Part shown: positions 1 through 43,143 of the stretch, one piece after another | Layout: the number at the start of each line of letters is the position of its first letter | How positions within the stretch are numbered: the stretch's first letter is position 1 | Assembly (NCBI GenBank): GCA_017451395.1 | Contig: JAFSPR010000117.1 | Span: 1-43,143, forward strand | DNA length: 43,143 nucleotides | Origin: Bacteroidales bacterium | Lineage (GTDB): Bacteria; Bacteroidota; Bacteroidia; Bacteroidales; UBA932 | Direction of reading: 5' to 3' | Notes under the pieces: generated by a model | Database searches by the model: none | What the model was told of the DNA's origin: nothing | The model's input: only the letters and a program-made list of their open reading frames with translations | Made by a program: the position numbers and the translations under genes

Positions 1-932
1 ATATAACCGGTGTTGTCCGGGATAGCGTGGGTGATGTCTCCGTCGTTGAGGGTGGTGACTGCAATGATGGTGATGGAGCCTTCCGTAGGGAGCTGCACGG
101 CCTTTTCATAGATCTTTGCAAGGTCACTGTAGAGTGAACCCGGCATGGAGTCCTTGGAAGGGATCTGGTCCATACGGTTGGACACGATGGAAAGGGCATC
201 GGCATAGAGGGTCATGTCGGTGAGGAGCACCAGCACTTTCTCATTCTTGTCCACGGCAAAGTATTCTGCTGCGGTAAGAGCCATATCCGGCACCAGGAGG
301 CGTTCCACAGGGGGATTCTCCGTGGTGTTGATGAAGCAGATGATCTTGTCAAGGGCACCTGCCTCCTCAAAGCGGTGGCGGAAGTAAAGGTAGTCGTCAT
401 TGGTAAGACCCATACCGCCCAGGATGATCTTGTCTACGTCGGCACGGATAGCTACATCGGCCATGACCTGGTTGTAAGGTTGGTCGGGGTCTGCGAAGAA
501 CGGGATCTTCTGGCCGGAGACGAGGGTGTTGTTAAGGTCTATGCCGGCAATACCGGTGGGGATGAGCTGTGAAGGCTGACGGCGCTTGTAAGGGTTTACG
601 GAAGGGCCGCCGATCTGGCGCTCTTCGCCCTCGATCTCCGGGCCTCCGTCAAGGGGATGGCCATAAGCGTCAAAGAATCGGCCGGCAAGCTGGTCACTCA
701 CCTTCAGGGTAGGGGGTTCTCCAAGGAAAGTCACCTCTGCGTTTGAGGGGATACCTTCCGTGCCGGAGAAAACCTGCAGGGTAATGAGGTCTCCCTTGAT
801 GCGGACAACCTGAGCAAGACGGCCGCCCACAACGGCAAGTTCATCGTTGGAAACGCCTTTTGCACGTAATGAAACCGTGGCCTTTGTAATGCCTTCCAGT
901 TTTGTATATACTTTTTGGTATGCTTTGTTCAT
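1..932 (-). CDS. atpB: V-type ATP synthase subunit B, partial (C-terminus off the left edge)
   Basis: This is the regulatory, non-catalytic nucleotide-binding subunit of the V1 head of a V/A-type ATPase, which couples ATP turnover to H+ or Na+ movement across the inner membrane. The start is the ATG at 932 (MNKAYQKVYTKLEGITKATV), four bases after the subunit A stop. The frame stays open to base 1, giving about 310 of the family's usual 430-440 residues. Conserved stretches are GGPEIEGEERQIGGPSVNPYKR, split here as GGPEIEGEE and GPSVNPYKR, then LIPTGIAGIDLNN, TDMTLYADALSIVSNRMDQIPS and PGSLYSDLAKIYEKA. There is no GxxxxGK[ST] P-loop, as expected for B and unlike A. It is the fourth gene of the operon E-DUF2764-A-B. 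The gene symbol follows the V-type atpA/atpB convention, not the F-type one. Confidence 0.95.
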   Translation of the reverse strand, partial: MNKAYQKVYTKLEGITKATVSLRAKGVSNDELAVVGGRLAQVVRIKGDLITLQVFSGTEGIPSNAEVTFLGEPPTLKVSDQLAGRFFDAYGHPLDGGPEIEGEERQIGGPSVNPYKRRQPSQLIPTGIAGIDLNNTLVSGQKIPFFADPDQPYNQVMADVAIRADVDKIILGGMGLTNDDYLYFRHRFEEAGALDKIICFINTTENPPVERLLVPDMALTAAEYFAVDKNEKVLVLLTDMTLYADALSIVSNRMDQIPSKDSMPGSLYSDLAKIYEKAVQLPTEGSITIIAVTTLNDGDITHAIPDNTGY

Positions 933-936
933 AAGG

Positions 937-2679
937 CTATGCGATCATTTTCTTAACGGAGTCATTGTAGGCCTTGAACTGCTCACTCTCATAGGCGGAG
1001 TAGTTCATCTGGCGAAGCTCGTTGATGAGTGTCTTGAAGAACTCACGGCACTTCTCAAAGTCTTCGAAGTCATAGTCCTTTGCGCAGATTTCCAGGACAA
1101 GGTCCAGCATGAAGCGCTGGCGCTCCAGCGGGCAAAGGGCGTCGATGGCGTCAAAGGCATCCTGCTGCAGGATGACAAAGTCCACAAGCTCACTCTTCCA
1201 GAAGTTTACGTGGTAACTCATGGGTACTCCGTCGTCGCCAAGGATGTTGATCTGCTCTGAGGCTTCCTTTCCGCGGCGGATGAGGTTCTTGGCGGTAAGC
1301 ACCTTGTCCACCCATCCGGGCTCTATTGTCTCGTCAAGGTATGCGCGGATTTCAGGGTAATCCAGGTACTTGGAATAGGACTCCAGAGGGCCTACGGCGG
1401 GGTAACGCTTTTGGTCGGCGCGGTTTTGCTCCAGTGCGTAGAAGCAGCGTGCCGCCTTCTTGGTGCTTTCCGTAACGGGCTCCTTGAGGTTACCGCCGGC
1501 AGGGGAAACAGTGCCGATAAACGTGACGGCTCCGGTCTGCCCGTTATTCAGGACTACCATGCCCGCGCGGGCGTAGAAATTGGAGATGATGGCCGACAGG
1601 TCCACGGGGAAGGCATCGGCACCGGGGAGTTCCTCCATACGGTTACTCATCTCACGGAGAGCCTGTGCCCAGCGGGAGGTGGAATCGGCCAGAAGGAGGC
1701 ATTTGAGGCCCATGGCCCTGTAGTACTCGCAGATGGTCATGGCGGTGTAGACGGAGGCCTCACGGGCTGCAACGGGCATGTTTGAAGTGTTGCAGATGAT
1801 GGTTGTACGCTCCATCAGGTGACGGCCGGTGTGGGGGTCTATGAGCTCAGGGAATTCCGTGAAGATTTCCACAACCTCGTTGGCGCGCTCGCCGCAGGCT
1901 GCCATCACAATTACATCGGCATCACCCTGCTTTGCGATGGCGTGCTGAAGGACGGTCTTACCGCAGCCGAAGGGGCCCGGGATAAAGCCCGTACCGCCTT
2001 CTGCGATGGGGTTGAGGGTGTCTATTACGCGTACGCCCGTTTCCATGATCTTGTTGGGGCGCGGCTTTTCCTTGTAGCCCTTGATGGCAACCTTTACGGG
2101 CCATTTCTGGGTCATGGTGACGTTCACTTTCTCACCTTCCTCATTGCGGAGGACGGCAATCACGGTGTCTACGTTGTACTCTCCTGCTTCCTTGATGGAT
2201 TCAACAGTGAAGGTGCCCTTGAAGCTGAAGGGAACCATGATCTTGTGGGGAAGCCAGCCTTCCTTTACCTCGCCAAGCCAGTCGGCCGCAATCACGGTGT
2301 CTCCGGGCTTTGCGATGGGGGTGAAGTCCCAAAGTTTCTCACGGTTAAGGGGATCCGTGTATTCTCCTCTTTTCAGGAATACACCGGTCATGGTAGTGAG
2401 GTCATTTTGAAGACCGTCGTAGGTGCTGGAGAGAAGGCCGGGGCCAAGGGTGACCTCCAGCATCCTGCCCTCGAATTCAACCTCATTGCCGCCTTTCACT
2501 CCGCGGGTGCTCTCGAACACCTGCACGGATGCCAGGTTTCCGTTAACCTTGATAACCTCTGCCATCAGTTTCACTCCTTCGGAGGTGATGTAGCAGATTT
2601 CGTTCTCGGAAACCGGGCCGTCTACCTCTACGGTAACAAGGTTGGAGACGATTCCCTTTACAATACCTTTAGTTTTCAT
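937..2679 (-). CDS. atpA: V-type ATP synthase catalytic subunit A
   Basis: This is the catalytic ATP-binding subunit of the V1 sector, acting on the cytoplasmic face of the inner membrane. At 580 residues it is full length for the family. The P-loop GPFGCGKT lies at about residues 235-242, preceded by the A-subunit non-homologous region (about 110-200) that separates A from B and from F-type beta. Other family stretches are MAACGERANEV, LLADSTSRWAQALREMSNRMEE and GTVSPAGGNLKEPVT. The ATG at 2679 lies four bases beyond the DUF2764 stop, and its own stop is four bases before the subunit B start, so translation is probably coupled along one operon. No promoter was seen directly upstream, so it should be transcribed from the one in front of atpE. 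Confidence 0.97.
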   Translation of the reverse strand: MKTKGIVKGIVSNLVTVEVDGPVSENEICYITSEGVKLMAEVIKVNGNLASVQVFESTRGVKGGNEVEFEGRMLEVTLGPGLLSSTYDGLQNDLTTMTGVFLKRGEYTDPLNREKLWDFTPIAKPGDTVIAADWLGEVKEGWLPHKIMVPFSFKGTFTVESIKEAGEYNVDTVIAVLRNEEGEKVNVTMTQKWPVKVAIKGYKEKPRPNKIMETGVRVIDTLNPIAEGGTGFIPGPFGCGKTVLQHAIAKQGDADVIVMAACGERANEVVEIFTEFPELIDPHTGRHLMERTTIICNTSNMPVAAREASVYTAMTICEYYRAMGLKCLLLADSTSRWAQALREMSNRMEELPGADAFPVDLSAIISNFYARAGMVVLNNGQTGAVTFIGTVSPAGGNLKEPVTESTKKAARCFYALEQNRADQKRYPAVGPLESYSKYLDYPEIRAYLDETIEPGWVDKVLTAKNLIRRGKEASEQINILGDDGVPMSYHVNFWKSELVDFVILQQDAFDAIDALCPLERQRFMLDLVLEICAKDYDFEDFEKCREFFKTLINELRQMNYSAYESEQFKAYNDSVKKMIA

Positions 2680-2683
2680 ATGT

Positions 2684-3331
2684 TTATTTGTCTTTATAAT
2701 CTACTCCTTTGAATGTGCCGCGAACTTCCATCACAAGCTTCTGGAATTTCTCACGTCCCCTTTCCTCGTCCAGCTCCAGCCAGCGGTCCACTATATGCAG
2801 TTTGGCAACATAGCAGAGGACTGCCGTGATGTCAAAATAGTGGAAGGTACCAAGGGAGTCTATGACTTCCCAGGTTACGTCGTCAAGGGCCTGCTCCCTG
2901 TCAAGAAGGCTTGAAAGGGCAAGGGCGGTCTGGACCCTGGCCTCTTCCTTGAATTCTCCGCCGGTGAAGCGGTAGCCGTCAATGTCCAGGCCTTCATCAG
3001 CGTCTTCACCCCTGCCGTCAAGGATATCCTGCCCGGCAGCCCTGCCAAGTGCGTCATTGATATAGCTCACCTTGGCGTTACGGAGGTTTAGGTCATAGCG
3101 GAAATACTCCCTGATGAATTTCACGGGGTGGGAGAGGGCCGAAGCATAGAAATCCGGAACAAGGTTGTCCGGGCCGAAACCGCGAAGGAGAAAATCCAGG
3201 GCCTCCGCGTCTTTTTCAGAGAGGTTGTCCTTGATTTCCTCTATGACATTTGTCCAGCCGCGGCCTTCCTGATAGCGGAAATCCTGGGTGAGGAAGGGCA
3301 GAGACGCAATTATGTATTCGAAATTGCTCAT
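2684..3331 (-). CDS. DUF2764 family protein of the V-ATPase operon
   Basis: This 215-residue acidic, largely helical soluble protein has no signal peptide and no membrane segment. It begins MSNFEYIIASLPFLTQDF and contains FLLRGFGPDN and SHPVKFIREYFRYDLNLRNAKV. DUF2764 genes are known to sit between subunits E and A in V-ATPase operons of Bacteroidales. Their position where subunit C would be expected, plus their size, has led to the idea that they act as a C/d-like central-stalk adaptor; that role is inference. It starts three bases after the subunit E stop and ends four bases before the subunit A start. Nothing in it suggests catalysis. Family assignment is from recognised sequence pattern and context. 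Confidence 0.8.
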   Translation of the reverse strand: MSNFEYIIASLPFLTQDFRYQEGRGWTNVIEEIKDNLSEKDAEALDFLLRGFGPDNLVPDFYASALSHPVKFIREYFRYDLNLRNAKVSYINDALGRAAGQDILDGRGEDADEGLDIDGYRFTGGEFKEEARVQTALALSSLLDREQALDDVTWEVIDSLGTFHYFDITAVLCYVAKLHIVDRWLELDEERGREKFQKLVMEVRGTFKGVDYKDK

Positions 3332-3334
3332 ACT

Positions 3335-3934
3335 CTAGCCGAAGAGGATCTTCTTGGTGGCGGGACGCATGTATTCCCCCACAAGGGCCTTGAAGGAGTC
3401 TTCAGTGAGGCTGATGAAATAGCTGCCGTCCTTGGGGCCGATGGAAAAGCCGCCGGCGATCTTCTTGGAGAAGGATGCCTCAATGCCTTTCCCCACAGCC
3501 TTGGAAAGTTCTTTGGTAACGAAGGGCTCCAGCTCTTTCTGGAGGGATTCCGGGAGAATTACGGCAAGGTCCTGGGGCTCCTCTGCGCTGAAATGCTTTG
3601 CGACCTCCGTGATGATGTCCTTGAGAAAACCGGCGTCCCTGAGGTCTTTTGCGGCGGGCTCCACGGCCTTTGCAATAATGAGGGACTCAATGCTGGCCTT
3701 TGTGGCCTGAAGGGCCTGTGCCGAAGCGGTCTTGACGTCTCCTTCCACGCGAATGCGGTAGTCTTCGGCCTCTTTGCGGGCCTTTGAGAGGATGGCCTCG
3801 GCTTCTTCATTGGCTTTTTTCACAATAGCTTTGGCGTCTGCCTTAGCCTTTGAGAGGATGGCCTCTCCTTCTTCTTTTCCTTTTGAAAGACCTTCTTCGT
3901 AGAGTTTCTTGGTCAGTTCCTGGAGTTTGTCCAT
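3335..3934 (-). CDS. atpE: V-type ATP synthase subunit E (peripheral stalk)
   Basis: This is the peripheral-stalk subunit that links the V1 head to the membrane sector. The N-terminal 80 residues form a charged, alanine-rich helix with repeated AEAILSKA/EGEAILSKA segments, typical of the E coiled coil. The C-terminal globular half ends at ATKKILFG. Two starts are possible: ATG 3958 (adds MENTKNLN) and ATG 3934 (MDKLQELTKKLYEEGL). I chose 3934, giving 199 residues, because relatives begin at this LQELTKKLYEEG stretch and because the -7 element at 3966-3973 predicts a transcript starting near 3960-3961, leaving only 2-3 bases before 3958 but about 27 before 3934. It is the first gene of the visible V-ATPase operon. 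Confidence 0.88.
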   Translation of the reverse strand: MDKLQELTKKLYEEGLSKGKEEGEAILSKAKADAKAIVKKANEEAEAILSKARKEAEDYRIRVEGDVKTASAQALQATKASIESLIIAKAVEPAAKDLRDAGFLKDIITEVAKHFSAEEPQDLAVILPESLQKELEPFVTKELSKAVGKGIEASFSKKIAGGFSIGPKDGSYFISLTEDSFKALVGEYMRPATKKILFG

Positions 3935-3965
3935 ATTAAGATTTTTAGTGTTTTCCATAAGTGTA

Positions 3966-3973
3966 CAAATATA
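3966..3973 (-). promoter_or_regulatory. -7 element (TATATTTG) for the V-ATPase operon
   Basis: Read on the minus strand this is TATATTTG, a full match to the Bacteroidota TAnnTTTG -7 consensus. Transcription should begin about five bases downstream, near 3961. No TTTG -33 box is present at the usual distance. It is separated by only 12 bases from the divergent -7 element at 3986-3993. Confidence 0.65.
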
Positions 3974-3985
3974 GCGAATAATTCT

Positions 3986-3993
3986 TATATTTG
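3986..3993 (+). promoter_or_regulatory. -7 element (TATATTTG) for the serine hydrolase gene
   Basis: A perfect TAnnTTTG match. The predicted start of transcription is near 3998, about 17 bases before the ATG at 4015. It overlaps the in-frame TTG at 3991, which argues against that TTG being a start codon. No clear -33 box is seen. Confidence 0.65.
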
Positions 3994-4014
3994 CGAGGGA
4001 AAACCTTATATAAA

Positions 4015-5265
4015 ATGCGCCGTATCCTTATTTTTGCTTTCATTTTGTGCTCTCTTCTCATTCTGCCGTCGGCCCATGTGCCGGGAAACGAAAACGGTGT
4101 GCCGTGGGCTCCTCCGGAGTCGGCAGGCATGGATCCTGTGCGCCTGTCTCTGATAGACAGCACGGTAAACGCATCCATCTTGAACCACGACATCCCCGGA
4201 GCCGTGGTGGGCGTTGTCCATGGAGGCAAGATAGTTTTCGGCAGGGCTTACGGACTCAAGACCGTGGTGCCCCATGAAGAGGACATGACGGTGGAGACTA
4301 TGTTCGACCTTGCTTCCGTTTCAAAGTGCGTTAGCACCACCGTTGCGGTGATGCAGCTTGTGGAGGAGGGAAGGCTCCGGCTTGTAGACCAGGTGCGCCT
4401 CTATATCCCGGGTTTCAAGCCCTGGGTGAATCCAGTAAACAAAAAGAAGGTGCACATTACCGTGCAGGACCTTCTCACCCATTCTTCCGGCCTGGAGGCC
4501 TTCCTGAAGGATGTGCCCGGTTTTGTGGAAAAGTACGGTGAGGGTAACTCTGATGCCCTTATAGAATATATCTCAAACGGTCCCAGGAATTTTGAGCCCG
4601 GCACGGATGTCCTTTACAGCTGCTTCAATTTCATAGTGCTCCAAAGGATAGTGGAGCGCATTACGGGGCAGCGGCTCTGTGACTATGCCAAGGCCAATAT
4701 CTTCGACAGGCTGGGCCTTCGGCATACCTGCTATTTCCCGCTTGATTCCGTAAGCCTTTTGTCCCGTGACACCGCACTTGTGAGGCTCTGCGCCCCTACG
4801 GAGGTCCTCAAGGACGGCCATACCCTCAAGGCCGAAGTCCACGACCCCACAGCCCGTCAGGTGAACATGGGCAATTCCGGCAACGCCGGGGTGTTTTCAA
4901 ACATGGAAGACCTTGCCGTAATTTGCCAGGCCCTTCTGAACGGCGGCTCCTGGAACGGGAAACGGATACTTTCTCCGCTTACCGTAAAGCGCATGTTCAC
5001 GGTTCCTAAGGACAATGACCCTAAGGTTGGAAGGGCCCTTGGGTGGGATGCCTACGACCTTAGCCCTTATCTTTGCGGAGACGTGTTCAATACTTCCACC
5101 ACCCGCGGCCATACAGGCTACACGGGCACTTCCGTCCTTCTGGACCTTGAAACCAAGACGGCGGTGATTATCCTTGCCAACAGGGTGCATCCCTCGGATA
5201 TTGGCTCCCTGTCGCGCATGCGCTCCACAATCGCTTCCATTGTGGGCTCCTCAATCCTGGATTAA
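4015..5265 (+). CDS. Serine hydrolase, beta-lactamase class C / penicillin-binding-protein-like
   Basis: This is a secreted hydrolase of the beta-lactamase superfamily (Pfam Beta-lactamase, PF00144), 416 residues from ATG 4015. The N-terminus, MRRILIFAFILCSLLILPS, is a signal peptide. The catalytic SxxK motif is S101-V-S-K104 (in LASVSKCVSTTV), and a C-terminal HTG is present in RGHTGYTGTS. The second motif, usually YxN or YSD, reads YSCFNFIVLQ, so its third position is cysteine. Family members include D-aminopeptidases, esterases and cell-wall peptidases; the substrate cannot be read from sequence. The gene is alone on its strand, diverges from the V-ATPase operon, and its stop overlaps the stop of the convergent mmdB at a TTAA palindrome. 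Confidence 0.85.
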   Translation: MRRILIFAFILCSLLILPSAHVPGNENGVPWAPPESAGMDPVRLSLIDSTVNASILNHDIPGAVVGVVHGGKIVFGRAYGLKTVVPHEEDMTVETMFDLASVSKCVSTTVAVMQLVEEGRLRLVDQVRLYIPGFKPWVNPVNKKKVHITVQDLLTHSSGLEAFLKDVPGFVEKYGEGNSDALIEYISNGPRNFEPGTDVLYSCFNFIVLQRIVERITGQRLCDYAKANIFDRLGLRHTCYFPLDSVSLLSRDTALVRLCAPTEVLKDGHTLKAEVHDPTARQVNMGNSGNAGVFSNMEDLAVICQALLNGGSWNGKRILSPLTVKRMFTVPKDNDPKVGRALGWDAYDLSPYLCGDVFNTSTTRGHTGYTGTSVLLDLETKTAVIILANRVHPSDIGSLSRMRSTIASIVGSSILD

Positions 5266-6422
5266 CCCAGGAAGCTCAGAAGAATACCAGCTGCAACCGC
5301 AGAGCCAATGACGCCGGCTACGTTTGGAGCCATGGCGTGCATGAGGAGGTGATTGGATGGATCGGCCTCCAGGCCCACGGTTTCGGATACGCGCGCAGCA
5401 TCAGGTACGGCCGAAACTCCGGCGTTCCCGATGAGGGGGTTGATCTTCTTTTCTTCAGAGAGGAAGAGGTTCATGAATTTCACGAATCCCACGCCGAAGG
5501 TTGTGGCAATCACAAACGAAGCAAGTCCAAGGCCGAAGATGAGCACTGAGCGGCCTGTTAGGAAGACATCGGCCTGGGTGGATGCGCCCACGGTGAGGCC
5601 TATGAGGGTGGTGACGATGTCGATGAGCGGGCCTCCGGCCGTGGCGGCAAGGCGCTTTGTGACGCCGCTTTCCTTGAGGAGATTGCCGAAGAACAGCATG
5701 CCAAGTAGGGGCAGGCCGCTGGGAACTATGAAGGCCGTGCAGATGAAGCCAAGGATAGGGAAGACAATCTTTTCCCTCTGGCTTACCTCGCGGGGCTTTC
5801 TCATGCGTATGAGGCGCTCCTTCTTGGTGGTGAGAAGCAGCATTATGGGCTTCTGGATAACGGGTACAAGAGCCATGTAAGAGTAGGCCGATACCGCAAT
5901 TGCGCCCATGAGTTCAGGGGCAAGCTTGGAGCTAAGGAAAATGGCCGTGGGTCCGTCTGCGCCGCCGATTATGCCAATTGCACCGGCTTCGTTGGGCGCG
6001 AATCCAAGGAGGAGAGCAAGAAGGTATGCGCCGAAGATGCCAAGCTGGGCGGCCGCGCCTATGAGGATGAGCCTGGGCTGGGAGATAAGGGCGCTGAAAT
6101 CAGTCATTGCGCCTATCCCCAAAAAGATAAGCGGCGGATACCAGCCGTTGCGTACGCCGTGATAGAGGATGTTGAGCACGGAACCGTCCTCGTAGATGCC
6201 TATTTTGAGGCCTGCACCCGTTGCGGGATCAAAGAACAGCGGGATGTTTCCCACTATCATCCCAAAGCCGATGGGCACAAGGAGGAGCGGCTCCCATTTT
6301 TTTACAATTCCAAGCGTAATGAAAATGAGGCCGATTGCAATCATGGCCAGGTGCTGCCATGTGCAGTTTGCAAATCCGGTGTACTGCCAGAACTGCTGCA
6401 GGCTGTCTATAATGGTATCCAT
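5262..6422 (-). CDS. mmdB: Sodium-translocating decarboxylase beta subunit (methylmalonyl-CoA decarboxylase type)
   Basis: This is the integral-membrane subunit that carries out decarboxylation of carboxybiotin coupled to Na+ export. It has 386 residues and many hydrophobic segments. The family-defining region GIIGGADGPTAIFLSSKLAP contains an aspartate, D156 here, that corresponds to the Na+-site aspartate known in OadB/MmdB; the conserved segment TTLIGLTVGASTQADVFL is also present. It is the last gene of the mmdA-mmdD-mmdC-mmdB set, and its ATG shares one base with the TGA of the biotin carrier gene (TGATG), so translation is probably coupled. Oxaloacetate or glutaconyl-CoA decarboxylase beta subunits are close relatives; the alpha subunit next door favours an acyl-CoA substrate. 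Confidence 0.93.
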   Translation of the reverse strand: MDTIIDSLQQFWQYTGFANCTWQHLAMIAIGLIFITLGIVKKWEPLLLVPIGFGMIVGNIPLFFDPATGAGLKIGIYEDGSVLNILYHGVRNGWYPPLIFLGIGAMTDFSALISQPRLILIGAAAQLGIFGAYLLALLLGFAPNEAGAIGIIGGADGPTAIFLSSKLAPELMGAIAVSAYSYMALVPVIQKPIMLLLTTKKERLIRMRKPREVSQREKIVFPILGFICTAFIVPSGLPLLGMLFFGNLLKESGVTKRLAATAGGPLIDIVTTLIGLTVGASTQADVFLTGRSVLIFGLGLASFVIATTFGVGFVKFMNLFLSEEKKINPLIGNAGVSAVPDAARVSETVGLEADPSNHLLMHAMAPNVAGVIGSAVAAGILLSFLG

Positions 6423-6883
6423 CAGCCGATAGTTACAATGTCTGCGCCCTCAAGGACGGAATCTCCTTTGGAGGCGTGGATGGCGGTAACAGTGCCGTCG
6501 GATTCGGCCAGGATGTCGTTTTCCATCTTCATTGCCTCAATTACGGCAACCTTCTGGCCGCGCTTTACGGCCTGGCCTTCCTTGACATCTATGCTGATTA
6601 TGATGCCGGGGAGGGGACTCTTCACGGTTTTGCCTGCTCCGGCGGCGGGTTTTTCGGCGGCAGGTTTTTCGGCGGCAGGAGATACCTCCGCCTCCGCGTT
6701 GCTTCGCAACCCTGTCCGGGCAAATGCTCCGGCGGAGTTATCCCCTGCCGCCGCAGCGGGAGCCTGGTCCAACTCCACCTCATAGTCTGCGCCGTTTACG
6801 TTTACGCTGAGCATTTTGCCATTGGCTTCACCAATTGCAACTTTATAGTCTTTGCCGTTAATCTTGAAAGAGTATGTTTTCAT
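6422..6883 (-). CDS. mmdC: Biotin carboxyl carrier subunit of the decarboxylase
   Basis: This 153-residue biotin carrier moves the carboxyl group from the alpha to the beta subunit. An N-terminal domain of about 45 residues (KTYSFKINGKDYKVAI) is followed by a flexible Ala/Pro linker with EKPAAEKPAAG, then a biotinyl-lipoyl domain at about residues 85-153. The biotinylation motif is EAMKMEND with target lysine K119, and the fold-typical SPLPGIIISIDVKEGQAV lies upstream. The 15-bp repeats in the linker DNA simply encode the EKPAA repeats. It starts four bases after the mmdD stop and overlaps mmdB by one base. Confidence 0.95.
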   Translation of the reverse strand: MKTYSFKINGKDYKVAIGEANGKMLSVNVNGADYEVELDQAPAAAAGDNSAGAFARTGLRSNAEAEVSPAAEKPAAEKPAAGAGKTVKSPLPGIIISIDVKEGQAVKRGQKVAVIEAMKMENDILAESDGTVTAIHASKGDSVLEGADIVTIG

Positions 6884-6887
6884 GGAT

Positions 6888-7295
6888 TTATCTGGGTAAT
6901 TTTCTGAATGTCAATGCTTTGTTATTCCAGGGGGAGTCTTTGCGCGTAATTGTCACTATGCCGGGCTCGGTGTCATGGACGCCGCTGGCAAGGTAAAGGT
7001 GAATGGCCGTGGCTATGGCCGCATAGGTGTCTCCGTCCTCTTCCATGTCAAGCGCCAGGGCTATGGCGGCGGCAACTTCGGCATCAGGAACCTGGGCATT
7101 AGTCTTCTTGGTTGAGGGCTTTCGTTTGAAGGCTCCGGTGAAGATTTTGCCGGAGAGGTTGTAAAGGAAATACAGCACTATGAGGGCGAGGAACACCACG
7201 GTTACGCTTATTATGGTAAGCGTCCAGCCGTGGGGATCCGTCTGGGCCATGCGGTCGGATCCGGCCGTAAGTATGCTAAAGAGGAAGGTTGTCAT
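6888..7295 (-). CDS. mmdD: OadG-family small membrane subunit of the decarboxylase
   Basis: This 135-residue protein corresponds to the delta/gamma (OadG) subunit that anchors and stabilises the decarboxylase complex. It has one membrane helix at about residues 25-48 ([20 protein letters not shown]), then a basic [10 protein letters not shown] stretch. The acidic helical segment [13 protein letters not shown] and the C-terminal pattern [14 protein letters not shown] are typical of Bacteroidota OadG proteins. The start at ATG 7295 overlaps the end of mmdA by 20 bases. Identification rests on the single helix, the C-terminal pattern and the operon position between alpha and biotin carrier genes. 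Confidence 0.88.
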
Positions 7296-8832
7296 GTTTC
7301 TTGGCCGGTATTTCCTGACGTTTAGACTGCAGCTGCTCCAGGGCGCGGATTACGCGGAAGCGGGTGTTGCGGGGCTCTATTACGTCATCTATGTAACCTT
7401 TCTGGGCAGCCTGATAGGGATTTGAGAAGAGGTCTTCGTACTCCTTCTTCTTTTCCTCGAAGATGGCCTTTGCGTTTTCGGGGTCTGCCTTTATTTCCTT
7501 TGCGTAGAGCACGTTGACTGCTCCGTCTGCGCCCATTACGGCAATCTGTGCGCTGGGCCAGGCGTAGTTGATGTCTCCGCGAAGCTGCTTGCAGCTCATG
7601 ACAATGTGGGCGCCGCCGTAACCTTTCCTGAGCGTTACCGTAACCTTGGGGACGGTGGCTTCTCCGTATGCGTAAAGGAGTTTTGCGCCGTTTGTAATGA
7701 TGGCTCCGTACTCCTGCTGGGTGCCGGGAAGGAAGCCGGGAACATCAACCAGGGTAACCAGGGGGATGTTGAAGGCGTCGCAGAAGCGAACAAAGCGGGC
7801 TGCCTTTCGGCTGGCGTTTATATCCAGCACGCCGGCAAGCATCTGGGGCTGGTTGGCCACAATTCCCACGCTTCGGCCTGCAAAGCGTGCAAAACCAACA
7901 ATAATGTTCTTGGCGAAGTCCTTGTGAATCTCAAAGAACTCTCCGTCATCTACTATGCTCCCGATGACTCCGTACATGTCGTAGGCCTTGTTGGGGTTGT
8001 CCGGGACAATTGAGTTGAGGGAGTCGTCCACTCTTCCCACAGGGTCTGAGGTTTCCTTGAGGGGAGCGGTTTCCATGTTGTTCTGGGGAAGGTAGCTAAG
8101 GAGCTTCTTGATGGTTGCAATGGCATCTTCCTCGGTTTCTGCGGCAAAGTGGGCGACCCCGCTTTTTGAGGCATGCACGGATGCACCGCCAAGCTGTTCC
8201 TGGTCCACCACCTCTCCTGTAACGCTTTTTACCACGGCAGGGCCTGTGAGGAACATGTAGGAGGTGTTTTTCACCATGAGGGTGAAGTCCGTGAGGGCGG
8301 GGGAGTAAACCGCGCCGCCTGCGCAGGGACCCATTATGCAGCTAATCTGGGGAACGACGCCGCTGGATAGGATATTGCGCTCGAAAATCTCTCCGTAGCC
8401 GGCAAGGGCGTCAATGCCTTCCTGGATACGTGCTCCGCCGCTGTCGTTGAGGCCGATGCACGGCGCTCCGTTACGCAGGGCCATGTCCTGCACCTTGCAG
8501 ATTTTCTCGCTCATGGTTTTGGAGAGCGAGCCTCCGCTGACTGTGAAATCCTGTGCAAAGACATACACCAGACGGCCGTCAATGGTTCCGCATCCGGTTA
8601 CTACTCCGTCTCCGTCCGGGTGACTTTTTTCCATGCCGAAATTGGTGCAGCGGTGCTGGACAAACATGTCAAACTCCTCAAAGCTGCCGGGATCCAGAAG
8701 GAGGTCCAGGCGCTCCCGGGCAGTGAGTTTGCCCTTTGCGTGCTGAGCTTCAATCCTTTTCTCACCGCCGCCAAGGCGTGCCTTTGCGCGGCGCTGAACC
8801 AGTTTCTCAATATTATCTGACTGTATACTCAT
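7276..8832 (-). CDS. mmdA: Acyl-CoA carboxyltransferase, methylmalonyl-CoA decarboxylase alpha subunit
   Basis: This cytoplasmic subunit transfers the carboxyl group from methylmalonyl-CoA (or a similar acyl-CoA) to biotin. Its 518 residues form the two-domain carboxyltransferase fold. Recognisable stretches are [46 protein letters not shown] with the oxyanion glycines, [32 protein letters not shown] and [18 protein letters not shown]. The same family includes propionyl-CoA carboxylase beta, but the mmdD, mmdC and mmdB genes following it, and the absence of a biotin carboxylase gene, mark this as the decarboxylase. The ATG at 8832 lies about 28 bases after the predicted transcript start. It probably runs the methylmalonyl-CoA to propionyl-CoA step of succinate fermentation while pumping Na+. 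Confidence 0.95.
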
Positions 8833-8864
8833 TATAACTGATATATATTCTCTTTAATAACCCA

Positions 8865-8896
8865 CAAATATACTACTTTTGCAGGGCTTATGCAAA
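8865..8896 (-). promoter_or_regulatory. Promoter of the mmdADCB operon
   Basis: On the minus strand a TTTG -33 box (8893-8896) is followed after 20 bases by a perfect TATATTTG -7 element (8865-8872). Transcription should start near 8860, about 28 bases before the mmdA ATG. Spacing and both boxes fit the Bacteroidota consensus, so this is one of the two best promoters in the window. Confidence 0.8.
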
Positions 8897-8903
8897 TGTG
8901 TAC

Positions 8904-8933
8904 AAAAATCGGGTACACCTGCAGGTGCACCCG
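8904..8933 (-). terminator. Rho-independent terminator of the GH3 gene
   Basis: In the minus-strand transcript a 24-base self-complementary stretch (8910-8933, arms CGGGTGCACCTG and CAGGTGTACCCG, one G-U pair) is followed by ATTTTTG. It lies 26 bases after the GH3 stop codon and directly in front of the mmdA -33 box, so it separates the two transcription units. Confidence 0.75.
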
Positions 8934-8959
8934 AGGATTTGTATTTAGCTGAGTATAAG

Positions 8960-11281
8960 CTACTTCTGAGGCAGGCAGGCTTCGTGGGCGGGCCAGGACT
9001 GGGCCTTGGCCAGTTTGAAGGCCGCTGTGGCGCGGATATCGGCCACGGAAGCGCCGAAGGAGGCCTTGTATGCACCTGCTGCGGTTTCCCATGCGCTTGT
9101 GGAAGGGTTGAAGGAAGCCAGGGTGTAGGGGTTGATTGTCATGGTAAGGGTCTGGCTTTCACCGGGCTGGAGTTCCTTTGTCTTGGCGAATGCCTTGAGT
9201 TCACAGGCGGGTTTTTCAAGACCGCCGGCGGGAGCGCTCACATAAAGCTGGACGGCTTCCTTGCCGGCTACCTTACCTGTGTTCTTCACGATTATGGTGG
9301 CAGTCACGGTTCCGTCCTTTGCCACCTTCACGGAAGGCTTGCCGTACTCGAAGGAAGTATAGCTAAGGCCATAGCCGAAGGGATAGGAAACACCCTTCCC
9401 GGCAGTGGTGAAGTAGCGGTAGCCTACATTCAGGCCCTCGGCGTAATCCGTATAGTCAACGTTCTTCCTGGGCTGCCGTGCCATCTGGGCCGATGAAGCG
9501 AACGGGTTGAAGGAGGGTTCGCTCTTTACGTTTGCAGGGAAGTTGGAGGATGAGGGGATGTCATAGTATGCCATGGGGAAAGTCATGGGGAGCTTTCCGG
9601 AAGGATTTGCAGCGCCGGAAAGGACATCGGCCACGGCATAGCCGCCTTCCTGACCGGGAGTCCAGGCAAGGAGGATGGCATCCGGGATGTGCTTCCAGGA
9701 GGCTGTTTCAATGACACCGCCGATATTCAGGACCACAATCAGCTTCTTGCCTGCTGCGTGATAGGTGTCGGCAAGGTTCTGGAGGAGATCGCGCTCCAGG
9801 GCGGTGAGGTTCCAGTCTCCGTTGGCGGCCTTCCTGTCGTCTCCTTCACCGGCGTTGCGGCTGATGGTGAGGATGGCGATGTCTGAGGCTGCTTCCTTCT
9901 TTTCAATGAATGAGCGGGAAACGTTCATCTCCGGGACTACGGGGTCTCCAAGGAGGATTCCCCAGTTGCTGGAAGCGTTGTTGCCGGCCTCTGTCTTTGA
10001 AAGGGTGATGTACTGGCCGTACCATTTTTCAATGTCGGGATCCACCTCATAGCCATTTACGCGGAGGCCCTGGGCAATACTGCGTACATAAGCCTTGTTC
10101 ACGTTGCCGGAACCGGTACCGCCGGCTATGAAATCATATGAGCCGATGCCGTAGAGGGCGACTTTCTTCACGTCCTGAAGCGGCAGGACGCCGTTATTCT
10201 CCAGGAGCACGAGGCCTTCGGGGGTGGCGGCGCGCACAAGCTTTGCGTGAGCGGCAAGGTCGGGCTTGTTGCTGAACTTGTATCCGGCAAAGCGGGGAGT
10301 GCGAACAATATACCTGAGCATATTGCGTACGTTGCGGTCAAGGTCGGATTCGCTGAGGGAACCATCCTTGACGGCGGCGATGATGCGCTGGATTTCCTGG
10401 TCCATACCTGGTTCCATAAGGTCATTGCCGGCGTGTACGGCGGCTACGGTGCCTTCCTTGAAGCCCCAGTCGGTCATTACGATGCCGTTAAATCCCCATT
10501 CGTCGCGGAGGATGGTTGTGAGGAGGTCATAGCTCTGCTGGGTGAACACGCCGTTGAGGCGGTTGTATGAGGACATTACAGTCCAGGGGTCACTCTCTTT
10601 CACGGCAATCTCAAAGCCTTTGAGGTAGAGTTCGCGGAGCGTACGGACATCCACGCGGGAGTCGTTGTTCATACGGTTCACCTCCTGGTCATTGGCGGCG
10701 AAATGCTTGATGGATACGCCCACGCCGTTGCTCTGGATGCCGCGGACATATGCCGCCGCCATCTTTCCGGTAAGGAGCGGATCCTCGGAGAAATACTCGA
10801 AGTTGCGGCCGCAGAGGGGGTTGCGGTGAAGGTTCAGGCCGGGAGCCAGGAGGACATCGGCCCCATATTCCTTGACCTCTTCACCCATTGCGGTGGTGAG
10901 CTCCTGGACAAGGTCTGTGTTCCATGTAGATGCCAGCACCGTGCCCACAGGGAAACCGGTGCAGTAGAAGGTCTGGCTGGTTCCGGGGCGGGTGGGATTG
11001 ATGCGGAGACCGGCAGGGCCGTCGGCCAGCACCGTGGTGGTGATTCCAAGGCGCGGGATGGCACGGGTTGTACCGGCGGCGCCGGAAACAAGGGTTTCAT
11101 TGGAAGCTGTCAGTGAACCGGCTGTCATCGAGCCCCAGCCGCCGCCCACTACCAGGGTGGCTTTCTCTTCAAGGGTCATGGCCTTAAGGACGTCTTCAAT
11201 GTTGTCCTTGTTCAGCCTGGGCTGTGCAAAAAGGGAGAGTGTGCAGAGAACGGCTGCACCCGTGAGGAAGATTTTTCTCAT
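8960..11281 (-). CDS. Secreted GH3 beta-glycosidase (probable beta-glucosidase)
   Basis: A glycoside hydrolase family 3 enzyme, 773 residues, exported by the signal peptide MRKIFLTGAAVLCTLSLFAQ. Domain order is a (beta/alpha)8 barrel (about 30-340), an alpha/beta sandwich (about 365-580) and a fibronectin type III-like domain at the C-terminus (about 640-740). The nucleophile is D271 in GIVMTDWGF. The substrate-binding SIKHFAANDQE and GRNFEYFSEDP are present. Beta-glucosidase is the most likely activity; GH3 also includes beta-xylosidases. It lies downstream of, and on the same strand as, the HTCS gene, but it has its own promoter at 11312-11342 and a terminator after it. The divergent PUL carries a second, distinct GH3 (25684-27930). 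Confidence 0.93.
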   Translation of the reverse strand: MRKIFLTGAAVLCTLSLFAQPRLNKDNIEDVLKAMTLEEKATLVVGGGWGSMTAGSLTASNETLVSGAAGTTRAIPRLGITTTVLADGPAGLRINPTRPGTSQTFYCTGFPVGTVLASTWNTDLVQELTTAMGEEVKEYGADVLLAPGLNLHRNPLCGRNFEYFSEDPLLTGKMAAAYVRGIQSNGVGVSIKHFAANDQEVNRMNNDSRVDVRTLRELYLKGFEIAVKESDPWTVMSSYNRLNGVFTQQSYDLLTTILRDEWGFNGIVMTDWGFKEGTVAAVHAGNDLMEPGMDQEIQRIIAAVKDGSLSESDLDRNVRNMLRYIVRTPRFAGYKFSNKPDLAAHAKLVRAATPEGLVLLENNGVLPLQDVKKVALYGIGSYDFIAGGTGSGNVNKAYVRSIAQGLRVNGYEVDPDIEKWYGQYITLSKTEAGNNASSNWGILLGDPVVPEMNVSRSFIEKKEAASDIAILTISRNAGEGDDRKAANGDWNLTALERDLLQNLADTYHAAGKKLIVVLNIGGVIETASWKHIPDAILLAWTPGQEGGYAVADVLSGAANPSGKLPMTFPMAYYDIPSSSNFPANVKSEPSFNPFASSAQMARQPRKNVDYTDYAEGLNVGYRYFTTAGKGVSYPFGYGLSYTSFEYGKPSVKVAKDGTVTATIIVKNTGKVAGKEAVQLYVSAPAGGLEKPACELKAFAKTKELQPGESQTLTMTINPYTLASFNPSTSAWETAAGAYKASFGASVADIRATAAFKLAKAQSWPAHEACLPQK

Positions 11282-11311
11282 ATTTGTGTTATTGTATGGT
11301 TTTTCCAGTGA

Positions 11312-11342
11312 CGAATATAGTCTCTTTTTTCATACGCGCAAA
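11312..11342 (-). promoter_or_regulatory. Promoter of the GH3 gene
   Basis: Minus-strand TTTG (11339-11342), a 19-base spacer, then TATATTCG (11312-11319), one base off the TAnnTTTG consensus. The predicted transcript starts near 11307, leaving a 26-base leader before the ATG at 11281. Confidence 0.65.
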
Positions 11343-11372
11343 GCGTGGCGCCCAAGATTGAACGCCACGCTT
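11341..11372. promoter_or_regulatory. Perfect 10-bp inverted repeat between the HTCS gene and the GH3 promoter
   Basis: Arms AAGCGTGGCG (11341-11350) and CGCCACGCTT (11363-11372) with a 12-base spacer. It lies 21 bases after the HTCS stop, so it may form the transcript-ending hairpin of that gene, but no U-run follows. It also touches the GH3 -33 box at 11339-11342, so an operator role is equally possible. Confidence 0.6.
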
Positions 11373-11393
11373 AACATTTAAACAAACAGACAA

Positions 11394-14300
11394 CTACCCG
11401 CCGTATTCTGAATGGGGGACGCCGAACTGTTTCTTGAAGGAGGTTGAGAAGTGGGAGAGGGTGTTGAACCCCGTCATGTAGGCAATCTCACTCATGTTGA
11501 ACTTGCCCTCCTTCAGGAGATCGGCGGCGCGGTTCAGTTTGTAACGCTTGAAGAACACGGACGGATTCTCGCCGGTAAGGCCCTTCACCTTGTAGTAGAA
11601 CTTGGTGCGGGAAATCTTCATCATCTCCGTGATGCGGGTGATGTCAAGGTCCGTGTTGGCAAGTTCCTTTTCCATAAGTTCATAAAGTTCCTTCATGAAG
11701 GCGGAGTCGCGGGGTGAAAGCGCCTCAGGGGCAATGTCTTCGGTGGTAGTGACTGAGCCAAGCTGGCGGTGCAGTATTTCCCTGTTCTCCAGGAGGGATT
11801 TCACGAGAGCCGTAAGGTAGGCGGGCTGGAAGGGCTTGGTCACGTATGCATCGGCCCCCTTGTCCAGGCCCTGTACCTGGCTTTCCACGGCCACCTTGGC
11901 GGTGACAAGGATGACGGGGATGTGGCTCAGCTGGATATTGCCCTTGACTGCCTCGCAAAGGGCGTATCCGTCCATTCCGGGCATCACGACGTCTGAAATG
12001 ACAAGGTCCGGGGAATTCTCTTCCATTCCCTTAAGGGCCGATGCCGCATCAAAGTACAGGGATACCTTATACTGCGGTTTAAGCAGGATCTTAAGGTAGT
12101 TGGCAATGTCTATGTCGTCGTCCACGACGGCAATGTGGCGCTTGGCCACATCTTCGTCGGGGGTTCTTTCCTGTGGCTGGGACTGCTGTGCCGATATGAG
12201 CAGCTGGGGCTTCTGGTCCGTGCGTTCTTCCTCAGGGTAGGAAGAGGCGCTAACGGGCAGGATAAGGCAGAATTCGGCTCCTCCTCCCTCAAGGTTCCAG
12301 GCCTTGATGTATCCGTGGTGCAGGTTGCACAGGGCGCGCGCATAGTACAGGCCGATACCGGATCCCTGCAGTTTATGGCTGGTGGACGACTGGTAGAAAC
12401 GCTCGAATATCTTCTCCAGATCATCCTCAGCTATGCCCGGGCCGTTGTCAGATACGCTGATTGAGGCGTACTGGCCGTCGGTGTCTTTCTCGGTGAGGGG
12501 GAAGCGGGCGGCGGCATCGGCCCTTGGAATTACGTCGAATCCAAGCGTTACCCTGCCTCCAGAGGGGGTGAACTTAAGTGCGTTTGAAAGGAGGTTCATG
12601 ACCACTTTCTGCACTTTATCCGCATCTACCCACATGGTGAAAGGGTCTTCCAGGCCGTATGTGGCAAGTTCTATTCCCTTGGAACTGGCGTTGTAGCTGA
12701 ACAGCTCAGCTATGTCACGGAGCGGTTTCACTACATCCATCTTGGCAACCTTCATCTGGAGCTTGCTGTTGCCTATGCGGTTGAAGTCCAGAAGCTGATT
12801 CACAAGGGAAAGCATCCAGGTGGCGTTGCGGTTTATGATGTCCACCAGCTGGCGGTCCTGCCCCTTCACGCCCTCCGACACGCTGAGCTGCTGCGCGGGC
12901 CCCGCTATCATGGTGAGGGGGGTGCGGAATTCATGGGCCACATTGGAAAAATAGTTCATCTGGATCTTGTTCAGGGCCTTTTCCGCTTTCTCCGCCTCTT
13001 CTGCCTTCTCCCTTTCACGGCGCACCTCACGGATGCGTCTTGCGGCCTCCTTGCGCACGTGGCGCACGTGGCGGTAGAAGGTGAATATCATAGCCAGCAA
13101 CAGTAATCCCGCCAGGGAAAACAGAAGTATAGCCCACCAGGAGCGGTGCCAGGGCGGGAGAACGTGTATCCGGAGGGATTCTTCGGTTTCCGTTACTGAA
13201 TGACTGCCGTTTGCTATACGTACGCGGAGGGTGTATTTCCCGGGAGGAAGGTTTGCGAAATAAGCGTCGTGGCGGGTGCCGATCTTCACCCAGTCCCTGT
13301 CAAATCCTTCCAGTTTGTAGGCATAGCGGATCTGCTCATACTCGCTGTAGTCAAGAGCCGCAAAACTTATCCCGAATCCGTTCTGGTTGTGTCTTATGGT
13401 GACTGTGGGTTTCTCGCTCAGGAGTTTGTCTATGGGGCCGTTTTTCGTCGGAGCGACAATTTGGCCGTGGACGGTGAGGTATTCAAAGACAAGTGGCACG
13501 GTACGTTTGCCTCCAAGGTCAAGGGGGTTGAACCAGGTGATGCCGTGAGTGCCGCCGAACACCAGGGTTCCGTCAGGCAGGATGCATGAGGCGCGGTCAT
13601 TGAACTGGTCTCCGCCAATTCCATCGGCCTCATAATAGTGTACGAATGAACCCACCGTACGGTCATATTTGCCAAGGCCGGCCATGGTTGCCACCCATAT
13701 ATTGCCCTGTCTGTCTTCCTGGATGGAACAGATGTCCTGGCAGGGGGTGCCCGGAATGGGGCGTTTGTGTCCGCTTTCGTTTTCGCTTAGTAAGAGGCCG
13801 TTACCGTATGTCCCAATCCAGATATCATTTTTGCTGTCTTTGAAAAGGACGTTGGGAATAACAATGGACCGTTTCAGGCAGGCGGCCTTTTCCTCCGGGG
13901 TGATAGGCGCCAGACGGCACTCGTAGGAGTAAGTGTTTACGTGGACGGGAGTTGTGCCGAAGCAGGAGGCCACAAGGACGCCGGGTTCCTTGAGAACAAG
14001 GTCCGTGACAAACGTCCATCGTCCATTTTGGGCCACTGAAACCTCCCTGGTGGTTTTGTCCTTCTTGTCATAGCGCACAAGGCTGGGGGAGAATCCGCCT
14101 ATCCAGATAGCGCCCCGGTCGTCTTCCAGGACAGTCAGGGGAGTTGCGGCGAATACCACATCCTTCCCGGTGAGATGCTTTCCGTCCCATACGCAGCGTA
14201 TGATGCGGTTCTTCTCCATAAACACAAACCAGAGGTCCCCGTCAAGGTCTGAGTAGACTCCTGAAATACGGGTATAACCAACCTGGGCGTCCGGGATGAG

Positions 14301-15461
14301 GTGTGCGATGGGAACCTCGCGTAATTCCTTTGTCCCAATGTCATATCGGAAGAGGCCGTCCCTCTGGGTGCATATCCAAAGGCCGCCGTCTTTGTCCGTA
14401 CTGAGGGCCGTGACGTTTTTCCCCTTCAGGGCCGATGTGAGGAATTTATTGCTGCCGAACAGGCTTTTGTCGCTGTAGGAGACGTGGTAGCCGTGGTCTG
14501 TGGTTCCCATCCACAGATTGCCCCTTTTGTCCAGGAACATGGACCTTATGTCCTCCTGGGGGATGTCGAAGGGGAAATCTGTGTCGGATTCAAAAGTTAC
14601 GCGCCCACGCGTGGAAGAATAATGGAAGAAACCCTTCCCGATTACGTTCAGGAGAAGGGAATTATCGTTCAGGGGATAGAGAATGTCTATGTCTCCGCTC
14701 ATGAGGCGTTTTTCGGCCGATATTGCGGCGGGAAGAGGCTGCCAGGCAAGGTTCCTTGTGTCCAGGATACTCAGGCTGCCCATACCGGAAAGCCACAGCT
14801 GGTCCGTCCCAAATGTACAGATATGGTATGCCTGGTGGGGGATGGGCAGGGATTCAATGATGGCGAAACTCTCTGTGGAGTAGCAGTGGAGACGGAAGCC
14901 TCCTTCCGAAACTACCCAGAGCCGGCCGTCTGGCTGCAGGACCGCGGAAGGTGGTGCGCCGAAAGCGTTGATTTCCCTCACGACGGGACGGATAAGGTCA
15001 TTCTCCCTGTCGTATTTGTATAGGGTATTTCCGCCGATGAAAAGGAGGAGTCCGGAACGGCTTTCCAGTATCTGGCTCATATTCTTGTTGTCTCCAAGAA
15101 CCTTTATGCGCCTGAAACCTCCTTTGTCGGAACGTACGGCCACTCCGTAGAACGTGGTTATCCACAGCGAACCGTCCTGGGAGGCGTGAACGGCATTTAT
15201 CTGGTTGTCCGGGAGCCCCAGGGAATCCTCCGTGCAGAAGAACTGCTGGTACTCCATTCCGGTATATTTGTCCAGACCGCGGCCGGTGGCTATCCATATG
15301 TGGCCGTCCTTGTCCTGGGCGAATCCGTTCACCTTCTGGTTGGAAAGGCGTTCACTCACAACCATGCTGCCATCCTGGACGGCAGGCGTGAAGGACCCTT
15401 CATATCTTTTGCAGGCCAGGGAGGCCAGAAGCAAAAGTGCGGTTATCAGTTTAATTTTCAT
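11394..15461 (-). CDS. Hybrid two-component system sensor-regulator (HTCS) of the PUL
   Basis: A single-polypeptide sensor and transcription factor of 1355 residues that typically binds an oligosaccharide in the periplasm and activates the neighbouring PUL. The order is: signal sequence MKIKLITALLLLASLAC; a periplasmic beta-propeller with repeats such as GHIWIATGRGL, GNLWMGTTDHG, GGLWICTQRDGL, NDIWIGTYGNGL and GNIWVATMAGL; a Y_Y_Y domain ending near LPPGKYTLRVRIANG; a membrane helix at about 773-795; a HisKA domain with H843 in NVAHEFRTPL; a HATPase with NLLSNALKFTP and DNGPGIAEDD; a receiver with phospho-acceptor D1157 in VISDVVMPGMDG; and an AraC-type helix-turn-helix at about 1255-1355 (IAYMTGFNTLSHFSTSFKKQFG). 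It diverges from the esterase-susCD operon. Confidence 0.96.
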   Translation of the reverse strand: MKIKLITALLLLASLACKRYEGSFTPAVQDGSMVVSERLSNQKVNGFAQDKDGHIWIATGRGLDKYTGMEYQQFFCTEDSLGLPDNQINAVHASQDGSLWITTFYGVAVRSDKGGFRRIKVLGDNKNMSQILESRSGLLLFIGGNTLYKYDRENDLIRPVVREINAFGAPPSAVLQPDGRLWVVSEGGFRLHCYSTESFAIIESLPIPHQAYHICTFGTDQLWLSGMGSLSILDTRNLAWQPLPAAISAEKRLMSGDIDILYPLNDNSLLLNVIGKGFFHYSSTRGRVTFESDTDFPFDIPQEDIRSMFLDKRGNLWMGTTDHGYHVSYSDKSLFGSNKFLTSALKGKNVTALSTDKDGGLWICTQRDGLFRYDIGTKELREVPIAHLIPDAQVGYTRISGVYSDLDGDLWFVFMEKNRIIRCVWDGKHLTGKDVVFAATPLTVLEDDRGAIWIGGFSPSLVRYDKKDKTTREVSVAQNGRWTFVTDLVLKEPGVLVASCFGTTPVHVNTYSYECRLAPITPEEKAACLKRSIVIPNVLFKDSKNDIWIGTYGNGLLLSENESGHKRPIPGTPCQDICSIQEDRQGNIWVATMAGLGKYDRTVGSFVHYYEADGIGGDQFNDRASCILPDGTLVFGGTHGITWFNPLDLGGKRTVPLVFEYLTVHGQIVAPTKNGPIDKLLSEKPTVTIRHNQNGFGISFAALDYSEYEQIRYAYKLEGFDRDWVKIGTRHDAYFANLPPGKYTLRVRIANGSHSVTETEESLRIHVLPPWHRSWWAILLFSLAGLLLLAMIFTFYRHVRHVRKEAARRIREVRREREKAEEAEKAEKALNKIQMNYFSNVAHEFRTPLTMIAGPAQQLSVSEGVKGQDRQLVDIINRNATWMLSLVNQLLDFNRIGNSKLQMKVAKMDVVKPLRDIAELFSYNASSKGIELATYGLEDPFTMWVDADKVQKVVMNLLSNALKFTPSGGRVTLGFDVIPRADAAARFPLTEKDTDGQYASISVSDNGPGIAEDDLEKIFERFYQSSTSHKLQGSGIGLYYARALCNLHHGYIKAWNLEGGGAEFCLILPVSASSYPEEERTDQKPQLLISAQQSQPQERTPDEDVAKRHIAVVDDDIDIANYLKILLKPQYKVSLYFDAASALKGMEENSPDLVISDVVMPGMDGYALCEAVKGNIQLSHIPVILVTAKVAVESQVQGLDKGADAYVTKPFQPAYLTALVKSLLENREILHRQLGSVTTTEDIAPEALSPRDSAFMKELYELMEKELANTDLDITRITEMMKISRTKFYYKVKGLTGENPSVFFKRYKLNRAADLLKEGKFNMSEIAYMTGFNTLSHFSTSFKKQFGVPHSEYGG

Positions 15462-15465
15462 AGGA

Positions 15466-15473
15466 CAAATATA
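15466..15473 (-). promoter_or_regulatory. -7 element (TATATTTG) directly in front of the HTCS start
   Basis: A perfect TAnnTTTG match on the minus strand, ending only four bases before the ATG at 15461. With the usual five-base spacing the transcript would begin at or next to the A of the start codon, implying a leaderless message. The start itself is fixed by the signal sequence. No -33 box is seen. Confidence 0.6.
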
Positions 15474-15499
15474 GACAAGAAAACGTGATTATCGGCATA

Positions 15500-15532
15500 T
15501 TTTGAACAAATAGAAAGACTTTTGAACAAATA
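15500..15532 (+). promoter_or_regulatory. 13-bp direct repeat, candidate HTCS binding site
   Basis: The sequence TTTTGAACAAATA occurs at 15500-15512 and again at 15520-15532. The centre-to-centre distance is 20 bp, about two helical turns, so both copies face the same side of the DNA. AraC-type domains of HTCS proteins commonly bind such tandem half-sites. The pair lies 39 bases upstream of the HTCS ATG and about 100 bases upstream of the esterase ATG at 15632. No convincing -7 element was found between it and that start; CAACTTTG at 15601-15608 is the closest, with one mismatch. Confidence 0.55.
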
Positions 15533-15631
15533 AAATTTTTAAATAAAACGCTAATGAAAGCATTTGACAATGGTAAAAAGAGTTTGGGCGGCATAATCCC
15601 CAACTTTGCACCAGTAAAAACCGCATTTGTT

Positions 15632-17101
15632 ATGACACTCAGACCCTGCTTCGCAATTTTTGGAATTTCCCTTCTTCTGGCCGCCTGCGGACAGCCTGTC
15701 CGCCGTTCAGCCGGAGAATGCCTTTCCTCAGTGGAAACATCAGCAAAATCCACAACCGTCCTCTCTCAGAGCGGCCCTGTCGCCGGCTATATCGATGACG
15801 GCGTATACATCTACAAGGGTATCCCTTATGCCAGAGCCGGCCGCTTCCAACTTCCTGAAAGTCCGGAGCCGTGGGCCGATGTCCGCGCCAGCCGCGCTTA
15901 CGGTCCCACCTGCCCCCAGGACAAGCGTATGGGCTGGTATGACGACAACCAGGCCTTCGCAATGCACTGGGACGACGGTTTCCCGGACGAAGACTGCCTC
16001 CGCGTCAATGTCTGGACCAGCGACATCAGGGCCGATGCCAAGATGCCTGTCATGGTGTGGCTTCACGGAGGCGGTTTCCGCGCCGGTTCAGGCCAGGAAC
16101 TCATTTCCTACGACGGCAGTAACCTCGCACGCAGCCACGGCGTGGTGGTGGTTACGCTCAATCACAGGCTCAACGCCCTGGGTTTCCTGGATCTCAGCGC
16201 GTACGGCGCCAGGTATGCCCTGACCGGCAATCTTGGAATGCTGGACATAGTGAAAGCCCTGGAGTGGGTACGTGACAATATCTCGGCCTTCGGCGGAGAT
16301 CCTTCCAACGTCACGGTCTTCGGGCAGAGCGGTGGCGGCGGCAAGGTGAGCACTCTGATGGCAATGCCTTCGGCAAGGGGCCTTTTCTCCAAGGCCATAG
16401 TCCAGAGCGGCTCCATCACCAGCCTCCTCAGCCACAAGTATTCCCGCCGGATAGGCACCTACACCGTAGATGCCCTTGGCATCGTCCCTTCCAGGATAGA
16501 AGAGATTGAGAAAGTCCCGTATGATAAACTACTTGCCGCGTACAACGGCGCCCTCGCACGCGTAAGAGAAGAGGCAAAGGCCGATGGTGAACTGCCGGAG
16601 AATATCCTTGACCAGATTCTCTTCGGCCAGACTCCCGTTGTAGACGGCGTTGTCATACCTTTCCAGCCCTCCACTCCCGAAGCTCTGGCCATTTCCAGGG
16701 AAGTTCCCGTCATTATCGGCACCGTCTATAACGAGTTTACTCCCAATATGGAGGATCCTATCTTCAAGCCTCTGGCCCTCAGGCAGGTGGCCGACAGGAT
16801 TGCCGCAGGTTGCGCGCCGGTATACCATTATATATTCAACTGGGCTTCTCCCGTCCTTGACGGAGCATTTGGCAGCACCCACTGCCTGGAGATCCCCTTT
16901 GTGTTTGACAACGTCCTCCTTCACCGCACCTTCACCGGCGGAGCGGAAGACGCCATCCAACTGGGCCATCGCGTGAGTGCCCTCTGGACCAGTTTCGCCC
17001 GTAACGGCGTCCCTTCGGCCGCAGGAATACCCACCTGGGTGCCCGCCCAGAAGGGTATCCTTCAGATAGATATTGAATCTACAATACTAAACAACAATTA
17101 A
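15632..17101 (+). CDS. Type-B carboxylesterase lipoprotein
   Basis: An alpha/beta-hydrolase esterase of the carboxylesterase type-B / para-nitrobenzyl-esterase family, 489 residues. The start is ATG 15632, giving MTLRPCFAIFGISLLLAAC, a lipoprotein signal with lipobox LAAC; an in-frame ATG at 15554 would place 26 non-signal residues before it. The nucleophile is S233 in VFGQSGGGGK, and the oxyanion-hole HGGGFRAGSG lies upstream. Candidates for the rest of the triad are the glutamate in GTVYNEF and the histidine in GAFGSTHCLEIPF. Surface or periplasmic removal of acyl groups from the PUL substrate is likely; which acyl group is unknown. It is the first gene of the nine-gene operon, 24 bases before susC. 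Confidence 0.9.
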   Translation: MTLRPCFAIFGISLLLAACGQPVRRSAGECLSSVETSAKSTTVLSQSGPVAGYIDDGVYIYKGIPYARAGRFQLPESPEPWADVRASRAYGPTCPQDKRMGWYDDNQAFAMHWDDGFPDEDCLRVNVWTSDIRADAKMPVMVWLHGGGFRAGSGQELISYDGSNLARSHGVVVVTLNHRLNALGFLDLSAYGARYALTGNLGMLDIVKALEWVRDNISAFGGDPSNVTVFGQSGGGGKVSTLMAMPSARGLFSKAIVQSGSITSLLSHKYSRRIGTYTVDALGIVPSRIEEIEKVPYDKLLAAYNGALARVREEAKADGELPENILDQILFGQTPVVDGVVIPFQPSTPEALAISREVPVIIGTVYNEFTPNMEDPIFKPLALRQVADRIAAGCAPVYHYIFNWASPVLDGAFGSTHCLEIPFVFDNVLLHRTFTGGAEDAIQLGHRVSALWTSFARNGVPSAAGIPTWVPAQKGILQIDIESTILNNN

Positions 17102-17125
17102 AACTAACCCATTAAAACTGATCAC

Positions 17126-20100
17126 ATGAGTAAATCTTTGTTCAGGAAAATGGCAGCCTTTACGCTGTCTATCCTAATGGGATGGACACTTGCCGCCCAG
17201 CAGCAGGTGACCGTCTCAGGTGTGGTTGTTGACGATCAGAACCAGCCCATGATTGCTGCAGGTGTTGTCCAGAAGGGCACCACCAACGGCACCATCACGG
17301 ACTTGGACGGATCCTTCACAATCACGGTTCCCGCAGGTTCAGTCATTGAATTCTCCTCGGTTGGTTACACCACCCAGGAGTATGTGGCTGCCAGAACGGA
17401 AAAAATCAGCATCACTCTGCCCACAGACACCCAGATGATTGAAGAAACGGTGGTTGTGGGTTACGGTGTCCAGAAGAAGTCAGACCTCACCGGAGCTATC
17501 TCCCAGGTTAAGTCCGACGACATCATGAACCGTACCATCACTTCTCCCGAGGCTGCCCTCCAGGGTAAGACCGCCGGTGTCCAGGCTTTTGCATCATCTG
17601 CAGCTCCTGGATCCACCCCGGCTATCCGTGTCCGTGGTATCTCCTCCAACAACGACGCCAACCCTCTGTACGTAGTTGACGGCCGTATCACTTCTTCCAT
17701 CGCAGGTATCGACCCTAACGATATCGAGTCCATGGAGGTCCTCAAGGATGGTGCTTCCGCTGCTATCTACGGTGCCGAGGCCGGTAACGGTGTTGTGATG
17801 ATCACCACCCGCCGCGGTAAGGGCGATGGCAAGATCAGCTACTCATACCAGCTCACTTCCCAGAGCCTTGGCAAGACTCCCAAGGTTATGAACGCGGAGC
17901 AATACCTCCAGTTCTACCTTGAGAAGGGTAACTTCACCCTCAACGATGTCTACACCAAGTGGGATCAGAAGACCAATACCGACTGGATCAAGGAATCTTA
18001 TGAGAATTCCTTCATGCATCACCATAACCTGACCTTCCAGGCCGGTAACGACAGGGGAAGCCTCTACATCTCCGGCTCCTACCTGGACAACAACGGTATG
18101 TTCAAAGGCGATGCCGATGTCTACAACCGTTTAACCGGTATGGTCAACGCTTCCTGGAAATTCAAGCCCTGGCTGGACATCCAGACCAACAACCAGGTAG
18201 AGTACTACAAGGCCCGTTCGATATCTGAAGGTTCCGACTACGGCTCTGCAGTTCTGGGCGCCCTTCAGCTTGACCCCATGACTCCTGCAGTCTATGAAAT
18301 CGGCCAGGAGCCTGATTTCATCAAGCAGTACCTTAACGACGGCAAGGTCCTCCTCCGTGACGAGTTTGGCCGCGTCTATGGTATCTCCCAGTTCCTTATC
18401 TCCGAGAACGTGAACCCTCTGGTCCAGCGTGACCGCAGCTACGGCGTTTCAAAGGGCTTCAATATCAACGGTGCCACCGCCATCAATTTCCGCCCCATCC
18501 CCGAGCTCACCTTCACTTCCCGCCTGGGATATCGCCTCAGCTCCGGTGACTCCTACAGCTACAGCCACGACTACTTTGTGAATGAAGGTTATGCCCACCA
18601 GTATTTCATGAGCGTAAACTCATCAACTTCCAACAGCATGTACTATCAGTGGGAGAACTTTGTGAACTGGTTCCACCAGTTTGGCAAGCACAGCGTCAGC
18701 GCCATGGCCGGTGTCTCCTATAGCCAGAACCGCGGCTACAGCACCTCCGGCGGCGTTACCGGTACCGATAACGGCGGCGTAGTTGACTTTGGTCTCAAGA
18801 GAGACGACCCTCTGTTCTACTACATCAGCCAGGCTACTCCTACCGCTACCAAGAACATCAACGGCGGCCAGGAAAGCTATACCCGCAAGTACTCATACTT
18901 CGGCCGTGTAGGCTGGGGCTTCATGAACCGCTATAACGTTCAGGCTACCCTTCGTGCTGATGCTGCCGACCTCTCCGTCCTTCCCAAGCCCATGCGCTGG
19001 GGCTTCTTCCCCTCCGTATCAGGTGGTTGGACTATGTCAGAGGAAGATTTCTTCTCAGGCATCAAGTCTGTCGTCAACTTCGCCAAGCTCCGTCTGAGCT
19101 GGGGCCAGAACGGTTCCATCGCAGGTCTGGGCGGCTATCAGTACGCCAACGACATCACCTCTTCAGGTCAGTATCCTACCGGCCTCGTCAACGCTGACGG
19201 CTCCTTCCAGTATATTATCGGTTATGCTCCTTCAGCTTCCGGTAACCAGGAGCTCAAGTGGGAAACCTCAGAGCAGTTCAACGTAGGTCTGGACCTCCGT
19301 TTCATCCAGGACCGCCTGGCCGTAACCTTCGACTGGTTTGACAAGGCTACCAAGGACCTGATCGTAACCGGTATCACCACTTCCACCATCGTGGGTATCG
19401 GCGCATCTCCCATGAATGCCGGTAACATCGACAACCAGGGTGTTGAACTTGAAATCCGCTGGAAAGACCAGATTGGTGATTTCAACTACGGCGTAAGCGC
19501 CAATTTCTCTACCCTTAAGAACAAGGTTACCTATCTCCATCCCACCCTTAAGAACGGTATCGACGGCACCGGTGTCCGTAACTACGGCTCCGTAACCCGT
19601 TTCGAGATTGGTTATCCTGCATGGCACCTCTATGGTTATGAATATGCCGGTGTAAAGCCGGAGACCGGTGAGGCCCTCTTCAATGCTTACGATGCAGAAG
19701 GCAACCTTCAGCCCGAACCTACCACCACTCCCGACGATGACGACAAGCGTCACCTCGGCTCCGGTATCCCTACCTATAACTATGGTGTCACCCTCAACGC
19801 AGGTTGGAAGGGAATCGACTTCCTGATGTTCTTCACCGGCGCAGGCGGAAACAAGATCCTCAATGCTCTCAGCAACGTTGACTATCCTACCAACCGTCTC
19901 GCAGTCCTTACCGAAGATCGCTGGACTCCCACCCACACCACTGCCATGATGCCTGCTGCAACAGCGGCCAACTACACCCAGTTCCTTATCTCTGACGGTG
20001 TGGTTTACGACGCCAGCTACCTCAAGATCAAGCAGATCCAGCTTGGTTACAACTTCCCCAAGAAGCTCCTCCGCAAGGTTTTCGTAGAGAACCTCCGCAT

Positions 20101-20248
20101 CTATGCTTCCCTTGACGACTGGTTCACCTTCACCAAGTATCCCGGCTTCGATCCCGAGATCATCGGCCAGGGTGCCGGAATGGGTGTTGACAAGGGTAAC
20201 TATCCTACCTCCAGAAAGGTTGTATTCGGTGTTAATCTCACTTTCTAA
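17126..20248 (+). CDS. susC: SusC/RagA-family TonB-dependent outer-membrane transporter
   Basis: The outer-membrane import channel of the PUL, 1040 residues. The signal peptide ends near WTLAAQ. A carboxypeptidase-regulatory-like domain follows (about 27-110: VTVSGVVVDDQNQPMIAAGV, then GTITDLDGSFTITVPAG). A Ton-box-like ETVVVGYG is at about 108-116, and the plug domain has SDLTGAIS, RVRGISSNNDANPLYVVDG and GAEAGNGVVMITTRRG. The 22-strand barrel ends in VVFGVNLTF with a terminal phenylalanine. It works with the SusD at 20261 as a lid-and-barrel pair. Codon use is strongly biased (CGT/CGC for Arg, AAC for Asn, GGT/GGC for Gly), unlike the HTCS or GT2 genes, which suggests high expression or a different origin. 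The symbol denotes the family, not starch specificity. Confidence 0.97.
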   Translation: MSKSLFRKMAAFTLSILMGWTLAAQQQVTVSGVVVDDQNQPMIAAGVVQKGTTNGTITDLDGSFTITVPAGSVIEFSSVGYTTQEYVAARTEKISITLPTDTQMIEETVVVGYGVQKKSDLTGAISQVKSDDIMNRTITSPEAALQGKTAGVQAFASSAAPGSTPAIRVRGISSNNDANPLYVVDGRITSSIAGIDPNDIESMEVLKDGASAAIYGAEAGNGVVMITTRRGKGDGKISYSYQLTSQSLGKTPKVMNAEQYLQFYLEKGNFTLNDVYTKWDQKTNTDWIKESYENSFMHHHNLTFQAGNDRGSLYISGSYLDNNGMFKGDADVYNRLTGMVNASWKFKPWLDIQTNNQVEYYKARSISEGSDYGSAVLGALQLDPMTPAVYEIGQEPDFIKQYLNDGKVLLRDEFGRVYGISQFLISENVNPLVQRDRSYGVSKGFNINGATAINFRPIPELTFTSRLGYRLSSGDSYSYSHDYFVNEGYAHQYFMSVNSSTSNSMYYQWENFVNWFHQFGKHSVSAMAGVSYSQNRGYSTSGGVTGTDNGGVVDFGLKRDDPLFYYISQATPTATKNINGGQESYTRKYSYFGRVGWGFMNRYNVQATLRADAADLSVLPKPMRWGFFPSVSGGWTMSEEDFFSGIKSVVNFAKLRLSWGQNGSIAGLGGYQYANDITSSGQYPTGLVNADGSFQYIIGYAPSASGNQELKWETSEQFNVGLDLRFIQDRLAVTFDWFDKATKDLIVTGITTSTIVGIGASPMNAGNIDNQGVELEIRWKDQIGDFNYGVSANFSTLKNKVTYLHPTLKNGIDGTGVRNYGSVTRFEIGYPAWHLYGYEYAGVKPETGEALFNAYDAEGNLQPEPTTTPDDDDKRHLGSGIPTYNYGVTLNAGWKGIDFLMFFTGAGGNKILNALSNVDYPTNRLAVLTEDRWTPTHTTAMMPAATAANYTQFLISDGVVYDASYLKIKQIQLGYNFPKKLLRKVFVENLRIYASLDDWFTFTKYPGFDPEIIGQGAGMGVDKGNYPTSRKVVFGVNLTF

Positions 20249-20260
20249 TCTGGATGCCTT

Positions 20261-21838
20261 ATGAAAACTAAATATTTCATTCTTTCCATACTGACTGCAG
20301 TCCTGGCCCTTTCTTCCTGCTCCAAACTTCTGGACATCCCCCGCAAGGCTGCCATCGACTACGATACTTATTACAAGACAGACGAAGAGATTGAGTCTGC
20401 TGCCATCACCATGTACAGTGACGTCCGTGGCTGGTACTACAATGTGATGCTTGTCAAGAACATCCTCTCCGACGACTATTTCGCCGGCGGCGCAGCCCAC
20501 GGTGACAACGCCCAGATGGACGCCCTTGGTGAATTCGGCTTCAACTCTGAGTCAGAGCAGATTCAGGGCTCCTTCAGCGGCTACTACGGCCTTATCTATC
20601 ACGCAAACGTCGTTATCGGCCATATCAATCCCGAGCAGAGCAAAGCTGCAGCACGTGCTGTTGCAGAGGCACACCTTTTCCGTGGCTGGGCTTACTTTGA
20701 GCTCACCACCCTATGGGGCAATCCTCCCATCGTAGACCATGAGCTTTCTCCTTCAGAGTATGCTAAGGGTAACGGCTCAACCGAGGATCTTTGGAAACTG
20801 GTGGAGGATGACCTCACCTACGCCATCAATTCCGGCGCCCTTGCACACAAGACTTCCCTTAATGACAACACCTGCTGGCGTGTCACCGAGGAATTTGCAA
20901 AGGCTCTCCTTGGCAAGGCATACCTGTGGATGGCATGGGCCCTCGATGACAAATCTTACTATCAGAAGTCTGCCACTCAGCTGGACGCTGTCGTAAATTC
21001 CAATCTCTACGACCTTTGGACCGGCGGCCCTTACGGTGATATGCGTCACCAGGCTTACAAGATGAACTGCGAAGACCTGTTCGAGAGCATCCGTGTTAAC
21101 GATCCCGACAACTCCGGTGATAACTTCGACTTCTATGGCGCAATGGTCAGCTGGCGTAGCTCCGGTGGTGAAATGACCATCCCCGAGAACGTCGCAGGTA
21201 CCGGCGGCTGGGGCTTCATGGTTCCCACCGAGGAACTCCTTGAAGCTTTCCAGACATGGGAGAAAGGTCCCAACAGCTATCGCCGCACCGAGACTCTCAA
21301 GACCTATGACGAGCTCAAGGCCATGGGCGTTCAGTGGAACACCGTAACTCTTTCTACCGGCATCTTTAACTGGAAGGGCCGTTTCCTCACCGAGGACCTC
21401 TCCTTCTATGCCATGATCAACTACAAGAACCCGCTGTGGATGCGTTTCGCAGAGGTCCTTTTCCTTGGTGCCGAGGCTAACTTCGAGGCCGGCAATACCG
21501 ATCTTGCCCTCACTTACATCAACCGCATACGTACGCGCGCCAAGCTTCCCGATCTCAGCGCCGGAGAACTTAACCTGGATGCCATCAAGATGGAAAAACG
21601 TCTTGAACTCTGCGGTGAAGGTCAGCGTTATCAGGACATCCTCCGTTGGGGTGATGCCTATGATCTCCTGAAAGAGGCCGGTAAGGTTTATCCTACCATG
21701 GAAACCAACGGTATTGTGAAATATGTCCCTACAGGCCGTTCGGAGTATGGCTTCAAGAAGGGCAAGCACGAGCGTCTCCCTTATCCTTACACGGAGACTA
21801 TGCTCAACAAGGTAATTCAGCAGAATCCCAACTATTAA
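20261..21838 (+). CDS. susD: SusD/RagB-family surface glycan-binding lipoprotein
   Basis: The ligand-capturing lid of the SusC channel, 525 residues and exposed on the cell surface. The lipoprotein signal is MKTKYFILSILTAVLALSSC with lipobox LSSC, followed by SKLLDIPRKAAIDYDTYYKT, a typical SusD N-terminus. Family stretches include AHLFRGWAYFELTTLWGNPP, FAKALLGKAYLWMAWA, RFAEVLFLGAEANFEAG, ALTYINRIRTRAKLP and MEKRLELCGEGQRYQDILRW. It starts 12 bases after susC. Ligand specificity cannot be told from sequence alone. Confidence 0.97.
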   Translation: MKTKYFILSILTAVLALSSCSKLLDIPRKAAIDYDTYYKTDEEIESAAITMYSDVRGWYYNVMLVKNILSDDYFAGGAAHGDNAQMDALGEFGFNSESEQIQGSFSGYYGLIYHANVVIGHINPEQSKAAARAVAEAHLFRGWAYFELTTLWGNPPIVDHELSPSEYAKGNGSTEDLWKLVEDDLTYAINSGALAHKTSLNDNTCWRVTEEFAKALLGKAYLWMAWALDDKSYYQKSATQLDAVVNSNLYDLWTGGPYGDMRHQAYKMNCEDLFESIRVNDPDNSGDNFDFYGAMVSWRSSGGEMTIPENVAGTGGWGFMVPTEELLEAFQTWEKGPNSYRRTETLKTYDELKAMGVQWNTVTLSTGIFNWKGRFLTEDLSFYAMINYKNPLWMRFAEVLFLGAEANFEAGNTDLALTYINRIRTRAKLPDLSAGELNLDAIKMEKRLELCGEGQRYQDILRWGDAYDLLKEAGKVYPTMETNGIVKYVPTGRSEYGFKKGKHERLPYPYTETMLNKVIQQNPNY

Positions 21839-21850
21839 TAGTTCCGCCCT

Positions 21851-23644
21851 ATGAAAAAGACTTTATTTTTCTCAATATTTGCAGCGGCCCTTGCGCTGGT
21901 CTCCTGCGTGAAGTCGGAGCTTGATCCTATCAGCAAGGATAATCCTGTCTTCCCTGAATCTACAGTGATTGAGGCTACCTCTCTCACTTCCTGTGTAGCA
22001 GAGAAAGATGGCGAAGGCCGCAGGGTCTTCACCCTTGATCTGACCGACGGCACCACCCCCGTCCATATGGTTCTCATCGGCAATAAGTATTTCCTTACTG
22101 CCAACCAGTATACCGAAGCTCTTGACGCTGTTGCCAAGAACGGTAACTTCGTCCAGGGAAAGACCACCCTTGGCGGCAAGAACATCAAACAGGGTTACAT
22201 CAACGTTTCCCTTCTTGAAGAGACAGAGACAGAGGCCGGTTGTGAGAACAGCTATGCCATAGCTGCCGTTATTTTCCTTGAGGACGGTGCACCTTACAAA
22301 GTGAACTGGACCGGCAAGATTGCCTTCGAGAAAGACGCCGTTCTTGCTCCCACCCTGTTCTACACCGACACCATTGCTGCAGACTGCACCCTTGAGGACG
22401 GATCAACTCCTGTTCCTGAAGTTGAGTCCCACACCCTGGTACTGAAAGACGCCGCCGGCGAATTTGCTGCTCAGATCAAACTCATCCGTGCCACCGGTAC
22501 CAAGACTTCCCAGCTTGAAGGTGAGTACACTGTCAAGGAGTACGCGCACGAGGACTTCTCTGCCGGCAACGGCTTTGACCTTGGCGTAATGTTCGGCATG
22601 CCTGCCGGTTCATTTGTAATCGGCACCTACTTCTTTGTGGATGGTGCTCTTGTGATTGTCGAACCTGGTGCAAAGATTACCGTAACCGATATGGGCAACG
22701 GAATCTACTCCATCGACGGCTCCGACTTCAGCTTCCTTACCGCTCCGGAGGGTTATGTCCCCGGCGCAGGCCCTGTCTATGACATGACCGATACCGTGGC
22801 CAAGGACTGCACCCTGGAAGATGGCTCCACCCCTGTAGAGGATGTTGAGTCCCACACCCTTGTCCTGACCGATGCCGACAATGCATTTGTTGCTCAGATC
22901 AAGCTCATCCGTGCCCTTGGCACAACCGACCTCTCCGGTAGCTACACCGTTAAGGAGTATGCACACGAAGACTTTGCCGCAGGCAATGGCTTCGACCTTG
23001 GCGCTATGTTCGGAATGCCTGCAGGCAGTATGGTAATCGGCACTTACTACGTGGGTGAAGAGGGCATCGTTATAGTAGAACCCGGTGAGACCATCGAGGT
23101 TTCCAAGATTTCCGACGATACCTATAAGTTTGAAGGCTCTACCGGTTGGGCATTCTCCGGAAAACTCAAGGCGGCAGATCCTACTCCCGATCCTCAGCCC
23201 GGCGACGAAGACGTGGTAACCCTTACCGATTTCCTGTCCCTTACCGACTACAATGGCATGGGCGCAAAGCTTGTCGGCCTTGAACTTGCAACAACCGGAT
23301 TTACCTATACTCCTGCAGACTGGGTAACCACTTACGCACCTACATATACTGTGGATGGTAACTTCCTCAAGATTGAATTCTTCTCTGAGGATGGTACGGT
23401 TGCTCCCGGAACATACACTCCTTCAGTTGACGCCAATAACGTGGCTGCCGGTGAATTCAAGGCCGGTTCTGACGGATGGGGTGGTGCTAACGGTTCTGCC
23501 TGGTACACTGTTGCTTCAGGCGCTGCTACTTATGCTGTCATTAACGACGGCAGCGTGACCGTAGACAAGGAGGGTGATGTCTATACCATTGAGGTAAAGT
23601 CTACCGCCCTCAACGCAAAGTACGTAGGTAAACTGTCCAAGTAA
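21851..23644 (+). CDS. Repeat-bearing surface lipoprotein in the SusE position (family not recognised)
   Basis: A 597-residue lipoprotein (MKKTLFFSIFAAALALVSC, lipobox LVSC) without catalytic motifs that I can see. By position after susD it is a candidate surface glycan-binding protein that helps SusCD gather substrate; this is inference. Apparent layout: an N-terminal beta-rich segment (about 20-170), two clearly homologous modules at about 172-296 and 313-440, a Pro/Asp linker DPTPDPQPGDED, and a C-terminal module (about 455-597) containing GSDGWGGANGSAWYTV. The two modules share DCTLEDGSTPV, VESHTLVL, AQIKLIRA, YTVKEYAHEDF and AGNGFDLG. Its TAA overlaps the next gene's ATG (TAATG). Confidence 0.8.
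   Translation: MKKTLFFSIFAAALALVSCVKSELDPISKDNPVFPESTVIEATSLTSCVAEKDGEGRRVFTLDLTDGTTPVHMVLIGNKYFLTANQYTEALDAVAKNGNFVQGKTTLGGKNIKQGYINVSLLEETETEAGCENSYAIAAVIFLEDGAPYKVNWTGKIAFEKDAVLAPTLFYTDTIAADCTLEDGSTPVPEVESHTLVLKDAAGEFAAQIKLIRATGTKTSQLEGEYTVKEYAHEDFSAGNGFDLGVMFGMPAGSFVIGTYFFVDGALVIVEPGAKITVTDMGNGIYSIDGSDFSFLTAPEGYVPGAGPVYDMTDTVAKDCTLEDGSTPVEDVESHTLVLTDADNAFVAQIKLIRALGTTDLSGSYTVKEYAHEDFAAGNGFDLGAMFGMPAGSMVIGTYYVGEEGIVIVEPGETIEVSKISDDTYKFEGSTGWAFSGKLKAADPTPDPQPGDEDVVTLTDFLSLTDYNGMGAKLVGLELATTGFTYTPADWVTTYAPTYTVDGNFLKIEFFSEDGTVAPGTYTPSVDANNVAAGEFKAGSDGWGGANGSAWYTVASGAATYAVINDGSVTVDKEGDVYTIEVKSTALNAKYVGKLSK
22364..23170 (+). repeat. Two tandem modules inside the SusE-position lipoprotein gene
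   Basis: The second module starts 423 bases (141 codons) after the first: TDTIAADCTLEDGST at 22364 and TDTVAKDCTLEDGST at 22787. The copies remain alike at the DNA level (for example GTTGAGTCCCACACCCT in both) as well as in protein, which points to a fairly recent in-frame duplication. Confidence 0.85.
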
Positions 23645-24462
23645 TGAGAATCCGTCATTATATCCTTGCTCTGGCATTGGGGGCCCTGGCCCTCGGTGCC
23701 TGCAGCAAGCAGGATAAAACCAAAGAGGAAGGAAAGGATCCCAATCAGACCATCCTGGACCTTTTGAAAGGGGAGGATAAGCTGTATCAGGACCTTACCA
23801 TCACAAGCAAGAACCTGAGCCGCAAGATGACATACTCTGTATGGCTTCCGGGCGGCTATGACGAGAGCAAGACATATCCCTTCCTGTACCTGCTTCACGG
23901 TTACGAACAGGGAGACCAGGCCCATCTTGACCGCTGCTGGGTGGAAAAGGGTAACGCCCGCGAGATTGCCAAGGCATATGTCAAGGACGGCGGCGTTCCC
24001 ATGATCATAGTGATGCCCAACGGCCTTTCCATGTTCTACAGCGGTTCCTATGAGCCTTACTTTGAGGAAGAACTTATGCCCTTTGTGGAGGAAGCATTCC
24101 ACGGAAACGGCAAGCGTGCAATAGCCGGACTTTCCATGGGAGGTTACGGAACAACGCTCCACGCCCTCAAATATCCCCAAAAATTCACTTACGCCTACGC
24201 AATGAGCCCGGCGGTTTCCGGTGATATGAGAGTTTTCATTGATGCCCAGGCCGATAAGAGCGTGTTCCCGGCATTCACCTTCGAGGTGGGTAACCAGGAC
24301 ACCACCGTCAACAATGGAGAAACCATGAACCTTGCCGATTATATGAAGGAGCAGGGTCTTACGGTGGAATACATTGCCCGCGACGGCATCCATTACTGGG
24401 ATTTCTGGCAGGAGTGCCTTCCCAAGGCCCTTGCAAAGGCAGGTGAATCATTCAATAAGTAA
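23644..24462 (+). CDS. Small CE1/esterase-D-like lipoprotein
   Basis: An alpha/beta-hydrolase of the esterase-D / carbohydrate esterase 1 type, 272 residues and single-domain. The lipoprotein signal is MRIRHYILALALGALALGAC with lipobox LGAC. The segment KMTYSVWLPGGYDESKTYPF leads into FLYLLHGYEQGD (oxyanion region). The nucleophile is S164 in AIAGLSMGGYG, and a C-terminal histidine lies in DGIHYWDFW. Unlike the other CE1 genes here it lacks the N-terminal beta-sandwich domain. It likely removes acetyl or hydroxycinnamoyl groups at the cell surface. Its ATG shares one base with the preceding stop, so it is probably translationally coupled. Confidence 0.87.
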   Translation: MRIRHYILALALGALALGACSKQDKTKEEGKDPNQTILDLLKGEDKLYQDLTITSKNLSRKMTYSVWLPGGYDESKTYPFLYLLHGYEQGDQAHLDRCWVEKGNAREIAKAYVKDGGVPMIIVMPNGLSMFYSGSYEPYFEEELMPFVEEAFHGNGKRAIAGLSMGGYGTTLHALKYPQKFTYAYAMSPAVSGDMRVFIDAQADKSVFPAFTFEVGNQDTTVNNGETMNLADYMKEQGLTVEYIARDGIHYWDFWQECLPKALAKAGESFNK

Positions 24463-25680
<1,218 letters not shown>

Positions 25681-25683
25681 TTT

Positions 25684-27930
25684 ATGAAACGCTGTGTAAT
25701 ACTTGCTGCCGCCCTCCTGGCGGCAGCTTGCAATACTCCGAAATCGGCCCAGGACAGGCTGACGGTCAATGATGCACGCATCAACGCCATCATCGCCCAG
25801 ATGACTCTGGAGGAGAAGGTGGAGATGCTGCACAGCAAGACCAACATGTCTTCCGCAGGCGTAGAGCGCCTTGGGATTGCCGATATCAATTATGCCGACG
25901 GTCCCTTCGGCATACGCGAGGAAGGCCGGCCGGACGGCTTCATGAGCGCCGGCTGGACCCTTGACAGCGCTACTTTCTTTCCCACCGGCAGCGCCCTTGC
26001 GGCCACCTGGAGTGAGGAATTGGCCTATAAATACGGCTCCGGAATGGGTAAGGAGGCACGCCTCCGCGGCAAGGACGTAATCCTGGGCCCGGCGGTGAAT
26101 ATCCAGCGCCTGCCCGTCGGCGGCCGCACATATGAGTACCTCAGCGAGGATCCTGTCCTTTCCGCCGCGCTTGCCCTTGAGTATACAAAGGGCTGCCAGG
26201 ATGAAGGAACGGCGGTATGCATCAAGCATTTTGCCGTGAATAACCAGGAGACCAACCGCGGCAGCGTGAATGCCATCCTGAGTGAGCGCACCCTGCGTGA
26301 GATATACCTCAAGCCCTTCGAGCGCGCCATCATTGAAGGCGGCGCCATGAGCGTGATGCCGGCCTACAACAAGGTGAACGGGGATTACTGCTCGGAGAAC
26401 GAGCACCTTCTCAACGAGATTCTCCGCGGGGAGTGGGGGTTCAAGGGTATGACCGTTTCGGACTGGGGCGGCACTCACAGCACTATGGGAGCAATGCTGC
26501 ATGGCCTGAACGTCCAGATGACCGGCTCCAACTATCTTGGCCAGCCCGTCATAGACTCTATCGCAACCGGCGCCCTCACGGAGGAAATGGTGGATGAGAA
26601 AGTGCGCCAGATCCTGAGGGTCCGCTTTGCGGTGAAGCCCGTTCCGGCCGATGTCGCAAACACCGTTATGACTTCCCAGCGCGAGTGCCAGCAGATTGCA
26701 CTTGACGTAGCACGTAAGGCCGTCGTCCTTCTGAAGAACGAGAACGGCGTCCTCCCTGTCTCAAAGGATGTGAAAAAGATAGCCGTAATCGGCCAGAATG
26801 CCGTCCTGAAGGTTCAGAGCGGCGGAATGGGCGCAGGCGTGAAGGCCCTCTATGAGGTTACACCCCTTGAAGGCATCACCAGGCGCGCCGGGGCCGATAT
26901 CGAGGTGGTTTACGCCCCCGGCTACAGGAACTATGCACGCCGTATGTGGGGTCCCCAGGAACTGGGTCCCCTTGAGACCTCCCGGATTGACGAACCCGCA
27001 GACCCTGAACTTCTTGCCCAGGCTGTGGAACTGGCTTCATCGGCCGATCTTGTCATTTTCTTCGGAGGTACCAACAAGACCATCGAGACCGAGGGAAGCG
27101 ACCGTAAGGACATCAAACTTCCCTGCGGCCAGGAAGAACTGGTCCAGGCCCTTTATGAGGCCAATCCCTCTCTTGTGAGCGTTCTCATCTCCGGCGGTCC
27201 CACGGACCTTCAGGTGCTTGAGAAAGTGTCCCCGGCCATCGTTCAGGGCTGGTGGAACGGTACTGAAGGCGGTACGGCCCTTGCCGAGGTCCTGTTTGGA
27301 GACATCGCCCCTTCAGGTAAGCTGCCCTTCACCTTCCCCGTGAAGCTTGAGGATTCTCCGGCATTTGCGCTTGGGAATTTCCCCGACAAGAATGTAGGCG
27401 GAGACCTCTTCACGCTTATGTTCCGCCCGGACGTCCTGGCTATGAGCCCTGAGGAGCGTCAGGCTTTCATAGCATCGCTGCCACAGCCTGAGTCCCGCTA
27501 CACCGAAGAGTTCTATGTGGGTTACAGATGGTTCGATACCAAGGAAGTAAAGCCCATGTATGCCTTTGGCCATGGCCTCAGCTATGTAGACTTCACCTAT
27601 GGCCCCCTGAGGGCAAAAGCCGGTTCCAATGGCGTAAAAGTGAGTTTCAACCTGAAGAATGAAGGCAATATGCCGGCCGATGAAGTGGTTCAGCTCTATG
27701 TCCGCCGTGTGGGCTCGGAGGTTGAATGGCCCGTAAAGGAACTCAAGGCCTTCAGGCGTGTGAGCCTCAGGGCAGGGGAGTCCAGGAGCATCACCCTTGA
27801 GGTGGCACTGGACAACCTCCGTTACTGGGACGAGAGAGCCTCTGCCTGGGCACTTGAGCACGGCAGGCTTGAACTACTTGTAGGATCGGCCTCCGATGAT
27901 ATCCGTCAAACAGCAGAAGTAAGTATTTAA
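25684..27930 (+). CDS. GH3 beta-glycosidase of the PUL operon
   Basis: A family 3 glycoside hydrolase of 748 residues. The N-terminus MKRCVILAAALLAAAC is a short signal with a possible lipobox (AAAC, weaker than usual because position -3 is alanine), so it may be a lipoprotein. The barrel domain contains VNIQRLPVGGRTYEYLSEDP, CIKHFAVNNQE and the nucleophile D260 in MTVSDWGG. The sandwich domain contains KAVVLLKNENGVLPV and WWNGTEGGTALAEVLFGD, and a fibronectin III-like tail runs from about 630. Beta-glucosidase or beta-xylosidase activity is possible. It starts three bases after one CE1 gene and ends three before another. It is not a near copy of the other GH3 at 8960-11281. Confidence 0.93.
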   Translation: MKRCVILAAALLAAACNTPKSAQDRLTVNDARINAIIAQMTLEEKVEMLHSKTNMSSAGVERLGIADINYADGPFGIREEGRPDGFMSAGWTLDSATFFPTGSALAATWSEELAYKYGSGMGKEARLRGKDVILGPAVNIQRLPVGGRTYEYLSEDPVLSAALALEYTKGCQDEGTAVCIKHFAVNNQETNRGSVNAILSERTLREIYLKPFERAIIEGGAMSVMPAYNKVNGDYCSENEHLLNEILRGEWGFKGMTVSDWGGTHSTMGAMLHGLNVQMTGSNYLGQPVIDSIATGALTEEMVDEKVRQILRVRFAVKPVPADVANTVMTSQRECQQIALDVARKAVVLLKNENGVLPVSKDVKKIAVIGQNAVLKVQSGGMGAGVKALYEVTPLEGITRRAGADIEVVYAPGYRNYARRMWGPQELGPLETSRIDEPADPELLAQAVELASSADLVIFFGGTNKTIETEGSDRKDIKLPCGQEELVQALYEANPSLVSVLISGGPTDLQVLEKVSPAIVQGWWNGTEGGTALAEVLFGDIAPSGKLPFTFPVKLEDSPAFALGNFPDKNVGGDLFTLMFRPDVLAMSPEERQAFIASLPQPESRYTEEFYVGYRWFDTKEVKPMYAFGHGLSYVDFTYGPLRAKAGSNGVKVSFNLKNEGNMPADEVVQLYVRRVGSEVEWPVKELKAFRRVSLRAGESRSITLEVALDNLRYWDERASAWALEHGRLELLVGSASDDIRQTAEVSI

Positions 27931-27933
27931 CAT

Positions 27934-29070
27934 ATGAAAAGATTTTTATCCGTAATTGTACTTGGCGTAGCGTTTGCCGCCGCCCTTCAGGCCCAGGAAC
28001 TTACAAACTTTGCTTTCTGGGGCCAGAAACCCATCATCTCCCCGGAGATCCAGAACGACTCCGTGACCTTCCGCCTCAAGGCCGATTATGCCACGGTCGT
28101 AAAACTCAGCGGATCCTGGATGCCCAATCCCTGGACCGGTACCATTGACATGAAGCGTGGTGAGAACTGCGTGTGGGAAGTCAAGATCCCTCTTCCCGCA
28201 CCTGAGATCTACACCTACAACTTCGTTGTGGACGGAGTTTCCGTGAATGACCCCCAGAACGTGCTTGTACAGCGTGACGGTACCCGTTACCTGCCAATGC
28301 TCCTTGTTCCCGGAGAGCGCACTGAAAACTACGGTGAGGCCACTCAGCACGGTACGGTAAGCCATCCCTGGTACGACAGCAAGATCCTTGGAATGAGCCG
28401 GAGGCTTACCGTCTACACTCCTTACGGCTATGAGGCCAATCCCAAAAAGAAGTATCCAGTGCTTTACCTCCTTCACGGCGCAGGCGGTGACGAGGAAGCC
28501 TGGATTTCCATGGGACGTACTGCCCAGATTCTGGATAACCTCATTGAGAAGGGCCTTGCAGAGCCCATGATCGTGGTTATGCCCAACGGCAACCCCGGTC
28601 AGGCGGCTGCACGCACCCTCAATATCCCCGAGAAGCCCTATGACTGGCGTGATCCCGCAAACCGTGACCTCTATGTGAAGAGTCTCTGCACGGAGATAGT
28701 CCCTTTCATCGAGAAGAACTTCCGCGCTGTGGCTAAGCCCGCATCCCGCGCAATCGCTGGTCTTTCAATGGGAGGCGGCCATACCATTTCCGCATCCATC
28801 ATGTATCCGGAGATGTTTGACTACATCTGCCCACTGTCAGCTGCCGGTTCTGCCACTCCTGAGCAGATTGCAGCTCTCAAGAAGGCCGGAGTCAAGCTCT
28901 ATTTCCTGGCTTGCGGCAACACCGACTTCCTGTTCAAGGGTGCGGAGGAAATGCACGCCAAACTGCTTGAGCAGGGTCTGGAGCACGAGTACTTTGTCTC
29001 CGAAGGCGGTCACGTGTGGTCCAACTGGCGCCTGTACCTTAATACCTTCGCCAGGAAACTCTTCAAGTAG
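27934..29070 (+). CDS. CE1 esterase with N-terminal CBM48-like domain (second copy)
   Basis: A 378-residue exported esterase with signal peptide MKRFLSVIVLGVAFAAALQAQ. The N-terminal beta-sandwich (about 25-125: DSVTFRLKADYATVVKLSGS and IYTYNFVVDGVSVNDPQN) is followed by the CE1 domain, with VLYLLHGAGGDEEAW as the oxyanion region, S278 in AGLSMGGGH, an aspartate in CGNTDFLF and a histidine in EGGHVWSNWR. It is clearly paralogous to the gene at 24469, sharing the SxGLSMGG and GGHxWxNWRxYL patterns and the domain order, but it differs in loops around the active site, so it may prefer a different acyl group or sugar. Confidence 0.93.
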   Translation: MKRFLSVIVLGVAFAAALQAQELTNFAFWGQKPIISPEIQNDSVTFRLKADYATVVKLSGSWMPNPWTGTIDMKRGENCVWEVKIPLPAPEIYTYNFVVDGVSVNDPQNVLVQRDGTRYLPMLLVPGERTENYGEATQHGTVSHPWYDSKILGMSRRLTVYTPYGYEANPKKKYPVLYLLHGAGGDEEAWISMGRTAQILDNLIEKGLAEPMIVVMPNGNPGQAAARTLNIPEKPYDWRDPANRDLYVKSLCTEIVPFIEKNFRAVAKPASRAIAGLSMGGGHTISASIMYPEMFDYICPLSAAGSATPEQIAALKKAGVKLYFLACGNTDFLFKGAEEMHAKLLEQGLEHEYFVSEGGHVWSNWRLYLNTFARKLFK

Positions 29071-29097
29071 CCCGGTTATTCAGTAATTCGTCAAGTT

Positions 29098-30189
29098 ATG
29101 AAAAAAGCAGCCGTCATCGCCCTTCTTCTCTCATCTGCCATATAACTCCAGGCCCAGGGCTGGTTTCGCACTCCCACACCCAACGACACCCTCCAGTCTG
29201 TCCGCGTACAGCCTGACGGCAAGGTCCTTTTCCAGATTTACGCCCCCAAGGCTTCGCAAGTAGCCGTTACCGGTGACCTTCCCTGGGACAGACCGGTGAA
29301 GTTTGTAAAGCAGGAAAACGGTGTCTGGCAGGGCCTTCTGGAAGGTCTTGGTGACGGCTGCTTCCGTTATAGTTTCCTTGTGGACGGTGTGAGGGTGCAG
29401 GACCCCAAGGCCCCGCTGTCGGCCGAACAGGCGTCGGTCCTGACCAAAGGCCCCGGCTACATCAAGGATGTTCCTCACGGGGCGGTGGCGCAGCGCTGGT
29501 ACTGGTCCAAGACCCTTGGATGCATGCGCCGTATGCACGTGTGGACTCCTGCCGGATATGAAAAATCGGCCCAGGAACTGCCCGTCCTCTATCTCATCCA
29601 CGGCGGCGGAGACAATGACGCCTCCTGGCCGGGGGTTGGTGCCGCCGGCTGGATCCTTGGTAATCTCCTCTCCGAAGGGAAAATGCTCCCTATGGTGGTT
29701 GTAATGCCCAACGGAACCATTCAGACCGATGATATGATGGGGGAGGTGCCGCTATTCGGAGAGGATATGGTTTCCAGCATCATACCATTTGTGGAAGCCA
29801 ATTACAGGGTTCTCACGGACCGTGACCACCGCGCCATGGCCGGCCTTTCGATGGGCGGTATGGAAACCATTGAGACCTGCTTCAGGAATCCGGAACTCTT
29901 CTCCTATGTTTGGGTGCTCAGTTCCAGTTTCTCTCCCGGCAGGCAGAAGGAATATGTGGCCGATATCAGGCTCAAGGAGATAGCCCCTGCCCTCAACCGC
30001 AATTTCAAGGCTCTCTGTTTTACCCAGGGCGGCCCGGCGGATATTGCCTACCGCAACTGCCAGGAAGCCCTCGGGTATCTCAGGGAAGCGGGTGTAAGGT
30101 TCAGTTATATTGAAAACTCTGAGGCCGGCCACAGCTGGACCACCTGGCGTGAAGATATTCAAACTCTGGCCCCAACTCTGTTCCGTTAG
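29098..30189 (+). pseudogene. CE1 esterase with CBM48-like domain (third copy), TAA stop inside the signal peptide
   Basis: From ATG 29098 the frame reads MKKAAVIALLLSSAI, then TAA at 29143-29145, then continues LQAQGWFRTPTPNDTL without further stops to 30189. The reading frame, the signal-like start and the LQAQ cleavage region all fit an exported protein of about 363 codons, so one base change has interrupted it. Downstream the CBM48-like part (VLFQIYAPKASQVAVTGDLP, FRYSFLVDGVRV) and the CE1 domain (S251 in AGLSMGGME, histidine in EAGHSWTTWR) look intact. The only in-frame restart seen is GTG 29296, which would drop the signal and half of the N-terminal domain. It is either a young pseudogene, a readthrough case or a sequencing error. 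Confidence 0.8.
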
Positions 30190-30211
30190 TACGGTTTTCA
30201 CCAAAAAAGCG

Positions 30212-30219
30212 TATATTTG
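30212..30219 (+). promoter_or_regulatory. -7 element (TATATTTG) for trkA
   Basis: A perfect TAnnTTTG match 24 bases upstream of the trkA ATG, predicting a start near 30224 and a leader of about 19 bases. No good -33 box. No hairpin terminator was found between the last PUL gene (stop 30189) and this promoter, so some readthrough into trkA is possible. Confidence 0.6.
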
Positions 30220-30242
30220 CATCAAATATATAGCTTAACGGT

Positions 30243-31610
30243 ATGAAAATCATCATCGAAGGAGCCGGACAGGTGGGAGCGCACCTTGCAAAGATGCTCT
30301 CCAACGAGTCCAACGAAATAACGGTCATAGACCCGGATCCGGAGCGCATCCGTTCCCTGAGCCAGACCGCCGACGTAGCCACCATCCTTGGCGGACCGTC
30401 GTCAATTCCGGATCTGAAAGAAGCCGGAGCGGCATCGGCCGATCTTTTCATAGCCGTGAACCCTCTCCAGCCCCAGAGCGTGAACATAGTGAGCGCCCTT
30501 CTGGCCAAGAAACTGGGCACCAGGCGCGTTGTGGCCCGCGTGGACGACGAAGACTTCCTGTCCCCGGAAAACAAACTTCTTTTCAAGGATATGGGCCTTG
30601 ACATGATGTTCTTCCCGGAAAAGAGCGCCTCCGACGAAGTTGACGATATGCTCCGCTCCACGGCCTCCACGGACACTCTTGATTTTGCACGCGGAAAACT
30701 CCAGCTTGGCGTATTCAAACTGGACGACGACTCCCCGCTTCTGGATATGACGGTGGTGGAATTCTCCCAGGCCATAACCGAACTTCCCAACGGGGCCGAA
30801 TTCCGCATTGTAGCTATCTCCAGGGGTAATTCCACAATCATTCCAAAGTTTGATTCCACCTTCAAGCCCGGAGATTACCTTTACATTATCAGCTGCCGTG
30901 ACGGCATGCCGGCCCTCATGAAGTATCTTGGCAAGGACAAGCTTGAGATCCGCCGCGTACTCATACTCGGAGGAAGTGAAATCGGCCAGATGGTAGCAGC
31001 CCGCCTTGCCGCAAGGAAGATTGACGACATCAAGATAATTGACATAGACCCCAAGCACTGCCGCTTCCTCTCGGAGGTACTTCCCGACAGCGTGAGCGTA
31101 GCCTGCGGAGACGTCCGCAATGCAGATTTCCTGAAGGAAGAGGGAATGAATTCATATCACGCCGTCTTAGCATTCACGGGCAGCGACGAAACAAACATCC
31201 TCTCCTGCGTGGTTGCAAAGAAGATGGGCGTTTCCCGCGTCATCGCTCAGGTTGAGAACCTGGAGTACATACGCCTGGCGGAGGATATGGGCGTGGACAG
31301 CGTCATCAATAAAAAACTCATAACAGCAAGCCGCATCTTCAAGTTCACCCTCAGTGACAAGGTGCGTTCCGTGCGCTACGTGAGCGGCACTGATGCGGAG
31401 GTGCTTGAGTACACCGCCGCCCCCGGTTCCCGCATCACCAAAAAGCCCCTCAAGGACATAGAATTCCCGGCCGATGCAATCATCGGCGGCATAATCCGCG
31501 GCGGAGACAGTTTCATCGCCGTGGGAAGCACCCACATAGAGGCCTATGACCGCGTTGCGGTATTCGCCCTCCCGGATGCCGTAAAGGAAGTTGACAAATT
31601 CTTCAGATAG
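30243..31610 (+). CDS. trkA: Trk potassium uptake regulatory protein TrkA
   Basis: A cytoplasmic NAD-binding gating subunit for a Trk/Ktr potassium channel, 455 residues. It is a tandem RCK protein: the first Rossmann domain has MKIIIEGAGQVGAHLAKML and ends at DIDP-type acid residues (VIDPDPERI), with a TrkA-C domain at about 140-225. The second Rossmann domain starts VLILGGSEIGQMVAARLA, with a second TrkA-C domain to the end. Full length for the family. No TrkH channel gene is in the window, so the partner must lie elsewhere. It has its own promoter and no functional link to the PUL upstream. Confidence 0.95.
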   Translation: MKIIIEGAGQVGAHLAKMLSNESNEITVIDPDPERIRSLSQTADVATILGGPSSIPDLKEAGAASADLFIAVNPLQPQSVNIVSALLAKKLGTRRVVARVDDEDFLSPENKLLFKDMGLDMMFFPEKSASDEVDDMLRSTASTDTLDFARGKLQLGVFKLDDDSPLLDMTVVEFSQAITELPNGAEFRIVAISRGNSTIIPKFDSTFKPGDYLYIISCRDGMPALMKYLGKDKLEIRRVLILGGSEIGQMVAARLAARKIDDIKIIDIDPKHCRFLSEVLPDSVSVACGDVRNADFLKEEGMNSYHAVLAFTGSDETNILSCVVAKKMGVSRVIAQVENLEYIRLAEDMGVDSVINKKLITASRIFKFTLSDKVRSVRYVSGTDAEVLEYTAAPGSRITKKPLKDIEFPADAIIGGIIRGGDSFIAVGSTHIEAYDRVAVFALPDAVKEVDKFFR

Positions 31611-31616
31611 GTTTTC

Positions 31617-32495
31617 TCAGAAGCAGTAACCGGTTCCAATCCGGATTCCGTCGAAGGGATAGTTCTTGAAGCCGTGGGTGTACTGGACAAACGGACGCCA
31701 GCGGCCGGCGTTGCCGTCCAGCCTCATGCGGATGCGGCGGGGGCGGTCCCCGTCATTCTCCCAGCCGATGTAGCCGGAATAATCGGCAATAAATGTGAAG
31801 CCCCAGGTGGAGATGCTTGCAAAAAGGCCGTACTGGACTGCGTCGTTCTGCCTTGCCGTTCCGTCCTGCCAGCAGAGGAAACCGCCGCTTAGGCCAGCCC
31901 TGATTTCCATCACATAGCTATACTGGAAGGCCCTTGACCAGGCAATGGTGCCGTCAAAGAAATAGCCGCCGCAGTCATAGTAGCGCGCCTGCTCAAACGT
32001 ATTTCCCATGGCCGATTTAAGGACGGCCCTCAGGAGGATATCCGGTTTCAGGCTGTTGGGCTTTCCGACCAGCACCTGGATGTTTGTACCAACATAAAGA
32101 TCCCCAGAGTCCCAACTCTTTTTCTGGCTTCTGGCATCTCCTATGCGCCTGTAATCTGCTACTGCATCTGAGTATGACCAGTGCTCCACAAACGGTCCCC
32201 ACACCTCAAGGCTGGCACGTTTGGTCCAGAGGGGGAAGTGAAGGCGGATAAAGCCGTCCCAGGTGTGGTCATTGCCGTCTGCCACGCGGCCTTTCCAGTA
32301 ATCGGCAGCAAGCTCAGCGTAGATGTAGGGCTTGATGCGGCCGTCTGTCATATCCGGCACGGGGAATGCGTTGGGGCCGAAGTATTCCGGAGAAACCATA
32401 GTGGGCTCCGAGAAATCTGGGGCCACAATTGGAGTTTGGGCGTTTAATATGTTTGCGGCAAATAGGGCCGATAAAATGATTACAATCCGTTTCAT
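31617..32495 (-). CDS. Uncharacterised outer-membrane beta-barrel-like protein
   Basis: A 292-residue exported protein with signal peptide MKRIVIILSALFAANILNAQ. The body is rich in aromatic residues with alternating hydrophobic strands (IKPYIYAELAADYWKGRV, FTFIADYSGYIGWEND, WRPFVQYTHGFKNYPFDG) and ends in GTGYCF with a terminal phenylalanine, as outer-membrane barrels do. I do not recognise the family. It is convergent with trkA (six-base gap) and divergent from the M48 lipoprotein. Its -7 element at 32500-32507 ends four bases before the ATG, suggesting a leaderless message, and a dyad at 32509-32530 covers the promoter spacer. Confidence 0.7.
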   Translation of the reverse strand: MKRIVIILSALFAANILNAQTPIVAPDFSEPTMVSPEYFGPNAFPVPDMTDGRIKPYIYAELAADYWKGRVADGNDHTWDGFIRLHFPLWTKRASLEVWGPFVEHWSYSDAVADYRRIGDARSQKKSWDSGDLYVGTNIQVLVGKPNSLKPDILLRAVLKSAMGNTFEQARYYDCGGYFFDGTIAWSRAFQYSYVMEIRAGLSGGFLCWQDGTARQNDAVQYGLFASISTWGFTFIADYSGYIGWENDGDRPRRIRMRLDGNAGRWRPFVQYTHGFKNYPFDGIRIGTGYCF

Positions 32496-32499
32496 AACG

Positions 32500-32507
32500 C
32501 AAATATA
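32500..32507 (-). promoter_or_regulatory. -7 element (TATATTTG) of the outer-membrane protein gene
   Basis: A perfect TAnnTTTG match on the minus strand, separated from the ATG at 32495 by four bases (CGTT). The predicted first transcribed base coincides with the start codon. Confidence 0.6.
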
Positions 32508-32508
32508 A

Positions 32509-32530
32509 CACTTTCCCTTGCCGGAAAGTG
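32509..32530. promoter_or_regulatory. Inverted repeat between divergent promoters, candidate operator
   Basis: Arms CACTTTCC (32509-32516) and GGAAAGTG (32523-32530) are perfectly complementary around a 6-base spacer. The dyad fills the region just upstream of the -7 element of the minus-strand gene and lies about 20 bases upstream of the plus-strand -7 element at 32551, so a dimeric regulator bound here could affect both genes. Confidence 0.5.
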
Positions 32531-32550
32531 CGTAAAGACAGATTTTTTTG

Positions 32551-32558
32551 TAAATTTG
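32551..32558 (+). promoter_or_regulatory. -7 element (TAAATTTG) of the M48 protease gene
   Basis: Matches TAnnTTTG. The predicted transcript starts near 32563, about 16 bases before the ATG at 32579. No -33 box was recognised. Confidence 0.55.
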
Positions 32559-32578
32559 TGGAAATTGAATCCATATAT

Positions 32579-33355
32579 ATGAAACGCTTACTTGTCATCG
32601 TTGCCGCGGCCATTTCAATGGTTTCCTGCGCCGCACTCCAGAATGTTAACTCCCAGAGGCTTCTCCAGAGCGGAGCATATGCCGCCCAGGCACTTACGCT
32701 TCCAAAGGCCGATGTCCAGGCTTATGTGTCCCAGTACATCACCCAGCTGGATGCCCAGAGCGCTGTGCTCCCGGCAACAGACCCTTATACCAAGAGGCTC
32801 AATAACCTTGTGGGCAAGCTCACCCACATTGGAGACCAGCCCCTCAACTACAAGGTTTACAGGAATCCTGAAGTGAACGCATTCGCCTGCGCAGACGGTT
32901 CTGTACGCGTTTACACCGGCATCATGGATCTCATGACCGACGAAGAACTCCTCACCGTAATCGGCCATGAAATTGGTCACGTTGCGCTGGAGCACACTTA
33001 TCAGCAGATGCGCCGGAGCCTCCTTACAAGCGCCGCCTTCGAGGGCCTTGCCGCAACATCGGACAAGGTTGCAGCCCTCACGGATTCCCAGCTTGGTGCC
33101 ATCGGCCAGGCCATGATAGAGGCCCATTATTCAAAGAAGCAGGAGAGTGAGGCCGATGATTTCAGCTATTCCTTCCTCGTTGCCGCAAAGCGCAATCCCT
33201 GGACTATGGTTCAGGCCTTTGAGAAACTCCAGAAATCCTCCGGAAGTTCAGTCAGCGGCCCGGTGAGCAACCTCTTCTCCACTCACCCGGATGTTGCAAC
33301 TCGAATCAGGAATATATCGGCAAAATGTGAAGCAGACGGCTTCAAACGCCCCTAG
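32579..33355 (+). CDS. M48-family metalloprotease lipoprotein
   Basis: A periplasmic zinc metallopeptidase of the M48 (LoiP/BepA-like, peptidase_M48) family, 258 residues from ATG 32579. The lipoprotein signal is MKRLLVIVAAAISMVSC with lipobox MVSC. The zinc motif is H130-E-I-G-H134 in TVIGHEIGHVALEH, and the third-ligand region ESEADDFSY lies downstream. VNAFACADGSVRVYTGIMDL is the conserved pre-motif strand. The C-terminal FSTHPDVATRIRNI is typical. Such proteins take part in outer-membrane protein quality control; the divergent outer-membrane-protein-like gene next to it may be coincidence or a functional partner. Its TAG overlaps the stop of the convergent GT2 gene at CTAG. Confidence 0.92.
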   Translation: MKRLLVIVAAAISMVSCAALQNVNSQRLLQSGAYAAQALTLPKADVQAYVSQYITQLDAQSAVLPATDPYTKRLNNLVGKLTHIGDQPLNYKVYRNPEVNAFACADGSVRVYTGIMDLMTDEELLTVIGHEIGHVALEHTYQQMRRSLLTSAAFEGLAATSDKVAALTDSQLGAIGQAMIEAHYSKKQESEADDFSYSFLVAAKRNPWTMVQAFEKLQKSSGSSVSGPVSNLFSTHPDVATRIRNISAKCEADGFKRP

Positions 33356-34335
33356 AACAGCCCTTTAGGAACAATCCAGCCTTTATATAGGCCAACTGGT
33401 TTATGGCGCTCCGCGGGAATCTCCCCGGGGCGTCTCAGTTTACGGTACTCCCTGTGCGCCTGGACCACGGCGTCATAGAAGGACTTCCTGCCCGTGAATA
33501 GATAGACAAGGGCCGATAACCCGTCAAGGCACATACGCGTAAGTATGCGAAGGCGTGCCCTGAAACGCGAATTAAGCGTTGCGGGAAGGTTATTCTCGAG
33601 CGTTAGCAGGTTATTGCGGAAGTTGAGACGGAGCTTGAAAGGGGACTCGTTTGGGAGGGTTCCGCCGCCTATGTGATAGACATAGGACTCCGGGACAACC
33701 GTCACCTTCCACCCCCTCAGTTGCATGCGCCAGCAAAGGTCTATTTCCTCCATATGGGCGAAGAAGCGGTCGTCCAGGCCTCCAAGGGCCTTCCAAACAT
33801 CGGCCCTGACCATAAGGCAGGCTCCGGAGCACCAGAGGACATCGGCCGGAGAGTCATACTGCCCGTGGTCCTTCTCCACCTTCTGCATTATGCGGCCGCG
33901 GCAGAAAGGATAGCCGTAACGGTCCAGAAGGCCGCCCGCCGCGCCGGCATACTCAAAGGTGTCCCTTTCATTGAAGGAGATGAGTTTGGGCCCGCAGGCG
34001 CCGCACTCCGGATGGGAGTCCATCCAGTCCTGAAGCACTCTGAGCCAATGCTCCGGAACCTCTACGTCGGAATTAATGAGGACGTAATACTGCGCCTGGA
34101 CCTGAGCCAGGGCGCGGTTGTATCCGCCCGTAAAGCCGTAGTTCTCAGAAAGCGCAATGGTGCGGACGGAAGGAAACTCTTCGGCCATCATGTCAAGTGA
34201 ACCGTCATGAGATGCGTTATCGGCAACAATCACCTCTGCGTCAAGGCCATCGCAGGATGCAATGAGCCCCGGCAGGAAGCGCCTCAGGTACTCCCTTGTG
34301 TTGTAATTCAGTATGACAACCGCAGTTTTAAGCAC
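33352..34335 (-). CDS. Family 2 glycosyltransferase
   Basis: A 327-residue GT-A fold transferase without signal or membrane segment. It begins TAVVILNYNTREYLRRFLP and contains VIVADNASHDGSLDMM, NYGFTGGYNRALAQV, the metal-binding-type VLINSDVEVP, WCSGACLMVRADVW and FFAHMEEIDLCWRMQLRG, a pattern typical of rhamnosyl- and related transferases (COG1216). It probably adds sugars to surface polysaccharide, lipid-linked glycan or glycoprotein; acceptor and donor cannot be told. It is the last gene of the eight-gene operon and its start overlaps the TldE stop by eight bases. Confidence 0.92.
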   Translation of the reverse strand: MLKTAVVILNYNTREYLRRFLPGLIASCDGLDAEVIVADNASHDGSLDMMAEEFPSVRTIALSENYGFTGGYNRALAQVQAQYYVLINSDVEVPEHWLRVLQDWMDSHPECGACGPKLISFNERDTFEYAGAAGGLLDRYGYPFCRGRIMQKVEKDHGQYDSPADVLWCSGACLMVRADVWKALGGLDDRFFAHMEEIDLCWRMQLRGWKVTVVPESYVYHIGGGTLPNESPFKLRLNFRNNLLTLENNLPATLNSRFRARLRILTRMCLDGLSALVYLFTGRKSFYDAVVQAHREYRKLRRPGEIPAERHKPVGLYKGWIVPKGLF

Positions 34336-35659
34336 TGAAGGAAACGTCTTTGAAGGCCAGGGTAGGGATCAGTTTGGACATGCAGGGACGGGCATCATGG
34401 GCCGTAGCCACAAGGTTGTTCCACAGGGATATGAAATCTCCGGTTATGAGCATCTCCCTTACGGGATGAACCTTCTTTCCGCCGCGGATGAGGAAACCCT
34501 CTATTCCGTAGGAGAAATTGCCTGTAGCGGCGTTGGAATTGCCTCCGTTGAAGCCGGTTACAAGGATGCCGTCTCCAATCTCCCGGAGAAGATCCTCCTG
34601 GGTGACGCACTCTCCTACAGGCATCAGTTTCACCCTTGTGGCATCTTCTATTGTAGGTTCAACGCCCATCTTATGGCCGATATAAGTGTTTATGAAGAAG
34701 GTCTTCACAACGCCGTTCTCTATGACCGGAAGGTCCTTTGTTGCAACGCCCTCGCTGTCAAAGAGGCGGCAGCCGGTTTCTCCGTGAACGCGGGGAAGGT
34801 CTATGATGGAGAGACTCTCCGGGAAGATCTTCTTCCCCAGTTTATCGGCAAGGAAAGAGTTTTTCTGCTGCACGGCAAAGCCTCCAAGGGCATTGAGAAG
34901 GGGAGTGACCAGTTTTCCGGCACACTCGGTGTCCACTATAAGGTTTGTGCGGCAGCTGTCAATCTCTAAAGGGAAAAGGGCGGCCGATGCACGCTCTATG
35001 GCGGTTTTTGAGCAGGTGCCCAGTTTAAGGTCCTTCAGAAGTGGCGCGGCATCCCACCAGAAATTTGAGTAGTGGTTGCCGTGAGCATCTTCCACTGTGG
35101 CCTCGTAGCCAATCTCGAACGAAGTCTCCGTATGGCGGGCATAGAGGCCCTGCGAGTCAATGGTGATGCTGTCAAAGAGGCTGTCGGAGTATTCTCCTTC
35201 CTCTGCAATCACTCTAAAGCCGTTTTCCAGTTCTTCCTTCCTGGACCAGAAGGAGGATCCCAGCGCCATTTCTTTCCTCCGGGCCGAAGTAAGCTCCTCA
35301 TAGGAAGGGTCATAGAGCCCCAGTTCCTTTCCCGTGAGGGCGTCCTTTACAAGGCGTCCCGGCTCCGGGAGGCTCCGGAACTGGTCCGGCTCCAGCATGC
35401 GTACGGTATCAATTGCGCTGAGTATGAATCTCTCAATCTCTTCCTTCTCCAGGCGGTTGGAGGAAAAGGTCCCAAACCGGCCGTCCACAAACAGCTGGAG
35501 CTGCAGGCTCTGGTCCAGGGCGTAGGCGGTCTTGTCCACCTCCCCGTTCAGTATTCCCGTGAGGTTCATCACGGATTTGCTGTAGGTGAGGCGCACCTGC
35601 TGCGCTCCTTTCTCCAGTGCAAATTCCAGCGTTTTATTTAACTCCTTGATATCCATCAT
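34328..35659 (-). CDS. TldE/PmbA-type metalloprotease-complex subunit
   Basis: The non-catalytic partner of TldD in the TldD/TldE peptidase, which trims unfolded peptides and matures some modified peptides. 443 residues from ATG 35659; another ATG follows directly at 35656. The first ATG shares a base with the TldD stop (TGATG). Conserved parts include QVRLTYSKSVMNLTG, TNLIVDTECAGKLVTPLLNA, FPESLSIIDLPRVHGETGCRLFDSEG (split as FPESLSIIDLP and GCRLFDSEG), GGNSNAATGNFSYGIEGFLI and PVREMLITGDFISLW. It lacks the HExxH motif that its neighbour has, as expected for TldE. Confidence 0.92.
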   Translation of the reverse strand: MMDIKELNKTLEFALEKGAQQVRLTYSKSVMNLTGILNGEVDKTAYALDQSLQLQLFVDGRFGTFSSNRLEKEEIERFILSAIDTVRMLEPDQFRSLPEPGRLVKDALTGKELGLYDPSYEELTSARRKEMALGSSFWSRKEELENGFRVIAEEGEYSDSLFDSITIDSQGLYARHTETSFEIGYEATVEDAHGNHYSNFWWDAAPLLKDLKLGTCSKTAIERASAALFPLEIDSCRTNLIVDTECAGKLVTPLLNALGGFAVQQKNSFLADKLGKKIFPESLSIIDLPRVHGETGCRLFDSEGVATKDLPVIENGVVKTFFINTYIGHKMGVEPTIEDATRVKLMPVGECVTQEDLLREIGDGILVTGFNGGNSNAATGNFSYGIEGFLIRGGKKVHPVREMLITGDFISLWNNLVATAHDARPCMSKLIPTLAFKDVSFSA

Positions 35660-37095
35660 CACTGACCTCCTACAGTTAGATTGCCTATAAGTACGGTGGG
35701 TATGCCGCAGCTCACGGGCACGGACTGCTCTTTGCCGCATGTCCAGGCACCGGGATCCACCACAAGGTCATCGGCCACGCCGCGGATATCGGCAAGGGCC
35801 GCAGGACCGTTTCCTATGATGTTTATATCCTTCACAGGCATTGTGAGACGGCCGTTCTCTATCATGTAGCCGGACTTTACGTAAAAGGTGAAATCTCCTT
35901 CCCCTATCTGCACCTGTCCGTTTGAGAATTCATCCACAAAAATGCCCTTGGAGACATCAGCAATGAGGTCCGCCGCCTTTGCAGAGCCGCTTTCCATGTA
36001 GGTTGCCCTCATCCTTGGGAGGGGAGCGTAGCGGAAGCTTTCACGGCGGCCGTTACCTGTGGGCTTTACCCCGTAATGGGCGGCCGATATCCGGTCATGG
36101 AGATAAGAAGTAAGTATGCCGTCCTCAACCATGTAGGTCTTCTGCCCCGGGATACCTTCGTCGTCAAAGTTTATGGCGCCGCGGTTACCCTGGAGAGTTC
36201 CGTCGTCAATGATATTAATGCCTTCAGGGCATATCCTGGAGCCCATTTTATCGGCAAAGATGGATGTGCCCTTGCGGTTGAAATCGGCCTCGAAGGCATG
36301 GCCCATGGCTTCATGGAGAAGGATGCCGGAAGCACCGGCGCCCATCACAACGGGCATACGGCCGCCTTCCGGGCGCCTGGCGGCAAAGCGGTCGTCTATG
36401 CCTTTGACTATGTCGGAGGCCATTTCTTCTGCCAGGGCGGGGGAGAGCATCTCTGCGCCGCAGCGGAAACTGCGTGAAGTGGATTTGTTCTCCAAGGCCC
36501 CGTCCTGCTGGAAGATTGCGCTCACGGATACACTCCCCATGGGCCTGGTCTCATATTTCAGCTCCCTGGCGCTGTTGTACATGAGGATGTCGCTCACTGA
36601 GTATGCCAGATTCACAATTACCTTGCGGATGCGATTGTCCCTTGAGCGTACATTGGCATCCAGGGCCTGCAGGAAGGGGAGGAAGCCCGCAACGGGCACC
36701 TCACGCCAATTCTGCTTGACCGGATAACGGTCGGCTGCAGGATTGGGCTCCCCGCGGCTGGGGTTGCGGGTGCCGTAGGGGTTTACGTCCGAGGGACCGT
36801 CGGCAATCTGTGCGGCGGCGCGGGCGCAGGCAAGGATATCGGCCTTTAGTGTGCTCTCCGAGTATGCGTAGCCGGTCTTTTCTCCGGAAAGGACGCGTAC
36901 GCCAACCCCGTAATCTATGTGGCAGCCGCCTGAAGTCACGGCGCCGTCCCTTAGGAGGAGAGAGCCGTAACTGGTGTTTTCAAAGTATAGGTCTGAGTAA
37001 CTTCCGCCGCTTCTGAGGCCTTCTGCGATGACGGCGTCAAGAAGCGGGACATCCACCTTGAATATGTCTAAATAATACTGCTTACTCTGTATCAT
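35659..37095 (-). CDS. tldD: TldD-type metalloprotease subunit
   Basis: The catalytic subunit of the TldD/TldE heterodimer, 478 residues from ATG 37095 (MIQSKQYYLDIFKVD); longer in-frame sequence to 37128 would need a TTG start. The zinc motif is HEAMGH starting at H261 (LLHEAMGHAFEADF). Other conserved parts are YSDLYFENTSYGSL, RVLSGEKTGYAYSE, MPVVMGAGASGILL, GTLQGNRGAINFDDEG and PRMRATYMESG. The start overlaps the end of the P-loop gene by 14 bases, and TldE follows with a one-base overlap, so the two subunits are made in step. Confidence 0.95.
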   Translation of the reverse strand: MIQSKQYYLDIFKVDVPLLDAVIAEGLRSGGSYSDLYFENTSYGSLLLRDGAVTSGGCHIDYGVGVRVLSGEKTGYAYSESTLKADILACARAAAQIADGPSDVNPYGTRNPSRGEPNPAADRYPVKQNWREVPVAGFLPFLQALDANVRSRDNRIRKVIVNLAYSVSDILMYNSARELKYETRPMGSVSVSAIFQQDGALENKSTSRSFRCGAEMLSPALAEEMASDIVKGIDDRFAARRPEGGRMPVVMGAGASGILLHEAMGHAFEADFNRKGTSIFADKMGSRICPEGINIIDDGTLQGNRGAINFDDEGIPGQKTYMVEDGILTSYLHDRISAAHYGVKPTGNGRRESFRYAPLPRMRATYMESGSAKAADLIADVSKGIFVDEFSNGQVQIGEGDFTFYVKSGYMIENGRLTMPVKDINIIGNGPAALADIRGVADDLVVDPGAWTCGKEQSVPVSCGIPTVLIGNLTVGGQ

Positions 37096-37759
37096 CCGTG
37101 CTATGGTAGGGAACTCCGTCGTGGGCAAGGGGAGCCTTCGAGAGTTCCTTGATTATGAGTTCTGCGGGATTTTCCGTGTGCTGGATGGGCTCAGAGGTGT
37201 CGCTTATGACGGCTTTCACCTTCTGGTACTTTTCCATATCACGTATGGCGAAACCCTTCTTAGATCCTTCCGCTATGATGGCAAACGGAGGGCGGGAATT
37301 ATCGGCCAGGATCCATTTGTCGCAGGTTTGCATATAGCCGTTGAAAAGGTAGTACACGCCCATACGGTAGCGGCGGCGGATAGTTTCCTCAGGGACGTCG
37401 TGGCCGCCGGCCTGGACCCTGTTGGCAACCCTTTGGACCGCCATATCGGGGGACTCCAGCCACAGGTACAGCACCGTTACATAGTACCCAAGTTCCTGGG
37501 CCTTGCGCGTCATCTTGATGAGGGCGCGCGTTGCGAGGGTGGTCTCTATGCAGAAGTCCTCCCTGCGGTCAAAGAGGTACTGCACCTTTTTCAGCATCAG
37601 GCGGCTTGCAGTGATGTAGGCACCCTCAGGCGCAAACGGCGAGAGGTGCTTTGCAAACTCATCCGAGTTCACAAATTCACTGCAGTCCAGCAGCTCCGGG
37701 AGAATGCTGTAAGAAGCCGTAGTCTTCCCGGAGCCGTTGGGACCTGATATAATGTACAT
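37082..37759 (-). CDS. Zeta-toxin-like P-loop ATPase/kinase
   Basis: A 225-residue P-loop protein beginning MYIISGPNGSGKTTASYSIL, with the Walker A motif G6-PNGSG-K12-T13 at the very N-terminus. A zeta-toxin-type acidic loop follows (SEFVNSDEFAKHLSPF), then a conserved IETTLATRALIKM segment. It resembles the predicted ABC-type ATPases of COG4185 and zeta toxins, which phosphorylate UDP-sugars. No epsilon-like antitoxin gene is beside it. The ATG at 37759 was chosen over a GTG at 37768 because it puts the P-loop at the usual place. It lies between the POT transporter and TldD in a housekeeping-type operon, so a metabolic kinase role is as likely as a toxin role. Confidence 0.78.
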   Translation of the reverse strand: MYIISGPNGSGKTTASYSILPELLDCSEFVNSDEFAKHLSPFAPEGAYITASRLMLKKVQYLFDRREDFCIETTLATRALIKMTRKAQELGYYVTVLYLWLESPDMAVQRVANRVQAGGHDVPEETIRRRYRMGVYYLFNGYMQTCDKWILADNSRPPFAIIAEGSKKGFAIRDMEKYQKVKAVISDTSEPIQHTENPAELIIKELSKAPLAHDGVPYHSTDDTE

Positions 37760-37769
37760 TCGCGGCACG

Positions 37770-39290
37770 TTATTCCGTGGCAGCCTCCAGCTTTTTCATC
37801 ATTGCGAACATAAAGACTGCGGAGATGACGCAGACGCCAAGGAATACGCTCCAGACAACCCACAGGGGCAGAGGACCCCAGAGGTGACCGCCAACCTGGA
37901 CAAGGAAGTTGCCGAGGGCGGTGGCAACAAACCACATACCCATCATCATACCCTTGTACTTGGGCGGGGCAACCTTGGAAACGAATGAGATGCCCATAGG
38001 GCTAAGGAGAAGTTCTCCGAAGGTGAGGATAAGATACACGGTGATAAGCCAGTAGGGAGAAACCAGGGTCTCTTCTACGCCTCCGCGTACAGTTGCCTGA
38101 TATGCAGGGGTATTAAGGCCGATTGAAGCGAACGCCATAAGGCCGAAAGCCACTGCTGCAACCAGCATACCGTATGCGATCTTGCGGGGAGCGCTGGGCT
38201 CCTTGCCCTTTGCCGCCAGGGCTCCGAAGATGGCCATAGAGACAGGTGTGAGGGCAACTACATAGAACGGGTTGAAGTGCTGGAAGATAGGGGCGCTGAT
38301 CTCTATGCTGCCGCTGAGGCGGGTGTACTGCCACACAAGGTATGCGCAGGCAAGGGCCACGACGCCGACGCCGATCCACTTGCCATTCTTGGACGTCTCC
38401 TTGTCAAAGATGGAGAAGAGGGCATACACAATTGCAATCACTGCCACAAGGTTGAATACGTTGAAGGGCATGGATGCAATTCCGGAAGAACTTCTCTCCG
38501 TGAATTCATCGGCAAAGTAGGTGAGGGTGAGGCCGTTCTGGTGGAAACTCATCCAGAAGAATATAACCACGGCGAACACCAGGAAGAGGGCCACCATGCG
38601 CTTTTTGGTCTGCTCCGGGGTGAGGGTGTCCACAACCTGGGCCTTCTCTCCCTTTGCGTGACCGCCTTCTACGTGCTTGAACCAGCCTCGGAAGGCGTAG
38701 TAGATGGCGATTGAAACGATAAGGGATACGCAGGCCACTGCAAATGAGAAGTGGTAGGCGGCGTTTCCGTCAAATCCAAGTGTCATTGCCCATTCCCTGA
38801 TCCTGATGGCTGCGGTAGGGGCAAAGAGGGCGCCGATATTGATGGCCATATAGAAAAGGGAGAATCCGGAATCACGCTTTGAGGCATACTGGGGGTCATT
38901 GTAGAGGTCTCCAACCATAACCTGGAGATTACCCTTGAATAGACCCGTGCCGAAGCCTATAAGAAGAAGCGCCGCAAGCATTGCCACAAGGGCTACGGTG
39001 CCTCCGCCAAGCGGAACTGATAGCAGCAGGTATCCTGCAAACATCACCAGGATGCCGGTTGTTACCATCTTTCCGAAGCCGAATTTATCGGCCAGGATAC
39101 CGCCGATGAGGGGGAAGAAGTACACCAGCATCAGGAATGAGGAGTAGATTGTGCCTGCGGTACCGGCGGAAAGGCCGAAGTTTGCCCTGAGGAAGAGGGC
39201 GAACACCGCAATCATGGTATAGTAACCGAAGCGCTCGCCGGTGTTGGCAAGGGCAAGGGCGAATAAGCCTTTGGGTTGTCCTTTAAACAT
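37770..39290 (-). CDS. POT-family proton-dependent di/tripeptide transporter
   Basis: An inner-membrane peptide importer of the POT/PTR2 family within the major facilitator superfamily, 506 residues and about 12-14 hydrophobic segments. The family signature is ALANTGERFGYYTMIAVFALFL near the N-terminus (its GERFGYY core corresponds to the ExxERFxYY proton-coupling motif). GTGLFKGNLQVMVGDLY, GFSLFYMAINIGALFAP and LSPMGISFVSKVAPPKYKGM are also typical. The start is ATG 39290; a TTG two codons earlier is in frame. It follows pepD by six bases, matching uptake with intracellular dipeptide hydrolysis. Confidence 0.95.
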   Translation of the reverse strand: MFKGQPKGLFALALANTGERFGYYTMIAVFALFLRANFGLSAGTAGTIYSSFLMLVYFFPLIGGILADKFGFGKMVTTGILVMFAGYLLLSVPLGGGTVALVAMLAALLLIGFGTGLFKGNLQVMVGDLYNDPQYASKRDSGFSLFYMAINIGALFAPTAAIRIREWAMTLGFDGNAAYHFSFAVACVSLIVSIAIYYAFRGWFKHVEGGHAKGEKAQVVDTLTPEQTKKRMVALFLVFAVVIFFWMSFHQNGLTLTYFADEFTERSSSGIASMPFNVFNLVAVIAIVYALFSIFDKETSKNGKWIGVGVVALACAYLVWQYTRLSGSIEISAPIFQHFNPFYVVALTPVSMAIFGALAAKGKEPSAPRKIAYGMLVAAVAFGLMAFASIGLNTPAYQATVRGGVEETLVSPYWLITVYLILTFGELLLSPMGISFVSKVAPPKYKGMMMGMWFVATALGNFLVQVGGHLWGPLPLWVVWSVFLGVCVISAVFMFAMMKKLEAATE

Positions 39291-39296
39291 ATGCAA

Positions 39297-40754
39297 TTAT
39301 TTTACTGGTACATTTTCAAGAACGGCCTTCAGATACTCCCAGGTGCGGGCTACGGAGGCGATGTTCACTTTTTCATCGGGGCTGTGGGGATATTTGATGG
39401 TGGGACCTACTGATACCATTTCCCAGTTGGGGTATTTGGCACCAAGGAGGGCGCACTCAAGGCCGCCGTGGGTGGCCATGATCTCCATATCCTCACCGGT
39501 CACCTTCTTGTACTGCTCCATCATGATCTTGTTCATGGGAGTGTCAAGTTTGGGTGTCCAGCCGCTGTAGCCGCCGGCAAACTGGATGTCATCGGCGCCG
39601 GCAAGTTCAAAGATGCAGCGCACGCGGTTTGCAAGGGCCGCCTTGGCGCTGTTGACGGAACTGCGCATAAGGCTGTGGATGGTGATTTTGCCCTTCTCTG
39701 TGCGTACAATGGCCATATTGATGGAGGTTTCCGTGAGGCCCTTCATTGTGCGGGACATACGGATAACCCCTGAAGGGCAGGCAAGCATTGCCTTCACGGC
39801 GCGGAGCATCACTGAAGGCTGGATGTGCTTGGGAGATGTTGCGCATTCTTCCACGATAAGGGTGGCTGTAGGGTCGCTCTCCTTGAATTCGGCCTTGATA
39901 CGGCCAAATTCGCTCTCAATCATCTGGCGCACGGCAGAAAGGTTCTCCTCAGGGACCACAAGTTCTGCCTCTGCCTCAAACGGGATGGCGTTACGGAGGG
40001 ACCCTCCGGTGAAGGAGACTACCTTCACGCCCAGAAGTTCAATGGCGGGAAGGATCATCCTGGCAACTGCCTTGTTGGCGTTTGCCCTGTAAAGGGATAT
40101 GTCCATTCCGGAATGGCCGCCCTGAAGGCCCTTTACGGTAACCTTGAGGCCCTTATATCCCGCAGGCGTATTGTATTTGAGGTATTTGAAGGTGGCCGAT
40201 ACATCAAGGCCGCCTGCGCAGCCAACGCAAAGTTCGCCTTCCTGCTCGGAGTCAAGATTCATCAGGATGTCTCCTTTCAGGACACCGGGCTCAAGGGTGT
40301 TTGCGCCGGTCATTCCTGTTTCCTCGTCATAGGTTACAAGAATCTCGATGGGACCGTGCTTTACGGACTTGTCCTCAATGGCGGAAAGGCCAAGGGCTAC
40401 GCCCATGCCGTTATCGGCACCAAGTGTGGTGCGGTCTGCGGTAACCCATTCTCCGTCAATATAGGCGTTGATGGGATCCTTCATGAAATCGTGGGAAGAG
40501 TCCGACGTCTTCTGGGGAACCATATCCATATGGCCCTGGATGATGACGCCCCTCCTGTTTTCCATACCGGGAGTTGCGGGAACGCGGATGATGATGTTGC
40601 CGCCTTTGTCGCGGATGGTCTCAAAACCGTGGCTGATGCCCCAGTTGTAGAGGTATTCAATCACTTTGCCCTCGTGCTTTGAGGGGCGGGGGATCTGTGT
40701 AAGATTGTAGAAGTTATTCCATACAATCCTCGGCTCAAGTTCTTTGATGCTCAT
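39297..40754 (-). CDS. pepD: Aminoacyl-histidine dipeptidase (PepD), M20 family
   Basis: A cytoplasmic zinc dipeptidase with 485 residues, full length for the family. The N-terminus IVWNNFYNLTQIPRPSKHEG is typical. Metal-site segments are IQGHMDMVPQK (His and Asp ligands), LGADNGMGVALGLSAIED, VTYDEETGMTGA and NLDSEQEGELCVGCAGG. The lid-domain stretch GLQGGHSGMDISLYRANANK and the C-terminal THGGLECALLGAKYPNWEMVS, which carries the last ligand region, are present. It cleaves broad dipeptides including carnosine-like ones. It comes directly before the POT transporter in the operon. Confidence 0.95.
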   Translation of the reverse strand: MSIKELEPRIVWNNFYNLTQIPRPSKHEGKVIEYLYNWGISHGFETIRDKGGNIIIRVPATPGMENRRGVIIQGHMDMVPQKTSDSSHDFMKDPINAYIDGEWVTADRTTLGADNGMGVALGLSAIEDKSVKHGPIEILVTYDEETGMTGANTLEPGVLKGDILMNLDSEQEGELCVGCAGGLDVSATFKYLKYNTPAGYKGLKVTVKGLQGGHSGMDISLYRANANKAVARMILPAIELLGVKVVSFTGGSLRNAIPFEAEAELVVPEENLSAVRQMIESEFGRIKAEFKESDPTATLIVEECATSPKHIQPSVMLRAVKAMLACPSGVIRMSRTMKGLTETSINMAIVRTEKGKITIHSLMRSSVNSAKAALANRVRCIFELAGADDIQFAGGYSGWTPKLDTPMNKIMMEQYKKVTGEDMEIMATHGGLECALLGAKYPNWEMVSVGPTIKYPHSPDEKVNIASVARTWEYLKAVLENVPVK

Positions 40755-40766
40755 ACTATAATGTTA

Positions 40767-41771
40767 TTAATTTGTTTTTACGGGATATGACGCTTCCTTC
40801 CCAAGTTGGTACACGGGAACGCGGGTCTCTACAAGCGGACGCCCGTCTTCCGTGAGTGTAAGCCTGCATATCATAGGGATGCGATATCTTATCTGGGTTG
40901 TCTTTCCTGCCTTCCTGGCCGATTGCGAGGCCTCTTCCCTCACCAGGGCCTCCGGCTCCAGTTCAATGTAGTAGGGCGTGCCCCGGCCGTTTGAAACCAG
41001 GCCGCGCTCAGGGTCCGTGCGGAAGGCAAGGTAGCGGTGATTCTTGACGTTTGCCTGAGGAATCACGTCAAAACTTGCCGTGAGTGTCCTTACCTGGCTG
41101 TAGCCGCGGAACATGGCAAGGTATTCCTCCTCCATCTGCCGTATTTCCTTGAGGGCGTCGGCCATGGCGGCTCCGGAAAAAGTGGCGTCAGTGTTGCCTG
41201 TAGCGATGTCAAGGCGCTGGGCGCGGAGTGAAAGGATGTGGTCTGCGGCTTCCTTTGCCCTGTCTTCCAGGGTCTTTGTCTCTATGAACTTCTCCTCCAC
41301 GGGGACGCGGACAAATGCTGTGTCCGTGGGGATGGTCTTGTATACTATGCGTTTAACCACCTTGGTGTCTCCGGTAAGTCCCTTGTCCGTGAAATCCCCG
41401 CGCATAGGCGGAAGGAAGCGCCAGGTTACGCCAAGTTCACCCTTTTCCCCGAAGGAAATGAGTCCCTGGGTGCTCAGAGCCATAAGTTCGGGGACATCGG
41501 CCTCCAGGAGGGTGGCCGATTTGCGGTCGGCTTCCACCGTGGGGGTGATGGTGGCGCTGAGAACGCGTGATGTAACTTCATCGGCACGGCGTACGTCTAT
41601 TCCAAGGAGTTTCTTTGCAAAGGCTGCGTAGGGGCCGGCAAAGAAGGTTTCCTGCTCCGCTTCCACTTCCACGGTGATGGTGGTGGAGGGGAGGTAATAG
41701 ATGCTTTCCTGGGCGGCGGCGCAAAACGCCACTGCCAAAGTAAGGATTGATGTTATTATTCTTTTTTCCAT
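40767..41771 (-). CDS. DUF4831 family exported protein
   Basis: A 334-residue protein exported by signal peptide MEKRIITSILTLAVAFCAAAQ. The start is ATG 41771, which overlaps the end of the acyltransferase gene by 16 bases; nine extra in-frame residues before it would spoil the signal. The body contains ESIYYLPSTTITVEVEAEQE, AAFAKKLLGIDVRRADEV and ILSLRAQRLDIATGNTDATF, a pattern I associate with DUF4831, a Bacteroidota family without known function. No catalytic residues are evident and the protein is probably periplasmic. The gene sits between an acyltransferase and pepD. Confidence 0.82.
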   Translation of the reverse strand: MEKRIITSILTLAVAFCAAAQESIYYLPSTTITVEVEAEQETFFAGPYAAFAKKLLGIDVRRADEVTSRVLSATITPTVEADRKSATLLEADVPELMALSTQGLISFGEKGELGVTWRFLPPMRGDFTDKGLTGDTKVVKRIVYKTIPTDTAFVRVPVEEKFIETKTLEDRAKEAADHILSLRAQRLDIATGNTDATFSGAAMADALKEIRQMEEEYLAMFRGYSQVRTLTASFDVIPQANVKNHRYLAFRTDPERGLVSNGRGTPYYIELEPEALVREEASQSARKAGKTTQIRYRIPMICRLTLTEDGRPLVETRVPVYQLGKEASYPVKTN

Positions 41772-42682
41772 CTTCTGTGTGTCCAGAGGTAGTTCCATGG
41801 CTGTGCCTTGATATCCTCTTCAAGGAGATTAAAATATTTCTGGGTTATTTCAAGCGGATCCATCGATCCGGCGTGTTCTGTTATTGGGACGAATGTCATG
41901 GAATAGCCGCCTTTCTCCCTGCACTGGAAACTGAGGTAGATGACCGCCATATCAGTCCTTGCCGCCACCGTGGCGGCTCCCGGCATTATCACGGTGTCAC
42001 GGTTCATAAAGCGGAGACTGTACTTTCGGTTGGGGCCGTAGGGGAACTGGTCCGTAATGAAGGAGTAGCAGAAGTGCTTGTCACGGTTTGAGAAGACCAC
42101 CCTTGCAATCTGCTGTGAGGGGACGTATCCGGTGAAGTCCATATCGGCCACGGGTGCCTGCCTGTTTTCACCTATGAAACTGTCCCAGAAATGGTTGTGG
42201 AGGGGGAGGTAGGTGATTGCAAAGGTGTGGGTGGTAATTTCAAGGGGCTCCGTATATGTGTAATTGAGGATGCCGCCTATCAGTTCCCAGTTTCCCGCGT
42301 GGGACTGCATTATCATAACCTGCTTTCGTTCACGGAAAAGGCGGTTGAGGACCTCGGGATTGGTAATCTCCACAATATGGCTGTCACGGAGGCGCTTACG
42401 GCCGCGGTCTCCCTTGCAGGAACCAAACCAGAGGGTTTCCGTAAGGATGTTCCCAAAGTGATGGTAAAACTTCTTTTCAATGGCTTTCAGTTCTGAGGCC
42501 GATTTTTCAGGGAAACTCTTCCTGAGGTTATCCCTCACCACATCCGTACGATAACGGACCACGCAGCGTACAAGCCATCCAAGGAAGCGGGCCATGGCGT
42601 GATGGTATGAAAGGGGAAGGCGTCCGTGAAGCCGGAGCCATCCCTGAGCCAATCCCTGCAATAATGTCTTTCCTTGAGCCAT
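41756..42682 (-). CDS. LpxL/HtrB-like lipid A-type acyltransferase
   Basis: An inner-membrane-associated acyltransferase of the lysophospholipid / lipid A biosynthesis family, 308 residues from ATG 42682 (MAQGKTLLQGLAQGWLRLH). The catalytic HxxxxE motif is H128-AGNW-E133 in MIMQSHAGNWELIGG. RTDVVRDNLRKSFPEKS and YSFITDQFP are typical of the group, and the C-terminus has PWNYLWTHRRWK, a well-conserved ending. It likely adds an acyl chain to lipid A or to another lipid such as an aminolipid. It is the first gene of the eight-gene operon; a TTG 12 bases earlier falls inside the -7 element and was rejected. Confidence 0.92.
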   Translation of the reverse strand: MAQGKTLLQGLAQGWLRLHGRLPLSYHHAMARFLGWLVRCVVRYRTDVVRDNLRKSFPEKSASELKAIEKKFYHHFGNILTETLWFGSCKGDRGRKRLRDSHIVEITNPEVLNRLFRERKQVMIMQSHAGNWELIGGILNYTYTEPLEITTHTFAITYLPLHNHFWDSFIGENRQAPVADMDFTGYVPSQQIARVVFSNRDKHFCYSFITDQFPYGPNRKYSLRFMNRDTVIMPGAATVAARTDMAVIYLSFQCREKGGYSMTFVPITEHAGSMDPLEITQKYFNLLEEDIKAQPWNYLWTHRRWKKE

Positions 42683-42691
42683 ATGTATCCA

Positions 42692-42699
42692 CAAATATA
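42692..42699 (-). promoter_or_regulatory. -7 element (TATATTTG) of the acyltransferase-to-GT2 operon
   Basis: A perfect TAnnTTTG match on the minus strand, nine bases before the ATG at 42682. The predicted leader is only about five bases. It is the only promoter found for the eight-gene operon. Confidence 0.6.
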
Positions 42700-42722
42700 A
42701 TCATATTTTATGTAATAAAGAA

Positions 42723-42754
42723 TTTGTTTTTCAGGAATTTAATGCCTATATTTG
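42723..42754 (+). promoter_or_regulatory. Promoter of rpsF
   Basis: TTTG (42723-42726), a 20-base spacer and TATATTTG (42747-42754), a full Bacteroidota consensus. The predicted start is near 42759, leaving a leader of about 65 bases before the ATG at 42824, longer than any other leader in the window. Confidence 0.8.
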
Positions 42755-42758
42755 CAGT

Positions 42759-42790
42759 CCTTTTTGGGCCGGAAAAAGGCCAAAAATAGG
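42759..42790 (+). promoter_or_regulatory. rpsF leader hairpin, candidate S6:S18 autoregulatory element
   Basis: Right at the predicted transcript start, TTTTTGG (42761-42767) pairs with CCAAAAA (42780-42786). Inside, CC (42769-42770) can pair with GG (42778-42779) under a GGAAAAA loop, and CC at 42759-42760 can pair with GG at 42789-42790. A CCG triplet sits in the upper part (42769-42771); S6:S18-binding leaders in other bacteria use a CCG in a hairpin. There is no U-run after it, so it is not a terminator. Confidence 0.45.
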
Positions 42791-42823
42791 ATAACTTATT
42801 TATTAACAATTAATTAACAAACA

Positions 42824-43143
42824 ATGGTTAACCAGTACGAAACCGTTTTCATTGCAACTCCCGTTTTGTCTGATGCCCAGATGAAGGAAGCGGTTGCCAA
42901 GTACGTCAAGCTCATCACAGACAACGGTGGTGAGGTTGTGTACCAGGAGGATTGGGGCCTGCGTCAGCTCGCTTATCCCATCCAGCACAAGACCACAGGT
43001 TTTTATTACCTGATCGAGTTTAAGGCAGACTCACAGTTCGTTGCCACTCTTGAAACCCAGTATCACCGCGATGAGCGCATCATCCGCTTCCTTACCGTCG
43101 CCCTCGACAAGGATGCAGTTGCATACGCAGAGCGTCGTCGCGC
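42824..43143 (+). CDS. rpsF: 30S ribosomal protein S6, partial (C-terminus off the right edge)
   Basis: A small-subunit ribosomal protein that forms a dimer with S18. The visible 106 residues, from ATG 42824 ([20 protein letters not shown]), include [20 protein letters not shown] and [18 protein letters not shown], which are diagnostic. The frame is open at the last base. In Bacteroidales rpsR and rplI usually follow; they would lie outside this window. It diverges from the acyltransferase operon over a 141-base region that holds both promoters and the leader hairpin. Confidence 0.97.

Follow-up and report, generated by a model that had tools for sequence, protein, structure and literature searches.

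The word GGCCGAT in the window

The window, the whole 43,143-nt stretch of Bacteroidales DNA analysed here, holds 34 GGCCGAT and 32 ATCGGCC by exact count on its plus strand, in agreement with the approximate numbers given by a sequence-only reading, and 65 of these 66 copies are carried by called genes (called by a simple longest-ORF rule). Sixteen of the 17 example positions given in that reading are exact; no word starts at 33111, the nearest start being 33101. Both palindromes that it described, ATCGGCCGAT at 27039-27048 and 30434-30443, were confirmed as two fused word copies each. All copies from the exact count are listed below (plus, GGCCGAT; minus, ATCGGCC on the plus strand).

456..462, minus, word
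677..683, minus, word
1684..1690, minus, word
3436..3442, plus, word
5361..5367, minus, word
5568..5574, minus, word
5886..5892, plus, word
6329..6335, plus, word
8451..8457, plus, word
9038..9044, minus, word
9488..9494, plus, word
9626..9632, minus, word
10856..10862, minus, word
11850..11856, minus, word
12036..12042, plus, word
12350..12356, plus, word
12516..12522, minus, word
13623..13629, minus, word
14430..14436, plus, word
14715..14721, plus, word
15874..15880, plus, word
16030..16036, plus, word
16579..16585, plus, word
18299..18305, minus, word
20162..20168, minus, word
20615..20621, minus, word
24249..24255, plus, word
25743..25749, minus, word
26646..26652, plus, word
26788..26794, minus, word
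26892..26898, plus, word
27039..27045, minus, word, half of palindrome ATCGGCCGAT 27039-27048
27042..27048, plus, word, second half of palindrome ATCGGCCGAT 27039-27048
27675..27681, plus, word
27885..27891, minus, word
28080..28086, plus, word
29565..29571, minus, word
29958..29964, plus, word
30434..30440, minus, word, half of palindrome ATCGGCCGAT 30434-30443
30437..30443, plus, word, second half of palindrome ATCGGCCGAT 30434-30443
30981..30987, minus, word
31469..31475, plus, word
32010..32016, plus, word
32466..32472, plus, word
32707..32713, plus, word
32960..32966, minus, word
33101..33107, minus, word
33151..33157, plus, word
33511..33517, plus, word
33799..33805, minus, word
33841..33847, minus, word
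34675..34681, plus, word
34982..34988, plus, word
35770..35776, minus, word
36082..36088, plus, word
36283..36289, minus, word
36838..36844, minus, word
37301..37307, minus, word
38117..38123, plus, word
39087..39093, minus, word
40194..40200, plus, word
40917..40923, plus, word
41496..41502, minus, word
41514..41520, plus, word
42143..42149, minus, word
42497..42503, plus, word

Synonymous codon shuffling of the window genes gave 10.3 ± 3.0 copies against the 65 observed, and the highest count among 300 shuffles was 19. The tenfold excess initially estimated therefore holds against equal base use and shrinks to 6.3-fold against synonymous shuffles; since these keep the proteins, the view that amino-acid preference is insufficient is borne out. 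One-base variants, described as far rarer, are indeed rarer (GGCCGAC/GTCGGCC, 8 copies), but TGCCGAT/ATCGGCA (25 copies) and GGCCGAA/TTCGGCC (21 copies) are not far rarer. A maximal-order Markov model gave 55 expected copies against 66 (z 3.1), an excess that is small because the word's own 5- and 6-mers are already over-represented (ATCGGC, 108 against 76 expected; GGCCGA, 96 against 60), and this test was discarded as uninformative.

Genome-wide excess, codon choice and relatives

The window belongs to a Candidatus Cryptobacteroides-type MAG of an uncultured gut bacterium (G000; 2.15 Mb, 133 contigs), in which the two orientations occur 1,601 and 1,572 times, giving 3,173 copies or 1.48 per kb (per-genome rates were computed from rounded genome sizes), along with 56 copies of the palindrome. 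The equal orientations and genome-wide reach suspected from the window are thus observed. GGCCGAT also ranks first for over-representation among all 7-mers against codon-shuffled genes, a check proposed with the original observation, in a sample of the window and 20 further stretches (420,439 bases, 307 called ORFs; 613 copies against 89, z 55), and a null that keeps the bases adjoining each shuffled codon predicts 93. Codon-preserving nulls gave 167 copies against 1202 observed in the sister species G207, and 107 against 516 in the word-rich MAG G146. In A-TCN-GCC contexts, 332 of 354 serine codons are TCG, compared with 5 of 54 after C, and in G-GCC contexts 447 of 509 aspartate codons are GAT, compared with 53 of 115 after C; together with the codon shuffles, this context dependence rules out codon or amino-acid preference as the cause of the word. 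Fifty-one words lie entirely within intergenic DNA (49.5 kb).

Another clade of the same Candidatus Cryptobacteroides-type genus uses KGAATAT instead (L051, L056, L065, L077, G142 and G167), with a tolerated first letter (K) identical to that of KGCCGAT; no clear KGAATAT signal was found in the 40 kb sampled from each of G140 and G144. The polar GGCCGAT of G056 (383/224), from another family of the order, was set aside as unrelated, since it shows little enrichment (67 against 44 in 235 kb) in a strongly GC-skewed genome.

Writable sites were defined as positions at which synonymous codons can spell the word without altering the protein, and fill as the fraction of them that carry it. Fill reached 1033/2624, 1174/2677 and 484/1012 in three word-rich species (39-48%), against 133/3053 (4.4%) in 52 low-word loci of relatives (L045-L104 minus L048, L051, L056, L061, L065, L077, L091 and L095, where either word is present). 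Genes below 48% GC, classed by GC only, showed a fill of 0.12-0.19, against 0.46-0.57 above 52%. Of the 345 genes that have at least six writable sites, twelve contain no word; the ten annotated ones look mostly ordinary, and the idea that word-free genes are mobile DNA was rejected. Relative to the low-word pool, near-miss words have a median of 0.88-0.99, with TGCCGAT and GGCCGAA being raised. A general near-miss depletion had appeared against the codon null, which the word's own codons inflate; it disappeared against the low-word relatives, and the claim was dropped.

Conservation in relatives, also proposed as a check, was found: in 235 kb of alignment between G000 and G207 (88.6% identical), which are sister species of common ancestry and not independent samples, 646 of 833 comparisons (0.78) retain the word, which ranks 5 among 1,080 words with a mean of 0.53. 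The word is sharply defined, genome-wide, mostly written through synonymous codons and common to the sister species. A literature search recovered no description of GGCCGAT/ATCGGCC, nor of any such highly iterated word for Bacteroidales.

Spacing of neighbouring copies

The word has no strand polarity, being balanced in every stretch examined. Consecutive copies lie on the same or the opposite strand in 418 and 588 cases in G000, 500 and 671 in G207, and 211 and 287 in G146, and in the pooled loci L027-L042 neighbours do not alternate (141 same, 142 opposite). These neighbour statistics were suggestive of cooperative inverted pairs, but this was rejected, as writable sites show suppression in the same orientation and values near expectation in the opposite one.

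Where a same-orientation copy lay at 7-40 bp, fill was 0.13 in G000 (n=69), 0.32 in G207 (n=79), 0.17 in G146 (n=47) and 0.00 in 12 other loci (n=19). With an opposite-orientation word at that distance it was 0.49 (n=98), 0.48 (n=123), 0.53 (n=58) and 0.53 (n=38), respectively. One of the 12 loci, L034, apparently comes from contig G146:C14, judging by their shared length of 95,048, and the pooled test therefore rests on G000 and G146; in these, a residue-context control gave 9 same-orientation pairs against 32.2 expected and 49 opposite-orientation pairs against 39.4 expected (p 4e-6). Control dipeptide words (up to 206) showed no same-type gap, with observed/expected ratios of 1.22, 1.02 and 1.11 at 7-40 bp. 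Beyond about 200 bp, fill does not rise with distance from the neighbouring word, which argues against a spacing rule that would supply each strand with one signal per kilobase. These results indicate that a copy lowers the chance of same-orientation copies only, within about 40-200 bp, and leaves opposite ones unaffected.

The effect is weaker in G207 than in G000 and G146; odds ratios for same-orientation pairs under 60 bp, obtained by arithmetic from writable-site counts, are ~0.9, ~0.3 and ~0.4, respectively. Sites of the IG type showed no reduction close to same-orientation words (14 of 19 filled), and KGAATAT, in small numbers, showed no orientation effect. Also, several common words have a surplus of close direct copies.

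Possible readers and origins of the word

GGCCGAT, more loosely KGCCGAT, is best explained as a short oriented signal scattered over the genomes of one Candidatus Cryptobacteroides-type Bacteroidales clade. Suppression restricted to the same orientation disfavors the word being an uptake tag, a symmetrically bound site or a product of mutation bias alone, and favors strand-by-strand reading, so that the word is probably a strand-read signal. Synonymous codons spelling the word would be chosen and its copies kept across the genome, presumably by selection for a benefit that would lie in DNA function. The putative reader would meet one strand at a time; a second nearby copy on the same strand would add little, and a copy on the opposite strand would act independently. 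The initial suggestion of uptake words or the site of a genome-wide protein survives in part: some genome-wide protein is likely, but uptake and a symmetric site are disfavored by the orientation-specific neighbours.

The favored candidate reader, proposed tentatively, is a translocating AddAB-type repair enzyme, for which the word would act as a Chi-like signal when the enzyme arrives from either side of a break. Like Chi, the word is short, non-palindromic, enriched in genes, lineage-specific in sequence and apparently read in one orientation, and 31 of the 32 genomes tested encode a putative AddAB-like enzyme. PF12705 proteins occur in word-rich and word-poor congeners alike (G244 has none), and this equal presence where the word is absent counts against the Chi/AddAB reading. 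The AddB-like protein of G000 (921 aa, PF12705) matches below the curated cut-offs, and a sequence search yielded no structurally solved relative for it. Differences between word-rich and other genomes in 12 full-length AddB proteins match kinship, and the KGAATAT group is without a full-length protein. The Chi sites described so far show polarity with respect to replication, and the strand balance and alternating neighbours of the word therefore count against Chi. Also, GGCCGAT is denser, with its 1.48 copies per kb, than E. coli Chi at one per 5 kb, and its neighbours favor opposite strands, while successive Chi sites should share a strand (both Chi statements from PMC8022716). The earlier judgement that the word is unlike Chi thus stands as regards polarity, which is absent, and neighbours, which alternate in three genomes; the orientation-specific interaction, on the other hand, would be expected of a Chi-type signal read on one strand. 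KOPS and other FtsK-orienting sequences are likewise short oriented words spread along the chromosome, but they are polarised toward the terminus and GGCCGAT is unpolarised.

The word could possibly be another kind of strand-read signal, bound or modified on one strand with each orientation serving one strand, such as a DNA mark telling the old from the new strand or the site of a single-strand-specific protein. Orientation-specific local suppression together with strand balance would fit this, and a range of 40-200 bp suits local action better than a recombination signal on the kilobase scale. A one-strand mark is less easily reconciled with the methyltransferase search: PF00145, PF01555, PF02384, PF07669 and PF02086 gave no match above cut-off in the word-rich MAGs G146, G149, G157 and G172 (82-88% complete, 1.1-1.7 words per kb), and methylation by a common enzyme of these five families was rejected as the word's companion. 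The same result weighs on biased mutation or repair, a ratchet of the HIP1 type (Elhai 2015) in which word-creating mutations would be retained without function, and which we consider rather unlikely. Accrual in genes and intergenic DNA alike and the scarcity of words in atypical low-GC genes, as expected from slow accrual, speak for it; yet the word is non-palindromic, plain mutational pressure cannot sense a same-orientation copy 30 bp off, and in the ratchet as understood from parts of PMC4390886 it is opposite-strand marks that should interfere. According to the same excerpts, HIP1 and the alternate HIPs of cyanobacteria are also highly iterated at about one per kilobase, are replaced by another word in some relatives, as GGCCGAT is by KGAATAT, and are of unsettled function. 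HIPs are palindromic and have a matching methyltransferase, whereas GGCCGAT is an asymmetric 7-mer with none of the five families in the four MAGs.

A DNA-uptake word, preferred by competent cells and spread by uptake and subsequent recombination, would account for about one copy per kilobase, located in genes and with equal orientations, and for clade dialects, all reminiscent of the Haemophilus USS and Neisseria DUS and of Pasteurellaceae and Neisseriaceae words in general; ComEC-type proteins are found in 31 of 32 genomes tested. However, word-poor congeners carry ComEC as well, near-miss words other than the two named above show no general rise, and GGCCGAT has 7 bases against the 9-12 of USS and DUS. 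According to PMC1939737, orientation has no effect on the uptake of known words; neighbours of either orientation should then be equally redundant, which they are not, and we regard uptake as quite unlikely. Deletion between direct repeats, which declines with distance, could also thin close same-orientation copies around a word that is itself a symmetric protein-binding site, and the decay of suppression over 40-200 bp agrees with this. Given that no such gap is seen for as many as 206 further common codon-pair words of 7 bases, and that several common words have close direct copies in excess, this explanation appears very unlikely.

The novel element is the suppression limited to same-orientation neighbours, which suggests putative machinery reading the DNA strand by strand. 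It is conceivable, if doubtful, that the asymmetric clade dialects KGCCGAT and KGAATAT are read on single strands by a putative dedicated Bacteroidales protein and constitute a new kind of signal; as part of this joint and equally speculative proposal, each strand would be equipped independently, in a manner unrelated to Chi, uptake or methylation. The orientation-specific gap offers a simple test separating classes of mechanism, and this could be applied to HIP1, USS and DUS, the origins of which remain debated. Highly iterated words are rare, and each has pointed to a basic process such as recombination, DNA uptake or perhaps mismatch repair. In this clade, the occupancy of 39-48% of permitted places means that the word shapes codon choice across the whole genome, and the two dialects within one genus can serve as a natural experiment in the search for the reader.

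Abundance of the word and codon choice

The hand count of the sequence-only reading, 34 GGCCGAT and 32 ATCGGCC in the window, proved exact, and 65 of the 66 copies lie inside genes (32 called genes). Synonymous codon shuffling within each gene gave an expectation of 10.3 ± 3.0 copies in the window (maximum 19 in 300 shuffles). A maximal-order Markov model gave 55, the excess being small because the shorter words within GGCCGAT are inflated by GGCCGAT itself. The assembly to which the window belongs as contig C65 (G000) comprises 2.15 Mb in 133 contigs and is 81% complete; as a whole it carries 1,601 GGCCGAT and 1,572 ATCGGCC (1.48 per kb), with 56 occurrences of the palindrome ATCGGCCGAT. A 420 kb sample of G000, made up of the window and 20 further stretches, contains 307 ORFs. 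In it ATCGGCC was the top over-represented 7-mer, bearing out the enrichment claimed from the window, with 613 copies vs 89 under synonymous shuffling, or 93 when the bases adjoining each shuffled codon were also kept.

The word is sharp: TGCCGAT (3.5-fold) and GGCCGAA (1.85-fold) are the only two of its 21 single-base variants with a clear excess, the remaining 19 being at most 1.2-fold, and in the base that follows it A is favoured (10-fold) and C is rarest (3-fold). Codon choice bends to the word. Across 569 genes in 739 kb, Ser before GCC is written TCG in 332/354 cases after A vs 5/54 after C, and Asp after GCC is written GAT in 447/509 cases with G before the GCC vs 53/115 with C. Intergenic DNA (49.5 kb) wholly contains 51 words. 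Orientation relative to gene direction is nearly even (498 and 557 words), indicating a signal in DNA rather than RNA.

CTAG is almost missing from the window (4 vs 93 expected, both strands), GATC is depleted there (212 vs 332), and TCGA is strongly depleted in the G000 sample (521 vs 1736). Window genes at 937-2679, 8960-11281, 17126-21838, 25684-27930 and 34328-35740 include V-type ATP synthase subunit A, two beta-glucosidase/xylosidase-type proteins, a SusC/SusD pair and a PmbA/TldD-type protein.

Distribution among relatives and a second dialect

Close relatives are MAGs from the rumen and gut that were deposited under the name Bacteroidales, and some closest-protein matches are named Candidatus Cryptobacteroides. 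Across 151 congeners, genomes carry between 18 and 4,066 copies, with 25 exceeding 0.5 per kb and 11 exceeding 1 per kb (rounded genome sizes used). A tree built from 81 ATPase-A proteins groups the word-rich rows together, the outlier being the more distant L091; tree neighbours of these rows, such as L027, L028, L031 and L043, are below the word-rich threshold. Samples from 24 further families of the order included no genome near word-rich density. In another family of the order a 235 kb stretch (G056:C1, L267-L278) has strongly strand-biased GGCCGAT (57 vs 11), little enriched, with a GC skew of 0.08.

The sister genome G207 (92% DNA identity over 3 kb) carries 1202 words vs 167 expected, and the more distant G146 (78% DNA identity) 516 vs 107. 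Conservation in relatives, proposed as a check by the sequence-only reading, was found when G000 was compared with G207: 646/833 comparisons show an unchanged word (0.78, each pair counted from both sides), the mean across 1,080 words being 0.53, and several words ranking close to GGCCGAT overlap it.

A second dialect, KGAATAT, occurs in another part of the genus, where L051, L056, L065, L077 and L093 form one clade of the ATPase-A tree. The first four of these, taken as whole loci and pooled, contain GGAATAT 77 vs 21 and TGAATAT 56 vs 16; in stretches L215-L230 of two further genomes TGAATAT reaches 64 vs 9 (G142) and 111 vs 42 (G167), and samples of G140 and G144 gave no clear signal. KGAATAT and KGCCGAT are alike in tolerating G or T as first letter and in ending in AT. 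Whole-genome GAATATT counts run up to 2,216 (G167) and 2,086 (G140). Among the matches listed for G142, many GAATATT on one strand are offset by one base from a copy on the other, forming the palindrome GAATATTC; the reversed control scarcely occurs in this genome (6 and 6). The whole locus L045 contains CTCCGGA 29 vs 7.8 and ATCCGGA 17 vs 4.5, perhaps another iterated word.

Relative orientation of neighbouring copies

Neighbouring words are more often opposite than same in orientation in the three word-rich genomes (Table). Pooled loci L027-L042 had no excess of opposite neighbours (141 same, 142 opposite), nor had eight control words in G000 (lag-1 between -0.07 and +0.19). To separate copy arrangement from protein sequence, writable sites were listed, that is, places where the residues permit the word through synonymous codons, together with their fill, the fraction carrying it. 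Fill is 4.4% in 52 low-word loci. One low-GC gene (0.44; L015:8986-12369), which encodes Sel1 repeats and a domain of caspase type, has 12 writable sites and 0 words.

Table. Word arrangement; near, 7-40 bp away; same and opposite pairs, those at 7-40 bp, observed vs expected, with the residue context of each site controlled for.
Set; neighbours same/opposite; fill; fill near same-orientation word (n); fill near opposite word; same pairs; opposite pairs
G000; 418/588; 39%; 0.13 (69); 0.49; 5 vs 19.2; 28 vs 23.7
G207; 500/671; 44%; 0.32 (79); 0.48; 11 vs 22.6; 30 vs 32.8
G146; 211/287; 48%; 0.17 (47); 0.53; 4 vs 13.0; 21 vs 15.7
12 further loci; -; -; 0.00 (19); 0.53; 0 vs 5.0; 12 vs 10.4

Taken together, G000 and G146 have 9 same-orientation pairs vs 32.2 expected and 49 opposite pairs vs 39.4 (p 4e-6). 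Same-orientation suppression reaches only about 40 bp in G146, compared with about 120-200 bp in both G000 and G207. As controls, common 7-base words for other dipeptides (206, 194, 87) showed no gap at 7-40 bp (observed/expected 1.22, 1.02, 1.11); the Ala-Asp word gave 0.21 (2/9.7), 0.42 (4/9.6) and 0.28 (2/7.0) in the same test. Against an orientation effect stand a weak interaction by odds ratio in G207 (about 0.9), Ile-Gly sites near same-orientation words, which are not reduced (14/19 filled), fill that rises no further beyond about 200 bp, and the pooled KGAATAT clade, where small numbers showed no orientation effect (12 same-orientation and 7 opposite pairs at less than 60 bp).

Candidate readers of the word

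This orientation-specific redundancy calls for strand-by-strand reading, and we consider it rather probable that the word is read by something that meets one strand at a time. Mutational bias as the origin of GGCCGAT appears unlikely, an uptake tag somewhat more so, and a symmetric binding site is disfavoured, since each would ignore neighbouring copies or treat both orientations alike. For uptake, ComEC is non-discriminating, being present in 31/32 genomes. The ComEC-type matches (G000:C67:41252-41974 and congeners) lie in short open frames, about 320-400 aa long in nearly all 31 genomes, and a stop codon often falls where the match ends; these genomes may have a shortened or divided channel protein. 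The main alternative is a one-strand DNA mark, against which none of five methyltransferase families (PF00145, PF01555, PF02384, PF07669, PF02086) tracks word presence: four word-rich genomes (G146, G149, G157, G172; 82-88% complete) had no match to them above cut-off, and the sole C5-methyltransferase match of G000 (G000:C98:4799-5947, L120) has an internal TAA stop.

Returning to strand-wise reading, an AddAB-like pair of PF12705 proteins occurs in 31/32 congeners, word-rich and word-poor alike; the AddB-like protein of G000 (L018:3591-6356, 921 aa) had no PDB relative by sequence. In the literature searched (subscription papers and preprints lay outside its scope) neither GGCCGAT nor ATCGGCC was found printed as a word, searches on over-represented words in Bacteroidetes/Bacteroidales gave nothing on GGCCGAT, and no earlier description of its arrangement rule was found. 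Chi is a known case of strand-wise reading; however, Chi is polarised and GGCCGAT is not, and for this reason GGCCGAT is not filed as Chi. The word may work like Chi without, by the tests made, being a member of that class.
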